NCBI RefSeq assembly: GCF_008086205.1
Contig: NZ_VSKK01000002.1
Location: 310,001-374,000, forward strand
Origin: Bizionia myxarmorum
GTDB lineage: Bacteria; Bacteroidota; Bacteroidia; Flavobacteriales; Flavobacteriaceae
DNA: 64,000 nt
Reading direction: 5' to 3'
The translations under genes were made by a program, and so were the position numbers. Below the pieces are notes generated by a model. That model was not told the origin of the DNA, ran no database searches, and saw only the letters and a list, made by a program, of their open reading frames with translations. Positions 1 to 64,000 of the stretch are shown here, in pieces. Position 1 is the stretch's first letter. Every line of letters starts with the position of its first letter.

Positions 1-34
1 ACCTAACACCTAACACCTAACACCTAACACCTAA
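1..34. repeat. Heptamer tandem repeat (ACCTAAC)n
   Basis: Nearly five consecutive copies of the 7-base unit ACCTAAC run from the first base of the window to six bases before the ATG at 40. The array probably continues to the left of the window. It is telomere-like only in appearance. It occupies the presumed 5' leader of the next gene, so changes in copy number would alter promoter or leader spacing but not the reading frame. Confidence 0.9.
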
Positions 35-39
35 AAATT

Positions 40-840
40 ATGAATGCACACGAAATAGATTACGCCATATATGGTGAAGAAATGCAATATGTTGAAATAG
101 AACTGGATCCTCAAGAAGGCGTTGTGGCGGAAGCTGGTAGTTTTATGATGATGGATGATGGAATTAAAATGGAAACTATATTTGGTGACGGTTCTACCCA
201 AAACAAAGGATTACTAGGCTCCATTTTAGGTGCGGGAAAACGAATTCTAACGGGTGAAAGTTTATTTATGACCGTATTTTATAATAATTTGGTTGGTAAA
301 AGACGTGTCAGTTTCGCTTCACCTTATCCTGGGAAAATTTTACCAATTGATTTAACGGAGTATGGCGGAAAATTTATTTGTCAGAAAGATGCCTTTTTGT
401 GTGCCGCCAAAGGTGTGAGTGTTGGTATAGAATTTAGCAAACGATTGGGTCGCGGACTTTTTGGTGGTGAAGGATTTATTATGCAGAAGTTAGAAGGTGA
501 CGGCATGGCATTTGTTCATGCTGGTGGTACCATGGCTAAACGCGTTTTACAAGCTGGTGAAATTCTTCGGGTAGACACTGGATGTATTGTGGGTTTCACG
601 CAAGGTGTAGATTATGATGTTGAGTTTGTTGGTGGCATAAAAAACACTGTTTTTGGTGGTGAAGGCTTGTTTTTCGCCAAACTACAAGGCCCAGGAACGG
701 TTTACATTCAGTCCCTACCTTTTAGTAGACTTGCAGGTCGTGTTTTAGCTTCAGCGCCTAAAGGTGGTGGAAAAGATAAAGGAGAAGGCAGTATTTTAGG
801 CGGATTAGGCGATTTACTAGACGGCGATAATAGGTTTTAA
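40..840 (+). CDS. AIM24 / TIGR00266 family protein
   Basis: A 266-residue protein without signal peptide or clear membrane segment. Its glycine-rich beta architecture matches the AIM24 (TIGR00266) family, which is widespread in bacteria and has no settled biochemical role; the yeast namesake is mitochondrial. Two internal repeats are visible, [15 protein letters not shown] (about 141-155) and [15 protein letters not shown] (about 205-219), as expected for the duplicated beta-roll of this family. The C-terminus (about 238-260) is a Gly/Lys-rich low-complexity tail. The ATG lies just after the heptamer repeat. The family call is confident; the function is unknown. Confidence 0.85.
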
Positions 841-1050
841 TATTTTTAACAAGTTATTACTTGAGCTTAATTTTAGTAAAGCTAATAAGGTGAAGGCTTT
901 GCGCAAGTTTTAAATTTTAATGGTTTTCATTTTGATGTTAAAGTTTTGTTGGCATTCCAAAACAATGCATTTTTTTGCTATATTAGTACAAACCAAAAGA
1001 TATTAAAGCCTATAAAAAAATCTACTTTTTTAACCTAAAATTTTAAAGAA

Positions 1051-1248
1051 ATGTCTAGAGCAATGTTTGAGTACACTAAAACTGTACTTAATAAGGTAAG
1101 TTTTGACGCGACGTTATTTTGCAAAGAAGTACAAAAAGCCCTTCAGCGGTTATTACCATATGAAATTGAAGAGCTTAAAGTTTTTATCCAATCTTTAATA
1201 AAGCAAAATCCCGATTTAGATCAATGTTTAATCTATTTAGAAGAGTAA
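1051..1248 (+). CDS. Small conserved-looking hypothetical protein (65 aa)
   Basis: A 65-residue acidic/basic mixed helical protein with no signal peptide or membrane segment and no motif I recognise. It begins with an ATG after an A-rich leader and ends directly in front of a strong terminator hairpin, and its codon use resembles the neighbours, which supports a real gene. The two cysteines (about residues 23 and 58) are not in a metal-binding arrangement. It sits alone between the AIM24 gene and the converging oxyR gene. I cannot assign a function. Confidence 0.6.
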   Translation: MSRAMFEYTKTVLNKVSFDATLFCKEVQKALQRLLPYEIEELKVFIQSLIKQNPDLDQCLIYLEE

Positions 1249-1250
1249 AA

Positions 1251-1280
1251 AAAAGGAGACCATTTTGGTCTCCTTTTTTT
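1251..1280. terminator. Bidirectional intrinsic terminator
   Basis: The stem GAGACCA/TGGTCTC with a TTT loop is extended by A-rich and T-rich flanks, giving a hairpin with a U tract on both strands. It separates the converging 65-aa gene and oxyR; the oxyR stop codon lies within its T tract. Confidence 0.9.
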
Positions 1281-2217
1281 ATTTAGGTAGCGGACTAATA
1301 ATACTAACGTTTTGAAAAGCTATAGCACCTCTAATAATTCCAGAGATTACGTTGTGCATAGCATCAATAATCTGCATTTTCAATTCGCTTTTATGATACA
1401 ATAAGCTTACTTCCCGAGCCGGTGATGGCTCATTAAAATAATGTAGGTTTCCTTTGGCTTTATCGCTTAAATCTAAAGTATGTAAATAGGGTAGAAGCGT
1501 CATGCCTAATCCTTCATTAGATAGTTTTATTAAAGTTTCAATACTGCCGCTTTCAAGTTGAAATTGGTCTTCGTTTTGAGTTTTAAACGCCTTACATAAA
1601 TTAATAACGCCGTCCCTAAAACAATGTCCATCTTCTAATAAAAGCATATCGTCAATTTCTAAATCGGCTGCATTTAATTTCTGCTTATTATGTAACCGGT
1701 GATGCTCGGGAATGTATCCAACAAAAGGTTCAAAATATAAAACACGTTCTTTAATATTGGCATTCTCTAAAGGTGTGGCAGCAATGGCGGCATCCAAATG
1801 GCCTTCGTTTAAACGTGATATTATTTCTTCAGTATTTAACTCTTCTATTTTTAATTTTATTTTTGGATATTTTTTAATGAATGTTTTTAAAAACATGGGT
1901 AGTAATGTGGGCATGATGGTAGGAATAATGCCCAATTTAAATTCGCCACCTATAAAACCTTTTTGCTGGTCAACAATATCTTTAATTCTATTGGATTCAT
2001 TAACGATATTCTTGGCCTGACTCACTATTTTTTTACCAACTTCGGTTAATTCAATCGGTTTTTTACTTCTATCAAATATGAGAATATCCAATTCGTCCTC
2101 TAACTTTTGAATTTGCATACTCAAAGTGGGTTGCGTAACAAAGCAGGTCTCGGCTGCTTTGGTGAAATTTTGCTGCTCGGCAACGGCTAAAACGTAATAA
2201 AGTTGCGTAATGGTCAT
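1279..2217 (-). CDS. oxyR: Hydrogen peroxide sensor OxyR, LysR family regulator
   Basis: A 312-residue LysR-type regulator. An N-terminal winged HTH (about 1-60, with TKAAETCFVTQPTLSMQIQ) precedes a LysR substrate-binding domain. The motif EDGHCFRDGVINLC carries two cysteines nine residues apart; counted from the first ATG (2217) they fall at 199 and 208, the positions of the redox disulfide pair of E. coli OxyR. An in-frame TTG at 2226 is possible, but the ATG fits the family start MTITQ. The gene is divergent from dps, a classic OxyR target. The call is very secure. Confidence 0.95.
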   Translation of the reverse strand: MTITQLYYVLAVAEQQNFTKAAETCFVTQPTLSMQIQKLEDELDILIFDRSKKPIELTEVGKKIVSQAKNIVNESNRIKDIVDQQKGFIGGEFKLGIIPTIMPTLLPMFLKTFIKKYPKIKLKIEELNTEEIISRLNEGHLDAAIAATPLENANIKERVLYFEPFVGYIPEHHRLHNKQKLNAADLEIDDMLLLEDGHCFRDGVINLCKAFKTQNEDQFQLESGSIETLIKLSNEGLGMTLLPYLHTLDLSDKAKGNLHYFNEPSPAREVSLLYHKSELKMQIIDAMHNVISGIIRGAIAFQNVSIISPLPK

Positions 2218-2322
2218 AGGTATCAATTTAGACTATAAAAATATAAAAACTATCAATAAAACTTATACTGAAAGCTGCTAATTATGTCTTAAATTTACAT
2301 TGAACTTAAAATAGAGAAGATT
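2218..2322. promoter_or_regulatory. Divergent oxyR-dps control region
   Basis: About 105 AT-rich bases separate the start codons of oxyR (minus) and dps (plus). This is where OxyR would bind to autoregulate and to induce dps. I see A/T-rich ATAG-like half sites (for example ACTATAAA near 2231 and ACTATCAA near 2250) but no motif clean enough to claim as the operator. Confidence 0.5.
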
Positions 2323-2802
2323 ATGACATTAAATACGATAGGATTAGACCAAAAGAAAACAAAAGATATAGCTAAAGACTTAAACGGATTATTAGCCAAT
2401 TTTCAAGTATATTATCAAAACTTGAGAGGAATTCACTGGAATATTAAAGGAAAGCGTTTTTTTGATTTACATGTAAAATTTGAAGAGTTATATACCGATG
2501 CTAATTTAAAAGTAGATGAAATAGCGGAACGTGTTTTAACATTAGGTGAAACGCCATTACATACGTTTGACGATTATACAAAAGCGGCTAAAGTACCAGT
2601 AGGAAAAAATATTTCTGAAGATGAAAAAGCGGTGCGTTTAATTGTGGATTCACTTTCTGAATTACTTAAAATGGAACGTCAAATATTGAATAAAACAGAC
2701 GAAGCTGGTGATGAAGGTACCAACTCTATGATGAGCGACTTTATTACAGAGCAAGAAAAAACGGTTTGGATGATGAAAGCTTGGTTAGGCGAAACCGTAT
2801 AA
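2323..2802 (+). CDS. dps: Dps, DNA-binding ferritin-like protein
   Basis: A 159-residue Dps/miniferritin that stores iron and consumes hydrogen peroxide, shielding DNA. The intersubunit ferroxidase ligands of the family are visible in correct spacing: His38 (GIHWN), His50, Glu54, Asp65 and Glu69. Length is normal. The lysine-rich start (about 11-19) could serve DNA binding. It is divergent from oxyR and ends at a bidirectional terminator, so it is probably a single-gene OxyR-controlled unit. Confidence 0.95.
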   Translation: MTLNTIGLDQKKTKDIAKDLNGLLANFQVYYQNLRGIHWNIKGKRFFDLHVKFEELYTDANLKVDEIAERVLTLGETPLHTFDDYTKAAKVPVGKNISEDEKAVRLIVDSLSELLKMERQILNKTDEAGDEGTNSMMSDFITEQEKTVWMMKAWLGETV

Positions 2803-2821
2803 TATACGATAATCTATTCAT

Positions 2822-2861
2822 AAAAAAAGCGACCTGCACATTTTGTACAGGTCGCTTTTTT
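2822..2861. terminator. Bidirectional terminator after dps
   Basis: The stem GCGACCTG (2829-2836) pairs with CAGGTCGC (2848-2855) and is flanked by A7 and T8 tracts, so it works on both strands. It lies between converging dps and the DUF2141 gene. Confidence 0.9.
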
Positions 2862-2884
2862 TATACCTATTATTCTGAATTTTA

Positions 2885-3304
2885 TTAAAATCGAATGCTG
2901 ATTTCCGTATCTTCATATAATTCAAATTTAGCATCGTTAAAGGTTGGTGGGCCAAATAACATGGGGTTATTGGAAATGCCATAAGATTCCATAGGCATTC
3001 CGTTCGGTTCAAAATCCATTCTGGAATTATCATTTTCATCATGAAAAACCATAATCGCATAATTTCCAGGTTTTACATTTTCAAAAGTAGCATGAACCTT
3101 GCCATCTATCACTTTTAACTTAGCATTTTGAAGTCCTTCAGATTTCATAAACGTATCTGCAGAATGTAAACCAATTAAAACATGACCTCTATTATTTGAA
3201 GGGTTTTCTAACCTAATAGAAATAGTATAAGTTTGTAAACTGTCTTGTGCGTAGGATAAAAATGTGGTTAACGTGAAGGCGATAATAATGGCAAGCGTTT
3301 TCAT
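2885..3304 (-). CDS. DUF2141 domain secreted protein
   Basis: A 139-residue protein with a Sec signal peptide (about 1-19, ending at SYAQ) followed by a DUF2141 domain. Family hallmarks are VLIGLHSADTFM, the GNYAIMVFHDENDN segment and GMPMESYGISNN. DUF2141 proteins are small, predicted beta-sandwich, exported proteins common in Bacteroidota; their role is not established. It has its own terminator and no operon partner, with about 115 bp of untranscribed-looking sequence before the next gene. Confidence 0.85.
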   Translation of the reverse strand: MKTLAIIIAFTLTTFLSYAQDSLQTYTISIRLENPSNNRGHVLIGLHSADTFMKSEGLQNAKLKVIDGKVHATFENVKPGNYAIMVFHDENDNSRMDFEPNGMPMESYGISNNPMLFGPPTFNDAKFELYEDTEISIRF

Positions 3305-3421
3305 ATCTGTTGGTTTTTAGATTAATACACTGTAAATGTATTCAACACAAAACTGTTTTGAAAAGTAAGCTCACTGAACTGTTGTTTTTTTAGGATGGAA
3401 TGTAAAAGAAGTTGAATTATA

Positions 3422-4753
3422 TTAAATTAAACCACGAGCCTTGATTTCTAAATACTTATTAATGGTATTTAAGGTTAAATCTTCAGGAGCTGTTAAAACG
3501 CTTTGGATACCGTGTTTTTGCAATTCGTTAATGATGAGCTTTTTTTCATAAACAAATTTCTCGGCAATGGTTTTCTCAAAAATTTCGAAGGTATTCCTGG
3601 ACGCCTTTTGAGTTAGTTTATATAATTCGGTGTTTTCAAAAAAGATAACCACCAACACATGATTTTTAGCAATGGCTTGTAAATAGGGTAATTGTCTGTG
3701 TAAAGCATCCAAGGTTTCAAAATTGGTATAAAGCAACAACAGACTTCTTTGATTTAAACTGCGCTTAATATCAATATACAACCTAGAAAAATCCGATTCC
3801 GAGAAATCCGTGTCTAAATTATAGAGCGTTTCCATAATCTGATTCATCTGTGATGGTCGGCGTTCGGCAACCACTTTGTTGGCTACTTTTCTTGAAAACG
3901 CAAACATGCCCGCTTTATCCTGTTTTTTTAAAGCCACATTAGAAATTACCAAAGTGGCGTTAATTGCATAATCTAAAAGACTTAAACCATGGAACGGCAT
4001 TTTCATAGCTCGACCTTTATCAATAACGCTATAAATAGGTTGTGAACGTTCATCTTGAAATTGATTCACCATCATCTGACTGCGTTTTGCAGTAGCTTTC
4101 CAGTTAATATTTCGAATGTCATCACCTGAAACGTATTCTTTAATTTGCTCGAATTCCATGGTATGTCCAATCCGTCGGATTTTCTTTAAACCAAATTCGA
4201 AAATTTTATTCGAGAAAGCTAAAAGCATGTATTTTTTCAGCTGAAGAAAGGACGGATAATTAGGAACCATGGCATCTTTTCCAAATTGAAAACGACGCGT
4301 TAATAATCCGATAGGTGAGGTGACATATACATTGAGATTGCCAAAATGATATTCGCCACGTTCCAGGGGACGTAAGGTGTAGGTTATTTTTTTATCGGTT
4401 AATTTTTCTAATGTCGTGTCAATTTCAAAATCTCGCTTCTGATATTGAAACGGCATTTCATCAATTAGTTTTAATTGGGCTTTGAAGTTATAGGAGTTTT
4501 TTAGGGTTATTTCTATAACATTTTCATCGCCATTACTTAATTTTTCAGGCAGCAACCTTTTAGCTTCCAGACCTTTTTGTTTAAATAGCAAAACGCTATC
4601 TACTAAAACCAGTACTGCGAAAATGCCAAAAAGCATCACGCAAATTGGAAATAGTCCGGGAAATTGGTAAGCCAAAAGAAAAAGAAAGGCAAAACCAATT
4701 AGGCAGACAAAAAAACGCGACTCTAAATAGATATGTTTAAAAATACGTTTCAA
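3422..4753 (-). CDS. DUF58 domain membrane-anchored protein of the MoxR cluster
   Basis: A 443-residue protein with two N-terminal membrane helices (about 14-31 and 36-54) and a cytosolic DUF58 domain whose signature SGDDIRNINWKATAK is at about 209-223; the C-terminal part resembles a VWA fold. In known MoxR clusters the DUF58 protein is the partner of the AAA+ ATPase. The reading frame opens with a TTG placed immediately after the stop codon of the MoxR gene; no ATG is available until well inside the membrane segment, so the TTG start is forced. It is the last gene of the operon. Confidence 0.85.
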   Translation of the reverse strand: MKRIFKHIYLESRFFVCLIGFAFLFLLAYQFPGLFPICVMLFGIFAVLVLVDSVLLFKQKGLEAKRLLPEKLSNGDENVIEITLKNSYNFKAQLKLIDEMPFQYQKRDFEIDTTLEKLTDKKITYTLRPLERGEYHFGNLNVYVTSPIGLLTRRFQFGKDAMVPNYPSFLQLKKYMLLAFSNKIFEFGLKKIRRIGHTMEFEQIKEYVSGDDIRNINWKATAKRSQMMVNQFQDERSQPIYSVIDKGRAMKMPFHGLSLLDYAINATLVISNVALKKQDKAGMFAFSRKVANKVVAERRPSQMNQIMETLYNLDTDFSESDFSRLYIDIKRSLNQRSLLLLYTNFETLDALHRQLPYLQAIAKNHVLVVIFFENTELYKLTQKASRNTFEIFEKTIAEKFVYEKKLIINELQKHGIQSVLTAPEDLTLNTINKYLEIKARGLI

Positions 4754-5755
4754 TTATCTTGGTATTTCAATAGTTTCAAGAATTTGTTCTACCACTTTAT
4801 CCACGGTATAAGCTTCCATTTCACGTTCTGGCGTTAATACCAATCTATGTTTTAAAACGGCTTTCGTACAGCGCTTAATATCGTCTGGTGTCACAAAATC
4901 ACGTCCTTGAATGGCAGCATTGGCCTTGGCAGCATTTAAAATCGCAATAGATGCACGCGGCGATGCACCCAAATATAAATTGGCATTATTTCGTGTGCTA
5001 TTCACTATGGAAGCGATGTAATGCAGCAAATGGTCTTCCACTAAAACTTGCTTAATTAAACCTTGATACCTAATGATGTCCGCGGCATTTAAAACAGGTT
5101 TAATAGTGCTAAAATCTATTTGATCTTCGCGTTTATGGTTATCTACTAAAATCTGAATTTCATCTTCTAAAGACGGGTAATCCACATTAATTTTAAATAA
5201 GAAACGATCCAATTGTGCTTCGGGTAAACGGTAGGTTCCTTCTTGTTCAATGGGATTTTGTGTGGCAAAAACCAAGAATGGCGGTTCCATTATAAATTCA
5301 TTATTATCAATAGTGATTTGGCGTTCCGCCATAACTTCAAATAAGGCCGCTTGTGTTTTGGCTGGTGCCCGATTTATTTCATCAATCAGAATAATATTGG
5401 AGAAAATGGGTCCTTTTTTATATTCAAACTCACTAGTTTTAACGTTGAAAATAGACGTTCCTAAAATATCACTTGGCATTAAATCGGGTGTAAATTGAAT
5501 TCTACTAAAATCCACATCCAAAGTGCGCGCTAATAATTTGGCAGTTACCGTTTTGGCTACACCAGGAACACCTTCAATTAGGGTATGGCCGTTAGATAAA
5601 ATGGAGATTATAAGTAACTCAATCATTTCATGTTGGCCAACAATAATGCGCCCCATTTCCGTCTTGATAGCTTCCACATGAGCTTGCAATGGTTTTAGGT
5701 CAATTCTGTTGGTGAAATTTAATGCTTCGCCTTCGGTTTGGTTAATTTCTTCCAT
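4754..5755 (-). CDS. MoxR family AAA+ ATPase
   Basis: A 333-residue MoxR-type AAA+ chaperone-like ATPase. The Walker A motif GVPGVAKT is at 62-69 and Walker B IILIDEIN at 121-128, followed by a sensor-like NPIEQEGTYRLPEAQLDRF segment. MoxR ATPases act with DUF58/VWA partners in maturation or stress functions that are mostly undefined. The start ATG overlaps the stop of the DUF4350 gene (TAATG), indicating translational coupling. Confidence 0.93.
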   Translation of the reverse strand: MEEINQTEGEALNFTNRIDLKPLQAHVEAIKTEMGRIIVGQHEMIELLIISILSNGHTLIEGVPGVAKTVTAKLLARTLDVDFSRIQFTPDLMPSDILGTSIFNVKTSEFEYKKGPIFSNIILIDEINRAPAKTQAALFEVMAERQITIDNNEFIMEPPFLVFATQNPIEQEGTYRLPEAQLDRFLFKINVDYPSLEDEIQILVDNHKREDQIDFSTIKPVLNAADIIRYQGLIKQVLVEDHLLHYIASIVNSTRNNANLYLGASPRASIAILNAAKANAAIQGRDFVTPDDIKRCTKAVLKHRLVLTPEREMEAYTVDKVVEQILETIEIPR

Positions 5756-6954
5756 TATAAATTATTTTTTGTAAAATGTTCTATTTGTCTGTTAAGCGCT
5801 GTTAACTCGTTTTCAGTATGGTTGTTTTTCGATTTTAAAAACGTGATTAAATCGATAAGTGATTTCGTTTCTTGAACCGTATTTGATGATTTCACAGCTA
5901 ATTTCTGAATAAAACGCTCGCTAAATTCATTAGTTTCTAAATAATAGGAAGCTCTGATAAATTCTAAAAAGTACGTTATTTTCTTTTCAATTATGTTGGT
6001 ATAATCACCATGTTGGTAATACAAATCGCCTATAGTTTGGGTGAATTCAACAGTTGAATTTTTTAAAGGTTCAACAACAGGAATAATGCGCTGCGTGCGT
6101 TTTCCTTTAAAAATAACAAAGATAATTAAGCTTATTAAACTGATGTAAAAGGACCATTTTAAGGCTGAATTTGTTAATATAAAGCGCAAGGGGCTTTTTA
6201 TAACTTTGCGACCACTTTTGTAATAATTGTCCCAAAGTATACTATTGTTTTCTGGCAGATAGGATAGAACGCTTGCCGCATAATCCTCTTTGTCATTCAA
6301 TAAGTGGTAATTAGTAAATGCAAAGGGATTGGTGTGAATATAAAAAGTACCGCCATTTTCACCAAAAGGTGTTTTTATAAAGTTAATCTCTTTTTTGGAA
6401 TGATTCTCATCGCTCATATAACCTAAAACGCTAGCTTTTGTGGTATCAATAGAAATGAAAAATGTGTTTTCAATCACGTCATCAAATATGCGTTCGTTGT
6501 TTTTTAAATTTTTGTTGACGAAAACAGATTTTGTAGCCAGTTTAAATAAGCCGTCATAATTCTGGTCAATTTTGATATTCAGCGTATCGGCTAATTTCCC
6601 ATACATGGAACCGGTGCTAATAAAAACCGTATTTCCATTTTCTACAAATTTTAATAGCGCATCAGATCCTTCATCTTCAACACTAATATAATCGTTAATA
6701 AGAATTAAGGATGTATTTTGAATGTCAGGATTATTATTTAAAGTTTCATAAAGACTTTTATCCGAATTTTCTAAAGGGTTTGATGTGAACGTTTTCAAAT
6801 CATTAAATAGCACATAACATCCCAGGGGGATTTTATCGGCAGCTGAATAGGAATTTCGCCAGTTCAAGGCTTTAGGTTTGGCAACTTCGGCAATCATTAG
6901 CAAAAGGATAATGCCGCCAATGCCGTACAGAGCAATTTTTGAGCGTTTATCCAT
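5755..6954 (-). CDS. DUF4350 domain membrane protein
   Basis: A 399-residue protein with an N-terminal membrane helix (about 8-24), an extracytoplasmic DUF4350-like region with a predicted Rossmann-like ATPase-lid fold (SLILINDYISVEDEG), a second membrane helix near 265-285 (SFYISLISLIIFVIF) and a cytosolic helical tail. It overlaps its neighbours by a few bases on both sides (TAATG with moxR; 8 bases with the DUF4129 gene). The role in the MoxR system is unknown. Confidence 0.75.
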   Translation of the reverse strand: MDKRSKIALYGIGGIILLLMIAEVAKPKALNWRNSYSAADKIPLGCYVLFNDLKTFTSNPLENSDKSLYETLNNNPDIQNTSLILINDYISVEDEGSDALLKFVENGNTVFISTGSMYGKLADTLNIKIDQNYDGLFKLATKSVFVNKNLKNNERIFDDVIENTFFISIDTTKASVLGYMSDENHSKKEINFIKTPFGENGGTFYIHTNPFAFTNYHLLNDKEDYAASVLSYLPENNSILWDNYYKSGRKVIKSPLRFILTNSALKWSFYISLISLIIFVIFKGKRTQRIIPVVEPLKNSTVEFTQTIGDLYYQHGDYTNIIEKKITYFLEFIRASYYLETNEFSERFIQKLAVKSSNTVQETKSLIDLITFLKSKNNHTENELTALNRQIEHFTKNNL

Positions 6955-7672
6955 TGATGCGTTTGTTTAGTGTTAAAAAATCGGCTTGATTTTTATTGAA
7001 AGCGGTTTCATCAATAGAAAACTCACCGTACCACACATAGTCGTAGATATAAGAGATGCGTTTAAATAATTGCTTGATTCCATCATCTGAAATTTCATTT
7101 AAATAATCAGAATTGGTTTTATCATAATGCCAATCAATAATATTTTTGTTCGTTAAACTTTTAAGTGATTTTAAGTATAAATAACGGGTTGCTAAACGAT
7201 AATTGGTTTCATCTAATGCTGATTTTATCAAATTATCAAAATCGACTTGCTGAATATTTTCTTCAATATAACTGAAAGCATCCATCGTCTTTTCTTCTGT
7301 TTTAAAAACAGCATTCATGGGCGCTGCCAATAAAAACTTTATTATTAAATATAAAGCGCCTAAAGCTAAAAGGCCATAAACTATATATTCTAATGTTTTA
7401 TAATCTATAAAATCTATATCAATTCCGAATAAATTCCCTAACCAACTGAAAAATTTCTCTAGTAATTCCTGGAGTAAATTAACCCCGCCTGTATCATTAA
7501 TATTGTAATTAAAATCGCTGCCAGAATAGCGTTTTTTTATGCCTTCTTTAAAATAATGAACGGCAATATTAGTCGTGTCTTTTTGAATAGTATCTTGAGC
7601 CACAGAAACCGTTTGTTTTATAAAAAACAAACCCGATAAAATATAAGTTATATGTTTTTGGTGTTTATTCAT
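6947..7672 (-). CDS. DUF4129 domain membrane protein
   Basis: A 241-residue protein with a hydrophobic, probably cleaved N-terminus, a periplasmic stretch, a membrane helix at about 90-112 and a cytosolic DUF4129 domain (ALDETNYRLATRYLYLKSL). DUF4129 occurs in MoxR clusters and transglutaminase-linked proteins. The first ATG is at 7672; an upstream in-frame TTG at 7681 would add three residues. It overlaps the genes before and after it by 8 bases, so the operon is translationally coupled. Confidence 0.75.
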   Translation of the reverse strand: MNKHQKHITYILSGLFFIKQTVSVAQDTIQKDTTNIAVHYFKEGIKKRYSGSDFNYNINDTGGVNLLQELLEKFFSWLGNLFGIDIDFIDYKTLEYIVYGLLALGALYLIIKFLLAAPMNAVFKTEEKTMDAFSYIEENIQQVDFDNLIKSALDETNYRLATRYLYLKSLKSLTNKNIIDWHYDKTNSDYLNEISDDGIKQLFKRISYIYDYVWYGEFSIDETAFNKNQADFLTLNKRING

Positions 7673-8585
7673 TGACGCCAATTTCGTCTATGCGTTCTTT
7701 TAAATAGCCATTGTATCGCTCTTCATGTAAATTGAAAAATAGAACACCATAAGCTACTTGTGATAAAGCCTGCGAAAATATGAATGCTAGAATAAACATA
7801 GCAAAACCGATAGTAAACACAAGTGTTGCGAATGTGCTAGATAAAAAATCGACTTCACTTTCAACAGAAAAATACGTATAAAAACCAATAATAAATCCTG
7901 GAATTGCTAATACTAAAAATGTGAGCATGAGGTTTAAAATTCCAATCACTAAACCGAAAAAGACAACACGAATAAAATTAGCGAATGTAAAGGACCAAGC
8001 TTCTGAAATAGCTTCACCAACCGGTTTATTTCCATTAAAAATAGCCATAAAAGATAATCCGAAAAGTGCACTTACCGTAAAACTAATGGCGTATTGTGCT
8101 AACATGCCTAATAAAGGAATAAAGGCTAACGCTATGGATAAAACAAAATAGGCCATATACATAGCAATACCAATGAGCACTAAAAGTACAATACTTCCTA
8201 AATTCTTTTTAATGGAATTCCAAATTCCCGCAGATGTAACGGTTCCTTCATGTTTTACATACTCACTAATATAAGCACTTGAAAAACTATAATTAAGTAT
8301 GGCCGTAATAAATAAAATAAGTACTAATACCAAACCACCTATTATTAAATAGATGTCGGTGTTTAGATTTGAATCCATTCCAAACCTGAAATCACGACTT
8401 GCTAAACCCATAAAGCCTGTAACTAATAAGTACGATCCAATAAGCGTTAAAATGATGCTTATGGCATTGTAACGTAAGTATAAGTTAAGGTAGTGCTTAA
8501 AATTAAGTTTTAAAAACTGGAAATAATTATTAACGATATCGCCAAAAGTATTTCGCGTACGAAGTTCTAAATAGGGTTTTTCCAA
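7665..8585 (-). CDS. Polytopic membrane protein of the MoxR cluster
   Basis: A 306-residue integral membrane protein with about six hydrophobic helices (near 45-62, 80-100, 130-150, 160-185, 200-225, 245-270). The family resembles the glycerophosphoryl-diester-phosphodiesterase-type membrane domain seen in MoxR clusters; I cannot name it more precisely. Only a TTG at 8585 is available as a start before the first helix, because the frame is closed by a stop at 8604-8606. The cluster position argues for a structural or transport role in the MoxR system. Confidence 0.65.
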   Translation of the reverse strand: MEKPYLELRTRNTFGDIVNNYFQFLKLNFKHYLNLYLRYNAISIILTLIGSYLLVTGFMGLASRDFRFGMDSNLNTDIYLIIGGLVLVLILFITAILNYSFSSAYISEYVKHEGTVTSAGIWNSIKKNLGSIVLLVLIGIAMYMAYFVLSIALAFIPLLGMLAQYAISFTVSALFGLSFMAIFNGNKPVGEAISEAWSFTFANFIRVVFFGLVIGILNLMLTFLVLAIPGFIIGFYTYFSVESEVDFLSSTFATLVFTIGFAMFILAFIFSQALSQVAYGVLFFNLHEERYNGYLKERIDEIGVNE

Positions 8586-8595
8586 ACGATAGGTT

Positions 8596-9561
8596 TTATA
8601 GATTTATGGCTAATTTTTTATTCAATTTAATGGGGTAAATGATATAATAAAATACAATGAGTGCTAATGAAGCGAATATAATGCTATATGATAAAATAGG
8701 ATGCATTTGTTCACCAAATCGGGTAATAAATCCTTCAATAAACCCTGCCACTATAAAAAACGGAATGGTGCTCACTACTATTTTTAGGCCGTCTTTAGCG
8801 CCTTTCATAAACGATACACGCCTGGAATAGGTTTTTGGGAATAAAAAACTATTCCCCATTACTAAACCGGCACAACCAGCAATAACAATTACTGAAATTT
8901 CAATAGTGCCGTGAAGCCAAATGGTAGATGTTTTTTCTAAAATGCCATAATTATAAAAGAATGTGATAAACGCGCCCAACATAATGCCATTACTAAATAA
9001 AATATAAATAGTGCCTGCGCTAAAAAATACACCAAACGCAAAGGCCATAATCGCTACCCGAATATTATTTATAGTAATACCTAAAAAGGTTCCAATTTGA
9101 CTGCCGCTTTTGTATACGGCCATAGCTTCACCATTTTCTATGTTTTCAATAGTCATATTTACGTAAGAGTCCCCTAAAATAAGACGAACAAAACTATCGT
9201 CATTTAAAGTAGAAATTACACCAATTAAAACAGCCGACATGAAAATTATAAAGGTGTACAATAGCGTTTTGTGATAGGCTCTAAAAAACAGGGGAAATTC
9301 ATATTTCCAGAAAGAAATAATTTTATTTTTCGACTCCCTTTTGGTGATATATATTTTCTGATGCGCCTCGGATGCTAAGGAGTTTAAATACAAAAGCGTC
9401 TTACTGTCAGCGTAGTAAGTCTGTGCGTAAGCTAAATCATTAGTAAGTTGAATATAGTATGAAGCGAGGTCGTCTGGATTTATTTTAACATTATTATGTA
9501 ATGCCTTTTCAAATACCAGCCATTTTTCCTTATTTTGCTTCACGAATGACGCTTCGCGCAT
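8596..9561 (-). CDS. Stage II sporulation protein M-like (SpoIIM) membrane protein
   Basis: A 321-residue protein: an N-terminal cytosolic helical part (about 1-95) and then five or so membrane helices including AVLIGVISTL and an ELHGTIEISVIV-like helix, TIWLHGTIEISVIVIAGCAG, characteristic of the SpoIIM/DUF95 family. The organism shows no sign of sporulation; the family accompanies RDD proteins and MoxR clusters in Bacteroidota. It is the first gene of the minus-strand operon and is divergent from the RDD gene by 33 bases. Confidence 0.85.
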   Translation of the reverse strand: MREASFVKQNKEKWLVFEKALHNNVKINPDDLASYYIQLTNDLAYAQTYYADSKTLLYLNSLASEAHQKIYITKRESKNKIISFWKYEFPLFFRAYHKTLLYTFIIFMSAVLIGVISTLNDDSFVRLILGDSYVNMTIENIENGEAMAVYKSGSQIGTFLGITINNIRVAIMAFAFGVFFSAGTIYILFSNGIMLGAFITFFYNYGILEKTSTIWLHGTIEISVIVIAGCAGLVMGNSFLFPKTYSRRVSFMKGAKDGLKIVVSTIPFFIVAGFIEGFITRFGEQMHPILSYSIIFASLALIVFYYIIYPIKLNKKLAINL

Positions 9562-9594
9562 AGACTATTAAAATTTAAACGAATATACATTTCC

Positions 9595-10320
9595 ATGAGC
9601 AATATAGCAATTAACACGGCGCAAAATGTGAATTTAGATTACAAACTCATTGGAGTTGGTGAGCGATTGGTGGCTTTTTTAATCGATGGATTAATTTTAA
9701 TAGCGTACTTGACGATCATGGAAAACCTAGTTAGTTTTTCAGATTTTTTTATAACAGATAACTGGACAAAACGCGGCATATTAGGACTTATAACACTTCC
9801 GGCATTATTTTACTCCTTGCTTTGTCATGTGTTGTTTAGCGGTCAAACTATTGGAAAAATGATTATGAAAATTAAGGTGGTTCGTTATGATGGCGCCCCA
9901 ACTGAATGGCATAATTTATTGGTACGTTGGATGCTTCGTATAATTGATATTTGGTTGTTTTTTGCTTCCATAGGTGTGATGAGTATTTTATTATCAGATA
10001 AAAAACAACGCGTTGGTGATTCTGCTGCAGGAACCGTAGTCATTAGTGTGAAACAAAAACACAAAATAACGAGTACTATTTTAGAAGATATTACGGACGA
10101 TTATGAACCGACTTTCAACAATGTTACGTTGTTAAGCGATAAAGATGTCCGTATTATTAAAGAAGCGTTTAATATTTCTAGTCGCAGTAACGACTACAAA
10201 ACCTTAAAGCTGATTCGTGAAAAAATTTGTGGTATTTTACAAATAGATTCTGATATGTTCGATAAAGAATTTATAGATACTATTTTGAAAGATTATAATT
10301 ACTACACCCAAAGAATGTAA
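9595..10320 (+). CDS. RDD family membrane protein
   Basis: A 241-residue protein with an RDD domain (about 18-150). GERLVAFLIDGL carries the Arg and Asp of the first helix; further helices lie near 35-47, 65-82 and 115-130, followed by the family segment RVGDSAAGTVVI. The C-terminal ~85 residues are cytosolic and charged. RDD proteins are proposed transport components; their substrate is generally unknown. It is divergent from the SpoIIM-like gene, the usual genomic partner in this order. Confidence 0.85.
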   Translation: MSNIAINTAQNVNLDYKLIGVGERLVAFLIDGLILIAYLTIMENLVSFSDFFITDNWTKRGILGLITLPALFYSLLCHVLFSGQTIGKMIMKIKVVRYDGAPTEWHNLLVRWMLRIIDIWLFFASIGVMSILLSDKKQRVGDSAAGTVVISVKQKHKITSTILEDITDDYEPTFNNVTLLSDKDVRIIKEAFNISSRSNDYKTLKLIREKICGILQIDSDMFDKEFIDTILKDYNYYTQRM

Positions 10321-10323
10321 GCA

Positions 10324-10668
10324 GAGAACCAATTTCACAGCGTGAAATTGTGTGAATCGCTTATGCCGCTGTTTAGCGGTATCTTTTTAATGTTTTGTGG
10401 AAGTTTATTGAGAACCAATTTCACAGCGTGAAATTGTGTGAATCGCTTATGCCGCTTTTTTAGCGGTATCTTTTTAATGTTTTGTGGAAGTTTATTGAGA
10501 ACCAATTTCACAGCGTGAAATTGTGTGAATCGCTTATGCCGCTTTTTAGCGGTATCTTTTTAATGTTTTGTGGAAGTTTATTGAGAACCAATTTCACAAC
10601 GTGAAATTGTGTGAATCGCTTATATCATTTTTTTTGGCGGTATCTTTTCAATGTTTTGTGAAACTATT
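10324..10668. repeat. Four tandem copies of an 86-87-bp structured repeat
   Basis: Direct repeats begin at 10324, 10410, 10497 and 10583. Each unit starts GAGAACC and carries a perfect 8-bp palindrome AATTTCAC-AGC-GTGAAATT, then GTGTGAATCGC, then a GCCGCT/AGCGGT hairpin followed by ATCTTTTT, which looks like an intrinsic terminator. Copies 1-3 are nearly identical (one T length difference). Copy 4 keeps the first palindrome with a changed loop (AAC) but has lost the second hairpin. This fills most of the 469-base gap between the RDD gene and the TRIC gene. No convincing ORF runs through it. The function is unknown. Confidence 0.93.
10365..10387 (+). terminator. Terminator-like hairpin of the first repeat unit
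   Basis: GCCGCT-GTTT-AGCGGT followed by ATCTTTTT lies 45 bases after the RDD stop codon and can serve as its terminator. Copies 2 and 3 of the repeat carry the same hairpin with a longer T loop, so the RDD transcript would face three terminators in a row. Confidence 0.6.
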
Positions 10669-10752
10669 ATTTATATAATTAATTCAAAAGGAATGCTTAA
10701 AATAATCGTAAAATTATTTGATATTCGGTTTCATTAGACCCTTTTCATTCAA

Positions 10753-10760
10753 TACCTTTG
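10753..10760 (+). promoter_or_regulatory. -7 promoter element for the TRIC-type channel gene
   Basis: TACCTTTG is a perfect match to the Bacteroidota -7 consensus TAnnTTTG, 29 bases before the ATG at 10790. A TTTC at 10729-10732 lies at about the right distance for a degenerate -33 element. Confidence 0.6.
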
Positions 10761-10789
10761 CAGGCATTTTAAACTTATAGAAATTAGCC

Positions 10790-11389
10790 ATGTTTTACGC
10801 CATTGATATTTTAGGAACCATAGCATTTGCCATTTCTGGTGTATTGGTTGCGTTAAGTAAACGCATGGATCCGTTCGGAATTCTAATTGTTGCAACCGTA
10901 ACGGCTGTTGGTGGTGGAACACTTCGCGATGTTTTAATTGGCGAAACACCCGTAAGTTGGATGTTGAATTTGAATTATATATATGTTATTTTAGGTTCAA
11001 CAGTTTTGACTATAATCTTCAAATCTAAAATAGATTACTTACGAAAGTCTCTTTTCCTGTTTGATACCATTGGAATTGGATTATACACCGTTGTAGGTGT
11101 TGAAAAAGGCATTTCGGCTGGACTAGATCCCATTGTATGCATCGCTTTAGGAACCATGTCTGCCTGTTTTGGTGGTGTTATTCGTGATATTTTATGTAAT
11201 GAAATTCCTGTTATTTTTAGAAAAGAAATCTATGCAACAGCCTGTATTTTGGGAGGTCTCACCTATTTTTTAGTCCGAAAACTGCCAATAGATAATAATA
11301 TCGTTTTTATTATTGCTGGGCTAGTAGTAATTACCGTTCGCCTATTGGCGGTAAGATTTAAAGTGAGTTTACCAACACTTTATAAGTAA
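10790..11389 (+). CDS. Trimeric intracellular cation channel (TRIC/UPF0126) family protein
   Basis: A 199-residue, seven-helix membrane protein made of two UPF0126 repeats. The glycine-rich motifs of each half are visible: TAVGGGTLRDVLIGETPVSW (about 39-58) and SACFGGVIRDILCNEIPVIF (about 125-144). Prokaryotic TRIC proteins form trimeric cation channels, mainly for potassium. It is a single gene with its own promoter, converging on the peptidyl-prolyl isomerase gene with only two bases between the stop codons. Confidence 0.9.
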   Translation: MFYAIDILGTIAFAISGVLVALSKRMDPFGILIVATVTAVGGGTLRDVLIGETPVSWMLNLNYIYVILGSTVLTIIFKSKIDYLRKSLFLFDTIGIGLYTVVGVEKGISAGLDPIVCIALGTMSACFGGVIRDILCNEIPVIFRKEIYATACILGGLTYFLVRKLPIDNNIVFIIAGLVVITVRLLAVRFKVSLPTLYK

Positions 11390-11391
11390 GC

Positions 11392-12096
11392 TTATTTAAT
11401 AATTTCTACTTTTTTAATATAGATATTATGAAGCGGCCATTCACTGCCATCTGTTTCTTGTGCTGCAATTTTATCTACTACGTCCATACCAGAAGTTACT
11501 TCGCCAAAAATGGTATAATCGCCATCTAAATGATATGCGCCGTCTTTTTTCTGAACAATAAAAAACTCAAAAGGCGATGCTAATTTATAGGCATCTTCTA
11601 TTTCGCTACTCGGCACACTTATAACACCTCTGTGATGTTTAAGGCCGCGTTTAGTATCAGGAGGAAGCAAATAATGACCAATATCGGCACGTTTGCGTAT
11701 TATTTTTGGATCATCTGTGTTTCCTGCTTGAATGACGAAATTATCAACAACGCGATAAAATTGGGTATCATCAAAATAACCACGTTTGGTGAGATAGATG
11801 AAATTGGCACGATGAAATTTTATTTCTTCATAAAGGAGAATGTCAATAGTTCCAAATTCAGTAGTAATGCGACCTTTATTTTCTTTATTCTTTTTCTCAT
11901 ATTTCAGAAAGAATTCCATAGCATTTTCATCCGTTAAGAATGGAAATTCGGCAGTTTCTAATTCAGAACTATCAATTTTTTTAGCTTTTTTTTCTTTTGA
12001 TTTTGTAATTTTAGGTGCCGTATCTTTGGGGTTTGATTGTTTATCTTCACAACCTAAAAATAAAATTAAAGTACTTAACACGAGAATACGAATCAT
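11392..12096 (-). CDS. Lipoprotein cyclophilin-type peptidyl-prolyl isomerase
   Basis: A 234-residue lipoprotein. The signal peptide ends in the lipobox LFLGC (Cys at about 17), followed by a charged linker and a cyclophilin domain (about 70-234) with IDILLYEE, FYRVVDNFVIQAGN, FFIVQKKDG and YTIFGEVTSGMDVVDKIA. It would assist protein folding in the periplasm. The ATG at 12096 is preferred because it gives a compact lipoprotein signal; an upstream ATG at 12132 would overlap the divergent NUDIX gene. The start codons of the two genes are then two bases apart. Confidence 0.9.
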   Translation of the reverse strand: MIRILVLSTLILFLGCEDKQSNPKDTAPKITKSKEKKAKKIDSSELETAEFPFLTDENAMEFFLKYEKKNKENKGRITTEFGTIDILLYEEIKFHRANFIYLTKRGYFDDTQFYRVVDNFVIQAGNTDDPKIIRKRADIGHYLLPPDTKRGLKHHRGVISVPSSEIEDAYKLASPFEFFIVQKKDGAYHLDGDYTIFGEVTSGMDVVDKIAAQETDGSEWPLHNIYIKKVEIIK

Positions 12097-12098
12097 AA

Positions 12099-12740
12099 AT
12101 GAAGTTTGATGAATTTTTAAAGTCGGTATCAAAAATAGAAAATATACCTCTGCCAGCCGAATCTTCTCAATTTAAAATGTCCCCACCTTTTAGAGAAAAG
12201 CTTCAGGAAGCACAGAAAAATCAAATGAAAAACGCCAGAAGCGCTGGGGTTGTGGCTTTGTTTTATCCAGATGAGAATACAGAAACTAAATTGGTATTAA
12301 TACTTCGTAAAACCTATAAAGGCGTGCACTCTGCGCAAGTTGGATTTCCCGGTGGGAAGGTAGAAGCTTCTGATGCTTCTATTCAGCACGCCGCTATTCG
12401 TGAAACTTGGGAAGAAGTGGGTGTTCCGGAACAAGAAATTGAAATTTTGCGTGCTATGACGCAAGTTTATATTCCGCCAAGCAACTTTTTTGTACATCCT
12501 TTTATTGGTGTTTCACGCGCAACGCCTAAATTTAAAAAGCAAGATGATGAGGTAGAAGCTATAATTGAAGTTTTTTTTAAGGATTTTATTAGTGAAGCTA
12601 GTGTAGTAACTAAAACAGTATCAACTTCCTATAATGTGGAAGTTGCAGTTCCCGCCTTTCAATTAAATGATCACGTAGTTTGGGGAGCCACCGCCATGAT
12701 GTTGAGTGAAATAAAAGACTTGTTAAAAGAACTGTTGTAA
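12099..12740 (+). CDS. NUDIX hydrolase, CoA pyrophosphatase (NudL)-like
   Basis: A 213-residue NUDIX protein. The NUDIX box runs GGKVEASDASIQHAAIRETW followed by EEVGV (about 86-110), with Asp in place of the first Glu, as in the NudL group. Downstream PPSNFFVHPFIG matches the CoA-pyrophosphatase subgroup that cleaves CoA to 4'-phosphopantetheine and 3',5'-ADP. It is head-to-head with the isomerase gene. The NUDIX call is certain, the CoA specificity probable. Confidence 0.85.
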   Translation: MKFDEFLKSVSKIENIPLPAESSQFKMSPPFREKLQEAQKNQMKNARSAGVVALFYPDENTETKLVLILRKTYKGVHSAQVGFPGGKVEASDASIQHAAIRETWEEVGVPEQEIEILRAMTQVYIPPSNFFVHPFIGVSRATPKFKKQDDEVEAIIEVFFKDFISEASVVTKTVSTSYNVEVAVPAFQLNDHVVWGATAMMLSEIKDLLKELL

Positions 12741-12754
12741 ACGGGCAGTTTTAC

Positions 12755-12762
12755 TACATTTG
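12755..12762 (+). promoter_or_regulatory. -7 promoter element for the acyltransferase gene
   Basis: TACATTTG matches TAnnTTTG exactly and lies 27 bases before the ATG at 12790. It suggests that the acyltransferase has its own promoter in the gap after the NUDIX gene. Confidence 0.6.
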
Positions 12763-12789
12763 TAATCTTAACTAATAGTAAAATTGACT

Positions 12790-13605
12790 ATGGGTTTGTT
12801 TAAAAAAAATCCTTTTGGACATTATCTAATTCTAAAAAAATGGATAATTAGAATTCTCGGTGGACTTACTCACAGACGTTTCCGTGGTTTTAATGAACTT
12901 AAAATTGAAGGTTCAGAAATTATTAGAAATTTGCCTGACAATAATGTATTGTTTATTTCCAATCACCAAACCTATTTTGCGGATGTGGTAGCTATGTTTC
13001 ATGTGTTCAACGCTAGTTTAAGTAATCGTGATGATTCTATTAAAAACGTTGGCTATTTATGGCATCCAAAAATGAATATCTATTATGTTGCTGCCAAAGA
13101 AACCATGAAATCGGGATTATTGCCCAAAATAATGGCTTATGCAGGTTCTATAAGTATTGAAAGAACTTGGAGATCTAAAGGTGAAAATGTAAACCGCCAA
13201 GTTAAAATGAGCGATATTTCAGCTATTAGAATGGCTTTAAATGATGGCTGGGTTATAACATTTCCGCAGGGAACTACGACACCTTTTAAACCTATTAGAA
13301 AAGGAACGGCTCATATTATTAAGCATTATAAACCTATTGTTGTTCCCGTTGTTATTGATGGTTTTAGACGCTCTTTTGACAAAAAAGGACTTCGTGTTAA
13401 AAAGAAGAACATTTTGCAATCCATGGAGATTAAAGAACCTTTGGTAATAGATTACGATAATGAATCTATTGATGATATTGTTGAAAAAATTGAATATGCT
13501 ATAGAGCAACATCCCTCTTTTTTGAAGGTTATTCCACAAGATGTTTTAGAAGCAGAAGAAACGTTAAATCAACAACGAAGGTATCGTCCACCAGAAAACG
13601 TGTAG
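12790..13605 (+). CDS. 1-acyl-sn-glycerol-3-phosphate acyltransferase (PlsC-like)
   Basis: A 271-residue acyltransferase of the PlsC/LPLAT type. The catalytic block NHQTYFADV (HX4D, near residue 58) and the acceptor-binding FPQGTTTPFKP segment (in place of the usual EGTR) are present, with LIXP-like PIVVPVVIDGF further on. It would transfer an acyl chain in phospholipid synthesis at the cytoplasmic membrane; the exact acceptor is uncertain. The first ATG is at 12790; an in-frame TTG two codons earlier is unlikely. It converges on the minus-strand gene at 13608. Confidence 0.85.
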   Translation: MGLFKKNPFGHYLILKKWIIRILGGLTHRRFRGFNELKIEGSEIIRNLPDNNVLFISNHQTYFADVVAMFHVFNASLSNRDDSIKNVGYLWHPKMNIYYVAAKETMKSGLLPKIMAYAGSISIERTWRSKGENVNRQVKMSDISAIRMALNDGWVITFPQGTTTPFKPIRKGTAHIIKHYKPIVVPVVIDGFRRSFDKKGLRVKKKNILQSMEIKEPLVIDYDNESIDDIVEKIEYAIEQHPSFLKVIPQDVLEAEETLNQQRRYRPPENV

Positions 13606-13607
13606 CT

Positions 13608-14249
13608 TTATAAATCTAATTTTTTAAGTTCTGAATAATTCTTATTTAATCGTCTTAATAAAATCCCGTAAACTAGCCAGTAAAAGAAGAGTAGTATCAA
13701 TATAACTACGACTAAAAAGGCAATTACTGTTAATGTAAATATGGTGTAAAACTTAAACGTTTCACCACTTGCAGCAGCTGTTTGCGCCAGATTTATTAGT
13801 TGTTGATCTTGCTTGAACTCGACGCATAAAACGACTACCACAGCGGCAATAAGATATAGCAGATTAAATGCTACATACTGTTTAACGGTTTGACGCGTTT
13901 TTAAAATACTTTCCATCAGTTTTTTGGCACTATCGGTAACGGTTATGTTTCTATAATTTCTAAAAAACATAAAAAAGAAATAGGCCAAAATAATATATCC
14001 TAAAATAGTTAATGGAATAATAACATAATCAGCATCATACTGATTATAACGATCCATGCTTTTTGTGTCTTTTAATACAAAGGATAATATCAGCCAGAAT
14101 ACGAATTCCAATAGACTGATTATAAATATCCATTTCACAATAGAAGATGATCTCTTTAAAATCATCTTATAAATATCATTATAGGACAGCTTCGGATAGG
14201 CATTGCCTTCCTTCTTCCAGTCCTTTTTAAGTAGTTCTAGTTCATCCAT
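13608..14249 (-). CDS. Membrane protein, probable partner of the ECF sigma factor
   Basis: A 213-residue protein with about 35 cytosolic N-terminal residues and four membrane helices (near 38-58, 75-97, 120-142 and 172-195). Its start lies 4 bases after the stop of the ECF sigma gene, so the two are co-transcribed. In that position an anti-sigma factor is expected, but I see no zinc-binding anti-sigma motif (HxxxCxxC). The role as regulator of the sigma factor is inferred from position only. Confidence 0.65.
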   Translation of the reverse strand: MDELELLKKDWKKEGNAYPKLSYNDIYKMILKRSSSIVKWIFIISLLEFVFWLILSFVLKDTKSMDRYNQYDADYVIIPLTILGYIILAYFFFMFFRNYRNITVTDSAKKLMESILKTRQTVKQYVAFNLLYLIAAVVVVLCVEFKQDQQLINLAQTAAASGETFKFYTIFTLTVIAFLVVVILILLFFYWLVYGILLRRLNKNYSELKKLDL

Positions 14250-14253
14250 ATAC

Positions 14254-14748
14254 TTACGGATTTAAAATGGTTTTTAGTTTGGTCTTGATTCTGTTCATCT
14301 TCACGCGCGCATTGACTTCACTAATACCCATTGTTTCACTTATTTCTCTGTAATTTTTATCTTCTAAATATAAAAACACCAATGCTTTTTCAATATCGTT
14401 TAATTCTTTCACGGCCCTATATAGCAATTTGAGTTGTTGTTCTTCAGTATCATCATATTCTTCCGCTTTAATTTTAAACTCGATACTATCAAACTCTTGG
14501 GTGTTTATTCGGCGTTTTTTCTTTCGGTAAAGGGTTATAGCGGTATTTAAAGCCACACGATACATCCAGGTGCTAAATTTTGAGTCCCCTCGAAATTTCG
14601 GATAGGCTTTCCAAAGTTGAATGGTGATTTCTTGAAACAAATCGTTATGCGCATCTTGGTTGTTGGTGTAAAGCCGACACACTTTATGCACAATATTCTG
14701 ATTGGTTTCTAGCTGTTCAACAAAACTATGTTCTAATGATTCGCTCAA
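14254..14748 (-). CDS. ECF-type RNA polymerase sigma factor
   Basis: A 164-residue sigma-70 family protein of ECF size. Region 2 is seen in DLFQEITIQLWKAYPKF and STWMYRVALNTAI (about 37-72), and region 4 in LEDKNYREISETMGISEVN (HTH, about 127-145). The frame starts with TTG at 14748; an in-frame stop lies just upstream and no ATG precedes region 2. It is followed at once by the four-helix membrane protein gene. Target genes are unknown. Confidence 0.9.
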   Translation of the reverse strand: MSESLEHSFVEQLETNQNIVHKVCRLYTNNQDAHNDLFQEITIQLWKAYPKFRGDSKFSTWMYRVALNTAITLYRKKKRRINTQEFDSIEFKIKAEEYDDTEEQQLKLLYRAVKELNDIEKALVFLYLEDKNYREISETMGISEVNARVKMNRIKTKLKTILNP

Positions 14749-14844
14749 ATTGGTGGTTTAGTAGTGTATAAGTAGTTTTTATTATCAAAACGTTACAGGG
14801 TAAACAAACATAATTCAAAAATAGCCATTTTACCATGTATACTT

Positions 14845-14852
14845 TATATTTG
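14845..14852 (+). promoter_or_regulatory. -7 promoter element for the NADH dehydrogenase gene
   Basis: TATATTTG matches TAnnTTTG exactly and is 26 bases before the ATG at 14878. I see no clear -33 TTG at the usual spacing. Confidence 0.6.
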
Positions 14853-14877
14853 TGGTATAGAAATTAATTTATTTACT

Positions 14878-16158
14878 ATGAATATTCCTGAATCGCAATT
14901 CCCTAGAATTGTTGTGGTTGGCGGCGGTTTTGCTGGTGTAAACCTGCTAAAGTCTTTAAAAAACAAACCCGTTCAAGTTGTTTTATTGGATAAGCGTAAT
15001 TACCATACATTTCAACCGTTATTGTACCAAGTATCTAGTTCGGGATTAGAACCGGACTCTATTGCTTATCCACTTCGTAAAATTATTAATAAATCGGATA
15101 ATATATTTTTCCGACTTGCAGAAGTTCTCTCCATTTCTGCAGAAAATAATAGTATTGAAACGTCTATAGGTAACTTAACTTATGATTATTTGGTTTTAGC
15201 AACCGGAACAAAAACCAATTATTTTGGAAATTCGGATGTTGAGACATTTAGTATGCCTATGAAAACGGTTCCACAGGCATTAAATATTCGAAGTTTAATT
15301 CTTCAAAATTTAGAGAAAGCCACCATAGCAAAATCAGTTGAAGAGCGTCATGCTTTTCTAAATTTTGTTATTGTCGGAGGTGGTCCAACTGGAGTGGAAT
15401 TAGCAGGTGCCATTGCGGAATTAAAAAACAATATTGTACCCAAAGATTATCACGATTTGAATGCTGAAGATATGCAGATACATTTGTTGGAAGGCAGTGA
15501 AAGATTGTTGCCGCCAATGAGTAAACATGCCTCTGAAAAAGCGATGGAATTTTTAGATAAATTGGGAGTTCAAATTCATTGTAATACCTTCGTAAAAAAT
15601 TATGATGGCAAGAAAGTGGAAACCAATACAGATTTAGAATTGGAATCTGAAACCTTAATTTGGGCTGCTGGTGTAACTGGAAATCCAGTGAAAGGATTGG
15701 CTTCAGAATCACTCATGGAACGGACAAATCGGTACAGCGTGAATACTTATAATCAGGTGGAAAATTACCCTAACATTTTTGCGCTAGGAGACATAGCATA
15801 TATGGAAACAAAAGCCTATCCAAAAGGGCATCCTCAAGTGGCGCAACCAGCCATTCAACAAGGGCAATTATTTGCTAAAAATATCTTGAAATTAATAGCG
15901 AATAAACCCATGAAAGAATTCAAATATAGCGACAAAGGTTCTATGGCAACCATAGGGAGGAATAAGGCCGTTGTTGATTTAGGCGCACTAAAATTCGCTG
16001 GATTTTTTGCCTGGTTTGTTTGGATGTTTATTCACCTTATGGCACTGGTAGGATTTAGAAATAGAGTCGTGGTTTTCTTCAATTGGACCTACAATTACAT
16101 CAATTTTGACAAGGCTGCACGCTTAATTATACGTCCTTTTAATAAGTTGAATAAATAG
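14878..16158 (+). CDS. ndh: Type II NADH:quinone oxidoreductase
   Basis: A 426-residue FAD/NAD(P)-dependent oxidoreductase. It has an N-terminal FAD-binding Rossmann motif VVVGGGFAGVNLLKSL (about 11-26), the pyridine nucleotide motif FVIVGGGPTGVELAGAIAEL (about 162-181), an FAD-contacting NIFALGDIAYM segment and a hydrophobic C-terminal part (about 378-396) that fits membrane attachment. NDH-2 passes electrons from NADH to quinone without pumping protons. It feeds the quinone pool used by the oxidase cluster further along. Confidence 0.88.
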   Translation: MNIPESQFPRIVVVGGGFAGVNLLKSLKNKPVQVVLLDKRNYHTFQPLLYQVSSSGLEPDSIAYPLRKIINKSDNIFFRLAEVLSISAENNSIETSIGNLTYDYLVLATGTKTNYFGNSDVETFSMPMKTVPQALNIRSLILQNLEKATIAKSVEERHAFLNFVIVGGGPTGVELAGAIAELKNNIVPKDYHDLNAEDMQIHLLEGSERLLPPMSKHASEKAMEFLDKLGVQIHCNTFVKNYDGKKVETNTDLELESETLIWAAGVTGNPVKGLASESLMERTNRYSVNTYNQVENYPNIFALGDIAYMETKAYPKGHPQVAQPAIQQGQLFAKNILKLIANKPMKEFKYSDKGSMATIGRNKAVVDLGALKFAGFFAWFVWMFIHLMALVGFRNRVVVFFNWTYNYINFDKAARLIIRPFNKLNK

Positions 16159-16220
16159 TTTAATATGTAATGTATAAATAATTGGATTACAGTATTATAA
16201 ATATTCAGTATAAATAAAAT

Positions 16221-16886
16221 CTATCGTTGTTTTAGAAGGCCAAAAACAATAGATAACTGCGCAAAAGCATATGTAAACATAATACTTATATTTGAATACG
16301 GCAAGGGTTCATAAAATTTATTGAGTGCTAATAAACTATCTGAAATCATAAAAAGAATAGCTCCAATAAATACCAGAATATAGCTTTCCTTGCCAACCAT
16401 TCCTTTCCGTAAATATGCAGCTGTTGCCATCCCTAAAATGACAGCCATATAAATAATAACAGGTAAAAGCATAGCGCCTAAATTATCTTTTAAAAGGTAA
16501 AAAAGTACGGCTCCATATACAGCTAAAATTGAACAAAATATGATTGGAATTTTAGAGACATTTCTGCGTTTTAAAAATACTAAAATATAAAGAATATGAG
16601 CTGTTAAAAATGCCACTAATCCAACCGTAAAAAAGTGTTCAGATTGATCTACAAACATGAGTAAAATATCACCCAATAATGAGAAGATTAAGGCGCCAAT
16701 TGTAAGCAGTTTTAATCGGGTTGAAATTGGTTTTTGACATTGCCCATAAAAAATGATCAATGAAATTACTAAAGCTGGTTTTGCAAAATAATGAAGAAAT
16801 GGATATGAGGTTGAAGCGAAGATTTCAATAATTAATAAGAGAGAAAATAGGAGTATAAAATATTTTTCGGCAGTGGTTAATTTCAT
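16221..16886 (-). CDS. Lysoplasmalogenase-like (YhhN family) membrane protein
   Basis: A 221-residue protein with about eight membrane helices. Family features include an early helix with PFLHYFAKPALV, LGDILLMF and SDSLLALNKF, in which the acidic residues proposed for catalysis in YhhN/TMEM86 proteins are visible. TMEM86-type enzymes hydrolyse the vinyl-ether bond of lysoplasmalogens; activity in bacteria is less clear. It is 26 bases downstream of the esterase gene and probably co-transcribed with it. Confidence 0.8.
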   Translation of the reverse strand: MKLTTAEKYFILLFSLLLIIEIFASTSYPFLHYFAKPALVISLIIFYGQCQKPISTRLKLLTIGALIFSLLGDILLMFVDQSEHFFTVGLVAFLTAHILYILVFLKRRNVSKIPIIFCSILAVYGAVLFYLLKDNLGAMLLPVIIYMAVILGMATAAYLRKGMVGKESYILVFIGAILFMISDSLLALNKFYEPLPYSNISIMFTYAFAQLSIVFGLLKQR

Positions 16887-16912
16887 GATTTATAGATAGA
16901 AATAATTGTTGG

Positions 16913-18226
16913 TTAATGATTCTTTTTTAGGACGAGGGTATGCGCTTTTTCTTGAAGTAATAAAGCATATAATTTGTCTCTGGAATACGTACTTCCAGCA
17001 CCAGTTTTTAATGCTTTATGGTAAGCTAAAATAGCTTTGTCTATATCTTTTATGGCAGCATAATAATCGCCAAGAGAATCATAAACATTCGAATTGTTAG
17101 GATAATTTTTTACATTCAATTTAAAGAAAGCTTCGGCTTTTTCGTAGAGCTCACGTTTTATGCAGCCATATCCTAACTGATTTACGTAATCTTCGGGTGG
17201 TAATACCGTATATCCTAATTTTTCAGATATATTTTGAAAGTGAATTTTGAGTGTTTTAATGACCGCAACATCTTTAATTTCTAGATTTAAAATGAGTGGA
17301 ATAAAACTCTTATCCATATCGTACCAAGAAAATATATAGCGTAAAGCGTCATAAGTAGCTATTAAGGGCAGACTTCCGTGGCCATCATCGGGATAATACT
17401 GAAATTTAAAGTCCAGTTTAGCTGAAGATTCGGGAACAATTTTTGTAGAAAATTCTAGAATATCTCGAATGTGTTGAGTTGCATGCGTCGTATCTGCGGT
17501 AACGGTTCCAATAGTAACTTCAGGTTTTAAAGTGTTAGCTATTCCAAGGTATAAAGTTTCATCAGTTAGGCTTTTATTATTAAGAATTACGTTTGCTTCT
17601 TTCAGCATGGCAGAATCTGCCCACCATAAACTAGGATCTAAAGCTATATAACTATTAAAAAGTTCAGGTTTCTTGAGCATGGTATTAATAACAGTCAGTC
17701 CACCCAAAGAATGCCCAATGTAAATTCTGTAAGGTTTAGTAGGATACTTCTGATCTATATAAGGAATAAGCTCTTTTTTCATAAAATCCAAAAAAGCTTC
17801 GCCACCACCAGATGTGTTTGGTCCATTTTTCTGATTTCCATGTTTGGGTGTTAAGTCGCGCATTCGGTCTGTGTTGAGAATGCCAACCACAATCATTTTT
17901 GGCATTAGGGTATTGCCTTTTGTGGCACTTAACTCTTGAATAATACCCACAACAGACGTGAAATGTTTATCACCATCTAATAAATAAACCACTGGAAATG
18001 CTACTTCAGAGTCGTTTTCGGATTCTGGAATGTGTACCCAAAAATCGCGTTTTTCATCTAAAATGGAAGATTGGATACTGTCTGAAACACCGATAGTAAT
18101 TAATCCTTTATTATTTGTTTGAGCGCTCGTTTCGTGACAAACAGCAATAAACAGCATACTAATTAGTAGTATCACTATTTTAATACACCTCGATGATTTT
18201 ATAAAAAAGCTCAAAATACGGTACAA
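16913..18226 (-). CDS. Secreted alpha/beta-hydrolase esterase with TPR tail
   Basis: A 437-residue exported protein: a hydrophobic signal segment (about 15-35), a putative esterase domain (about 40-310) of the esterase D/IroE type with VVYLLDGDKHF and the nucleophile elbow GHSLGG, a DDGHGSLP His segment, and a C-terminal tetratricopeptide-like part (NVYDSLGDYYAAIKDIDKAI). It could cleave siderophore or other esters outside the inner membrane. The start is uncertain: TTG at 18226 gives the full signal peptide, the first ATG (18157) would leave a short one. Confidence 0.8.
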   Translation of the reverse strand: MYRILSFFIKSSRCIKIVILLISMLFIAVCHETSAQTNNKGLITIGVSDSIQSSILDEKRDFWVHIPESENDSEVAFPVVYLLDGDKHFTSVVGIIQELSATKGNTLMPKMIVVGILNTDRMRDLTPKHGNQKNGPNTSGGGEAFLDFMKKELIPYIDQKYPTKPYRIYIGHSLGGLTVINTMLKKPELFNSYIALDPSLWWADSAMLKEANVILNNKSLTDETLYLGIANTLKPEVTIGTVTADTTHATQHIRDILEFSTKIVPESSAKLDFKFQYYPDDGHGSLPLIATYDALRYIFSWYDMDKSFIPLILNLEIKDVAVIKTLKIHFQNISEKLGYTVLPPEDYVNQLGYGCIKRELYEKAEAFFKLNVKNYPNNSNVYDSLGDYYAAIKDIDKAILAYHKALKTGAGSTYSRDKLYALLLQEKAHTLVLKKNH

Positions 18227-18543
18227 GTTAGATTACTAAAATAGGAATTTATTATTAATTTTTTAGTATTTTATATTTCAACCTAGTTACATTGGGGTTG
18301 GTTAAGTATCTGTATTTGGAAATATTATGAACTTTGCCAGCTAAGTTTGCTTAAACTTAAATAGAAACAGTTTTTGCATAGAGTTTTTATTTTACACATT
18401 TTAAAAACTTATGCAGAATTATTCCACTTATAGATTAATATTCAATATATTTAATATCCTGTTAGTCAGGTTAAAACGTGATTCAAATCATAGTTTTATT
18501 GATAAATTTTGAGAAACTTAATAACGGTTAAACTTAAGGAATC
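18227..18543. other. 317-base intergenic region between the esterase and tonB genes
   Basis: This AT-rich spacer holds the divergent promoters of the esterase and tonB genes. A sequence TGAT-TCAA-ATCA is at 18479-18490, but no TAnnTTTG follows at the spacing seen for the other FNR-type boxes. No ORF or strong hairpin is visible. Confidence 0.5.
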
Positions 18544-19272
18544 ATGAAACTCAAAAAAAAAGCTAATTTAGAAATTGGTCGTAATAGTGCCATTTATTTT
18601 GCTGTTGGTCTTAACGTCATGTTATTTTTTACGTGGCGTGGTTTGGAATATCGTACTTATGACCATAAGAATGCAACGCAAGAACTCTTGATTTTTAGTG
18701 ATGAAATTGAAGAGGATATTCCCATTGTTAACCTTGAAACAACGCTGCCACCGCCGCCAGCTGCTGCTGCAGTTCCTGAAGTAATTACAATAGTTGAAGA
18801 CACTAAAGAAATAGAAGAAACGGTCATAGAAAGCTCCGAGTCCAATCAAGACGATCGGATTGTGGAACGTGAAATTGCGGTGGAAGAGGTAGTTGTAGAA
18901 GAGGTGGAAGAAGAAGTTACTGTTCCTTTTTCAGTAGTGGAAAATGTACCTATTTTCCCAAATTGTGCAGGTAAAAACAACAATGAGTTGCGGGACTGTT
19001 TCAATGCCAAAATAAACGAACATATCCGCAAGAATTTTAAATATCCAGAATCCGCTTTAGATTTAGGAATTCACGGTAAAGTATATGTGATGTTTGTTAT
19101 AGATGTTAATGGTATTGTAAGCAATATTAAATCCCGAGGTCCAGATCTTCAATTGGAACGAGAGGCTGAACGGATTATAGGTTTATTGCCAAAAATGGAA
19201 CCTGGAAAACAACGCGGAAAACCGGTAAAAGTGCCCTATACCATTCCTATTAATTTTCAAATAACAGATTAA
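18544..19272 (+). CDS. tonB: TonB-like energy transducer
   Basis: A 242-residue protein with one N-terminal membrane helix (about 15-28), a periplasmic linker and a C-terminal TonB domain (about 150-240) with NFKYPESALDLGIHGKVYVM and a terminal IPINFQI strand. The linker has one proline run (LPPPPAAAAVPE, about 65-76) and then a long acidic Glu/Val stretch (about 100-128) rather than the usual Pro-Lys repeats. It would transmit proton-motive force from ExbBD to receptors such as those at 25992 and 42788; no exbBD is next to it. Confidence 0.88.
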   Translation: MKLKKKANLEIGRNSAIYFAVGLNVMLFFTWRGLEYRTYDHKNATQELLIFSDEIEEDIPIVNLETTLPPPPAAAAVPEVITIVEDTKEIEETVIESSESNQDDRIVEREIAVEEVVVEEVEEEVTVPFSVVENVPIFPNCAGKNNNELRDCFNAKINEHIRKNFKYPESALDLGIHGKVYVMFVIDVNGIVSNIKSRGPDLQLEREAERIIGLLPKMEPGKQRGKPVKVPYTIPINFQITD

Positions 19273-19563
19273 TTCCTTCTTACTTATAGTAGCATTATTT
19301 AATAATGTTTTGAATTGAGTTTCAATATTTAGTTCATAAACAACTGAATATCTCAATCAGTTTGTTGGCCAAATTCATATTTTCTTATTCGAATTTGAAT
19401 CTTTTTACATTTCAGCTATTAAAAATTACAGTTCAGTAGGTATCTTTTTTAAAACTAAAGATACGGGCAGATATTTGTCTTATCAAATGAAAAAATTAAG
19501 CGTGTTACAAATGGTTTTGTTTAGCTTTATAAAATTAAATCAGATGATAAATTTATAAAACCC
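19273..19563. other. 291-base intergenic region before the histidine kinase gene
   Basis: AT-rich, with no ORF, hairpin with T tract or TAnnTTTG element that I would defend. It presumably contains the promoter of the kinase operon. Confidence 0.4.
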
Positions 19564-20895
19564 ATGAATAAATTTTTTAAAAATATCGCCATCGTATTTG
19601 TAATTGGGATCATGGTTTTCCTGATTGGAAATGCATTAACAGGCGGTTTTGAGAATAAAACAATAAATGAATTAGGAACAAATTTTCTATTTTATCAATT
19701 ATATGCTTTTGTTTTAGGCTATTCTAATATGCAATTTTTCTACTATTTAGGAAAATATGATTTGTGGAAAGGTCAAGCTTTTAATCGCATTTTGTTTGGT
19801 TTAGTTGGTTCGGTTGTGATTACCTTAATTGGTTTATTTTTTCTTCACATGTTTGAATCTATGGTTTTTGAAAACAAGAGTTTTCAAACATTTGTGGATA
19901 ATGAATCTTATCGCGATTACATTTTCGGGTTATGGATGAGTTTAACCATTGTTATAGTCTTTCATGCCATATTTTTCTTTAAACAAGCCCAAGAAAAAAA
20001 GGTGAAAGAATCGCAAATCGTGGCGCAAACGCAGACAGCAAAATTTGATGCGCTTAAAAACCAATTAGATCCTCACTTTTTGTTTAATAGCTTAAATGTA
20101 TTGTCTAGTTTAATTGAAGAGAATCCTGAAAACGCCCAAAAATTTACCACGTCACTTTCAAAAATTTACAGATATGTTTTAGAGCAAAAAAATAAAGATT
20201 TGGTTTCGGTAGATGATGAATTAGCTTTTGCTAGAACCTATATGAACTTGCTAAAAATGCGATTTGAGGAAAGTATTATTTTTGAAATCCCTAAGCAGGC
20301 TTCCAATCCTGAAAGTAAAGTGGTGCCCTTATCATTACAGCTTCTATTGGAAAATGCCGTAAAACATAATATGGTAACGTCCAATAAACCTTTACAAATA
20401 AAAATATATGAAAATCAAGGCAATTTAGTCGTCGAGAATAATTTGCAAACCAAGCAAGTTTTGAAAAAGGGTAGTGGCGTAGGTTTAGGCAATATTACCG
20501 AACGCTATTCCTTATTAACATCTAGAAAAGTATTTATAAACCAAGAAGCAACGGTTTTTATGGTGTCAATTCCAATGCTAACAAAACGAACAACCGTTAT
20601 GGAACCAGAACAAATTACAAATCAAGAGGAAGCCTACTATTTTGCAAAAAAAGAGGTGGAAAAAATAAAGGGTTTTTATGGCAACCTTATTTCATATTGC
20701 CTTGTTATACCTTTATTGTTTTTTATTAATTATAATACATCGTGGGAATTTCAATGGTTTTGGTTTCCTATGTTAGGATGGGGAATGGGACTAATATTCC
20801 ATGGGTTTGGCGTATTTGGTTACGGTAAATTATGGGAAGAACGCAAAATACAAGAAATTTTAAATAAAGATATTAATCAAAACAACTGGAACTAA
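19564..20895 (+). CDS. LytS-type sensor histidine kinase fused to a 2TM domain
   Basis: A 443-residue kinase. Four N-terminal membrane helices (about 1-140) lead into a His_kinase domain with the phospho-acceptor motif LDPHFLFNSLNVLSSL (about 174-189), N-box LLLENAVKHN and G-box GSGVGLGNI. The C-terminus (about 355-443) is a second membrane module, a 2TM domain with VEKIKGFYGNLISYCLV and a final KLWEERKIQEIL. The stop overlaps the next start (TAATG). It forms a two-component operon with the LytTR regulator at 21231. Confidence 0.9.
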   Translation: MNKFFKNIAIVFVIGIMVFLIGNALTGGFENKTINELGTNFLFYQLYAFVLGYSNMQFFYYLGKYDLWKGQAFNRILFGLVGSVVITLIGLFFLHMFESMVFENKSFQTFVDNESYRDYIFGLWMSLTIVIVFHAIFFFKQAQEKKVKESQIVAQTQTAKFDALKNQLDPHFLFNSLNVLSSLIEENPENAQKFTTSLSKIYRYVLEQKNKDLVSVDDELAFARTYMNLLKMRFEESIIFEIPKQASNPESKVVPLSLQLLLENAVKHNMVTSNKPLQIKIYENQGNLVVENNLQTKQVLKKGSGVGLGNITERYSLLTSRKVFINQEATVFMVSIPMLTKRTTVMEPEQITNQEEAYYFAKKEVEKIKGFYGNLISYCLVIPLLFFINYNTSWEFQWFWFPMLGWGMGLIFHGFGVFGYGKLWEERKIQEILNKDINQNNWN

Positions 20896-21206
20896 TGAAT
20901 AGTAATTACAATTTTGAGCAAAGATCTCGGATGGATCGTGCAAAAGGCGAGGTAAAAAAAATTAAAGCATTTTATTCTCATGTATTGGTGTTTGTGGTTA
21001 TTAATTTAATGATTGTGGTGCTGAATATTCAAGCTTTAGAACCTGGAGAAAGCTACTTTCATTTTGAGAATTTCTTCACCTTAACCTTTTGGGGATTTGG
21101 ATTATTGGTACATGGCTTATCTGTTTATTTACCAAATTGGGTTTTAGGCAAAAATTGGGAAGAGCGCAAAATCAGTGAATATATGAATCGTTACAAAAAA
21201 CGTTAA
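20895..21206 (+). CDS. 2TM domain membrane protein
   Basis: A 103-residue protein consisting of little but a 2TM domain: RAKGEVKKIKAFYSHVLVFV, a second helix LTFWGFGLLVHGLSVYL and the conserved end GKNWEERKISEYM. It repeats the C-terminal module of the kinase encoded just before it, so it may pair with the kinase in the membrane. Translation is coupled to the kinase gene through the TAATG overlap. No catalytic residues are evident. Confidence 0.85.
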   Translation: MNSNYNFEQRSRMDRAKGEVKKIKAFYSHVLVFVVINLMIVVLNIQALEPGESYFHFENFFTLTFWGFGLLVHGLSVYLPNWVLGKNWEERKISEYMNRYKKR

Positions 21207-21230
21207 CTACTAATTACCATTACATTTATT

Positions 21231-21986
21231 ATGAATATCATTATTATAGAAGACGAAAAACCATCAGCAAGACGTTTACAGCGCATGTTGAGTAAATTGG
21301 ATTTACAAGCCGAAACCATGTTACACTCTGTTGAAGAATCTATTGCTTGGTTTCAAAATAATCCACATCCCGATCTCATTTTTTTAGATATTCAATTAAG
21401 TGATGGCTTGTCTTTTGAGATTTTCGATGTGGTTCAAGTGAAATCTGCTATTATTTTCACGACAGCTTTTGATGAATATGCACTTCAGGCCTTTAAATTG
21501 AATAGCATAGATTATCTATTAAAACCAATTGATGATGATGAATTGGCAAAAGCTTTAGAGAAATTTAAAGAACATCAATTTAAGGCTCAACAGGTAACTG
21601 TAGATTTTAATGTAATTAGAAATTTACTGGTTAATTCAGCAGAACCAGACTATAAAAAGCGCTTTTCAGTAAAAGTTGGCCAGCATTTAAAACTGTTTAA
21701 CATTGAAGATATAGAATGCTTTTACAGCGAAAATAAAGGCACGTATTTGCACACAAACCAAGGCCGAAGCTATTTGCTGGATATTACTTTAGAACAACTG
21801 GAGGATGATTTGAATCCGAAATTATTTTTTAGAGTGAATAGAAAATTCTACGTTCATATTCATGCTATTAAGGATATGGTTAATTATTCCAACTCCAGAT
21901 TACAGATTAAATTGACTAGTTTTAACGAACAAGAAATTATTGTAGCGCGCGAGCGGGTTAAGGAATTTAAAAATTGGCTAGAATAA
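21231..21986 (+). CDS. LytTR family response regulator
   Basis: A 251-residue regulator with an N-terminal receiver domain (acidic pocket EDE near 7-9, phospho-Asp in LIFLDIQLSDG at about 52, Lys in LLKPID) and a C-terminal LytTR DNA-binding domain (about 150-250, with YTENKGT-like CFYSENKGTYLHT and FRVNRKFYVHI). It completes the operon with the LytS-type kinase and the 2TM protein. Such systems often control the surface, secretion or cell-wall state, but the targets here cannot be read from sequence. Confidence 0.92.
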   Translation: MNIIIIEDEKPSARRLQRMLSKLDLQAETMLHSVEESIAWFQNNPHPDLIFLDIQLSDGLSFEIFDVVQVKSAIIFTTAFDEYALQAFKLNSIDYLLKPIDDDELAKALEKFKEHQFKAQQVTVDFNVIRNLLVNSAEPDYKKRFSVKVGQHLKLFNIEDIECFYSENKGTYLHTNQGRSYLLDITLEQLEDDLNPKLFFRVNRKFYVHIHAIKDMVNYSNSRLQIKLTSFNEQEIIVARERVKEFKNWLE

Positions 21987-22013
21987 GGTTGTAGAGAAAA
22001 TTTCTAACTAAAA

Positions 22014-23186
22014 TTAATCCTCTAATCTATTATCATCAAAAGCTGATGGCAATAATTTCGGGATAAATTTAATTACAATTGGCAATAATAAGGCACCTCC
22101 TGGTAACATAAAAATAGCCAAACTCGGTATAGATTTAAAAATATCTAATAATTGATTATTCACACGCTTTTGTTCTTCAGCGTTCAGTTCTCGAACTGTA
22201 GATTGCGTAAGCAATTTCATAAGATCTTTACTTTCACGTAACTCCTTTAATAAACGTTTACTGTTTCTTGAAATTAATTTCTTCACCATTTCGCTAGAAT
22301 TATTGTAAAATGTCTTTACAATATTCTTGGAACTTAAAAGGGCAATCCGATCTTTATGCGTTTCATAAAATGTATGAATAGCTTTGGTAGCTTCATCCGT
22401 ATGCGAAGTTCTTAACTTTAAATCGCTACTTAATGTATTTAAAAAATCATATTCCCGTTTATCAATTACACTATCTCCCCACGCAGCCATACAGGCAATA
22501 TCCATGATATAATGTTTCTCTAAAGGTTTAGAAATATGAAGAAGCGCATCCTGATAATCCATTTTTGCCGTGTCATGATAGCGTCTAGACTGCTCAAACA
22601 AATCTATAAGGCTGGTATCATAATCACTTTTCTGAATTTTAGAGTTTAAAGTTTGAACAACGATAGTTTCAATAGAGGCTTCAAAATTCTGAAGATAGAT
22701 TTCTGAAATGTTTTCGGTCTTCAAAAACGTTTTATAGGCTAGAACATCAGTAAATAGAAGTGCATTGGTGATAAAATAGTTAAAACTTCTCTCAAAAACA
22801 TTGTCATCTATTTGAACCCGCTTATGAATAATTTTTTCTAAAGTCGTTACATTTTTCTTGCCTCCAAGCAATTCTGAAAAAAACGAAGATTTATAAGCGT
22901 TGATATGGATGTAAAAATCAAGAACGCTGTCAATAAAAACGGTATCTGTTTTAGATGTGCTATGAATATATTTAAAAGCCGTGATTAAATTTATTTTACA
23001 AATCTCTTCACTTGTAAAATCCTGTTTGGATACATAGTTTTTAAAAACGCCCACATTACTACCATATATAAAACCATTTTTTCGAAGCTCTTTATAAAAA
23101 GTTTCTGTAGAAAGCGTAGCAAGATTTGTAGATAAATTTTCTACAAGTAAAAGTTTATATATCCAGCCGCTTGCTGATGGGTTCAT
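22014..23186 (-). CDS. LETM1-like protein (LETM1-related biofilm-associated type)
   Basis: A 390-residue protein without a signal peptide. A long helical N-terminal region (about 1-290) is followed by RNSKRLLKELRESKDLM and a C-terminal segment with the LETM1 core, SIPSLAIFMLPGGALLLPIV then IKFIPKLLPSAF (about 350-385). The same pattern (a hydrophobic helix, LLP, then FP..LPS.F) marks the ribosome-binding-like domain of mitochondrial LETM1. Flavobacterial relatives are annotated as LETM1-related biofilm-associated proteins. It converges on the LytTR gene and probably stands alone. The family call is good; the function is inferred. Confidence 0.8.
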   Translation of the reverse strand: MNPSASGWIYKLLLVENLSTNLATLSTETFYKELRKNGFIYGSNVGVFKNYVSKQDFTSEEICKINLITAFKYIHSTSKTDTVFIDSVLDFYIHINAYKSSFFSELLGGKKNVTTLEKIIHKRVQIDDNVFERSFNYFITNALLFTDVLAYKTFLKTENISEIYLQNFEASIETIVVQTLNSKIQKSDYDTSLIDLFEQSRRYHDTAKMDYQDALLHISKPLEKHYIMDIACMAAWGDSVIDKREYDFLNTLSSDLKLRTSHTDEATKAIHTFYETHKDRIALLSSKNIVKTFYNNSSEMVKKLISRNSKRLLKELRESKDLMKLLTQSTVRELNAEEQKRVNNQLLDIFKSIPSLAIFMLPGGALLLPIVIKFIPKLLPSAFDDNRLED

Positions 23187-23330
23187 GAGATTGTTATTAA
23201 TGGCACAAAGATAAATTATTAATCTAAAAGTGCCTATAAATTAAGTTTATCAAAAATAAATAAAACCGACTTTAAAGTTTTTGCGTAGGTAGGTGTGAGA
23301 GTAAATAATAATTAACAAAAACTCAAAATT

Positions 23331-23981
23331 ATGAAAAACATGAAAATTTATTTGGGAATCGGCGTCGCAGTAATGGCCGGTTTCGTTTTGGTAGCAGCCG
23401 ATCATATCGATGCACCAGCAGTAGCGGGCGGTACTAGTGATATTACCGATTTCTACGCCTTTCAAGGGCAAGACACAGACAATTTAGTCTTTGTGGCTAA
23501 CGTTCAAGGATTATTAAGTCCAGCTTCTACAAGCGCTGCTGCGTTTGATGAAAATGTAATGATTGAAATCAACATTGATACCAATGAAGATAACATTGAA
23601 GATTTAGTTATTCAAGCCATTCCAAGAAATGGAAAAATGTATTTTTTCGGTCCATATGCGCCAACAAATACGGGTTTAAGCAGTTCTATTCTTAAAAGTA
23701 AAGCGTCTGGTAATGTTGCCATTTCTAAATACGGTCAATCGGCGGTAATTGAAGAAACAAACGGTATGAAATTTTTTGCAGGTCCTAGAGATGATCCATT
23801 TTTTATGGATTTCGCACGTTTTGGTGATATTATCGCTGGAAATGAAACGGAGTTTGCTAATCCAGGTTCAGATACGTTTGCAGGAACAAATGTTATGTCT
23901 GTTGTAATTGAAGTGCCAAAAAGTATGGTAGGTGGTTCAGGAAGCATCAACACATGGGTTGAATCTAAAAGCAAACAATAA
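23331..23981 (+). CDS. DUF4331 family protein, N-terminal half type
   Basis: A 216-residue exported protein with a signal peptide (about 1-24) ending near LVAADHIDAPA. It covers the first half of the DUF4331 fold: the DHIDAP start, DITDFYAFQGQDTDNLVFVA (an acidic, calcium-site-like strand) and RDDPFFMDFARF. Full-length DUF4331 proteins elsewhere continue into a second half, which here is encoded by the next gene. There is no lipobox, so it is probably periplasmic or secreted. It leads the 23.3-28.2 kb operon. The function of DUF4331 is unknown. Confidence 0.8.
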   Translation: MKNMKIYLGIGVAVMAGFVLVAADHIDAPAVAGGTSDITDFYAFQGQDTDNLVFVANVQGLLSPASTSAAAFDENVMIEINIDTNEDNIEDLVIQAIPRNGKMYFFGPYAPTNTGLSSSILKSKASGNVAISKYGQSAVIEETNGMKFFAGPRDDPFFMDFARFGDIIAGNETEFANPGSDTFAGTNVMSVVIEVPKSMVGGSGSINTWVESKSKQ

Positions 23982-24008
23982 TTAACTAACATTTAAAATT
24001 TACAAATT

Positions 24009-24587
24009 ATGAAAAATATCAAATATATATTAGGTGTGGTTGCTTTATCAGCCATTACTTTCAGTTGTTCAAACGATGACGATTTTACACCAGCACCAGG
24101 CGGTGGTGGAACTACAGGATCAGACTTTTCAGGAGTTTATATGCAACAAGATCAAATGGCTAGACCAGCGGTGAACACTGTTTTTGTTTCACCTGCAAGT
24201 AAAAACATGTTTAACAAAACTATTCCATCTGAACAAAACGCTACTTTCCAAGGTATGTTTCAAGCTAATTTAGAAGGTTTAAATCCTGCTTTTGCAAACC
24301 CTGGTGATTCTAATGCTTTAGGATTAACATCTGAGCAGTTTACAGGTTTATTAGCAACGGATGTACTAACAGTTTCATTAGATGGTCCAACAACATTTTT
24401 TGATGGAACCAATGTATTAACGGGTCGTAATTTAACGGATGATGTTATTACAGTAGAATTAATTTTAATTTTTGGTGGTGAAGCCGGTTTAACAAATCCA
24501 GAGTTTCCAGGATTATCAAATGATAATGTTGATGCAAATGATAAAGATTTTTTAATTGGATTTCCCTATTTAGCTAGCGCTTGGTAA
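24009..24587 (+). CDS. DUF4331 family lipoprotein, C-terminal half type
   Basis: A 192-residue lipoprotein (lipobox ITFSC, Cys about 20) with an Asp-rich and Gly-rich linker and then QMARPAVNTVFVSPASKN, which resembles the start of the second half of DUF4331 proteins. It follows the N-terminal half protein by 27 bases. The two may reassemble as one fold with this part tethered to the outer membrane. A strong terminator hairpin follows, so the two DUF4331 genes are probably more highly expressed than the TPR and receptor genes downstream. Confidence 0.75.
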   Translation: MKNIKYILGVVALSAITFSCSNDDDFTPAPGGGGTTGSDFSGVYMQQDQMARPAVNTVFVSPASKNMFNKTIPSEQNATFQGMFQANLEGLNPAFANPGDSNALGLTSEQFTGLLATDVLTVSLDGPTTFFDGTNVLTGRNLTDDVITVELILIFGGEAGLTNPEFPGLSNDNVDANDKDFLIGFPYLASAW

Positions 24588-24595
24588 TAGCTAGA

Positions 24596-24633
24596 AATCA
24601 GAGTATGTGTAAGCATACTCTGATTATTTTTTT
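24596..24633 (+). terminator. Terminator/attenuator after the DUF4331 pair
   Basis: AATCAGAGTATG pairs with CATACTCTGATT around a TGTAAG loop, followed by A and T7. The 12-bp perfect stem lies between the DUF4331 genes and the TPR gene, so it may set different transcript levels within the operon. Confidence 0.9.
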
Positions 24634-24676
24634 AATTACCAATATTACAAAACAAACACACAAACACATCACACGC

Positions 24677-25972
24677 ATGAAAACACTAACCTATTATATA
24701 ACGCTTATGGTTTCCCTGGTTGCATTAACCAGTTGTGAAAACGAACCAGAGAAAATAACAAAACTTTCTGACTATAATTCTTATTTGGAACTAGTTGAAA
24801 ATGACGCGCTGCAGCAAGCTGAAGAGGATCTTTTATTTTGGGAAAATAAGCTAGAAAAAGAACCATCACAGTATCCGTATTTAGCAAAAGTTGCGGCGTC
24901 TCATTCTCAATTATTTACAATTTCTGGAAAAATTGAGCATTTAAAAGATTCTGAAAAAAACTTACTAGCGGTAAATGAACGCACAAACTATGATAACGCT
25001 GGTTATTTGCGTGCTTTATCTAGAAACTATATTTCGCAACACCGCTTTCGCGAAGCTAAAGATTTGCTTGTAAAAGCGAAAGCCAACGGCGAAAACATTG
25101 AATCAACATATAAAATGCTTTTTGATGTAGAATTAGAATTAGGTGATTCTGCTTCAGCTCATGATTATTTGGAACGTATTAAAGATTTAAGCAGTTTTGA
25201 CTATTTAATTCGCTTGTCTAAATGGAGCGATCATCAAGGAAATTTAGATGCTGCTATAAAATATTTGGAAAAAGCAACAGCCATGGCTGAAAGTTCAAAC
25301 ATCAATAGTTCTAAAGAATGGGCTTATACCAATTTAGCCGATTTTTATGGTCATGCGGGTAAATTTCAAGAATCTTACAACTATTATTTAAAAGCATTGG
25401 CTCTAAATCCTAATGATGCCTATGCTAAAAAAGGAATTGCTTGGATTGTTTATTCTTATGAGAGAAATCCAGAAGAAGCTATGCATATTCTGAATTCGTT
25501 AACTGAAAATTATCAAGTGCCCGATTTATATTTATTGAAAGCTGAAATGTCAGATTTCATGAAAGACAATCAGGCTAAAATGGACAACACAAAAACCTAT
25601 ATGGAATTGGCTGCAAATCCTGGTTATGGCGATATGTATAATGCTTATAATATTGATTTATATGCAGATATGGATAATGAAAAGGGAACAGCATTACTTT
25701 TAGCCAATAAGGAAGTTCAAAATCGCCCAACCGCTTTATCTTATGATTGGTTGGCGTGGAGTTATTACAAAAACGGAAATGTTAAAAAAGCGTTAAGTAT
25801 CATGGAGGAGTTTGTTATTGGCAATACTTTTGAGCCACTTGTTACGTATCATCTTGCCGTAATTTATAAGGCAAACGGACTAACAGAAAAAGCTACAAAA
25901 CTAAAACCTGAATTAGAATCCAGTATTTATGAATTAGGACCAGTTCTGGACCTAGAGATTTCAAAAATTTAA
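24677..25972 (+). CDS. TPR-repeat lipoprotein
   Basis: A 431-residue lipoprotein (ATG at 24677; lipobox ALTSC, Cys about 19). Most of it is tetratricopeptide-like helix pairs, e.g. AIKYLEKATAMAE, YTNLADFYGHAGKFQESYNY then YLKALALNPNDAYAKKGIAW, and SYDWLAWSYYKNGNVKKALS. It would act as a protein-protein scaffold at the envelope. It lies 19 bases before the TonB-dependent receptor gene, and the pairing TPR lipoprotein-receptor suggests a shared complex. An upstream in-frame GTG would give a 32-residue extension running through the terminator and is unlikely. Confidence 0.85.
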   Translation: MKTLTYYITLMVSLVALTSCENEPEKITKLSDYNSYLELVENDALQQAEEDLLFWENKLEKEPSQYPYLAKVAASHSQLFTISGKIEHLKDSEKNLLAVNERTNYDNAGYLRALSRNYISQHRFREAKDLLVKAKANGENIESTYKMLFDVELELGDSASAHDYLERIKDLSSFDYLIRLSKWSDHQGNLDAAIKYLEKATAMAESSNINSSKEWAYTNLADFYGHAGKFQESYNYYLKALALNPNDAYAKKGIAWIVYSYERNPEEAMHILNSLTENYQVPDLYLLKAEMSDFMKDNQAKMDNTKTYMELAANPGYGDMYNAYNIDLYADMDNEKGTALLLANKEVQNRPTALSYDWLAWSYYKNGNVKKALSIMEEFVIGNTFEPLVTYHLAVIYKANGLTEKATKLKPELESSIYELGPVLDLEISKI

Positions 25973-25991
25973 AACCAACTTAACCACTATT

Positions 25992-28235
25992 ATGTTACTT
26001 AAAACAAAACAATTCACATGGCTATTTTTGCTCTTTATTCTGGGCCATGTTACACAAGCTCAAAATATAAAAGGAACTATAACCGATGAAAATGAACAGC
26101 CAATTGAAGACGTTTACGTTTATAATTTAAATTCATTTACTCACACGCATTCCTTATCCAATGGCTCTTTTATGATAGAAAAAAATAGCCTAGGCGATTC
26201 TATTACTATTGGCTTATTGGGTTACGAAAAAACGACGATGGTTGTAACTAATGATCATTTCAAAAATGGTTTGAATGTTAACTTAAAAAGTAAAGCTATT
26301 CTTTTAAATGAGTTAGTAATTACCGAGCAAGTTAACGCTATGAATAGCGTTTCACGTGTGGATTTGGAAACGAATCCAGTGAATTCTTCTCAAGAAATTT
26401 TAGGAAAAGTACCTGGTTTAATAATTGGTCAACATGCAGGAGGCGGAAAAGCAGAACAGATATTTTTGCGCGGTTTTGATATAGATCACGGAACGGATAT
26501 TAGTTTATCTGTAGATGGTATGCCAGTAAATATGGTGTCTCACGCACATGGCCAAGGTTACAGCGATTTACATTTTGTAATTCCAGAAACCATTAATAAT
26601 ATCAATTTTGGAAAAGGGCCTTATAATGCCAGTAAAGGCGATTTTGCAACAGCTGGTTATGTGGAGTTTAATACAAAAGACGATATTAATGGAAGCGAGA
26701 TAAATTTAAGCTATGGCCAATTCGGCGCGTTAAGAACATTAGGTATGTTTGATTTATTGCAAAACAGCAAACGTTCAAACGCTTATGTAGCATTAGAATA
26801 TATTGAGTTTGATGGCCCATATAAATCGCCTCAAAACTTCAATCGAGTTAATCTTTTTGGAAAATTCAGTACCTATTTAAAAGGTAATGATAAATTATCT
26901 TTAACGGTTTCACATTTCACAAGTCGTTGGGATGCATCCGGTCAAATTCCGCAACGTGCTGTGGATAGTGGTTTAATCTCTCGTTTCGGATCTATAGATG
27001 ATACCGAAGGTGGAAATACTTCTAGAAGTAATGTGAATGTGAGTTATGAAGCCATTCTAAAAAACGATTTACAGTTTAAGTCGAATGTATTTTACAGCAA
27101 TTATAATTTTGAATTGTATTCTAACTTTACCTTCTTTTTAGAAGATCCGGTTAATGGCGATCAAATAAAGCAATTGGAAAATCGGGACATATTCGGGTTT
27201 AATACGGCTTTTATAAAGGATACCAAGTTGGGTGACATTGATACGAAGGTTACGACTGGATTTGGTTTACGTTATGATATGGTAAGTGATGTGGAATTAT
27301 CACACACTAAAGACAGAACTGAAACATTAGATTATTTGGCTTTAGGAAATGTAAATGAAACCAACATGTTTGGTTATGTTAATGCTGAATTTAAGTTTAA
27401 CAAGCTTATTATCGCGCCAGCTTTACGTTTAGACCATTTCAAGTTTATGTATAATGATGGTTTGGTTACGGCTTATGAAACTTTATCTGAAACGAAAACA
27501 ACAGCGAGTCCGAAATTGAATTTCTACTATAATCAGAATAAAAATCTACAATGGTTCTTAAAATCAGGAATTGGTTTTCATTCAAATGATACCCGCGTAG
27601 TTGTTGCTCAAAGTGGCGAAGAGATTTTGCCAAAAGCTTATGGTGCTGATTTAGGAACCATTTGGAAGCCATTTCCTAAAATGGTATTTAACACGGCTTT
27701 ATGGTACTTGTTTTTAGAGCAGGAGTTTGTTTATGTTGGAGATGCTGGAGTAGTGGAACCAAGTGGAAAATCGGAACGTTACGGATTAGATCTAGGTCTG
27801 CGTTACCAATTTACAGATTGGTTATATTTTGATACAGATGCTACTTTAACACATGCTAGAAGTGTAGATGAGCCAAGCGGTGCAAATTATATTCCATTGG
27901 CACCAGACTTTACCTTATCAGGTGGTTTAGCAATTAATGATTTAAATGGTTTTTCTGCAGGAATTCGGTACCGTTATATTGATGACAGACCAGCAAATGA
28001 AGATAATTCTATTGTTGCCAAAGGATATCTTGTAACCGATTTGAATATGAATTATGCCTTCAACAAAAACTTTAGTGTTGGTATGGCTATTGAAAACGTA
28101 TTTGACACGGAATGGAATGAAACGCAATTCGCTACAGAAACGCGTTTACAAAATGAAGTAAATCCAGTTGAAGAAATCCATTTCACGCCTGGAACACCTT
28201 TCTTTATTAAGGGAATTGTGAGCTATAAATTTTAA
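25992..28235 (+). CDS. TonB-dependent outer-membrane receptor, substrate unknown
   Basis: A 747-residue receptor: signal peptide (about 1-23), an N-terminal carboxypeptidase-regulatory-like domain (about 25-105, GTITDENEQPIEDVYVYNL), a plug with FLRGFDIDHGTD and a His-rich VSHAHGQGY segment, and a 22-stranded barrel ending in the terminal aromatic residue Phe (IVSYKF). The plug sequence resembles a receptor group also found in Proteobacteria whose substrate I cannot name; the histidines would suit a metal or metal complex. It is co-oriented with the DUF4331/TPR genes and depends on TonB/ExbBD. Confidence 0.88.
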   Translation: MLLKTKQFTWLFLLFILGHVTQAQNIKGTITDENEQPIEDVYVYNLNSFTHTHSLSNGSFMIEKNSLGDSITIGLLGYEKTTMVVTNDHFKNGLNVNLKSKAILLNELVITEQVNAMNSVSRVDLETNPVNSSQEILGKVPGLIIGQHAGGGKAEQIFLRGFDIDHGTDISLSVDGMPVNMVSHAHGQGYSDLHFVIPETINNINFGKGPYNASKGDFATAGYVEFNTKDDINGSEINLSYGQFGALRTLGMFDLLQNSKRSNAYVALEYIEFDGPYKSPQNFNRVNLFGKFSTYLKGNDKLSLTVSHFTSRWDASGQIPQRAVDSGLISRFGSIDDTEGGNTSRSNVNVSYEAILKNDLQFKSNVFYSNYNFELYSNFTFFLEDPVNGDQIKQLENRDIFGFNTAFIKDTKLGDIDTKVTTGFGLRYDMVSDVELSHTKDRTETLDYLALGNVNETNMFGYVNAEFKFNKLIIAPALRLDHFKFMYNDGLVTAYETLSETKTTASPKLNFYYNQNKNLQWFLKSGIGFHSNDTRVVVAQSGEEILPKAYGADLGTIWKPFPKMVFNTALWYLFLEQEFVYVGDAGVVEPSGKSERYGLDLGLRYQFTDWLYFDTDATLTHARSVDEPSGANYIPLAPDFTLSGGLAINDLNGFSAGIRYRYIDDRPANEDNSIVAKGYLVTDLNMNYAFNKNFSVGMAIENVFDTEWNETQFATETRLQNEVNPVEEIHFTPGTPFFIKGIVSYKF

Positions 28236-28313
28236 GTGTTTTTGTAATGATGAAAAAAATGAATAAGTGACTCGATGTTTAGAGAAGTTTGTTTGTGGTT
28301 TTTGTTTGTTTGT

Positions 28314-28346
28314 AAGCGTCTGTGGAAACACAGACGCTTTTTTTTA
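28314..28346. terminator. Terminator after the TonB-dependent receptor
   Basis: AAGCGTCTGTG-GAAA-CACAGACGCTT followed by a T tract: an 11-bp perfect stem with a GNRA-like GAAA loop. It ends the receptor operon and abuts the stop codon of the converging gene at 28347. Confidence 0.95.
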
Positions 28347-29024
28347 TCAATTCCAATAGTCGCAATAGCCGGGTGTTACTATATTTTTGTCAATTTTAAA
28401 AACAGATACTAACTTTTTAGACTGTCGTACTTCATCTAATTCATTGCTAAAAATTACTTCTACCGTAATGCCATTTGGTAAGCTTTCCTTTTGTTGTTTC
28501 CATCTCTCAAAAGCTGTTGGGTGTATCAACATGGGCATATGCATAAAATAGGAAGTATCCACCATATAAAGATGGGATCCTGCATGTTTTTTTAGTTTCT
28601 TTTTTAAGCTATAGGTACTTTTTAAATTATAAACTGCATACTTTTTAGCTTGTATAAGTGTGTCTTTAATGTTCGTGTACTCATAATGATTTGCTACACT
28701 CTTAAATGTATTTATCCATTTTATAATAGCGTCACAATCAATATTTATGAATTCCGCTTTTCTAAATTCAACTTTAGAAACAAGAACATCTGCAGATATT
28801 TTATCATACTTTCTAAATATTAATCTATAGTTCAGGCTATCTTCAGAAATTAGATTAGCATAGTAGCTATTGTCTTTAGAGTTAGTGAGGTATATGTTTG
28901 TTGTTTTTATAGAGTCCTCTTTAAGAAAAGTAGTTTCATAAGTTAACATATAATCAAAGTGATAGTTTTTTTGTGAAAAGACAAAAACAGGAAATAGTAA
29001 AAAAAGGAGTAATTTGAAGTTCAT
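28347..29024 (-). CDS. Secreted hypothetical protein
   Basis: A 225-residue protein with a clear Sec signal peptide (about 1-17, ending FVFSQ). The mature part is rich in Lys, Tyr and Asn; it has segments such as NDS-YYANLISEDSLNYRLIF and a C-terminal EVIFSNELDEVRQSKKLVSV. I recognise no domain. It is between the receptor operon and the anti-sigma gene with about 150 bases upstream, and could be a separate transcription unit. Function unknown. Confidence 0.65.
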   Translation of the reverse strand: MNFKLLLFLLFPVFVFSQKNYHFDYMLTYETTFLKEDSIKTTNIYLTNSKDNSYYANLISEDSLNYRLIFRKYDKISADVLVSKVEFRKAEFINIDCDAIIKWINTFKSVANHYEYTNIKDTLIQAKKYAVYNLKSTYSLKKKLKKHAGSHLYMVDTSYFMHMPMLIHPTAFERWKQQKESLPNGITVEVIFSNELDEVRQSKKLVSVFKIDKNIVTPGYCDYWN

Positions 29025-29082
29025 AAATTAGGTTAATCTGCTTATCAAATGAAGTGTTAAGCCTGTAATGTATGAATTAAAA

Positions 29083-29119
29083 ACAAAAACGGCTTCATTC
29101 TTAAAGCAGAAAAAGCCGT
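29083..29119 (-). terminator. Terminator after the anti-sigma gene
   Basis: On the minus strand ACGGCTT (29119-29113) pairs with AAGCCGT (29095-29089) and is followed by a TTTTGTTT run. It terminates the sigma/anti-sigma operon before the secreted hypothetical gene. Confidence 0.65.
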
Positions 29120-29172
29120 GTGTTTATGTAATGTAATATTTAATGCCTACAAACCTTAAAGCGGCTGTGGTA

Positions 29173-29997
29173 TTAACTTGAAACAGCTCCCAATGTATAT
29201 AATTGTTCCATTGTTGGAGATGTGCTTCCACCTTCAGGCTCTAAAGTAATTCCAAAAGCTTCAGATGCGTTAGCATTTTCTATAGTAAATATTTTAGTTT
29301 CATTGTTGGCAAAATCATCTATAGTGCCTAAACTAGTAGGTGCTAATGGATTCAACGTTAAAGACCAAACTTGATATACTTTTCCTGCTGGCGGTTCTGG
29401 TAAACCTTGAACATCCAAATAAATGTTATTAGCATTTTTATCCCAATAAACAGTAGCGTAAGCTTCTGGAGAGACGGCTTGACCTGAAAGCGGAATGCTA
29501 ACAATATTCTTGTCGCGAATAACCGATAATAATTTCTGCGCTTCCGTTAAATTAGCCGTTGCTGTTGTAATGCGTTCTTCTAATAAGGTATTATCTATGG
29601 TTTTTTCTTGTAATTCCGTTTTTACGGTTTGAATATTTGTTTTCAACGCATTTTGCTGATTCAATAAATAAATCAATCCACCTGCAAGCACAATAGAAGC
29701 TGCCCAGCCAGAATAGGCTAACCAGTTTGTTTTAGGTTCGTGTAAAGGCACAACTTTAGTTTCATGCTTATCATCAAGACCTAATTTTGTTTTTACAGCT
29801 TTAAATAAGTGTTGTGTATCAGATGGAGAGGCTGCAGCTGTAAGCTGAACAATAGCAGCTTCAATTTTTAGAACTTCATCTAATAAATCAGGATTGGTAA
29901 GCAGTTTATCATAGACTGCTTTATTTTCGGCATCAGAAAGACTTCCAGCTATATATAGCTCTAATATTCCAGATTCTATGTATTCTTTGTTTGTCAT
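29173..29997 (-). CDS. RskA-type anti-sigma factor
   Basis: A 274-residue membrane protein. The N-terminal cytosolic part begins YIESGILELYIAGSLSDAEN, typical of RskA/anti-sigma K factors in Bacteroidota; one membrane helix (about 94-110, WAASIVLAGGLIYLL), a coiled-coil (about 112-150) and a periplasmic anti-sigma-K domain with GKVYQVWSLTLNPLAPTSLG follow. It would hold the ECF factor encoded just upstream at the membrane. The start overlaps the sigma stop (TAATG). Confidence 0.9.
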   Translation of the reverse strand: MTNKEYIESGILELYIAGSLSDAENKAVYDKLLTNPDLLDEVLKIEAAIVQLTAAASPSDTQHLFKAVKTKLGLDDKHETKVVPLHEPKTNWLAYSGWAASIVLAGGLIYLLNQQNALKTNIQTVKTELQEKTIDNTLLEERITTATANLTEAQKLLSVIRDKNIVSIPLSGQAVSPEAYATVYWDKNANNIYLDVQGLPEPPAGKVYQVWSLTLNPLAPTSLGTIDDFANNETKIFTIENANASEAFGITLEPEGGSTSPTMEQLYTLGAVSS

Positions 29998-30530
29998 TAC
30001 TTTACGTCGAGCATGATTCGGAGCTCATTTATACAATTTCTATTTCTCGTTTTTATAGTTCCAATGGGCATATCAAGGGTTTCTGAAGCTTCCTTTTGGG
30101 TAAAACCTTTAAAGTAAAGCAACTCAATAACCTCAATACATTTTTGTGCTAACTTGTCTACAAACTTCTTTATTCCAATAGAATTGGTTTGTTCATTCAA
30201 GTTATCATTGGATTCTAAAATATCTACGAAAAAATCAGCTTGAAGGTTTTTTTTCGAGTTCTTAAAAGCTTTGGATCGTGTTTTGTCAATAGCGGCATTC
30301 CGCGCTATATTAAGTATCCAGGTAAAAAAACGACCTTTTTGAGCCGTATAAGATGCAGAATTATTCCAAGCTTTTATAAATACATCTTGCATCACTTCTT
30401 CAGCAAGGTCATTATCACGAACAATGTTATAAATAACACCATGCATACTTTTGCTATACATTTTATATAGAGATTCAAATGCTTTTTCGTTTTTATCTTG
30501 AAATTGTGAAACCAAAGTTTCTAATTGCAT
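29997..30530 (-). CDS. ECF-type RNA polymerase sigma factor (SigK-like)
   Basis: A 177-residue ECF sigma factor. Region 2 is in AEEVMQDVFIKAWNNSASY and GRFFTWILNIARNAAIDKTR (about 42-78); region 4 in FKGFTQKEASETLDMPIGTI (about 142-161). It is co-transcribed and translationally coupled with the RskA-type anti-sigma factor. In flavobacteria this pair is often near DUF4331/TPR/receptor clusters, as here, so that cluster is a candidate target. Confidence 0.92.
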   Translation of the reverse strand: MQLETLVSQFQDKNEKAFESLYKMYSKSMHGVIYNIVRDNDLAEEVMQDVFIKAWNNSASYTAQKGRFFTWILNIARNAAIDKTRSKAFKNSKKNLQADFFVDILESNDNLNEQTNSIGIKKFVDKLAQKCIEVIELLYFKGFTQKEASETLDMPIGTIKTRNRNCINELRIMLDVK

Positions 30531-30591
30531 ATATTTTTTATTTTAAGTCTCTAAAGTAGCTAAATAATGCGACCTATGATATAAATGTTCA

Positions 30592-30620
30592 TAAAAAAAA
30601 GCTGCATAAAGCAGCTTTTT
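30592..30620 (-). terminator. Terminator after the superoxide dismutase gene
   Basis: AAGCTGC-ATAAA-GCAGCTT flanked by A and T tracts. On the minus strand it lies 22 bases after the sodC stop codon; it is also suitable in the other direction. Confidence 0.85.
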
Positions 30621-30641
30621 AAAATTTCGTTTGAAAATGAA

Positions 30642-31226
30642 TTATTCAATAACACCAGCACAACTAACACGTGCTCCTGCATCTCCTGTAGGTTGTGTTT
30701 TAAAGTCGTCTTTTCCTTTATGTACAATTACGGCTTTTCCTAGAATATCTTTTGCAGGGTCATCACAACCAATACACCACTCATCAGTAGAGAATGTAAT
30801 GGTTGCATTTCCTTTTTCGTCAGCTTCCAAGTTGCCAATATCACCTTTGTGGTATCCTGCAGCATCACCCCATTTTCCATGTGGTTCACTAGTTGGATTC
30901 CAGTGTCCTCCAGATGATGTTCCATCTTCAGAAGAGCAATCTGCTGTTTCATGCAAATGAATAGCATGCGTTCCTGGTTCCAAACCGCCCATAACAGCAG
31001 TCATTGTAACCGTGCCGTTTTCTTCAGAAAACACCACATTACCATTTACATTACTACCACTTTTCGCGATTAATTCAATAGTAACTTTTTTGGCAACTAC
31101 AGGTTCTGGCATTACTTCTTCAACCTCGTTTACAGGTTCCATTTCCATGCTTTCTTTCTTATCATTTTTACAGCTCGTGGCAATAGCAAAGACGGCTACG
31201 AGTGCTAAAAGGTTTATTTTTTTCAT
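30642..31226 (-). CDS. sodC: Cu,Zn superoxide dismutase family lipoprotein
   Basis: A 194-residue lipoprotein (lipobox IATSC, Cys about 19) with an acidic linker (about 25-45) and a Cu,Zn-SOD domain. Copper/zinc ligand segments are visible: HAIHLHETADC, GGHWNPTSEPHG, YHKGDIGN and KAVIVHKGKDDF; QPTGDAGARVSC holds the catalytic Arg and the disulfide Cys. It dismutates superoxide in the periplasm. A CIGC pair in STDEWCIGCDDP is an unusual insertion before the last His strand. It is divergent from hemN. Confidence 0.9.
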   Translation of the reverse strand: MKKINLLALVAVFAIATSCKNDKKESMEMEPVNEVEEVMPEPVVAKKVTIELIAKSGSNVNGNVVFSEENGTVTMTAVMGGLEPGTHAIHLHETADCSSEDGTSSGGHWNPTSEPHGKWGDAAGYHKGDIGNLEADEKGNATITFSTDEWCIGCDDPAKDILGKAVIVHKGKDDFKTQPTGDAGARVSCAGVIE

Positions 31227-31302
31227 TAGTTTTAATTGTTTAATTGTTCATCCGAAAGTTACATATAATTTCACAAAAAATGAAAGGAAAGCGCATTATT
31301 GT

Positions 31303-31316
31303 ATGATAATTATCAT
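31303..31316 (+). promoter_or_regulatory. FNR-type box in front of hemN
   Basis: ATGATAATTATCAT is a perfect palindrome containing TGAT-N4-ATCA, the FNR/Crp-type operator. Its centre is 29.5 bases before a perfect -7 element (TAATTTTG at 31339), which places the box close to -41, the class II activator position. Confidence 0.85.
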
Positions 31317-31338
31317 ATTTTATATTGCAAATAGATGT

Positions 31339-31346
31339 TAATTTTG
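31339..31346 (+). promoter_or_regulatory. -7 promoter element of hemN
   Basis: TAATTTTG matches TAnnTTTG and lies 19 bases before the hemN ATG (31365). No -33 TTG occurs at the normal spacing, as expected for an activator-dependent promoter. Confidence 0.75.
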
Positions 31347-31364
31347 CTTTATATTTAGTTGAGT

Positions 31365-32729
31365 ATGACAAATTTATTAATAAATAAGTATAATGTTGCG
31401 GGACCTAGGTATACTAGTTATCCAACGGTTCCCTACTGGGATGAACCGTCATTTTCTGTTAAAAAATGGGAGTCTAGCTTAAAGCAATCGTTTCAAGAAA
31501 GCAATATAAGTGAAGGCATTAGTTTATATATTCATTTACCTTTTTGCGAAAGTTTATGCACCTTTTGCGGTTGTAACAAGCGTATAACAACGCGCCATGA
31601 AGTAGAATCGCCTTATATTAATTATGTTTTAAAAGAGTGGCAATTATATGTCGCTATTTTAGGCAGTAAACCGCGAATTAAGGAATTGCATTTAGGTGGT
31701 GGAACACCTACTTTTTTCTCACCTAAAAATTTAGAAAAGCTTATCGACGGTATTTTTTCTAACGCTGAAAAAGCAGAAAATCACGAATTTAGCTTTGAAG
31801 GCCATCCAAATAATACCACAGAAGCCCATTTAAAAACACTTTACAATTTAGGATTTCGTCGCGTTAGTTACGGAGTTCAGGATTATAATGATGTGGTACA
31901 AAAAGCCATTCACCGTATTCAACCTTTTGAAAACGTTAAGCGGGTAACCGAGCTAGCACGTGAAATTGGTTATACATCTATCAGTCATGATATTATTTTT
32001 GGTTTACCCTTCCAAACCGAAGCGCATGTTGCTAATACAATTGCTAGAACCAAAGAATTAATGCCAGACAGGATTGCCTTTTATAGTTATGCGCATGTGC
32101 CGTGGATAAAAGGAAATGGTCAGCGCGGGTTTAAGGATAGCGATTTACCTTCAGCAGAAAGTAAACGCAAACAATATGAACTAGGGAAATCTGAATTAGA
32201 TGCTTGCGGTTTTGTTGAAATAGGTATGGATCATTTTGCATTAAAAAGTGATAATTTATATCAAGCAACGGAAACGAAAGCCTTACACCGAAATTTTATG
32301 GGTTATACATCCAGTAAAACTCAAATGATGATAGGTCTTGGTGTTTCGGCTATTAGCGACAGTTGGTATGGATTTGCTCAAAACGAAAAGAAATTAGAAG
32401 ATTATTATAAGCGTTTAGATACAGACGAAATCCCTGTTATTAAAGGTCATATTTTAAGCACTGAAGATTTAATTATTAGACGTCATATTTTGAATTTAAT
32501 GTGTCATTTTGAAACATCATGGACTGAAACTGATAATTATTTTAAAGAATTGCCAGATGTATTAGTGCAGTTGGAAGAATTAGAGCAAGATGGCTTAATT
32601 CAAATGGAACCATCAACCATAAAAGTAACGGAAGCGGGCAGACCTTATGTCCGAAATGTGTGTATGGCTTTCGATTTGTTATTACAACGCAAGCAACCAG
32701 AATCCCAATTGTTTTCAATGACAATTTAG
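31365..32729 (+). CDS. hemN: Oxygen-independent coproporphyrinogen III oxidase
   Basis: A 454-residue radical-SAM enzyme that makes protoporphyrinogen IX without oxygen. The iron-sulfur motif is CESLCTFCGC (about 60-69, CX3CX2CXC), followed by LHLGGGTPTFF and VSYGVQDYN. The ATG at 31365 is chosen; an in-frame TTG two codons earlier overlaps nothing useful. It has an FNR-type box in front, which fits its role: supplying haem for the cbb3 oxidase and cytochromes when oxygen is low. Confidence 0.95.
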   Translation: MTNLLINKYNVAGPRYTSYPTVPYWDEPSFSVKKWESSLKQSFQESNISEGISLYIHLPFCESLCTFCGCNKRITTRHEVESPYINYVLKEWQLYVAILGSKPRIKELHLGGGTPTFFSPKNLEKLIDGIFSNAEKAENHEFSFEGHPNNTTEAHLKTLYNLGFRRVSYGVQDYNDVVQKAIHRIQPFENVKRVTELAREIGYTSISHDIIFGLPFQTEAHVANTIARTKELMPDRIAFYSYAHVPWIKGNGQRGFKDSDLPSAESKRKQYELGKSELDACGFVEIGMDHFALKSDNLYQATETKALHRNFMGYTSSKTQMMIGLGVSAISDSWYGFAQNEKKLEDYYKRLDTDEIPVIKGHILSTEDLIIRRHILNLMCHFETSWTETDNYFKELPDVLVQLEELEQDGLIQMEPSTIKVTEAGRPYVRNVCMAFDLLLQRKQPESQLFSMTI

Positions 32730-32821
32730 TTTTTGAAAACAGATTACCAATAAATAAAAGAATTAATTAATCATAAAAGCGTTAATAAAATAAGTTTACG
32801 TTTAATTAAAATCATCCAATC

Positions 32822-33655
32822 ATGAAAAAAATTATTGTACCAATAGATTTCTCTGAGTATTCCGAATACGCATTAGAAACAGCTGCTATGTTAGCTAAAA
32901 AGAATGGTTCGGAAATTTTGGCTTTACACATGTTAGAAATGTCTGATGCTGTTTTAACACGAAGCAACACGAATACCCAAATGGAATCTGTGTTTTTTCT
33001 AGAATTAGCTAAAAAGAAATTTAGCGAGTTTTTAGATAAACCGTATTTAGAAGGTGTGAAAATTACGCCAATTGTAAAACAATTCAAGGTGTTCAGCGAA
33101 GTAAATGAGGTTGCTAAAGAACATGATGTGGATTTAATTATCATGGGATCTCAAGGAACTAGTGGTTTCAAAGAATATTTCGTAGGTTCCAATACTGAAA
33201 AGGTAGTTCGTTATTCGGATATTCCGGTTTTAGTTATTAAACACAATCCAATTTTAACAGAATTTGATACAGTTGTTTTTGCTTCTGATTTTTCTGAAGA
33301 CGCTGTTACAGCATACAAGAATGCTAAAAAGATGTGCGCAACTTTAGGTGCAAGCATGCATTTAATTTATGTAAACTTACCAGGTGAAAACTTTAAAAAT
33401 ACAGCAGAAATGGAAGGTAGAGTTGTTACCTTTTTAAAGCAAGCTGATGGCGATTTAGAAAACTTATCTACAGTTACTTATGTTTGTGATTATACGGTAG
33501 AACAAGGTATTTCAAACTTCGCAAATCTAATTGGAGCTGATCTTGTAGCAATGGCTACTCGTGGTAGAAAAGGCTTGGCACATTTTTTTGAAGGAAGTAT
33601 TTCAGAGGATATGGCTAACCATTCAACATTACCAGTTATGACATTCAAAATATAA
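32822..33655 (+). CDS. Tandem universal stress protein (UspA family)
   Basis: A 277-residue protein with two Usp domains (about 1-142 and 148-277). Each ends in the ATP-binding signature: GSQGTSGFKEYFVGSNTEKV in the first and TRGRKGLAHFFEGSISEDM in the second (G-X2-G-X9-GS). Usp proteins support survival under starvation and low oxygen; the location between hemN and the nos cluster fits. I see no FNR box in its own upstream region. It ends at a strong terminator. Confidence 0.93.
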   Translation: MKKIIVPIDFSEYSEYALETAAMLAKKNGSEILALHMLEMSDAVLTRSNTNTQMESVFFLELAKKKFSEFLDKPYLEGVKITPIVKQFKVFSEVNEVAKEHDVDLIIMGSQGTSGFKEYFVGSNTEKVVRYSDIPVLVIKHNPILTEFDTVVFASDFSEDAVTAYKNAKKMCATLGASMHLIYVNLPGENFKNTAEMEGRVVTFLKQADGDLENLSTVTYVCDYTVEQGISNFANLIGADLVAMATRGRKGLAHFFEGSISEDMANHSTLPVMTFKI

Positions 33656-33686
33656 ACGTTCATAGTAAGTATAATTTGTTAGTAAG

Positions 33687-33720
33687 AAAGAGTCAAATTT
33701 TGTGTTTGACTCTTTTTTTT
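33687..33720 (+). terminator. Terminator after the universal stress protein gene
   Basis: AAAGAGTCAAA (33687-33697) pairs with TTTGACTCTTT (33705-33715), followed by further T residues. This separates usp from the FNR-controlled nos operon. Confidence 0.92.
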
Positions 33721-33781
33721 GTATCTTAATTACCTATAAACCCATATCAAAATGTTTAAAAGGGATAAATATATCCGAAAT

Positions 33782-33795
33782 ATGATAATTGTCAT
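33782..33795 (+). promoter_or_regulatory. FNR-type box in front of the nos operon
   Basis: ATGATAATTGTCAT, a near-perfect palindrome (TGAT-N4-GTCA). The centre is 29.5 bases before TACTTTTG at 33818, the same geometry as at hemN. Confidence 0.85.
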
Positions 33796-33817
33796 ATTTT
33801 ATATTAACATTTCATTA

Positions 33818-33825
33818 TACTTTTG
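33818..33825 (+). promoter_or_regulatory. -7 promoter element of the nos operon
   Basis: TACTTTTG matches TAnnTTTG. The ATG of the cytochrome gene follows 22 bases later. An in-frame ATG at 33823 overlaps this element, which argues against it as the translation start. Confidence 0.75.
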
Positions 33826-33846
33826 ATATATAAATTAAATCATACT

Positions 33847-34347
33847 ATGAGAACATCATTGAAACTAATGACATTATTATTTGCAATGGCTTTAATAAGC
33901 TGTGGCGGTAAAGAGGAGAAAAAGAAAGAAACCTTCTCTTATGACAAAAAAGCACCACAAACAGAAACAACTACCAAGAAAGAGGAAGTACTTCCACCTT
34001 CTAAAAGAGTTGATTTAACAAGTAAAGGTGTTGGACCTATAACTTCTGTAACATTGGATGCTGATATTAATCAGACCATGGCAGATCAAGGTTCCGAAAT
34101 CTACAAAAAGATGTGTACAGCTTGTCATAGAGCCGACAAAAAGTTTATTGGACCAGCGCCAACAGGAATTTTGGAACGTAGAACTCCAGAATGGGTTATG
34201 AACATGATTTTAAATCCTGAGCAAATGGTAAATGAGGATGCTTTAGCTAAAGAACTATTAATGGAGTTTAACGGATCGCCAATGGCTAATCAAAACTTAA
34301 CAGAAGTTGAAGCTAGAGCTGTATTAGAGTACTTTAGAACTTTATAA
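33847..34347 (+). CDS. Lipoprotein c-type cytochrome of the nos cluster
   Basis: A 166-residue lipoprotein (lipobox ALISC, Cys about 19) with a Lys/Glu/Thr-rich linker and one class I cytochrome c domain. The haem site CTACH is at about 93-97 and a distal Met lies in GSPMANQNLT. It is the first gene of the nos operon and the likely electron donor to NosZ. The start at 33847 is chosen because the earlier ATG would lie within the promoter. Confidence 0.88.
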   Translation: MRTSLKLMTLLFAMALISCGGKEEKKKETFSYDKKAPQTETTTKKEEVLPPSKRVDLTSKGVGPITSVTLDADINQTMADQGSEIYKKMCTACHRADKKFIGPAPTGILERRTPEWVMNMILNPEQMVNEDALAKELLMEFNGSPMANQNLTEVEARAVLEYFRTL

Positions 34348-34360
34348 TAACCTAACCACT

Positions 34361-34933
34361 ATGAAACCAATTAAAAAACTGTTTTTTGCAGCTTTAAGCT
34401 TATCACTTTTTTTAGGTTGTAAAAATGAAAACGCAGAAGGTACGCCAACAGTTGTAGATACCAAGACGGTAACTGAAACATCTGGACGTACAGGACAAGC
34501 CTTTATTGAAGATGATGGCAGTGCGCCATCGGTATTGCAAATTGCCATTGGTTCTCCAGACCACACAACATTAGTGGCTGCTGTTCAAGCTGCACAATTG
34601 GAGAATTCTTTATCTAATGCAGGACCATTAATGGTTTTTGCACCAACAAATGAAGCGTTTGCAGCATTACCAGCTGGAACTGTAGAAGATTTATTAAAGC
34701 CAGAAAATAAAGATGCTTTAGCAAATATTCTAAAATATCATGTAACACCAGGAAACTACTCCAAAGACTTTTTGAAAAAGTTTAAAAAGCTAGGACAAGC
34801 AAACAATCAAGATGTTGCTATAGTTGTAGAAGGTGACGACGTTTATGTAGGAGGTGCAAAAATTATTGCAAGTATTCCTGCAGGAAATGGAATTGTTCAC
34901 GTAGTGGATAAAGTGATATTACCAGCAAACTAA
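34361..34933 (+). CDS. Fasciclin domain lipoprotein of the nos cluster
   Basis: A 190-residue lipoprotein (lipobox LFLGC, Cys about 20) with a FAS1 domain (about 60-190): DHTTLVAAVQAAQL, GPLMVFAPTNEAFAALP, ANILKYHVTPG and GNGIVHVVDKVILP. FAS1 domains mediate adhesion or scaffolding. It lies between the cytochrome and nosZ, an arrangement seen in flavobacterial nos clusters; the role in N2O reduction is undefined, possibly docking of NosZ or its donor. Confidence 0.88.
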   Translation: MKPIKKLFFAALSLSLFLGCKNENAEGTPTVVDTKTVTETSGRTGQAFIEDDGSAPSVLQIAIGSPDHTTLVAAVQAAQLENSLSNAGPLMVFAPTNEAFAALPAGTVEDLLKPENKDALANILKYHVTPGNYSKDFLKKFKKLGQANNQDVAIVVEGDDVYVGGAKIIASIPAGNGIVHVVDKVILPAN

Positions 34934-34965
34934 TTTTAAATCAACTTAATGTAAATAATAGGATA

Positions 34966-36936
34966 ATGAGAAAATCAATTAATATTTTTATCTCAATAAT
35001 TATGGTTGCCGGACTGGTTAGCTGTAATGATGGAGGCCAAAAAAAAGGTAAACGAGGTGCCCAAGGTGGTCTTGCTACCAACGCTGCTGAAAGAGTATAC
35101 GTTGCTCCTGGTGAGCTTGACGAATATTACGCATTTATGTCTGGAGGATTTAGTGGGCAGCTTGCTGTTTACGGATTACCATCAGGTCGTTTATTAAAAG
35201 TACTTCCTGTATTTTCTCAAAATCCAGAAAATGGTTGGGGATATTCTGAAGAAACTAAACCAATGCTTAACACATCTTTCGGTTTTGTGCCTTGGGATGA
35301 TTCGCATCACCCAGACATTTCTCAAACAAATGGTGTTTTGGATGGTCGTTGGGTTTTTATCAATGGTAACAACACGCCACGAATTGCACGTATTGACTTA
35401 AAGAACTTTAAAACTGAAGAAATTTTAGAAATTCCTAACAGTGCTGGTAACCACAGTTCATCTTTTATTACTGAAAATACGGAATATGTAGTTGCAGGTA
35501 CACGTTTCTCTGTGCCAATTCCACAGAAAGATATGTCTATAAAAGACTACAAAGGAAACTTTAAAGGTTCTTTGACTTTTATTAAAGTTGATCAAGAAAC
35601 AGGAAGAATGAATATTAAATTCCAGTTAATGATGCCTGGATTTAACTATGATCTTTCTCACCCAGGACGCGATAAGAGTCACGGTTGGTTCTTCTTTACA
35701 ACATATAACACAGAAGAAGCGCACTCACTTTTAGAAGTAAACGCTTCACAAAACGATAAAGATTTTATTGCTGCCGTAAACTGGAAAGTAATTGAAGAGT
35801 ATGTGAATAATGGTGGAGGAACAAAAGTTCCTGCTAAATATGCACATAACATTTTAGATGAAAACACGCACACTGCTACATCAACTATGTTAGATGAAGT
35901 GTTAACAGTTAACCCAATGGATGTTCCTGGAGCGGTTTATTTCTTACCAACTCCAAAATCTCCACACGGTTGTGATGTTGATCCAACAGGTGAATATATT
36001 GTAGGTAACGGAAAACTTTCTGCTGATTTAACAGTGCACAGTTTTACAAAAATGCTTGATGCTATTGAAAAAAAGAAATTTGATGGTGAAGCTTATGGAA
36101 TTCCAATTTTAAACTTTGAAGATATTTTAGCTGGTGTTGTTAAGCAACCAGGTTTAGGACCATTACATACAGAGTTTGATGATAAAGGAAACGCGTATAC
36201 TACGTTCTTTATCTCTTCTGAAGTTGTAAAATGGAAAGTTGGTACTTGGGAAGTATTAGATCGTCAACCAGTATTCTACTCGGTTGGTCACGGTATGATT
36301 CCTGGAGGAAACTCTCGTAAGCCATTTGGAAAATACTTTATAGCTTTAAACAAAATTACTAAAGACAGATATTTACCAACAGGTCCAGAGCTAACGCAGT
36401 CTGCGCAGTTGTTTGATATTTCAGGTGAAAAGATGGAGCTGTTGTTAGATTTCCCAACTATTGGAGAACCGCATTATGCTGCAGCAATACCGGCAAGTAT
36501 GATTGCTCCAAATTCTAGAAAGATCTATAAATTGGCTGAAAACAAACACCCTTATGCAGCCCTTACAGATGGTGATGTAAAAGTTGTACGTGATGGAAAG
36601 GAAGTTCATATTTACATGAATATGATTCGTAGCCACTTTAATCCAGACAATATTGAAGGTGTTAAAGTAGGAGACAAAGTATTCTTCCACATTACAAACC
36701 ACGAGCAAGATTTTGATGTACCTCACGGTTTTGCAGTAATTGGTGCTAATAATGCTGAATTATTAGTAGTTCCTGGTGCAACAGAAACTTTAGTTTGGGA
36801 ACCAAAACAAGTAGGAGTATGGCCATTCTATTGTACTGACTTCTGTTCTGCACTTCACCAAGAAATGCAAGGTTATGTACGTGTAAGTCCAGCTGATTCA
36901 GATATTGAATTATCTTGGAGTTTAGGTGATGAATAA
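34966..36936 (+). CDS. nosZ: Nitrous oxide reductase, clade II, lipoprotein-type
   Basis: A 656-residue N2O reductase (N2O to N2). The N-terminus is a Sec-type signal with a lipobox (GLVSC, Cys20), not a Tat signal, as in clade II. CuZ ligands are visible as DDSHHPD (His114-115), GNHSSSF, SPHGCDV, GPLHTEF, SVGHGM and GEPHYA. The C-terminal CuA domain has DVPHGFAV and YCTDFCSALHQEMQGY, providing the His, two Cys, His and Met ligands. The set of copper ligands looks complete, so the enzyme should be active. It is preceded by its presumed donor cytochrome and followed by accessory genes. Confidence 0.96.
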   Translation: MRKSINIFISIIMVAGLVSCNDGGQKKGKRGAQGGLATNAAERVYVAPGELDEYYAFMSGGFSGQLAVYGLPSGRLLKVLPVFSQNPENGWGYSEETKPMLNTSFGFVPWDDSHHPDISQTNGVLDGRWVFINGNNTPRIARIDLKNFKTEEILEIPNSAGNHSSSFITENTEYVVAGTRFSVPIPQKDMSIKDYKGNFKGSLTFIKVDQETGRMNIKFQLMMPGFNYDLSHPGRDKSHGWFFFTTYNTEEAHSLLEVNASQNDKDFIAAVNWKVIEEYVNNGGGTKVPAKYAHNILDENTHTATSTMLDEVLTVNPMDVPGAVYFLPTPKSPHGCDVDPTGEYIVGNGKLSADLTVHSFTKMLDAIEKKKFDGEAYGIPILNFEDILAGVVKQPGLGPLHTEFDDKGNAYTTFFISSEVVKWKVGTWEVLDRQPVFYSVGHGMIPGGNSRKPFGKYFIALNKITKDRYLPTGPELTQSAQLFDISGEKMELLLDFPTIGEPHYAAAIPASMIAPNSRKIYKLAENKHPYAALTDGDVKVVRDGKEVHIYMNMIRSHFNPDNIEGVKVGDKVFFHITNHEQDFDVPHGFAVIGANNAELLVVPGATETLVWEPKQVGVWPFYCTDFCSALHQEMQGYVRVSPADSDIELSWSLGDE

Positions 36937-37003
36937 ATAAAATTTAATGCCAATAATTTAAGAGTTTGGAAATTTTGTTTTAGTGTTTATTTCCATACTA
37001 TAA

Positions 37004-37038
37004 GGCGAGAGTTGATTATTTTCACTCTCGCCTTTCTT
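37004..37038 (+). terminator. Terminator-like hairpin after nosZ
   Basis: GGCGAGAGT (37004-37012) pairs perfectly with ACTCTCGCC (37024-37032) and is followed by TTTCTTTT. It lies between nosZ and the next nos gene, so it may cause partial termination or protect the 3' end of the nosZ message. Confidence 0.85.
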
Positions 37039-37083
37039 TTTAAAATGCTATTAACTGAATGGTTAATTTAATTTAAATTTATT

Positions 37084-37707
37084 ATGAAAAAAGCAGGAAT
37101 AATAATGATTATAGGATCACTTTTATTATTAGGGCTCTTTAAATTTCCGCTTTGGAATATCATGCTTGGCGCACCTCAATATCCAGACCCTTTAGGAATG
37201 GACATCTATATTCAGGGAATAGAAGGTGTTCAAGAATTTGATATCCAAAATATTGATGGTCTTAACCACTATATTGGAATGAGAACCATCCCGAAAGTAG
37301 AAGACATGTGGGAGTTTAGGGTATTTCCAGCCGTTGTTGGAATCATGGTAGCACTTGGTGTGATTATCGGTTTACTAGGTTTCTTTGGCAAATTAAGTTA
37401 CAAATGGTTTCTTGGTTGGTTCGTTTTGATGTCTGTACTTGGTATTATGGGAATGTACGATTTTAACTTATGGTTAATAGATTACGGTACAAATTTAGAT
37501 CCTAAAGCTATTATGAAACTTGAAAATCTAGATGGAACACCTATGTCTTACAAACCACCATTATTAGGTTACCAGAAAATGCTTAATTTTGATGTAGATT
37601 CTTGGCCAGGAGCTGGAGCTTATATGATTTTCGCTGGAATGATGCTTACTGTTGTAGCTTTCTTTGTAGGGAAAAGTGCTATTAAAAAGCATATTAATGC
37701 TGCTTAA
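37084..37707 (+). CDS. NosB-like membrane protein of the nos cluster
   Basis: A 207-residue protein with four membrane helices (about 5-25, 87-107, 115-135 and 180-200) and a periplasmic loop after the first helix containing DIQNIDGLNHYIGM. Proteins of this type sit directly after nosZ in clade II clusters, where an integral membrane protein called NosB is found. I assign NosB-likeness by position and topology only. The invariant-looking NHYIGM and a later PGAGAYMIFAG segment may bind a cofactor or copper. Confidence 0.65.
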   Translation: MKKAGIIMIIGSLLLLGLFKFPLWNIMLGAPQYPDPLGMDIYIQGIEGVQEFDIQNIDGLNHYIGMRTIPKVEDMWEFRVFPAVVGIMVALGVIIGLLGFFGKLSYKWFLGWFVLMSVLGIMGMYDFNLWLIDYGTNLDPKAIMKLENLDGTPMSYKPPLLGYQKMLNFDVDSWPGAGAYMIFAGMMLTVVAFFVGKSAIKKHINAA

Positions 37708-37808
37708 ATTTATTTTGAATTTAACTTTAAGATCCAAAGGAAAAGTGACGATGACGACTTTCCTTTACTAAATTGAAAATTGATACTCAAATATTAAACT
37801 ATAATCAG

Positions 37809-38243
37809 ATGAAACAGTTTCTTTTTCTGGGCGTTATAAGCCTTTTATTCACCTCTTGTAATGTGAGTCCGCAGCCCATAAATTATGGGTCGGATGCTTG
37901 CAATTTCTGCGATATGACTATTGTAGACAAGCAACATGCTTCGCAATTGGTTACATCAAAAGGGAAGGCTTATAAATATGATGCTATTGAATGTATGGTG
38001 CATTCCTTACAAGATAAGTTTCCAGATACAGAAATGGCGTATTATCTAGTAGCGGATTTCCACCAACCAGGTGAATTGATTGATGCCACCAAAGCTTCTT
38101 TTTTGGTGAGTAAGAAATTACAGAGCCCCATGGGAGAAAATCTATCCGCCTTCTTAAATCAAGAATTAGGAAAGAAAGCGCAAAAAGAATTTACTGGCGA
38201 TATATTCTCTTGGAAAGAAATTCAGGATTATCTAAAATTATAA
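37809..38243 (+). CDS. nosL: NosL copper chaperone lipoprotein
   Basis: A 144-residue lipoprotein (ATG at 37809; lipobox LFTSC, Cys about 17). The NosL signature CNFCDM (about 31-36) provides the copper ligands, and the segment KYDAIECMVHSL is also typical. NosL delivers Cu(I) for assembly of the CuZ centre of NosZ. An upstream non-ATG start would add 12 residues and spoil the signal peptide. A terminator-like hairpin follows. Confidence 0.92.
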   Translation: MKQFLFLGVISLLFTSCNVSPQPINYGSDACNFCDMTIVDKQHASQLVTSKGKAYKYDAIECMVHSLQDKFPDTEMAYYLVADFHQPGELIDATKASFLVSKKLQSPMGENLSAFLNQELGKKAQKEFTGDIFSWKEIQDYLKL

Positions 38244-38256
38244 TATTAAAAAATGG

Positions 38257-38310
38257 CTTCAGCATTTTCTAACGGACTAAAATCCTTTTAAGATTTGCTG
38301 AAGTTTTTTT
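38257..38310 (+). terminator. Terminator-like hairpin after nosL
   Basis: CTTCAGCA (38257-38264) pairs with TGCTGAAG (38296-38303), followed by T7. The 31-base loop contains a smaller AAATC/GATTT hairpin. Expression of nosDFY may therefore be lower than that of nosZ or have its own promoter. Confidence 0.75.
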
Positions 38311-38451
38311 ATTGCATTCCTAAATAAATGGGTTAGTTGGATGTGATTTTTATGAATTTCAAGTCTCGAAATTTTATTAAAATCTGTATCTTCAGCTTTT
38401 TAAATCATCTCTTATGAGAATGACTTTATATTGATAAATTTTGACATCATT

Positions 38452-39705
38452 TTGAAAAATAAACACTACATATTCTTCTTCTTAACACTCTTGTTTTCCA
38501 TTACAAACTTGTGGTCTAGTACTATTACTGTTTGTGCCACTTGTTCAGTTAAAACAATACAACAAGCTCTTGATCTTGCGCAAGATGGTGATACCATTAT
38601 GGTGAAAAAAGGAATTTATAAAGAGGCGAATTTAAAAATTAATAAAAGTATTACGCTTATAGGTGAAGGTCTTCCAACTATAGATGGCGAAGCAAAAGGA
38701 GAAATTATAACTATAGGCGCAGACAACGTAACGCTTGATGGTTTTAAAATTATAAATGTAGGCGTAAGCTATACAACAGACTATGCAGCTGTACGGGTTG
38801 TAAATAGTGAAGGTTATACCATTCAGAACTTGGTGTTGGAGAAACTGTTTTTTGGCATTTATCTTCAAAAATCCAATAATGGTAAAGTCTTGAATAATAA
38901 AGTTCAAGGTGAAGCTGTAACGGAATTTAATTCTGGTAATGCTGTTCATTTATGGTATTGTAAAAATGTGGAAGTCCGCGGAAATGATGCGCGAAATGTT
39001 CGTGATGGTATTTATCTTGAATTCTCTGATAATATAACCATAATCGATAATTTTAGTAAAGACAATGTGCGTTACGGCCTTCATTTTATGTTTAGTAATA
39101 ATAACACGGTTGTCAATAATGTATTTGAAAGTAATGGTGCTGGAATAGCTCTAATGTTTTCAAAATTTATGCATGTTGAAAATAACGTTATTAAGAAAAA
39201 CTGGGGAAGCGCAGCTTACGGTTTACTCTTAAAAGAAGTGACGGACGTGACACTAAAAAACAACATATTTATGGAAAACACGGTTGGAATTACGGTGGAA
39301 GGAAGTAACCGTTTAATATACAGCCACAACAATTTTACAAGTAATGGCTACGCTATTAGGGTGAAAGGTGCGTGCTACGATAACCAAATTATAGATAACA
39401 ATTTTCTTTATAATTCTTTTGATATTTCCTACAACGGTAGAATTAACGATAATAAATTTGATAACAATTTCTGGAGTAATTACACCGGTTATGATTTGGA
39501 CAAAGACGGCATCGGCGATGTCCCATACCGACCCGTGAAATTGTTTTCTTATATAGTAAATAGAACCCCAGAGACTATAATTTTATTGCGAAGTCTATTT
39601 ATTGATCTGATAGATTTTTCAGAAAAAGTGTCTCCAGTATTTACACCAGACGATTTAATGGATGAAAATCCAAGAATGAAACGCATTGAGCATGATAGAA
39701 ATTAA
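38452..39705 (+). CDS. nosD: NosD, periplasmic copper-site maturation protein
   Basis: A 417-residue NosD: signal peptide (about 1-22, FFFLTLLFSITNLWSS) and a right-handed beta-helix (CASH/NosD repeats such as NGKVLNNKVQGEA, SDNITIIDNF, SNNNTVVNNVF). NosD works with NosF and NosY in CuZ/sulfur delivery. No ATG is available in frame before the signal peptide; TTG at 38452 (or 38431) must serve as start. The nearby ATGs at 38414 and 38420 are in another frame and hit a stop. Confidence 0.9.
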   Translation: MKNKHYIFFFLTLLFSITNLWSSTITVCATCSVKTIQQALDLAQDGDTIMVKKGIYKEANLKINKSITLIGEGLPTIDGEAKGEIITIGADNVTLDGFKIINVGVSYTTDYAAVRVVNSEGYTIQNLVLEKLFFGIYLQKSNNGKVLNNKVQGEAVTEFNSGNAVHLWYCKNVEVRGNDARNVRDGIYLEFSDNITIIDNFSKDNVRYGLHFMFSNNNTVVNNVFESNGAGIALMFSKFMHVENNVIKKNWGSAAYGLLLKEVTDVTLKNNIFMENTVGITVEGSNRLIYSHNNFTSNGYAIRVKGACYDNQIIDNNFLYNSFDISYNGRINDNKFDNNFWSNYTGYDLDKDGIGDVPYRPVKLFSYIVNRTPETIILLRSLFIDLIDFSEKVSPVFTPDDLMDENPRMKRIEHDRN

Positions 39706-40399
39706 GAATTTATATAAAAAATTTGGTAAAAACGAGGTTTTAAGTGGTCTTGATTTACAAATTGGAGAAGGTGGCATTTTTGCGGTATTAGGACCAAATG
39801 GCTCTGGCAAAACAACGCTTATAAAATGTTTATTAGGCATGGTTATTCCAAATAAAGGATCTATTTCCGTATTAGGCGAAAACGTAAAAAGTGGTTCCAA
39901 TTACAGACATAAAATAGATTATTTACCTCAAATTGCTAATTTCCCAAACAACTTAAAAGTAAAGGAATTAATTACCATGATTAAAGATTTACGTGGTAAA
40001 ACCAACTTGGATGAGGAATTAATCAGCTTATTTAAATTAGAACCTTTCTTAGATAAAAAATTAGGCCAACTTTCTGGAGGTACCAAACAAAAAGTAAACC
40101 TGGTGTTAACGTTTATGTTTGACAGTCCTTTGGTAATTTTAGATGAGCCAACGTCAGGCTTGGATCCTATTTCTTTATTACGCCTAAAGAAACTTATCCA
40201 AGCTGAAAAAGCAAAAGGCAAGACTATTTTAATTACATCACATATTATGAGTTTTGTTGAAGAGATTTCAGATGAAATCGTTTTCCTATTAGAAGGTAAA
40301 ATATACTTTAAAGGAACCATTACAGAGCTTAAAGACAAGACCAATCAACCGGATTTCGAACACGCTATCGCATCCATATTAACCGACAACCATGCTTAA
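39692..40399 (+). CDS. nosF: NosF, ABC transporter ATP-binding protein
   Basis: A 235-residue ABC ATPase: Walker A GPNGSGKTT (about 33-41), Q-loop PQ, signature LSGGTKQK, Walker B LVILDEP and switch His in ITSHIM. It energises the NosFY complex used for NosZ copper-site maturation. The ATG at 39692 overlaps the end of nosD by 14 bases; a TTG two codons earlier is less likely. Confidence 0.92.
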   Translation: MIEIKNLYKKFGKNEVLSGLDLQIGEGGIFAVLGPNGSGKTTLIKCLLGMVIPNKGSISVLGENVKSGSNYRHKIDYLPQIANFPNNLKVKELITMIKDLRGKTNLDEELISLFKLEPFLDKKLGQLSGGTKQKVNLVLTFMFDSPLVILDEPTSGLDPISLLRLKKLIQAEKAKGKTILITSHIMSFVEEISDEIVFLLEGKIYFKGTITELKDKTNQPDFEHAIASILTDNHA

Positions 40400-41174
40400 A
40401 ATATTAAAATATAGTTTTTACGATTTAATGCGAAGCCGTTGGAGTTACGTGTATTTTGCATTTTACTTATTATTAGGTGTGGTATTATTGTTTTTAAACA
40501 ATGATTTATCCAAAGCTGTTATCACGCTCATGAATGTCATTATTGTTTTAGTACCCTTAATAGGAACCATTTTTGGTGTCATGTATTATTACAGTTCTAA
40601 AGAATTTACAGAACTCTTGTTAGCGCAGCCTTTAAAACGCTCTTCCATTTTTTTAGGTCAGTATTTGGGAGTGGCCATTTCCTTGTCCATGAGTTTAATT
40701 TTAGGATTGGGAATTCCGTTTATTTTTTACGGTTTATTCATGTCTAATGCTATTTGGGATTTTTCTTTACTACTAATAACAGGAACATTTTTAACCTTTA
40801 TTTTCACGGCTTTGGCTTTTAATATTGCTTTATCTAATGAAAATAGAATCAAAGGTTTTGGATATGCTATTTTGTTATGGTTGTTTCTAGCCATTATTTA
40901 TGATGGGATATTCTTAATGTCTCTTATTATTTTTGAAGATTATCCTTTAGATAAACTGTCTTTAATAGGTACCATGCTAAACCCTATAGATTTATCAAGA
41001 ACTTTAATCCTACTAAAGTTGGACATTTCTGCTCTGCTGGGTTATACTGGCGCCGTATTCAAACAGTTTTTTGGAACCAGTATCGGTTTAATCGTTTCTT
41101 TCTTTGCTTTAACATTATGGGTGCTTTTACCAGTATTACGTATAGTTTTTAAAGCAAAGAGAAAGGATTTTTAA
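40392..41174 (+). CDS. nosY: NosY, ABC transporter permease
   Basis: A 260-residue membrane protein with six helices (about 17-35, 45-65, 93-118, 125-147, 158-180, 230-250), typical of the NosY/ABC-2 permease family. It overlaps nosF by 8 bases and forms the membrane half of the NosFY transporter. It is the last nos gene; an FNR-type box for the next gene starts about 80 bases later. Confidence 0.9.
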   Translation: MLKILKYSFYDLMRSRWSYVYFAFYLLLGVVLLFLNNDLSKAVITLMNVIIVLVPLIGTIFGVMYYYSSKEFTELLLAQPLKRSSIFLGQYLGVAISLSMSLILGLGIPFIFYGLFMSNAIWDFSLLLITGTFLTFIFTALAFNIALSNENRIKGFGYAILLWLFLAIIYDGIFLMSLIIFEDYPLDKLSLIGTMLNPIDLSRTLILLKLDISALLGYTGAVFKQFFGTSIGLIVSFFALTLWVLLPVLRIVFKAKRKDF

Positions 41175-41252
41175 GAAGAAATTGAAGTTGCTTATACCAA
41201 CATGACGCAACTTATTCAAGCCTATTTTGAACGCTTTAAAATAAAACAAAAT

Positions 41253-41266
41253 CTGATTTTTATCAT
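41253..41266 (+). promoter_or_regulatory. FNR-type box in front of the CNGKC protein gene
   Basis: CTGATTTTTATCAT contains TGAT-N4-ATCA. The centre is 29.5 bases before TAAATTTG at 41289, the same geometry as at hemN and the nos operon. Confidence 0.8.
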
Positions 41267-41288
41267 GTTTATTTCAGTAATGGTTTCT

Positions 41289-41296
41289 TAAATTTG
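41289..41296 (+). promoter_or_regulatory. -7 element directly in front of the CNGKC gene
   Basis: TAAATTTG matches TAnnTTTG and ends only four bases before the ATG at 41301, which places the transcription start at or very near that ATG and implies a leaderless message. Confidence 0.7.
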
Positions 41297-41300
41297 TATT

Positions 41301-41699
41301 ATGATTAAGACCTTTTCACATATTATAACCGCCCATGTGCTCGCCATTATTCTTTTGGCTCATAACATTAATACCTTGGTTATAGTTAGTGATTTTGTTA
41401 TGAATCAAGATTTTATTGCTAAAACACTTTGTATTCAAAAAGATGATCAACAAGGTTGTAATGGAAAATGTCACTTAAAAACCCAATTGGCAAAAAATGA
41501 AACTGGAACCGACGGGAAATCACCTATTCAAAACACTATAAAGCGTCAATCTTTAGATGTCTTTTATGTTTCGGAAATTAATACGATTTCAAAAGAATTT
41601 CAACTAAACATAAATTCAGTAAATACTTTTTACACCTATACACCAAAACTCTGTAAGCAAGCTTTGTTTGTAGAAACGCCACCTCCCGATTTTAGTTAA
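41301..41699 (+). CDS. Small membrane/exported protein with CNGKC motif, copper-linked by context
   Basis: A 132-residue protein with a hydrophobic N-terminus (about 8-34) that is a membrane anchor or signal, then a Cys-containing segment LCIQKDDQQGCNGKCHLKTQ (Cys at about 44, 53 and 57). Similar small proteins accompany copper-type TonB receptors in Bacteroidota, but no function is established. It starts the unit that includes the Met/His-rich lipoprotein and the OprC-like receptor and carries an FNR box. A role in copper handling is inferred. Confidence 0.65.
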   Translation: MIKTFSHIITAHVLAIILLAHNINTLVIVSDFVMNQDFIAKTLCIQKDDQQGCNGKCHLKTQLAKNETGTDGKSPIQNTIKRQSLDVFYVSEINTISKEFQLNINSVNTFYTYTPKLCKQALFVETPPPDFS

Positions 41700-41865
41700 A
41701 TTTTTCGTTTAAAAATAATTAGTTTTTATCATTTTCTGCCTTCAAATGAATGCGCAGACTAGATTTTTACAGTCACTTTTAGCATATTTAACACGCCAAA
41801 CAGATTTATATAATCCCGTTCAGCAGATGCTATCTGTATTTTAAAAACATCATAAAACAATAAAA

Positions 41866-42717
41866 ATGAAACTAAAATATATTTTACCAATCTTACTTAT
41901 TTCCATTTTCACAACAGCCTGTTCTGAAGACGATATTAACGATATAGTGCCAATAGTTAGCGAAATTGAAGGTCTAACTAAAGTTCAAGAACTTTCAAAC
42001 GCAACCCATACCATAGAATTATTTAATGATTCCGGCCGTTTTTACACCGGTTATAATACCATTAGTATTCGTATTAAAGATAATGCTACTAATAGCTTTG
42101 TTGAAAATGCCACTATTAACTGGATGCCTGTTATGCAAATGCCTACTATGGCACATTCTTGCCCTAAAACCAATCCAACTAAAGCGTCAGGAAAGGATAC
42201 CGTTTATACTGGAAATATAATTTACCAAATGGCTATGGAAGATGGTTCAGGTTGGTCATTAACTGTAAATTACACCATTGATGAGGTGGAGTATTCAGTA
42301 ACGAATGACATTACCGTGATGCAAAATGATGATCAAAATGTCGCTAGTTTTATGGGAAGTGATGACAAGCGTTATATTGTTGCCATGGTGAAACCGTTAA
42401 AACCAATTATTGGAAATAATGAATTGGTAGTAGGAGTTTATCAAATGGAAACGATGATGTCTTTTCCAGTTGTTGAAAATTTCTCATTAAAATTGGATCC
42501 AAGAATGCCTGGAATGGGTAATCATAGTTCACCAAATAATACGGATTTAACGTACAATTCTTCAGATAAATTATACCATGCCAATTTATCATTAACCATG
42601 ACGGGTTATTGGGTATTAAATCTGCAATTACTAAACGGAGAAGGGACTGTTCTTAAAGGAGAATCGGTAACTACAGACAACGTTCAAAGTAGTTTATATC
42701 TTGAATTAGAATTTTAA
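41866..42717 (+). CDS. Met/His-rich lipoprotein, probably copper-binding
   Basis: A 283-residue lipoprotein (lipobox FTTAC, Cys about 19) that appears to contain two beta-sandwich domains of the YtkA/FixH-like type (about 45-150 and 165-283). Candidate metal-binding segments are WMPVMQMPTMAHSCP (about 86-100) and RMPGMGNHSSP (about 213-223), both in equivalent places of the domains. It precedes the OprC-like receptor, so copper capture at the cell surface or periplasm is a reasonable inference. The domain call is moderate. Confidence 0.65.
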   Translation: MKLKYILPILLISIFTTACSEDDINDIVPIVSEIEGLTKVQELSNATHTIELFNDSGRFYTGYNTISIRIKDNATNSFVENATINWMPVMQMPTMAHSCPKTNPTKASGKDTVYTGNIIYQMAMEDGSGWSLTVNYTIDEVEYSVTNDITVMQNDDQNVASFMGSDDKRYIVAMVKPLKPIIGNNELVVGVYQMETMMSFPVVENFSLKLDPRMPGMGNHSSPNNTDLTYNSSDKLYHANLSLTMTGYWVLNLQLLNGEGTVLKGESVTTDNVQSSLYLELEF

Positions 42718-42728
42718 TCTTATCAAGC

Positions 42729-42767
42729 ATCTGCGGATGGTTTTCTAAATATGAGCTATCCGCAGAT
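42729..42767 (+). terminator. Hairpin between the lipoprotein and receptor genes
   Basis: ATCTGCGGAT (42729-42738) pairs perfectly with ATCCGCAGAT (42758-42767). Only a short T-rich stretch follows, so it is a weak terminator or attenuator within the operon. Confidence 0.65.
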
Positions 42768-42787
42768 TTCTTAAAAATTCTTCAGCT

Positions 42788-44785
42788 ATGAAAAAGTTTA
42801 TAATATACAGTATAAGCTTCTTTTTTAGTGCATTTATTTATGCACAGGAAAAAGAGGCTACTATTGAAAAGGATACCACGCAACTCCAAGAAGTCATTTT
42901 AATTGGTCAGCGTAAATTAAGTAAGTATCGTCAAGAAAAAACCTTATCCAGCATTGATGATTATTTAGAAAAATCAAACAAAATCACCATGATAAAACGT
43001 GGTAATTATGCTTGGGAACCTACAATGAACAACATGAGTAGTGAGCGTTTAAATGTCACTATTGATGGAATGCAGATATTTGGAGCCTGTACAGACAAAA
43101 TGGATCCGATAACCTCTTATGTAGATGTTTCTAATTTAGAAAAAGTAACGGTGGGTTCTGGTCAAGAGGGAACGGAACATGGCCATGCTATTGGCGGTGG
43201 AATAGATTTAAAATTACCACAATCTAAATATTATGGAAATGGGTTTAAATCCAGTGTGGATTTGGGTTATGAAACCAATGGAAATTACCGAACTGCCGGA
43301 TTGGATGTAGCATATTCTGGAAATAAGGTCTATATAAATGTAGATGGTATTTATAGGAAATCAGACAATTACGATGCCGGAAACAGCAAGGAAGTCTTGT
43401 ATTCACAATTTGAAAAATACAATGTATCCCTTCAAGGTGGTTATAAAATAAGTAACAATCATTCATTGGATGCCAATCTTATTTATGACAAAGCTTCGGA
43501 TGTTGGTTATCCAGCATTACCCATGGATGTTTCCTTGGCTGAAGCTTTAATTTCATCGGTGACGCATATTTATAAAAACGATTCTACTTTCGTCAAGTCA
43601 TGGGAATCCAAAGTGTATTTTAATACCATTACGCATATTATGGACGATTCTAAACGGCCAAATGTACCAATCCGTATGGATATGCCAGGCTGGAGTGATA
43701 CGTACGGTTTTTATTCCAAGGTGAATTTACAAGAAAATAAACATAATTTATCATTCAATTTAAATGGATTTTACAACCGTTCTTTAGCTGAAATGACGAT
43801 GTATCCAAATGATCCGAATCAGCTTGCTATGTTTATGTATACCTGGCCGGATATTAGAACTTTATATTCTGGAATTTATGCCAAAGATGCTTTAAGCATT
43901 AGTGCTAATGAAACTATAACTATATCAACGCGTTTAGGTTTTCATAATAATACGATTGGCGATCAAGTGGGTTTAGAAAGTCTGCAGATATTTTACCCTG
44001 AATTAACAGATAGTAAAGACCGATTTTTAAAGAGTTTCGCGGCCGATTATCAACTAAAAACCAAAAAGTATGACGCTAGTTTTGGAGTTGGTTATGGTGA
44101 ACGTGCGCCATCCGTTAGTGAAGGTTATGGTTTTTTCTTATTTAATAGTTTTGATAACTACGATTACATAGGAAATCCAACCATGAATAATGAAAAGGCG
44201 TTAGAAGCTAATGCTAAAGCAAATTATTACATCAATCGTTTTAAAATAGGCGTTGAAGCCTCTTATTTCTATATCATGGATTATATTATTGGTGAAATAG
44301 ATCCCACTTTAAGTGCCATGACTATTGGTGCCAACGGTGTTCGCGTTTATAGCGCTTTAGATAATGCTACGATATTTGATGTTTTTGTAAACAGTAGTTA
44401 TGAGATTACAGAGACATTATCAGTTAATGGAACGGTTGGTTACAATTATGGATCTGGAAGTAATGGCGAAAACTTACCGCTTATCAAACCATTCTCTTAT
44501 GTTGCCGAAATGGCTTATTATACGGCTGCATTTAATGCATCAATACAATTAGAAGGGAATGGGAACCAAAGTCGTTATAGTAGCTATTACGGCGAAGATA
44601 ACACCGCAGCCTACGCTATTTTAAATTTGAATTTAGGAAATATTATTTACTTGAAGAATAATAAGATGATTTTGAAATATGGCGTTGAAAATATATTAGA
44701 TGCTAACTATTCAACTTATGCGGATTGGAATAATATTCCACGTCAAGGACGGAATTTTTATGCGAATGTGTCTTATGTATTCTAA
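42788..44785 (+). CDS. TonB-dependent receptor, OprC/NosA-like, probably for copper
   Basis: A 665-residue receptor: signal peptide (about 1-19), a plug (about 45-170) with GGGIDLKL and a beta-barrel ending in Phe (VSYVF). The plug contains GACTDKMDP with a CxxxM pair (Cys101, Met105), matching the copper-binding CxxxM of OprC-type receptors; NosA, an OprC homologue, supplies copper for NosZ. The barrel has Met-rich loops (EMTMYPND, LAMFMY). Position between nos and cco clusters fits copper supply to both enzymes. The receptor call is certain, copper is a strong inference. Confidence 0.85.
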   Translation: MKKFIIYSISFFFSAFIYAQEKEATIEKDTTQLQEVILIGQRKLSKYRQEKTLSSIDDYLEKSNKITMIKRGNYAWEPTMNNMSSERLNVTIDGMQIFGACTDKMDPITSYVDVSNLEKVTVGSGQEGTEHGHAIGGGIDLKLPQSKYYGNGFKSSVDLGYETNGNYRTAGLDVAYSGNKVYINVDGIYRKSDNYDAGNSKEVLYSQFEKYNVSLQGGYKISNNHSLDANLIYDKASDVGYPALPMDVSLAEALISSVTHIYKNDSTFVKSWESKVYFNTITHIMDDSKRPNVPIRMDMPGWSDTYGFYSKVNLQENKHNLSFNLNGFYNRSLAEMTMYPNDPNQLAMFMYTWPDIRTLYSGIYAKDALSISANETITISTRLGFHNNTIGDQVGLESLQIFYPELTDSKDRFLKSFAADYQLKTKKYDASFGVGYGERAPSVSEGYGFFLFNSFDNYDYIGNPTMNNEKALEANAKANYYINRFKIGVEASYFYIMDYIIGEIDPTLSAMTIGANGVRVYSALDNATIFDVFVNSSYEITETLSVNGTVGYNYGSGSNGENLPLIKPFSYVAEMAYYTAAFNASIQLEGNGNQSRYSSYYGEDNTAAYAILNLNLGNIIYLKNNKMILKYGVENILDANYSTYADWNNIPRQGRNFYANVSYVF

Positions 44786-44814
44786 AACGGTGTAAATATA
44801 ATGTATTAAGAAAA

Positions 44815-44845
44815 GGAGCTTTCAATGTAAATTGGAAGCTTTTTT
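44815..44845. terminator. Bidirectional terminator between the receptor and cco operons
   Basis: AGCTTTCAA pairs with TTGGAAGCT (one G-U) and is followed by T7 on the plus strand and an AAAAGGAG-rich flank on the other. It separates the converging receptor gene and the minus-strand cco operon. Confidence 0.8.
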
Positions 44846-45546
44846 TAATGGCAATCTATTTCGCTAGAAACGTTTTCCACAACTGGGGCAGGCGAGAGGT
44901 AAGGAATTCCTAAACCTAATCCACGAAGAATAAAGAGTAAACCAATAATAACAACAAAAATAGGAATGGCTTTCTGAATGCGCTGTTTAATGGTCGCGTT
45001 TAGAAACTTTCCTAAATAAATGGCAGTCGTCATTAATGGAATGGTTCCAAGTCCAAATAAAGCCATATAAAGCACACCTTGAAAGGCATTAGCACTTGCT
45101 AAAGATCCAAAAACAGCCATATACACTAATCCACAAGGAAGAAACCCGTTTAAGAAACCAATGGTTAAAAATGTATCGGCAGTTTTCTTTTTCAGAGCCG
45201 CACCTAAACCCGATTTAATTCGAGATATTACTTTATGAAGTGGTTTTGAAAAATTGTATTTATTAAATATTTTGGAAGGAATCAGAATAACAACAATCAT
45301 TAAAACGCCTATAATAATGGAGAGTTGTTGTTGTAATCCAAAAATGTAGAGACTTTTACCAATAAGTCCAAAGATGAGACCAATAATACTATAAGCTAAA
45401 ATACGACCAAAATGATAAAGCGCAATTTGGGTTATTTTCCGTGTGGAATTCGTTCTATCTACCGGCAACATAAACGCTATTGGGCCGCACATACCAACGC
45501 AGTGAAAACTACCTAGTAAACCCAATACAAGCGCCGACCATAACAT
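44845..45546 (-). CDS. TauE/SafE-like (CcoH-type) membrane protein of the cbb3 cluster
   Basis: A 233-residue protein with six membrane helices, beginning LLGSFHCVGMCGPIAFMLPV with a Cys pair (CVGMC) in the first helix, and GFLNGFLPCGLVYMA further on. This is the sulfite-exporter/urease-accessory-like family that ends cbb3 clusters and has been linked to copper delivery or cytochrome maturation. The stop-to-start spacing with fixH is one base. Cysteines in the membrane suit metal transport; the true substrate is unproven. Confidence 0.82.
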   Translation of the reverse strand: MLWSALVLGLLGSFHCVGMCGPIAFMLPVDRTNSTRKITQIALYHFGRILAYSIIGLIFGLIGKSLYIFGLQQQLSIIIGVLMIVVILIPSKIFNKYNFSKPLHKVISRIKSGLGAALKKKTADTFLTIGFLNGFLPCGLVYMAVFGSLASANAFQGVLYMALFGLGTIPLMTTAIYLGKFLNATIKQRIQKAIPIFVVIIGLLFILRGLGLGIPYLSPAPVVENVSSEIDCH

Positions 45547-45547
45547 G

Positions 45548-45994
45548 TTAATAGGTTATTTCTTTTTTAAAACGATAAGATTTTCCTTCATAATCCCAAT
45601 CAATAATAAGGTTCCATCGACCACCTAACAAACGATTGTCAGGTATGAGCAAATTTTGATTTGATAATGAAATAGGCATTTCAAAATCAAATTGTTTGTC
45701 AGATGGTCGGTATAGGAACACTTTTCCTGTTATTTCAGAAATATCTAACGAATCAGGAAAGGTAACAAGGATGCCTTCATTGGTTTGTTTCCAACGAATA
45801 TTTTGCGCTAAACTATTTCCATTTTGCTCCTTTTCCATATTACCTTGAACTTTAAGTTCTTGTTGGTAATAATCTTCAGTGACCAAGTCATGTTCATATT
45901 TTTTGTCAATATTCATTTTTATCACAAAAAACATGATAAAGCAAATGAAACCTACTAAAGCTAGAACCATACCAGTTCCCCAATTTATTTTCAT
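45548..45994 (-). CDS. ccoH: FixH/CcoH family protein
   Basis: A 148-residue protein with a single N-terminal membrane helix (about 7-26) followed by the family motif DLVTEDYYQQELKVQ (about 36-50) and a periplasmic beta-rich domain. FixH/CcoH supports assembly and stability of cbb3 oxidase, possibly with the copper ATPase CcoI. It lies between ccoG and the TauE-like gene in the typical order. Confidence 0.88.
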   Translation of the reverse strand: MKINWGTGMVLALVGFICFIMFFVIKMNIDKKYEHDLVTEDYYQQELKVQGNMEKEQNGNSLAQNIRWKQTNEGILVTFPDSLDISEITGKVFLYRPSDKQFDFEMPISLSNQNLLIPDNRLLGGRWNLIIDWDYEGKSYRFKKEITY

Positions 45995-46041
45995 ATTAGT
46001 TACCGTAAAACGGTTTTTTATTTAAGCGTTAAATTCAACTT

Positions 46042-47466
46042 TTAATTATAACTCCTAGGTCCTAAAAAGTTAACGGTTTCGGTTTCTATAAGCTCGTCAT
46101 TGCTGTAAACCTCAATCATTAAACGATTTTTATCACCACTCAATTCATTCTGATCAATTTCAATGAATAACGTTCCTTGAGATAGTCCTTGAGCTGGCAC
46201 ATTAAAGGTTTCAGCATTGGATACTATTTTAATAGTTCCATCAAATTTTCGCAATTTAAAATGGATGTTTTCAATTTCTTTAGTGGTTTTATTAACCAAT
46301 TTAAAGGTGAAAACATTACTAATAATAGAACCTTCTTTATGTTCGTATAATTGACCAGGCAATCTTAAAATATTGGCTTCAACATCATTTCGAAGCAATA
46401 ACATCCCCGATAAAACGCCAAATAGAATAAATAAAACTGCTATATATCCTTTTAAACGTGGTGTTAACTTGAATTTTTCTTTCTTCTCAATTTCATCTTC
46501 ACTGGCATAACGAATTAAGCCCTTTGGAAGATTAATGCTTTCCATAATATGGTCGCATTCATCAATACAAGCAGTACAGTTAACACATTCTAATTGCGTT
46601 CCGTTACGAATATCAATTCCGGTAGGACAAACATGAACGCATTGTAAACAATCAATACAGTCGCCATGACCTAAAGCGTCACGATCCTCATTTTTTCGGA
46701 ATGTTTTTCTACCATTTTCACCTTCACCACGCTTATGATCATAAGCAACAATAATGGATTTATCATCTAAAAGAACACCTTGTAAACGTCCATAAGGGCA
46801 TGCTATAATACAAACTTGTTCTCTAAACCAAGCAAATACAAAATAGAATACGCCGGTGAATATTAATAAGGGTGCTAACGTACCAATATGTTTGGTTGGA
46901 CCATCAGTAATGTGTGAAATAAGCTTATCACTACCAATTAAATAGGCTAAAAATACATTAGCTATTAAAAATGAAATAACTAAAAATATAAACCATTTAA
47001 GCAGTCGTTTTCTAATCTTTTCAGCATTCCAAGGCTGCTTATCTAATTTACGTTGTTTATTTCTATCGCCGTCAATCCAATATTCAATACGACGGAAAAC
47101 CATTTCCATAAAGATGGTTTGCGGACAAATCCATCCGCAGAAAATACGGCCAAATCCCACTGTAAAAAGCGCAATAAAAATAACGCCAATCAGCATGGAG
47201 ATAACAAACAAATAAAAATCTTGTGGCCAAAATGGGAATCCAAATATGTTAAAACGGCGCTCTAAAATGTTAAACATTAAGAACTGATTCCCGTTTATTT
47301 TAATAAAAGGGGCAACAAATAGGAAAGCTAATAAAACATAACTCACTATTTTACGCCACTCATAGTATCTACCGCTCGGCTTTTTAGGATATACCCATGC
47401 GCGTTTACCTTGATCATCTAATGTACCAATGGTATCTCTAAATGATTCATTTTCTGGAGTTTCCAC
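46042..47466 (-). CDS. ccoG: CcoG (FixG), cbb3 oxidase accessory iron-sulfur protein
   Basis: A 474-residue membrane protein with about five helices and a ferredoxin-like domain holding two 4Fe-4S motifs (CIDCLQCVHVCPTGI and CVNCTACIDECDH), plus the CPQTIFMEM and ACPYGRLQG segments. CcoG is a cupric reductase needed for copper insertion into cbb3 oxidase. The C-terminal ~110 residues form an immunoglobulin-like periplasmic domain. The frame opens with GTG at 47466; no ATG precedes. Confidence 0.95.
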   Translation of the reverse strand: METPENESFRDTIGTLDDQGKRAWVYPKKPSGRYYEWRKIVSYVLLAFLFVAPFIKINGNQFLMFNILERRFNIFGFPFWPQDFYLFVISMLIGVIFIALFTVGFGRIFCGWICPQTIFMEMVFRRIEYWIDGDRNKQRKLDKQPWNAEKIRKRLLKWFIFLVISFLIANVFLAYLIGSDKLISHITDGPTKHIGTLAPLLIFTGVFYFVFAWFREQVCIIACPYGRLQGVLLDDKSIIVAYDHKRGEGENGRKTFRKNEDRDALGHGDCIDCLQCVHVCPTGIDIRNGTQLECVNCTACIDECDHIMESINLPKGLIRYASEDEIEKKEKFKLTPRLKGYIAVLFILFGVLSGMLLLRNDVEANILRLPGQLYEHKEGSIISNVFTFKLVNKTTKEIENIHFKLRKFDGTIKIVSNAETFNVPAQGLSQGTLFIEIDQNELSGDKNRLMIEVYSNDELIETETVNFLGPRSYN

Positions 47467-47491
47467 TATGCTTTTATTTTAAGAATTGAAA

Positions 47492-48457
47492 TTAATTTTC
47501 GACAGAAGCTACAGGGTCAGTATTAACCTCTGCATCTTCTACTGGAACATCTTCTTTTGGTGTGTCTTGAACTGGTGCATTTTCATCTACCCAAATATCG
47601 CCTTCCGCTTCTTTCGGGTTCGCGGCTGTTTTACCTTGAAATGTTAATACATAACTTCCAACTTGAGCCATTTCTAATGGCGACAAACTTTGCTTCCAGG
47701 AAATCATTCCTTTACCAGCTCTACCACCTTCAACTAAAGTTTTAAATACGTTTTTTATTCCACCACCTAAAATCCAATAATTATCGGTTAGGTTGGGGCC
47801 AATACCACCACCACCATCAGCCATATGACAGGCTACACAGTTAGCTTCAAAAATGGCCATACCAGCTTTAAGATCTGAAGCATCTGTTAGTAATTCAACA
47901 GTATTAATATCTACTAAACCTTTGGTGTTTTTCTTATATTCTTCAATATCTATGGCAGCTTGTGCATATTCTGTTTCTAATTCATCATATTGATTATCGG
48001 CATCAAAAACGTGATATTTCACTAAATAAACAGCAGCAAAAACAATAGAAGCATAAAAACTGTAAATCCACCAGGGCGGTAAGTTATTATCTAGCTCACG
48101 AATACCATCATAGTTATGGTCTAAAATAATATCGTGCTCCTCTTCCATTGATTTTGAATCCAAGGATTTGGTGTATATTTTTTGGAACCATGCTTGAAAT
48201 TTAGGATTTCTAACTTTCTGCACATCATAGCGTGCTTTTCCTTCAGCATCTAAACTCTGATATAGAATGTTATCCATAGAACTAACAATGGCTTCAATAC
48301 CTATAAGTAATATAAGTACAAATATTAAAAATAGCATAACTAAAGGCTCCTCAATGAAAGCTGGTTGATGGCCAGAATCTATAAAGAACTCTGCTAATAA
48401 AGCTATAAGGAAAAATAAAACGGGTATCCGAACCCAAGCTGGGATTAACTGTCTCAT
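47492..48457 (-). CDS. ccoP: CcoP, mono-haem subunit of cbb3 oxidase
   Basis: A 321-residue cytochrome subunit: two N-terminal membrane helices (about 9-25, 38-58), a third at about 133-150, then one cytochrome c domain with CVACH (about 213-217) and the distal Met in GKGMISWKQ. Proteobacterial CcoP has two haem c sites; only one is seen here, as is usual in Bacteroidota. The Pro/Asp/Glu-rich C-terminus (about 285-321) is low-complexity. It overlaps the ccoQ end by 4 bases. Confidence 0.92.
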   Translation of the reverse strand: MRQLIPAWVRIPVLFFLIALLAEFFIDSGHQPAFIEEPLVMLFLIFVLILLIGIEAIVSSMDNILYQSLDAEGKARYDVQKVRNPKFQAWFQKIYTKSLDSKSMEEEHDIILDHNYDGIRELDNNLPPWWIYSFYASIVFAAVYLVKYHVFDADNQYDELETEYAQAAIDIEEYKKNTKGLVDINTVELLTDASDLKAGMAIFEANCVACHMADGGGGIGPNLTDNYWILGGGIKNVFKTLVEGGRAGKGMISWKQSLSPLEMAQVGSYVLTFQGKTAANPKEAEGDIWVDENAPVQDTPKEDVPVEDAEVNTDPVASVEN

Positions 48458-48642
48458 AATTCTTCGTGGTTTTGGTCGTTATCTAATGGTATATTACTTA
48501 CAGTGTCTATATAATCTTTTTTCGCGGTTACAACCCACCAAAATAAGACTACAAAAAAGATGAAAAATATGAGCAATGAGATAATAGGATATATCTCAAT
48601 TCCTGCAATACTATCCATATGATTTTTTACAAACTTTAACAT
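48454..48642 (-). CDS. ccoQ: CcoQ-like small subunit of cbb3 oxidase
   Basis: A 62-residue protein with one membrane helix (about 18-38, LLIFFIFFVVLFWWVV) and a short charged C-terminus. Its position between ccoNO and ccoP and its size identify it as CcoQ, which stabilises the oxidase. There is little sequence conservation in this family, so the call rests on context. Confidence 0.85.
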   Translation of the reverse strand: MLKFVKNHMDSIAGIEIYPIISLLIFFIFFVVLFWWVVTAKKDYIDTVSNIPLDNDQNHEEL

Positions 48643-48660
48643 AGTTTATTTATTTTATGG

Positions 48661-50835
48661 TTATTCTTCTAAATCTTTTACATTTATATCAGTTCCTAAT
48701 CGTTGTAAGTAGGCAATGATAGCTACAATTTCACGATTACGCATTTCTATAAAATCTTCACCACCTGCAGCTTTATCAGCTTCATAACTAGAGGCAAAAT
48801 CTGGATCTGTATACAAATTCTTCTCAATTTTAGTACCCTGTGCTAGCATATTTGCTTGCGCATTTTCAATGTCTTCATCAGAATAAGGAACCCCTAATGT
48901 TACCATGGCTCTTAATTTGGTTTCAGTATTGGATTTATCCAATTCATCAGTAATCATCCATTTATAAGATGGCATAATAGAACCTGAAGAGGTACTTTGT
49001 GGATCGTACATGTGGTTGAAATGCCAGTTATCCGAATACTTACCACCAATTCGGTGTAAATCTGGACCTGTACGTTTAGAACCCCATAAGAATGGATGAT
49101 CATATACAAACTCTCCAGCTTTAGAGTAATCGCCATAACGTTCTACTTCACTTCTAAAAGGTCTTACCATTTGCGAGTGACAACCCACACAACCTTCACG
49201 TATGTATATATCACGACCTTCTAATTCTAAAGGCGTATAAGGTTTCACACTACTAATGGTTGGAATATTCGATTTAACCATAATGGTTGGTACAATTTGT
49301 ACAATACCACCTATTAAGATAGCAATTGTTGCGTAGATAGTCAACCTAATTGGCTTTCTTTCTAACCATGAGTGCCATCCTTCACCACCAACACGGGTTT
49401 TAGACACATTTTGTAATGCTGCTGCTTCGGCTAACTCATCCGTAACAGGACTACCATTTCTTACCGTTGCAATGACGTTATAAACTAATACTAACATACC
49501 TGTTAGATAAAGCGTTCCACCAATAGCACGCATCCAATACATAGGCATGATCTCTGTTACAGTTTCTAAAAAGTTACCGTAAGTAAGTGTGCCATCTGGG
49601 TTGAATTGTTTCCACATACTTGCTTGTGTGAATCCAGCAACGTAAAGTGGTAAAGCATACATAATAATACCTAATGTTCCAATCCAGAAATGTAAATTGG
49701 CTAAACCTATAGAGTATAATTTCGTTTTAAATAAGCGCGGTATTAACCAATATATCATACCGAAAGCCAAGAATCCGTTCCAAGCTAAAGCACCCACGTG
49801 AACGTGTGCAATAATCCAGTCTGTAAAGTGACCAATGGCGTTAACGTTTTTCAAAGAAAGCATAGGGCCTTCAAAAGTTGCCATCCCGTAACCGGTAATT
49901 GCTACAACCATAAATTTTAAAACTGGATCGGTTCGTACTTTATCCCAAGCACCACGGAGTGTTAATAATCCATTTATCATACCACCCCAAGATGGCATTA
50001 ATAGCATAACAGAGAATGCAACACCTAAATTTTGTGCCCATTCAGGAAGCGCTGTATAAAGTAAGTGGTGCGGTCCAGCCCAGATATAAATAAAAATTAA
50101 AGACCAGAAGTGAATAATAGATAGACGATAGGAGTAAACCGGTCTGTTCGCTGCTTTAGGAACAAAATAATACATTAATCCTAAAAATGGCGTTGTTAAA
50201 AAGAAAGCCACCGCGTTATGTCCATACCACCATTGTACTAATGCATCTTGAACACCTGCATATACCGAATAACTTTTAAAAGCACTAACAGGCACTTCTA
50301 AACTGTTGAAAATGTGAAGTACGGCAACCGTTACAAATGTGGCAATATAAAACCAAATTGCTACATATAAGTGGCGTTGTCTTCTTCTAATCATTGTACC
50401 AATTAAGTTGGCGCCAAAAACGACCCAAACTATGGCTATGGCTATATCAAAAGGCCATTCTAATTCGGCATATTCTTTAGAGGTAGAAAAACCTAAAGGC
50501 AAGGTAATGGCTGCTCCAACAATAATAAGCTGCCAACCCCAAAAGTTAATTTTACTTAACATATCGCTATACATTCTAGCTTTTAACAAACGTTGGGTAG
50601 AATAGTAAACACCAGCGAAGATGGCGTTTCCAACGAATGCGAAAATCACAGCGTTGGTATGCAATGGTCTTAATCTACCAAAACTTAACCAGGAAATACC
50701 ATCTGTTAAGTTTGGAAATAGAAATAGAAAGGCTAAAAGTAAGCCTACGATCATTCCTACAACTCCCCAAAATATGGTGGCATAGAGGAAATTTTTAACG
50801 ATCTTATTATCGTAATAGAATTGTTGTACTTCCAT
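48661..50835 (-). CDS. ccoNO: CcoN-CcoO fusion, catalytic subunit of cbb3 oxidase
   Basis: A 724-residue protein. Residues ~1-490 are CcoN (12 helices; HTNAVIFAFVGN, WYGHNAVAFFLTTPFLG and HVHVGALAWNGF hold haem and CuB histidines). After a linker and another helix, residues ~520-724 are CcoO with EGCVGCHSQMVRPF (haem c) and distal Met in GSIMPSYKWM. The enzyme reduces oxygen with high affinity and pumps protons. Start at ATG 50835 (MEVQQFYYD); a longer frame upstream overlaps ccoS and is rejected. The fusion is typical of Bacteroidota. Confidence 0.96.
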   Translation of the reverse strand: MEVQQFYYDNKIVKNFLYATIFWGVVGMIVGLLLAFLFLFPNLTDGISWLSFGRLRPLHTNAVIFAFVGNAIFAGVYYSTQRLLKARMYSDMLSKINFWGWQLIIVGAAITLPLGFSTSKEYAELEWPFDIAIAIVWVVFGANLIGTMIRRRQRHLYVAIWFYIATFVTVAVLHIFNSLEVPVSAFKSYSVYAGVQDALVQWWYGHNAVAFFLTTPFLGLMYYFVPKAANRPVYSYRLSIIHFWSLIFIYIWAGPHHLLYTALPEWAQNLGVAFSVMLLMPSWGGMINGLLTLRGAWDKVRTDPVLKFMVVAITGYGMATFEGPMLSLKNVNAIGHFTDWIIAHVHVGALAWNGFLAFGMIYWLIPRLFKTKLYSIGLANLHFWIGTLGIIMYALPLYVAGFTQASMWKQFNPDGTLTYGNFLETVTEIMPMYWMRAIGGTLYLTGMLVLVYNVIATVRNGSPVTDELAEAAALQNVSKTRVGGEGWHSWLERKPIRLTIYATIAILIGGIVQIVPTIMVKSNIPTISSVKPYTPLELEGRDIYIREGCVGCHSQMVRPFRSEVERYGDYSKAGEFVYDHPFLWGSKRTGPDLHRIGGKYSDNWHFNHMYDPQSTSSGSIMPSYKWMITDELDKSNTETKLRAMVTLGVPYSDEDIENAQANMLAQGTKIEKNLYTDPDFASSYEADKAAGGEDFIEMRNREIVAIIAYLQRLGTDINVKDLEE

Positions 50836-50839
50836 AATT

Positions 50840-51028
50840 TTAATTACTCTTTTTGGTTTTATTAGTTTGTTCTTGGTTGTCTTTAACAAGTTCGTCTTCA
50901 AACAGCATGCGGACAGATGGGGTGTAGTCATCGTCAAATTGGCCGTTTCTTACCGCTATTACAAAAGCAATAAAGAAGCCCACAGCTACTACGATACTGA
51001 TAGTCAATAATATATAAATAGCACTCAT
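50840..51028 (-). CDS. ccoS: CcoS, cbb3 oxidase assembly protein
   Basis: A 62-residue protein: one membrane helix (about 2-22, SAIYILLTISIVVAVGFF) and the family tail AVRNGQFDDDYTPSVRML. CcoS is needed to insert haem and copper in cbb3 oxidase. Start at ATG 51028 is preferred over the ATG at 51049, because the latter lies within the -7 promoter element (51054-51047) and the family begins MSxIY. It is the first gene of the cco operon. Confidence 0.92.
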   Translation of the reverse strand: MSAIYILLTISIVVAVGFFIAFVIAVRNGQFDDDYTPSVRMLFEDELVKDNQEQTNKTKKSN

Positions 51029-51046
51029 ACCTAATGAAGTTAAGGT

Positions 51047-51054
51047 CAAAATTA
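51047..51054 (-). promoter_or_regulatory. -7 promoter element of the cco operon
   Basis: On the minus strand TAATTTTG matches TAnnTTTG, 19 bases before the ccoS ATG (51028). Its distance from the FNR-type box centre is the same 29.5 bases as at hemN and nos. Confidence 0.78.
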
Positions 51055-51076
51055 CAGTCTTAATATACTCAAAAAT

Positions 51077-51090
51077 ATGATAAAAATCAT
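51077..51090 (-). promoter_or_regulatory. FNR-type box in front of the cco operon
   Basis: ATGATAAAAATCAT holds TGAT-N4-ATCA. It lies between ccoS and the end of ccoI and points to the ccoS promoter by its spacing. Confidence 0.85.
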
Positions 51091-51106
51091 ATTCGGTTAT
51101 TTGGAA

Positions 51107-53479
51107 TCATTCTAATTTTCTTCCAATAAAATTGGTTGCAACTGTTGTAAATATGACAATGCTAATGGAGCTTAACGGCATTAAAATAGCAGCGATTACA
51201 GGCTCTAATTGCCCAGTTACGGCGAAGTACAAACCTATAATATTATAAAAGAAGGACAAAAGAAAACTCCATTTAATTATCTTAATGGCTTGTTTGGATG
51301 CTTTAATATACTGATACAAATAATTGAATTTATTAGCATCCAAAATGGCATCACAGGCGGGCGAAAATACATTTACATTTTCTGAAATAGCAATTCCAAC
51401 ATCACTTTGAGCCAAAGCACCAGCATCATTAAGTCCGTCGCCAATCATTAATACTTTTGCGCCTTCAGATTGATGATATTTGATGTATTCTAATTTATCA
51501 TCGGGTTTCTGATTGAAAATCAATTTGGTTTTTGAAGGTAATAATTTTTTAAGATTCTCCATTTCTCCAGCATTATCGCCCGAAAGAATCACTAAATCAT
51601 AATCTGTTTTAAGCTTATTGAATAATTTTGACAAGCCTTTTCTATAGCTATTGTAAAAGGTGTATTTCCCTTTGTACTCGTCATTACTGGTAATATGAAC
51701 CGTTGTATTTAGCAAAGTGGTTTCTTGATTAAAACCAACAAAACTGGCAGAACCAATTTTCATGGTATCATTTTGATGCTTACTTTCAATGCCTTTTCCT
51801 AAATGCTCTTCAAAGTGATTTAAAGTAATAATATTATGTTCATCCAAAATATCATATAAGGTGCGACTTAAAGGATGGTTGGAACCTCTTAAGGTATTTT
51901 TAAGTTGAATTTCTTCAGAAGAAGATAATATAGCGCCATCATAAGTTGCCGTACTTTGTTTGTTAGAAGTTATAGTTCCCGTTTTATCAAAAATTACGGT
52001 ATCAATGGCAGCTAACTGTTCAATTACGGATGCGTTTTTAAGGTAGAATTTCAATTTCCCAAAAATTCGCAATAAGTTGCCTAGGGTAAAAGGCGCAGAA
52101 AGTGCAATGGCACAAGGACAAGCAATAATTAATACGGCCGTAAATACATTCATGGCTTTTGAAGCATCCACCAATAGCCAGTAGGCTGTAGAAATGAATG
52201 CAATACTTAAAACCGCAATGGTAAATCGTTTACTAATAGTATTTGTTAAGGTTGTGAAACTATCTTCTTTGTTTTTATTAAAGACATCATTACTCCAAAG
52301 TTGGGTCAGGTAACTTTGCTCCACAGACTTTAAAGCTTCCATTTCAATCACACCAGAAGTTTGTTTTCCGCCGGCAAATAATTTATCGCCTGAATTTTTA
52401 GAAATCGCTTCCGATTCGCCTGTAACAAAACTATAATCTATTTTGGCGCGTCCGTTTATTAAAATACCATCAACAGGAATTAACTCTTCGTTCCTAATAA
52501 GTAAACGATCGCCTTTTTCAATATCATAAACCTGAATAGGCGCTTCAATGCCATTTTCAATTTTAGTAATAGCAATGGGGAAATAGGATTTATAATCCCT
52601 TTCAAAAGAAAGAAAAGAATAGGTTCGTTGTTGAAAGAATCGTCCTAATAATAAGAAGAACACCAAACCTGTTAGACTATCAAAAAAACCAGCGCCAATG
52701 TTTAGTACAATTTCAAAGGTACTTCTAACAAATAGAACAACAAGACCAAGTGCAATGGGGACATCAATATTTAAAATACCAGCCCGTAAACCTTTATAAG
52801 CTGAAGTAAAGTAATCTCGACCTGCATAAAAAACCACAGGAAGTGAAAAGGCAAACATAAGCCATCTAAAAACATGCTTATATTGTTCTAGCCAAAACTC
52901 ACCGCCTTTAAAATATTCTGGAAAGGATAAAAACATCACGTTTCCGAAAGCAAAACCGGCAACGCCTAATTTATAAATTAAGGTGCGATTGATGTTTTCT
53001 TTACCTGTTTTAAAATCTTCCAAAGAAATGTAAGGCTCATAACCAATGGCACTTAAAAGTAAAACAGCTTCTTTAAGGGAGAATTTTTCGGTATTGTAAG
53101 TAATTCGAACATTTTTCTTGCCAAAATTAACTTGTGACGAGGTGATATTTGAATTCAGCTTATTTAGATTTTCTAAAATCCAAATACAGGAACTACAATG
53201 AATATGCGGAATGTATAAGGTGGCAATTTGAATATGACCATCATTAAACTCCGTTAATTTCTCAATGATTTTTTCTTGGGCTAGAAAATCATATTTTCCT
53301 TGAATCTCCTTGGGCGCCGAACCTGGAGAAGACTGTAAATCATAATAACAGGTTAAATCGTTTTCAGAAAAAATTTCATAAACCGTTTTACACCCATTAC
53401 AACAAAATAATTTTTCATCGTAAGTAATTTGTTCTGAATTGCATACGTCACCACAGTGGAAACAATTGTGTTGTTCCAT
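51107..53479 (-). CDS. ccoI: CcoI (FixI), copper-transporting P1B-type ATPase
   Basis: A 790-residue P-type ATPase. The N-terminus has a Cys-rich module (CFHCGDVC and FCCNGCKTVYEIF) and a heavy-metal domain with HCSSCIWILENL (about 95-106). Eight membrane helices include CPC (IACPCAIALSAP); DKTGT, GDGLNDAGAL and SGDN mark the catalytic domains. It exports copper to the cbb3 assembly line. An FNR-type box lies in front. It is separate from, but directly upstream of, the ccoS operon on the same strand. Confidence 0.95.
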   Translation of the reverse strand: MEQHNCFHCGDVCNSEQITYDEKLFCCNGCKTVYEIFSENDLTCYYDLQSSPGSAPKEIQGKYDFLAQEKIIEKLTEFNDGHIQIATLYIPHIHCSSCIWILENLNKLNSNITSSQVNFGKKNVRITYNTEKFSLKEAVLLLSAIGYEPYISLEDFKTGKENINRTLIYKLGVAGFAFGNVMFLSFPEYFKGGEFWLEQYKHVFRWLMFAFSLPVVFYAGRDYFTSAYKGLRAGILNIDVPIALGLVVLFVRSTFEIVLNIGAGFFDSLTGLVFFLLLGRFFQQRTYSFLSFERDYKSYFPIAITKIENGIEAPIQVYDIEKGDRLLIRNEELIPVDGILINGRAKIDYSFVTGESEAISKNSGDKLFAGGKQTSGVIEMEALKSVEQSYLTQLWSNDVFNKNKEDSFTTLTNTISKRFTIAVLSIAFISTAYWLLVDASKAMNVFTAVLIIACPCAIALSAPFTLGNLLRIFGKLKFYLKNASVIEQLAAIDTVIFDKTGTITSNKQSTATYDGAILSSSEEIQLKNTLRGSNHPLSRTLYDILDEHNIITLNHFEEHLGKGIESKHQNDTMKIGSASFVGFNQETTLLNTTVHITSNDEYKGKYTFYNSYRKGLSKLFNKLKTDYDLVILSGDNAGEMENLKKLLPSKTKLIFNQKPDDKLEYIKYHQSEGAKVLMIGDGLNDAGALAQSDVGIAISENVNVFSPACDAILDANKFNYLYQYIKASKQAIKIIKWSFLLSFFYNIIGLYFAVTGQLEPVIAAILMPLSSISIVIFTTVATNFIGRKLE

Positions 53480-53504
53480 AAAATTTGCTCAATTATACCT
53501 GTTA

Positions 53505-53548
53505 CAAAGATTATAAGATAAGTATTAATTTAATATGATTTTTGTCAT
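53505..53548 (-). promoter_or_regulatory. FNR-type box and promoter of ccoI
   Basis: ATGATTTTTGTCAT (53535-53548) is the box. On the minus strand a TTTG (53508-53505) sits exactly where the other four promoters have theirs; the preceding bases are TAATC, one base longer than TAnn. The site points to ccoI (26 bases to its ATG). The opposite direction, toward the regulator gene at 53588, has no TAnnTTTG at the matching place. Confidence 0.7.
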
Positions 53549-53587
53549 GTTTTCCTTATTTTTGGGGTTAATTTATTTTAGCGTGGT

Positions 53588-54265
53588 ATGAGTAAATGTG
53601 AACAGTGTATTGCACGACAGTTGAATTCTTTGAATGCCATGACGTCTGATGAATTAAAGGATGTAGTCTCTTGTAAAACAACGCGTTTTTATAAAAAAGG
53701 GGACGTCATTTTTGATGAAGGCGAATCACTTCATGGCGTATACTGTGTTCGCAGTGGTGTTTGTAAATTAACAAAGTTAAGTGCCAATGGAAAAGACCAT
53801 ACTGTTAAGTTACTTGGTAAAGGGGAACTTTTGGGTCAGCGCTCTGTTATAAGTGATGAACGCACCAATTTAAGTGCCATTGCGCTGAATGATATTGAAC
53901 TGTGTTTTGTTCCTAAAGAACAAATTATGACGCCGCTGCATCAAAACCATAACTTCTCATTTGATGTTTTACAGCAATTAGCTAAAGATTTACGAAATGC
54001 CGAAGATGACCTAATAACCATGGCTCAAAAATCGGTGAAACAACGTATGGCGGAAACGCTTCTTTATATTCAACGAGTATTTGGTATGGATGAATCCGGT
54101 TCTTTAAATGTAATTCTGTCTCGTGAGGATTACGCCAGTATAGTTGGCACGGCAACGGAATCGGCCATTCGAATTTTATCTCAATTCAAAAAGGAAGGCC
54201 TTATTGGAACCTCTGGGAAACACATAACTATTAAGGATTTGGAAGGTTTACGACGTGTTGAGTAA
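53588..54265 (+). CDS. Crp/Fnr family transcription regulator, FNR-like
   Basis: A 225-residue regulator with a cyclic-nucleotide-binding-like domain (about 25-125) and a C-terminal HTH (SREDYASIVGTATESAIRIL, about 176-195). N-terminal Cys4 and Cys7 (KCEQC) and Cys106 (IELCFVPK, aligning with E. coli FNR Cys122) could hold a 4Fe-4S cluster; the third N-terminal ligand of E. coli FNR is not in its usual place and Cys29 is a candidate. The Glu in TESAIR matches a TGAT-reading helix. It is next to ccoI and is the likely regulator of the FNR boxes in this window. Confidence 0.88.
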   Translation: MSKCEQCIARQLNSLNAMTSDELKDVVSCKTTRFYKKGDVIFDEGESLHGVYCVRSGVCKLTKLSANGKDHTVKLLGKGELLGQRSVISDERTNLSAIALNDIELCFVPKEQIMTPLHQNHNFSFDVLQQLAKDLRNAEDDLITMAQKSVKQRMAETLLYIQRVFGMDESGSLNVILSREDYASIVGTATESAIRILSQFKKEGLIGTSGKHITIKDLEGLRRVE

Positions 54266-54428
54266 CATGTCACGTTTCAAGTGAATAGTTTTCTGATTTA
54301 TAATATTTCTTATTGCTGAATTAAGGTGAATCTTGCCTTCTGAAATTTCAAAATAATTTTGCTAAATAAATCCTAAATAGATGATAATGCATTGATTTAG
54401 GATGAAAATTGTCGTATTTTTATGAAGC

Positions 54429-55556
54429 ATGAAAAAAGAAAAACCACAAAGACAAGGCTTCGTATTTAAAGAATATGAATCGCCTTCACAAAGTCCATTT
54501 GAAAAACTCTTTGATATCTTTAAAGAGTTAATTACCCATACTTCTGGCGATTTTGATGAAGCTATAGATTGGTTAAAACAATTGGATCAGGAATACCAAT
54601 TAACCACTGCCGATTACACCATTGACGATTTTATTGAAGATCTTAAAAACAAAGGTTATATCCGTGATGAAATTCGTCCGGATGGTAAAAAGGGTTCTGC
54701 AATTACGGCAAAAACCGAACGTGCCATCCGCCAATCTGCTTTAGAGCAAATTTTCGGAAATATTAAAAAAAGTGGCAGCGGAAATCATAAAAGTAAAGGT
54801 CTTGGTTTAGGAGATGAACATACTGGCGATTTTAGAGATTATCAATTTGGTGATAGTCTGGATAAGGTGAATATGACTGAAAGTCTGCGAAACGCTCAAA
54901 TTAATAATGGTGTAGGCCATTTTAATTTAACTGAAGATGATTTGGTGGTAGAAGAAACCACGCATAAATCGCAAATGAGTACGGTTTTAATGATTGATAT
55001 TAGCCACAGTATGATTCTGTATGGTGAAGATCGGATTACTCCGGCTAAAAAAGTAGCTATGGCTTTGGCCGAATTAATCACCACGCGGTATCCAAAAGAT
55101 ACTTTAGATATTTTGGTATTTGGAAATGATGCTTGGCCTATAAAAATTAAGGATTTACCGTATTTAAATGTTGGACCTTATCATACCAATACCGTTGCTG
55201 GATTAAAACTGGCTATGGATTTACTCCGTCGGAAACGAAATACCAACAAACAAATTTTTATGATTACCGATGGTAAGCCTAGTTGTCTCAAATTACCAGA
55301 TGGTAGTTATTATAAAGATAGTAATGGGTTGAATCCGCATATTACTAGTAAATGTTATGATATGGCACAGCAAGCACGCCGCTTGCATATTCCCATTACC
55401 ACGTTTATGATTGCGCAAGATCGCTATTTAATGCAGTTTGTTGAAGAGTTTACAAGAGCTAATCAAGGGAAAGCATTTTACACAGGACTAAAAGGTTTGG
55501 GTGAAATGATTTTTGAGGATTATGAAACCAATCGGAAGAAGCGGATTAAGGGATAA
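54429..55556 (+). CDS. VWA domain protein, partner of an AAA+ ATPase
   Basis: A 375-residue cytosolic protein. The C-terminal von Willebrand A domain (about 180-375) has the MIDAS motif DISHSMILYGED (DxSxS, about 192-203) and the later threonine and Asp segments TVAGLK and MITDGKPS. The N-terminal half is helical and charged. Such VWA proteins pair with the MoxR/magnesium-chelatase-like ATPase encoded next, as in RavA/ViaA or chelatase pairs. The substrate is unknown. Confidence 0.85.
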   Translation: MKKEKPQRQGFVFKEYESPSQSPFEKLFDIFKELITHTSGDFDEAIDWLKQLDQEYQLTTADYTIDDFIEDLKNKGYIRDEIRPDGKKGSAITAKTERAIRQSALEQIFGNIKKSGSGNHKSKGLGLGDEHTGDFRDYQFGDSLDKVNMTESLRNAQINNGVGHFNLTEDDLVVEETTHKSQMSTVLMIDISHSMILYGEDRITPAKKVAMALAELITTRYPKDTLDILVFGNDAWPIKIKDLPYLNVGPYHTNTVAGLKLAMDLLRRKRNTNKQIFMITDGKPSCLKLPDGSYYKDSNGLNPHITSKCYDMAQQARRLHIPITTFMIAQDRYLMQFVEEFTRANQGKAFYTGLKGLGEMIFEDYETNRKKRIKG

Positions 55557-55559
55557 TTC

Positions 55560-55601
55560 AAAAGTGAAAAGTGAAAAGTGAAAAGAGAAAAGAGAATAGT
55601 G
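55560..55601. repeat. Heptamer tandem repeat (AAAAGTG)n
   Basis: Six 7-base units follow each other: AAAAGTG three times, AAAAGAG twice, AATAGTG once. The array starts four bases after the VWA stop codon and ends 40 bases before the ATG of the AAA+ gene, so it determines the spacer between two genes presumably made in equal amounts. Confidence 0.85.
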
Positions 55602-55641
55602 AGGATTGAAAGGTTTTCCTCACACTATTGAAAAAAAATAT

Positions 55642-57108
55642 ATGAAAATAGATAAGATTAAAACATTAGGACTACTAAAAAAATCAGGTTATCAATCCAA
55701 ATCCATAAAGGATGAATTACGAGAAAACCTTATTGAAAAAATTAAAAATAAAGAAACGATTTTTGAAGGTATTCACGGTTATGAAAGCACCGTAATTCCG
55801 GAATTGCAACGTGCCATTTTATCAAGACATAACATTAATTTATTAGGATTACGCGGTCAAGCAAAAACGCGATTAGCACGTTTAATGATTACCTTATTGG
55901 ATGAATATATTCCAGTAGTGGCAGGTTCAGAAATTAATGACGATCCGTTAAAGCCTATTTCAAGATTTGCAATAGAGTTAATTGAAGAAAAAGGCGATGA
56001 AACGCCGATTGCATGGTTACATAGAAGCGAACGTTTTGCTGAAAAATTAGCAACACCAGATGTTACCGTTGCCGATATTATTGGAGATGTAGATCCTATA
56101 AAAGCAGCCAATTTAAAATTGACGTATGCGGATGATCGTGTGATTCACTATGGTATGATTCCACGCGCCAATCGTTGTATTTTTGTTATTAACGAATTAC
56201 CAGATTTGCAAGCCAGAATTCAAGTCGCTTTATTCAATATTTTACAGGAAGGGGATATTCAAATACGTGGTTTTAAACTACGTTTACCTTTAGATATGCA
56301 ATTCGTATTTACAGCAAACCCTGAAGATTACACGAATAGAGGAAGTATTATTACGCCTTTAAAAGATAGAATCGGTTCTCAAATTCTGACGCATTATCCC
56401 GAAGATATTGAAACTGCCAAATTAATTACCGAACAAGAAGCGAAATCTGATTTGCGTCAGAAAGAAAGTATTCACGTTCCCGAATTAGCAAAAGATTTAT
56501 TAGAGCAAATCGTTTTTGAGGCGCGTGAAAGCGATTTTATTGATGAAAAAAGTGGCGTAAGTGCGCGATTAAGCATCACCGCTTTTGAAAACTTATTAAG
56601 TACCGCCGAATTACGCTCATTAAAAGCTGGCGACGAAAAAACAACAGTGCGTTTAACGGATTTTATGGGAATTATTCCCTCCATAACTGGAAAAGTAGAA
56701 TTGGTTTATGAAGGTGAGCAAGAAGGAGCAGCCCAAGTAGCCTATAATTTAATTGGCGAAGCTGTAAAAACCTTGTTTCCAGAGTTCTTTCCGAAGATAG
56801 AAAAATTGAAAAAACAAGATGAAGTAGGACCTTATGATGACGTAGTTTCGTGGTTTTTTAATAATACTGCCGATTTCGAATTATTAGATGATTTACGCGA
56901 TAAGGAATACAAAGCGCTTTTAGAATCCGTTACGCCATTGGATGATTTGTTAGGTGAGCATCAACCTAATTTATCAAAAGAAGAAAGTTATTTTGTAAAA
57001 GAATTTGTGCTTTGGGCATTAGTAGAACATAAGCAATTAAGTAAATATCGCTTTACAGAAGGTATTCAATTTAAAGATCCTTATAGCAGTTTTATTAACG
57101 ATTTATAA
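55642..57108 (+). CDS. AAA+ ATPase, MoxR/magnesium-chelatase-like
   Basis: A 488-residue ATPase. Walker A appears as GLRGQAKTRLARLM (about 69-82), Walker B as NRCIFVINELPD (about 173-184, with Asn in place of the usual Asp) and TANPEDYTNRGSIITPLKDR matches sensor and arginine-finger segments. The C-terminal ~160 residues are helical. Together with the VWA protein it forms a two-gene unit that could remodel or metallate a partner. ATG at 55642 is chosen; a longer frame starting at 55606 is less likely. Confidence 0.85.
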   Translation: MKIDKIKTLGLLKKSGYQSKSIKDELRENLIEKIKNKETIFEGIHGYESTVIPELQRAILSRHNINLLGLRGQAKTRLARLMITLLDEYIPVVAGSEINDDPLKPISRFAIELIEEKGDETPIAWLHRSERFAEKLATPDVTVADIIGDVDPIKAANLKLTYADDRVIHYGMIPRANRCIFVINELPDLQARIQVALFNILQEGDIQIRGFKLRLPLDMQFVFTANPEDYTNRGSIITPLKDRIGSQILTHYPEDIETAKLITEQEAKSDLRQKESIHVPELAKDLLEQIVFEARESDFIDEKSGVSARLSITAFENLLSTAELRSLKAGDEKTTVRLTDFMGIIPSITGKVELVYEGEQEGAAQVAYNLIGEAVKTLFPEFFPKIEKLKKQDEVGPYDDVVSWFFNNTADFELLDDLRDKEYKALLESVTPLDDLLGEHQPNLSKEESYFVKEFVLWALVEHKQLSKYRFTEGIQFKDPYSSFINDL

Positions 57109-57152
57109 AAAGAGAATACCATATATCTATTTTATTTCACACCGAACAGAAA

Positions 57153-57187
57153 ACAAAAAAGCGCTTTATAAATAGCGCTTTTTTATT
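57153..57187. terminator. Bidirectional terminator between AAA+ and M1 peptidase genes
   Basis: AAAAAGCGCT pairs with AGCGCTTTTT around an eight-base loop, with A and T tracts on either side. It serves both converging genes. Confidence 0.92.
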
Positions 57188-57207
57188 TTTAGCATGAGAT
57201 TGAAAGG

Positions 57208-58848
57208 TTATAATTTAGAAATGTTGACATAGAAATTTCTGTTTAATTTAAGTTCTCTAACTTTTACATCAACCATTTTCCAATTCCATTCCGTTGTAGG
57301 ATAAATCCATTGCTCTTTACCTTCAAAAGTTACTTTTACAGGTGTTTTAAAGCCGTCAACCACATTATTCCAGCGGTATCTTAAAGTTCCTTTTTTGAGT
57401 GTATATTCTAAAACAGGCACGTTCGCAGTTCGTAAATATTGGTTAAAAAAGGGTTTTAAATCAATCCCAGATTTCTCACTTATATAATCTTCAATTTGTT
57501 TGGTGGTAACTGTTTGATGATAAAACGTTTCATTTAAACCACGTAAAATTTGGCGCCATTTTTCATCATCTTCAATAAGTTGGCGCAAAGTGTGCAATAT
57601 ATTGGCTCCTTTATAATACATATCGGCAGAGCCTTCTTTATTTACATTGTATGTGCCAATAATAGGCGCGTCATTTTGAATTCTTTTTCTTACACCAACC
57701 ACATAATCGGCAGAAGCCTCTTTGCCATAAAAATAATCTACAAACAGATTTTCGGAGTAGGAGGTGAAACTTTCATGAATCCACATATCTGCCATGTCAA
57801 TATGTGTGATATTATTAGCAAACCATTCGTGTCCCGATTCGTGAATAATTATAAAATCGAATTTCATTCCCCAACCAGAGCCGGATACATCGTTACCTAA
57901 ATAACCCATTTTATACTGATTTCCATAAGTCACGGAACTTTGGTGTTCCATGCCTAAATACGGAACTTCTACTAATTTAAAACCATCTTCATAAAATGGA
58001 TAGGGTCCAAACCAATGCTCAAAAGCTTCCATCATGCGAGGCGCATCTTTAAAGTGTGTTTTCGCTTTTTCTAAATTATCACGGAGTACATAATAATCCA
58101 TATCAAGCGGGCCATTTTCTCCAGCATATACTTCCGAGAAATGCACGTAATCACCTATATTGGCATTTACGCCATAATTATTAATAGGATTTTTAACGGT
58201 CCAATTATAGGTAGTGGTTTTTTTATTTTCAACAGTGCTTTTTAAGCGCCCATTGGAAACATTCATTAATCCTTTTGGCACTGTAACACTTATATCCATA
58301 CTATCTACTTCATCATACATATGGTCTTTACAGGGCCACCAAACGCTAGCACCTAAACCTTGGCAAGACGTGGCTACAAAGTCGTTGCCATTTTCATCTT
58401 TTTTCCAAGAAAAGCCGCCATCCCAAGGCGCATTTTTGGCTTCTTTTGGATTTCCTTCGTAAAAAACTTCAATAGAATTATTAGTTTCAAGAACTTGATG
58501 ATCTATTAAACCTATAAAATAGGCGTTTCCATCACGCATGGCTTTTAGTTCCTTCCCGTTTTGAGTAACTTTAGTGATATACAAGGGCTCCTGCAAATCT
58601 ATTTGCATGGTGGCATACGGTTTTAAAACGGTATATTTTATGGTATTTTTACCTGATATAGATTTAGTATCAGGATCTACCGAAATATCTAAATGATAAT
58701 AGGTTAGATCCCACCATTCACGCTCGGGCGTAATAGAACCGCGTAAGGTGTCTTGATGCGTAAAGGTGTTTTTTTCTTGAAGTAAGCCTTGACTATAAAT
58801 GCTTACAGGAATTAATAAAATGGCTAAAAGTATGCTGAATGCTTTCAT
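57208..58848 (-). CDS. Secreted M1 family metallopeptidase
   Basis: A 546-residue zinc aminopeptidase with a Sec signal (about 1-19, ending SIYSQ). The zinc site is HESGHEWFANN with the third ligand Glu in WIHESF 18 residues on; YLGMEHQSS corresponds to the GAMEN substrate motif with His in the last place. N-terminal beta-sheet (about 45-250) precedes the catalytic domain. It probably digests peptides in the periplasm or outside. ATG 58848 gives the best signal peptide; an in-frame extension to 58893 is rejected. Confidence 0.92.
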   Translation of the reverse strand: MKAFSILLAILLIPVSIYSQGLLQEKNTFTHQDTLRGSITPEREWWDLTYYHLDISVDPDTKSISGKNTIKYTVLKPYATMQIDLQEPLYITKVTQNGKELKAMRDGNAYFIGLIDHQVLETNNSIEVFYEGNPKEAKNAPWDGGFSWKKDENGNDFVATSCQGLGASVWWPCKDHMYDEVDSMDISVTVPKGLMNVSNGRLKSTVENKKTTTYNWTVKNPINNYGVNANIGDYVHFSEVYAGENGPLDMDYYVLRDNLEKAKTHFKDAPRMMEAFEHWFGPYPFYEDGFKLVEVPYLGMEHQSSVTYGNQYKMGYLGNDVSGSGWGMKFDFIIIHESGHEWFANNITHIDMADMWIHESFTSYSENLFVDYFYGKEASADYVVGVRKRIQNDAPIIGTYNVNKEGSADMYYKGANILHTLRQLIEDDEKWRQILRGLNETFYHQTVTTKQIEDYISEKSGIDLKPFFNQYLRTANVPVLEYTLKKGTLRYRWNNVVDGFKTPVKVTFEGKEQWIYPTTEWNWKMVDVKVRELKLNRNFYVNISKL

Positions 58849-58877
58849 TTGAAAATTTTCACTAAAATACGGAAAAA

Positions 58878-58912
58878 GAAAAGCCGTTCCCAATTAAGGA
58901 ACGGCTTTTCAC
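58878..58912 (-). terminator. Terminator of the beta-oxidation operon
   Basis: AAAAGCCGTTCC (58879-58890) pairs perfectly with GGAACGGCTTTT (58898-58909). On the minus strand the hairpin lies 26 bases after the acyl-CoA dehydrogenase stop and is followed by T-rich sequence. Confidence 0.88.
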
Positions 58913-58934
58913 TTTTCACTAAACTTTATTATAT

Positions 58935-60734
58935 TTAAAAACAGTATTTTCCTTCTGCTTTTACTTTCTCGGCAATTTCTTTACGTAAATCAACGATATC
59001 TGGGAAGTTTGTATATTTAGTAAAACGTTTTAAGCCCATAAGCATCATACGTTGTTCATCTCCTTCAGCAAAAGAAATAATACTTTCTTTTCCTTTTCCT
59101 TCTACAATATCTACGGCTTGATATAAGTATAATTTCGCCATAGCAATTTGTACGGATTGAGCTTCTTCACCAAAACGTTTAGCATTCTTCTCGGTTCTTA
59201 AAATCGTAGATTCAGCCATATAAATTTCAATTAGAATATCAGCAGCAGCTATTAACAACTGTTGGTGTTCTTCTAAATCCGGACCAAATTTTTGAACCGC
59301 AGCGCCAGCAACCATTAAAAAGGTTTTCTTTAACTTCTTAATCATTTCTTTTTCTTCTGAAAATAATTCAGAATAATCTGGCGTGTCAAATGAAGGGATA
59401 CCCATTAATTCGTCTTGAACCGCTTGTGCAGGACCCAATAAATCTACGTGACCTTTCATGGCTTTCTTAACAAGCATGCCTACACACAACATACGGTTGA
59501 TTTCGTTGGTGCCTTCGTAAATACGAGCAATTCGAGCATCTCTCCAAGCAGCTTCCATAGGTGTCTCTTCCGAGAATCCCATACCACCAAAAATTTGAAT
59601 ACCTTCATCAGCGGCATTTTGAACATCTTCAGAAACGGCTACTTTTAATATAGAACATTCAATGGCATATTCTTCTACACCTTTTAATTCAGACTCTTGG
59701 TGCGAATTTCCAGCCGCTTGACGCATGGCAATACGATCTTCAATATTTTTAGATGCACGGTATGTAGCCGATTCACCAGCATATGCATTTGCAGCCATCT
59801 CGGCTATTTTGATTTTAATAGCGCCAAAATCGGAAATACGCGTGTCAAATTGCTTGCGTTCGTTGGCATATTTAACAGCAGTCGTTAAAATACGACGTTG
59901 CGAATCTAAACAGGCAGCCGCTAACTTAATACGACCAATGTTAAGAGCATTCATAGCAATTTTGAAACCTTCGCCACGACCAGCCAACATGTTTTCAGCA
60001 GGTATAACCGTATCGCTAAAGAATACTTGACGTGTTGAACTTGCGCGAATACCTAATTTATGTTCTTCTTCACCTAAAGTGATACCATTTGGATTTTCTT
60101 TGTCATATTCAACAATAAAACCCGTAATATTTTTGTCATCTTCAATACGCGCAAAAACAATCATTAAGCGACAGAACCCTGCGTTTGAAATCCACATTTT
60201 CTGACCATTAATTTTATACGATTTTCCATCTTCAGATAGGGTAGCGGTTGTTTTTCCAGAATTGGCATCTGATCCAGCGCCAGGCTCCGTTAAACAATAA
60301 GCACCAAACCATTCTCCTGATGCTAATTTAGGTACGTATTTTTGTTTTTGCTCTTCCGTTCCATAAAGTGTAATTGGCATGGTACCAATTCCAGTATGTG
60401 CACCAAAAGCGGTACTAAAAGAACCTGTTCCACTTGAAATATAGTCGCAAGTTAATACAGTTGAAACAAAGCCCATACCCATTCCGCCATATTCTTCAGG
60501 AACGGCAACGCTTAAAAAGCCCATATCACCAGCTTTTTTCATAACTTCTTCCGTTAGCGCAAAATCTTTTGCCTCAAAACGGTTTTTGTGTGGTATGATT
60601 TCTCGGTCGTTAAATTCTTGAACCGATTCTTTCATCATGGTTTGTTCTTCTGAAAAATCTTCAGGAGTAAACACATCTTCGCAATTCGTTTCTTTTACAA
60701 GAAATTGACCGCCTCTTAATATATCTTTTTCCAT
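58935..60734 (-). CDS. Acyl-CoA dehydrogenase
   Basis: A 599-residue flavoprotein of the long acyl-CoA dehydrogenase type (fatty acid beta-oxidation, first step). Motifs: AYCLTEPGAGSDANSG and KMWISNAGFC (FAD/substrate binding), IRASSTRQVFFSDTVIP, and the C-terminal ARIYEGTNEINRML, whose Glu is near the catalytic position. The extra ~190 C-terminal residues are helical, as in the AcdA/FadE-like bacterial group. Last gene of the operon; its ATG directly follows the palindromic spacer element. Confidence 0.94.
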   Translation of the reverse strand: MEKDILRGGQFLVKETNCEDVFTPEDFSEEQTMMKESVQEFNDREIIPHKNRFEAKDFALTEEVMKKAGDMGFLSVAVPEEYGGMGMGFVSTVLTCDYISSGTGSFSTAFGAHTGIGTMPITLYGTEEQKQKYVPKLASGEWFGAYCLTEPGAGSDANSGKTTATLSEDGKSYKINGQKMWISNAGFCRLMIVFARIEDDKNITGFIVEYDKENPNGITLGEEEHKLGIRASSTRQVFFSDTVIPAENMLAGRGEGFKIAMNALNIGRIKLAAACLDSQRRILTTAVKYANERKQFDTRISDFGAIKIKIAEMAANAYAGESATYRASKNIEDRIAMRQAAGNSHQESELKGVEEYAIECSILKVAVSEDVQNAADEGIQIFGGMGFSEETPMEAAWRDARIARIYEGTNEINRMLCVGMLVKKAMKGHVDLLGPAQAVQDELMGIPSFDTPDYSELFSEEKEMIKKLKKTFLMVAGAAVQKFGPDLEEHQQLLIAAADILIEIYMAESTILRTEKNAKRFGEEAQSVQIAMAKLYLYQAVDIVEGKGKESIISFAEGDEQRMMLMGLKRFTKYTNFPDIVDLRKEIAEKVKAEGKYCF

Positions 60735-60862
60735 AGGCCTCTCCCAACCCTCTCCAGAGGAGAGGGCTTTTATAGGGTATTTTAAATTATATTATTTATA
60801 TTTTTTTATTACTACTAATTTTATTTTCCCCTATGGGGAAATGCCGAAGGCAAAGGGGCCTT
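60735..60862. repeat. Palindromic spacer element, copy 1 (128 bp)
   Basis: The spacer between the thiolase stop and the dehydrogenase ATG contains two motifs. Part A (60737-60770) has CCCTCTCC-AGA-GGAGAGGG (60748-60766). Part B has TTTCCCC-TAT-GGGGAAA (60825-60841) and TGCC-GAA-GGCA (60842-60852), then AGGGGCC. The ends (AGGCCTCTCC and the complement of AAAGGGGCCTT) form an imperfect terminal inverted repeat. A second copy fills the next spacer. Confidence 0.88.
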
Positions 60863-62053
60863 CTATTTCAAAAATTCAAATATCCCACAAGCACCCTGAC
60901 CGGTTCCAACACACATAGTTACCGCGCCATATTTGCCAACCATATTACGTTTGCGCATTTCATCAAAAAGCTGAACTGATAATTTTGCACCTGTACAACC
61001 CAATGGGTGACCTAATGCTATGGCACCACCATTGACATTCACGATATCAGGATTCAGATTTAATTCTCTGATAACGGCTAATGATTGTGAAGCAAAAGCC
61101 TCGTTCAATTCAATAAGCTCCAAATCTGATTGTTTTAAACCTGCTTGTTTTAATGCTTTTGGAATAGCTTTTACAGGACCAATTCCCATAAGACGAGGTT
61201 CAACACCTGCAGCTGCATAATTAACAAGGCGAGCAATTGGTTCTAAACCTAATTCTTTAACCATGTCCTCACTCATAACCATAACAAATGCAGCACCGTC
61301 ACTCATTTGTGATGAGTTTCCAGCTGTAACACTACCGCCAGCTGCAAAAACCGCGCGTAATTTTGACAAAGCTTCGATACTTGTTCCAGCACGTGGACCT
61401 TCATCTTTTGTTACCGTGTAAGATTTATTCGCTTTTTTACCATTTTCATCTACATAAGTTTGTTCAACTGTAATAGGCACAATTTGATCTTGAAAACGAT
61501 TTTCAGCTTGTGCACGTAAAGCTTTCATGTGCGAGTAGAATGAAAACTCATCTTGATCTTCACGTGAAACGTTGAATTTTTTTGCTACCGCTTCTGCTGT
61601 ATTTCCCATTCCCCAATAATAATCCTCATGACCAGCTTTTACTAAATCATAATTTAATTCGGGTTTAAAACCTGACATAGGTACTGAACTCATGCTTTCT
61701 GCACCACCAGCAATAATACAATCGCCCATACCTGCTTGAATTTTTGCCGTTGCCATCCCAATTGTTTCTATACCAGAAGAACAAAAACGGTTAACAGTAA
61801 CACCAGGAACATCTACGATATCTAATCCCATTAAAGAGATTAAACGCGCCATATTTAAGCCTTGCGCGCCTTCTGGCATGGCATTTCCAACCATAACGTC
61901 ATCAATGCGTTTTGGATCCAATTGCGGCAGTTCTTTCATCATATATTTGATGGTTTCTGCAGCTAATTCGTCCGTTCTTTTAAATCTGAACACGCCTTTT
62001 GGTGCTTTCCCAACGGCTGTTCTGTATGCTTTTACTATATATGCTTGTTTCAT
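60863..62053 (-). CDS. Acetyl-CoA C-acyltransferase (thiolase)
   Basis: A 396-residue thiolase (last step of beta-oxidation). The nucleophilic Cys is in NRFCSSGIETIGMA (about 89), the active-site His in NVNGGAIALGHPLGCTGA and the second Cys in TMCVGTGQGACGIF. Full-length for FadA-type enzymes. ATG at 62053 (MKQAYIVKAYRT) fits the family start; the longer reading to 62077 would run into the palindromic element. Flanked on both sides by copies of that element. Confidence 0.95.
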   Translation of the reverse strand: MKQAYIVKAYRTAVGKAPKGVFRFKRTDELAAETIKYMMKELPQLDPKRIDDVMVGNAMPEGAQGLNMARLISLMGLDIVDVPGVTVNRFCSSGIETIGMATAKIQAGMGDCIIAGGAESMSSVPMSGFKPELNYDLVKAGHEDYYWGMGNTAEAVAKKFNVSREDQDEFSFYSHMKALRAQAENRFQDQIVPITVEQTYVDENGKKANKSYTVTKDEGPRAGTSIEALSKLRAVFAAGGSVTAGNSSQMSDGAAFVMVMSEDMVKELGLEPIARLVNYAAAGVEPRLMGIGPVKAIPKALKQAGLKQSDLELIELNEAFASQSLAVIRELNLNPDIVNVNGGAIALGHPLGCTGAKLSVQLFDEMRKRNMVGKYGAVTMCVGTGQGACGIFEFLK

Positions 62054-62183
62054 AAGCCTCTCCCTAACCCTCTCCAAGGGAGAGGGAACTGTAACGGGTT
62101 ATATTTTAAAATTCAACTTCATTTTATATTAATTCCTCTCAAATTCTCCCCTTTGGGGAGATGCCTTTAGGCAGAGGGGCTTT
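62054..62183. repeat. Palindromic spacer element, copy 2 (130 bp)
   Basis: Same layout as copy 1: part A with CCCTCTCC-AAG-GGAGAGGG (62068-62086) two bases after the thiolase start codon, about 60 AT-rich bases, then part B with CTCCCC-TTT-GGGGAG (62146-62160), TGCCT-TT-AGGCA (62162-62173) and GAGGGGCTTT. The end sequences AAGCCTCTCC and, on the other strand, AAAGCCCCTC form terminal inverted repeats. Confidence 0.9.
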
Positions 62184-64000
62184 CTAATTCCTTAACGGTT
62201 TCCCAGTCTTCAACATATGTTGAATTCTCTCAAGTGTCTTACGTTCTGTACATAAAGATAAAAACGCTTCACGTTCTAAATCCAATAGGTATTGCTCGCT
62301 CACCATGGTTGGTTCAGATAAATCGCCACCAGCCATAACGTATGCTAGTTTGTTGGCAATTTTCATATCGTGTTCACTAATGTAATTACTGTCTTCCATA
62401 GCATCGGTTCCTACTAAAAACATACCCAAGGCTTGTTTTCCAAGAACTTGAACATCGGTTCTTTTAATAGGTTGTGTATAACCGATATCCGCCATTAATT
62501 TAGCCTGTTGTTTAGCAACCGCTATTTGACGATCTTTGTTTACAACTACCAAATCTTTTCCGTGTTGTAAAACACCTAAATCGAAAGCTTCATAAGCAGA
62601 CGTAGATACTTTTGCCATAGCAATTGTTAAGAAATACTCTTGTAAGGTGTTTAATTGAACGTCACCTTTCTTAAAAGTATCTGAAGCGCGTAAGGCCATT
62701 TCTTTAGAACCACCTCCGCCAGGAATAACCCCAACACCAAATTCTACTAGTCCCATATAAGTTTCTGCGGCAGCAACTACTTTGTCTGCGTGTAGAGATA
62801 TTTCACAACCACCACCTAAAGCCATGCCGTGAGGTGCTGAAATAGTTGGGATAGACGAATAGCGCATACGCATCATCGTGTCTTGGAAATATTTGATAGC
62901 AGCGTTTAATTCATCATATTCTTGTTCGGCAGCCATCATGAAAATCATACCGATGTTTGCACCTACAGAGAAATTAGGGCCTTGATTTCCAATAATTAAT
63001 CCTGCGAAATCTTTTTCAGCTAAATCAATAGCTTTATTGATGCCCACTAATACGTCACCACCAATGGTGTTCATTTTACTTTGGAATTCACAATTCAGGA
63101 TTCCATCACCTAAATCTTCAATAACAACACCCGAGTTTTTAAAAACTTCATTAGATTTTCTAATGTTATCTAAAATGATAAAGGCATCTTGTCCAGGTAT
63201 TTTTTCTTGTGATTTTTTTGGAATATCATAAAAATAGCTCGCACCATTTTTAATTGTATAAAATGACTTGTTGTCGGAAGCAATCATATCATTAACCCAA
63301 GAAGCAGGTTCAAAACCTTCCGCTTTCATAATAGCAATTCCTTTTTCAACACCAACAGCATCCCAAATTTGGAATGGTCCATGTTCCCATCCAAAACCAG
63401 CTTTCATGGCATCGTCAATTTTATATAATTCGTCTGTTATTTCAGGAATTCGGTTGGACACATAAGCGAACATAGCCGCAAAGTTTTTTCTGTAAAATTC
63501 ACCTGCTTTATCTTTTCCTGAAACTAAAATAGGAAAACGATCTACTACTTTATCTACTGTTTTGGTTAATTCAAGCGTGGCAAATCTGGCAGATTTTTTT
63601 TCGCGATATTCAAGCGTATCTAAATCTAAAGACAAGATATCACTGCTACCATCCTTATTTCTAACTTTTTTATAAAAACCTTGACCTGTTTTACTACCTA
63701 GCCATTTGTTTTCCATCATTTTGTCGATGAAACCAGGAAGTTTAAAAAGTTCGTGAGCTTCATCTTCTGGGCAGTTTTCATAAATACCATTAGCAACATG
63801 CACTAAAGTATCTAAACCAACCACATCCACTGTACGGAAGGTTGCCGATTTTGGTCTCCCAATAACTGGTCCTGTTAATTTATCAACTTCTTCAATGGTT
63901 AAACCAAATTCTTTTACTTGATGGAATAAACTTTGAATACCAAATATCCCAATACGGTTTCCAATAAATGCTGGTGTATCTTTAGCAATAACAGATGTTT
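62184..64000 (-). CDS. 3-hydroxyacyl-CoA dehydrogenase/enoyl-CoA hydratase (partial, 5' end outside window)
   Basis: The frame is open to the right edge of the window, so at least 605 residues belong to it and the N-terminal NAD-binding part is missing. The visible part starts within the dehydrogenase domain (DTPAFIGNRIGIFG near the edge, then GRPKSATFRTVDVVGLD), continues with a second dehydrogenase C-terminal domain and ends in an enoyl-CoA hydratase/isomerase domain (GPNFSVGANIGMIFMM, APHGMALGGGCEISLHADKV, EFGVGVIPGGGGSKEMALRA). It combines steps 2 and 3 of beta-oxidation, in FadB-like fashion but with the hydratase last. Confidence 0.92.
   Translation of the reverse strand, partial: TSVIAKDTPAFIGNRIGIFGIQSLFHQVKEFGLTIEEVDKLTGPVIGRPKSATFRTVDVVGLDTLVHVANGIYENCPEDEAHELFKLPGFIDKMMENKWLGSKTGQGFYKKVRNKDGSSDILSLDLDTLEYREKKSARFATLELTKTVDKVVDRFPILVSGKDKAGEFYRKNFAAMFAYVSNRIPEITDELYKIDDAMKAGFGWEHGPFQIWDAVGVEKGIAIMKAEGFEPASWVNDMIASDNKSFYTIKNGASYFYDIPKKSQEKIPGQDAFIILDNIRKSNEVFKNSGVVIEDLGDGILNCEFQSKMNTIGGDVLVGINKAIDLAEKDFAGLIIGNQGPNFSVGANIGMIFMMAAEQEYDELNAAIKYFQDTMMRMRYSSIPTISAPHGMALGGGCEISLHADKVVAAAETYMGLVEFGVGVIPGGGGSKEMALRASDTFKKGDVQLNTLQEYFLTIAMAKVSTSAYEAFDLGVLQHGKDLVVVNKDRQIAVAKQQAKLMADIGYTQPIKRTDVQVLGKQALGMFLVGTDAMEDSNYISEHDMKIANKLAYVMAGGDLSEPTMVSEQYLLDLEREAFLSLCTERKTLERIQHMLKTGKPLRN

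Follow-up and report, generated by a model that had tools for sequence, protein, structure and literature searches.

The question raised by this locus is whether genes for haem synthesis, N2O reduction, copper uptake and the cbb3 oxidase, found in one stretch of DNA of the marine Bacteroidota Bizionia myxarmorum (Flavobacteriaceae), share a single promoter geometry and answer to a single FNR-type regulator. To our knowledge, little has been described of promoters that depend on an activator in Bacteroidota. The window, that is, the whole stretch analysed, comprises 64,000 nt (assembly GCF_008086205.1, contig NZ_VSKK01000002.1, positions 310,001-374,000, forward strand); coordinates are counted from window position 1, and P0001 denotes the FNR-type protein encoded at 53588. 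The gap is the number of bases between the TGAY-N4-RTCA palindrome and the -7 element; with a gap of 23, TAnnTTTG begins 29.5 bases away from the centre of the box. The combined motif is TGAY-N4-RTCA, then 23 bases, then TAnnTTTG.

An earlier note on this DNA had described five palindromes of the form ATGAT-N4-(A/G)TCAT. All five were found (31303, 33782, 41253, 51077 and 53535), but the one at 41253 reads CTGATTTTTATCAT and does not have the ATGAT half. The spacing described there was recovered exactly: TAnnTTTG begins 29.5 bases from the box centre in four cases (31339, TAATTTTG; 33818, TACTTTTG; 41289, TAAATTTG; 51054 on the minus strand, TAATTTTG), and at the fifth box, that of ccoI, TTTG alone is in register (AATCTTTG at 53512-53505, minus strand). 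The combined motif occurs four times in the window, whereas 300 dinucleotide shuffles yielded 0.013 on average and never more than 1, so that the shared spacing goes beyond chance, as had been claimed. The box alone (at most one mismatch, both strands) gave 28 matches against a shuffle mean of 14.2, with 28 reached in 1 of 100 shuffles; since this is only about twofold, the spacing is the main carrier of the signal.

The primary sigma factor of Bacteroidota recognises unusual -33/-7 elements. Given the location of TAnnTTTG at -12 to -5 reported in the accessible text of PMC9723704, the box centre falls at -41.5, in agreement with the suggested class II placement near -41. The distance from dyad to core promoter is fixed (gap 23 in 20 of 31 pairs of the genome and in 921 of 2122 pairs of the family), and transcription starts were predicted from this placement. 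The model puts them at about 31351, 33830, 41301, 51042 and 53500, and that of fnr at 53569. The upstream (-35/-33) element is weak or missing, also as proposed, with TTG at the -33 place in just 2 of 34 promoters (20 sites of the own genome and the 14 of 29 further loci that yielded the motif, stored strand only). The promoters and genes of the first three units are the following.

31303-31316, plus strand: FNR-type box in front of hemN, ATGATAATTATCAT, with a predicted centre at -41.5; gap 23 in the own genome and in 3/3 other same-genus genomes examined.
31339-31346, plus strand: -7 element of hemN, TAATTTTG; predicted transcription start at about 31351, ATG at 31365.
31365-32729, plus strand: hemN, oxygen-independent coproporphyrinogen III oxidase (NCBIfam TIGR00538, 434.9 bits, cut-off 324.95).
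33782-33795, plus strand: FNR-type box in front of the nos cluster, ATGATAATTGTCAT; gap 23 in the own genome and in 3/3 other same-genus genomes examined.
33818-33825, plus strand: -7 element of the nos cluster, TACTTTTG, read from the sequence.
33847-41174, plus strand: nos cluster, encoding a cytochrome c, a fasciclin-domain protein, Sec-type NosZ, a protein without family match, NosL, NosD, and an ABC ATPase and permease (NosF/NosY-like).
41253-41266, plus strand: box of the copper-uptake genes, CTGATTTTTATCAT; gap 23 in the own genome and in 3/3 other same-genus genomes examined.
41289-41296, plus strand: -7 element of the copper-uptake genes, TAAATTTG; predicted transcription start 41301.
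41301-44785, plus strand: CNGKC small protein (without family match), YtkA-like protein and TonB-dependent receptor.

The start predicted at 41301 falls on the A that opens the start codon, and a leaderless mRNA is therefore predicted for the CNGKC gene. The top NCBIfam model of the TonB-dependent receptor is a copper receptor (116.7 bits, under the cut-off of 472). In 8 named Flavobacteriaceae loci, among the best 80 of 425 relatives, hemN was matched and no box was found ahead of it. The remaining promoters belong to the oxidase genes and to the regulator itself.

51077-51090, minus strand: ccoS-ccoNO box, ATGATTTTTATCAT, gap 23.
51047-51054, minus strand: -7 element of ccoS, TAATTTTG, read from the sequence.
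44845-51028, minus strand: ccoS, ccoN-O fusion, ccoP, ccoG, ccoH (FixH) and a DsbD-like membrane protein.
53535-53548, both directions: box common to ccoI (minus strand) and fnr (plus strand), ATGATTTTTGTCAT on the plus strand.
53505-53512, minus strand: -7 element of ccoI, AATCTTTG, without the -12 T; gap 23, box centre at -41.5.
51107-53479, minus strand: ccoI-like P-type ATPase with metal-binding N-terminus (NCBIfam copper model, score under its cut-off).
53557-53564, plus strand: -7 element of fnr, TATTTTTG; gap 9, box centre at -27.5, over the -33 region.
53588-54265, plus strand: FNR-type regulator (cNMP-binding domain, Crp-type HTH), which is proposed to activate the regulon.

The assignment of ccoS proved sound, the frame at 50840-51028 (minus strand) matching Pfam FixS (6.6e-19). 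Of 425 relatives, the best 80, named loci from Flavobacteriaceae, were compared; 73 of them have ccoNO, and the box is present in 72 of these, with an exact TAnnTTTG at gap 23 in 71. In the same set, the ccoI side (NAnnTTTG) has gap 23 in 67/75 loci, 22 in 4, 24 in 2 and none of these in 2, and the fnr side (TAnnTTT[G/A]) has gap 9 in 69/75, 10 in 4, 11 in 1 and none in 1. Within the genus, all six promoter faces keep box and spacing in the own genome and in three others (3 of 5 others examined). The gap of 23 is constant there for hemN, nos and CNGKC while the spacer sequence has diverged; shifts of 1 bp occur at ccoS in one genome (gap 23 in 3/4, 24 in the fourth) and at ccoI in two.

These data bear on one alternative, namely that intergenic DNA rich in A+T yields such palindromes and TAnnTTTG by chance. 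The excess of only about twofold for boxes alone in the window is what this explanation has in its favour. Against it stand the four occurrences of the combined motif (0.013 in shuffles), the conservation in four same-genus genomes and in 71/73 ccoNO loci, and the spacing distribution in 120 family genomes, in which gap 23 accounts for 921 sites against 1201 over 30 other gaps (40 per gap), a 23-fold peak; a reversed-pattern control in these genomes had no peak (18 at gap 23, 24 per gap overall). We therefore reject it as having a negligible probability. It is also highly unlikely, in our view, that the boxes are repressor sites which overlap an undetected upstream promoter element and are relieved at low oxygen. 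The common box at -27.5 before fnr does resemble a repressor site, but a repressor does not need a single exact spacing, and a centre at -41.5 without TTG at -33 in 32/34 promoters fits activator dependence.

We consider it quite probable from the sequence that the boxes are class II sites of P0001 for hemN, nos, copper uptake, cco and ccoI, and that fnr is repressed. P0001, a divergent FNR homologue, would bind the boxes as a dimer centred at -41.5 at low oxygen, make up for the -33 contact that is missing and, at TAnnTTTG, activate the RNA polymerase that carries the Bacteroidota sigma factor. Activation of hemN would serve haem synthesis, that of nos N2O reduction and that of the CNGKC, YtkA and TonB genes copper uptake; ccoS-NO-P-G-H would provide the high-affinity oxidase and ccoI its copper loading. 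The box between ccoI and fnr may act both ways, activating ccoI as a class II site and repressing fnr, the latter being proposed because the box at -27.5 covers the -33 region of the fnr promoter; the arrangement suggests fnr autorepression. If Sec-type N2O reduction, copper supply and the cbb3 oxidase are tied to one regulator in this way, this is relevant to how N2O consumption is controlled.

P0001 had been named as the obvious candidate regulator, and it remains the best one, a box lying at most 70 bases from its own gene in 75/80 named loci (best 80 of 425 relatives). It carries the domains of an FNR protein (Pfam PF00027, cNMP-binding; PF13545, Crp-type HTH), and its predicted targets are genes of anaerobic or microaerobic respiration (hemN, nos, cco, ccoI, nirK). 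Its top NCBIfam family is the Fnr model NF008365, scoring 73 bits where the cut-off is 228, and its top PDB match is 2gau, a transcriptional regulator of the Crp/Fnr family (6.8e-27), which we take to be from Porphyromonas gingivalis. The E. coli FNR regulon combines the CRP/FNR fold, a dyad box at -41.5 (class II) and anaerobic respiration targets, and the Bizionia system is alike in all three; P0001 has the same domains as E. coli FNR and shares E191 and R195 in the HTH. In contrast, identity is 22%, and the set of cluster cysteines is not fully matched. The cluster cysteines of E. coli FNR are C20, C23, C29 and C122; C4, C7 and C106 of P0001 match three of the four, and the third N-terminal one is replaced by Asn13 (N in 78 and S in 3 of 81 sequences). 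With only three of the four present, oxygen sensing of the FNR type through an Fe-S cluster is a putative function of P0001. C53 (81/81) and C29 of P0001 (78/81) could be substitute ligands. Bizionia promoters also differ from those of E. coli FNR in using the Bacteroidota -7 element TAnnTTTG, and the box is ATGAT-N4-RTCAT here versus TTGAT-N4-ATCAA in E. coli (consensus quoted in the accessible text of PMC1274295).

Regulators of the FNR family that control nir, nor and nos by way of FNR-like palindromes are known from the DNR/NnrR and HcpR regulons, as far as the accessible text of PMC1274295 goes; there, the HcpR2 regulons predicted for Porphyromonas gingivalis and most Bacteroides consist of hcp only, the HcpR2 consensus GTAAC-N4-GTTAC differs from the Bizionia box, and neither a Flavobacteriaceae regulon nor a fixed spacing to a -7 element is described. 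Porphyromonas gingivalis HcpR, PgRsp and CrpPg are likewise CRP/FNR superfamily members in Bacteroidota (accessible text of PMC12040651). In Flavobacterium psychrophilum, the cbb3 oxidase and haem-synthesis enzymes are strongly induced by oxygen limitation, and promoters have TAnnTTTG at -12 to -5, as in our proposal; the main text of PMC9723704 contains neither 'fnr' nor 'crp', and its accessible passages describe no activator or box. Within the mostly open-access literature searched, neither this regulon nor this spacing was found described for Flavobacteriaceae.

A scan of the whole genome for the combined motif, which the earlier note had proposed, upheld the spacing but not a purely respiratory choice of genes. 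Among 31 pairs with gaps of 8-38, gap 23 occurred in 20, gap 22 in 2 and other gaps in 9, one of these nine being the fnr promoter (gap 9). The respiratory choice is supported for the five window promoters and for nirK (C8:272615; TIGR02376, 348.5 bits, cut-off 296.3), which carries the combined motif and is probably also a target, but the motif is not exclusive to respiratory genes. Ten of the 20 sites lie in a stress-gene island, and of the ten others only 5 stand in front of respiratory or copper genes, the rest preceding a thioredoxin-like gene, an unknown gene (with a second unknown gene beyond the box), a Usp gene and ribB, with one lacking an ORF within 300 bases. Box cores differ at the island's sites, where a receiver-CRP response regulator is also encoded; the gap-23 geometry is therefore not specific to FNR. 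The second cluster, on C5, was considered as a denitrification island and ruled out, its identified genes being stress genes or unknown.

The genome encodes four Crp-type HTH proteins, P0001 and three others, and the sites might be class II sites on which the acting protein is, or includes, another member of the CRP family, for instance the receiver-cNMP-HTH response regulator, with respiration answering a kinase and not an Fe-S cluster. The recognition helices of P0001 (TATESAIR) and P0003 (TATETAIR) are indeed near-identical. Moreover, 26 of the 28 family genomes examined that have ccoNO without an FNR orthologue keep the gap-23 cco box (TTTG in 12, TTTA in 14), and a receiver-CRP response regulator (E <= 1e-40) is encoded in 26 of the 28, G040 and G068 being the exceptions. 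No cco box was found in G060 and G109, the G109 match beginning 677 bases from a contig end, where the promoter may be cut off. However, the sole receiver-CRP protein of the Bizionia genome (E <= 1e-40) lies in the stress island, with its differing box cores, and TGACCTANRTCA gap-23 boxes occur in 7/10 genomes with a close orthologue of this protein and in 2/110 without. G001, of the same genus, keeps the six promoter faces without a receiver-CRP protein at E <= 1e-40, and a box is present at the fnr gene itself. We thus regard control of the Bizionia respiratory promoters by another CRP-family protein as unlikely and retain P0001.

Box and geometry do not by themselves identify the regulator, because the cco box persists in these FNR-less genomes, which together with the stress island rule out the combined motif as a marker of FNR targets only. 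The sites are nevertheless associated with regulators of the family: gap-23 density is 0.37 per Mb in 20 genomes without a P0001 homologue (E <= 1e-20) versus 2.63 in 69 with an FNR orthologue, in comparisons (Fisher, Mann-Whitney) that ignore genome kinship. Against P0001 as the reader of these sites, the density is as high (2.52) in genomes with only weaker homologues. Many of the 20 homologue-free genomes are small or incomplete; of the eight of at least 2.2 Mb, seven have 0-2 sites and G068 (82% complete) has 9. The layout recurs across much of Flavobacteriaceae even where the likely controlling protein differs. It is conceivable, at somewhat less than an even chance, that a palindrome at -41.5 without a -33 contact, together with TAnnTTTG, is a common socket in this family, used by a cysteine-bearing FNR homologue with an unusual ligand set in some genera and, on the same cco promoter, by a receiver-CRP response regulator under kinase control in others. 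With two sensors on one cco layout, the cis layout would outlive an exchange of regulator, and respiration could pass from direct oxygen sensing to two-component control with the promoter unmoved.

The exact spacing, found family-wide, offers a sequence-only rule for finding CRP/FNR-type regulons in Bacteroidota; it predicts transcription starts to the single base and makes class II contacts with the Bacteroidota sigma factor directly testable. Across 90 Bacteroidota genomes, in which gap 23 only was counted, 66 sites fell to 9 genomes of the family (the own genome included) and 6 to one genome of the order; 12 further genomes of the class had 34 between them, and the 68 left over had 29.

All five FNR-type palindromes located in the window by the earlier note are present in the sequence:

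31303, box in front of hemN
33782, box in front of the nos cytochrome gene
41253, box in front of the CNGKC gene
51077, box in front of ccoS
53535, box shared by ccoI and fnr

The form ATGAT claimed for all of them holds except at 41253, which reads CTGAT. The distance of 29.5 bases claimed between box centre and TAnnTTTG is exact in four boxes, where it equals 23 bases (gap 23) between the 12-base core TGAY-N4-RTCA and the -7 element; at the fifth, before ccoI, AATCTTTG stands in the same register, as claimed. Four combined motifs thus defined occur in the window; 300 dinucleotide shuffles average 0.013 and never exceed 1. Since excerpts of a report on Flavobacterium psychrophilum place TAnnTTTG at -12 to -5 (PMC9723704), gap 23 puts the box centre at -41.5, in agreement with the class II position previously suggested. 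The predicted lack of a -33 contact was also borne out: TTG occupies that place in only 2 of 34 gap-23 promoters (20 from this genome, 14 from others), and a T-rich stretch downstream of the box replaces it.

The genome-wide scan suggested in the earlier note (TGAY-N4-RTCA, a gap of 8 to 38, then TAnnTTTG; 3.36 Mb, the window being C8:310001-374000) revealed that the exact spacing dominates, with 20 of 31 pairs at gap 23, two at gap 22 and nine at other gaps, among them the fnr promoter at gap 9. Across 120 genomes of the family Flavobacteriaceae, 921 of 2122 sites were at gap 23, a 23-fold peak over the remaining 30 gaps, which average 40 sites each; with the reversed pattern, gap 23 had 18 sites against an overall average of 24 per gap. 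Gap 23 is thus a family-wide rule for CRP/FNR-type promoters. Control of hemN, nos and cco by FNR-type regulators is textbook knowledge in Proteobacteria, as is class II activation at -41.5. Our literature search found no description of this respiratory regulon or of the gap-23 spacing. In the portions of the sources available, HcpR2 regulons of hcp alone are predicted for most Bacteroides and P. gingivalis (PMC1274295), Flavobacteriales homologues are assigned to MalR-like carbon sensing (PMC8510549), and oxygen limitation is reported to induce cbb3 and haem in F. psychrophilum, 'fnr' and 'crp' being absent from the main text (PMC9723704).

The protein encoded at 53588 (fnr, P0001) carries a cNMP-binding domain and a Crp-type HTH; its top NCBIfam family is Fnr (73 bits, below the cut-off of 228), and it shares 22% identity with E. 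coli FNR. Its C4, C7 and C106, the last read from C-x-x-P in the alignment with E. coli FNR, match the first, second and fourth cluster cysteines of that protein. The third place is Asn13 (N in 78 and S in 3 of 81 sequences), and two other cysteines are kept, C53 in 81/81 and C29 in 78/81. The likeliest reading would be a cluster whose set of ligands has changed. Among the best 80 of 425 regulator relatives in named genomes (loci of up to 20 kb each, from Bizionia, Winogradskyella, Gelidibacter, Algibacter and others), a box lies at most 70 bases from fnr in 75, which supports the proposal of this protein as the likely regulator; none was found within that distance in the other 5.

These 75 loci also inform on the shared box. 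On the ccoI side, NAnnTTTG follows at gap 23 in 67, at 22 in four and at 24 in two (none in two), and on the fnr side TAnnTTT[G/A] follows at gap 9 in 69, at 10 in four and at 11 in one (none in one), with predicted fnr leaders of 14-19 bases in 63/74. Gap 9 centres the box at -27.5, over the -33 region of fnr, so that a dimer bound there would be expected to obstruct RNA polymerase. Because the same box stands at gap 23 from ccoI, a single dyad probably serves both to activate ccoI and to repress fnr. The same two-way layout was seen at L058:1533-2901 (C16 of this genome), where the box just before the start of another Crp-type regulator gene (P0005) has GAATTTTG at gap 23 on the opposite strand, facing genes for 98- and 134-residue proteins; the latter resembles a truncated haemoglobin by eye, and a Pfam search gave no match. 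At L188:918-3407 (C5:778510-778583), one box, TGACAATTGTCA, is flanked on either side, at gap 23, by a -7-like element (TACTTTTG and GAATTTTG); family searches with the two flanking genes (192 and 599 residues) gave no match.

Four genomes of the genus were compared, this one and three of the five others. The spacers vary in sequence, and the hemN, nos and CNGKC boxes keep gap 23 in 4/4, as does the ccoS box in 3/4 (24 in G004). At ccoI, two of the four show gap 22 with TACCTTTG and the other two an imperfect element at gap 23, and fnr has gap 9 in all four. Among the best 80 named loci, ccoNO lies within 73, with a box in 72 and exact TAnnTTTG at gap 23 in 71 (one at 24), and ccoI within 79, 77 of them with a box. 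The ccoI element in these loci mostly carries A at -11 and the TTTG but lacks T at -12. The nos cytochrome gene lies within two of these loci, both with the exact motif; upstream of putative hemN matches in eight, no box was found. The Usp gene between hemN and nos (32822-33655) has its own gap-23 motif in 5/14 named loci with a homologue. At 41289-41303, transcription of the CNGKC gene is predicted to start at the A of its ATG, so that its mRNA may be leaderless; this ATG lies four bases past TTTG in 4/4 same-genus genomes.

In 69 of the 120 genomes the 53588 protein has a homologue of almost full length (≥43% identity); 31 have weaker or partial homologues only and 20 have none at E ≤ 1e-20, many of the last being small or incomplete. 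Gap-23 sites reach 2.63, 2.52 and 0.37 per Mb, respectively (medians of 8, 7 and 0 per genome); of the eight homologue-less genomes of at least 2.2 Mb, G068 (82% complete) has 9 sites and each of the other seven 0-2. Given the similar density with weaker homologues and the low density without any, the geometry tracks possession of CRP/FNR-family regulators, not of an FNR orthologue as such. The cco promoter keeps its spacing where no FNR orthologue was found: in 39 such genomes (the 31 and these eight), ccoNO was present at ≥75% identity in 28, and in 26 of these ccoS is preceded by a box separated from TAnnTTT[G/A] by a gap of exactly 23 (TTTG 12, TTTA 14), none being found upstream of ccoS in G060 and G109. 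A receiver-CRP response regulator (E ≤ 1e-40) occurs in 26/28, all except G068 and G040 (which has a partial match to P0001, 43%), versus 27/69 FNR genomes. We propose that in those 26 this protein might take the place of FNR at the cco promoter.

Ten of the 20 gap-23 sites of the genome fall within one stress-gene island, four with TGACCTAGGTCA and the rest with related cores; the spacing is thus common to at least two box sets with different cores.

Stress-gene island with ten gap-23 promoters
Location: L054:11873-16157 and C5:1513829-1550488 (L054-L056)
Behind gap-23 sites: 1-Cys peroxiredoxin, MscS channel, YtxH protein, LOG/lysine-decarboxylase-like protein
Behind gap-23 sites: WG-repeat protein, two BON proteins, ferritin-like protein
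Behind a gap-23 site: Usp-like protein (by eye)
Behind a gap-23 site: 128-residue protein, family search without match

Site 1518719 precedes MscS, followed by a PAS/GAF histidine kinase of 1078 residues and the response regulator P0003, whose receiver-cNMP-HTH(Crp) domain order is rare to our knowledge. From this position, P0003 probably regulates the operon to which it belongs. Its close orthologues (≥56%) occur in 10/120 family genomes; 7 of these 10 have TGACCTANRTCA boxes with gap 23, versus 2 of the 110 others (Fisher p = 7e-8, uncorrected for relatedness).

A copper nitrite reductase gene (TIGR02376, with a C-terminal cytochrome c domain) at L062:4722-6185 (C8:272615) has the exact gap-23 motif upstream and probably belongs to the regulon as well.
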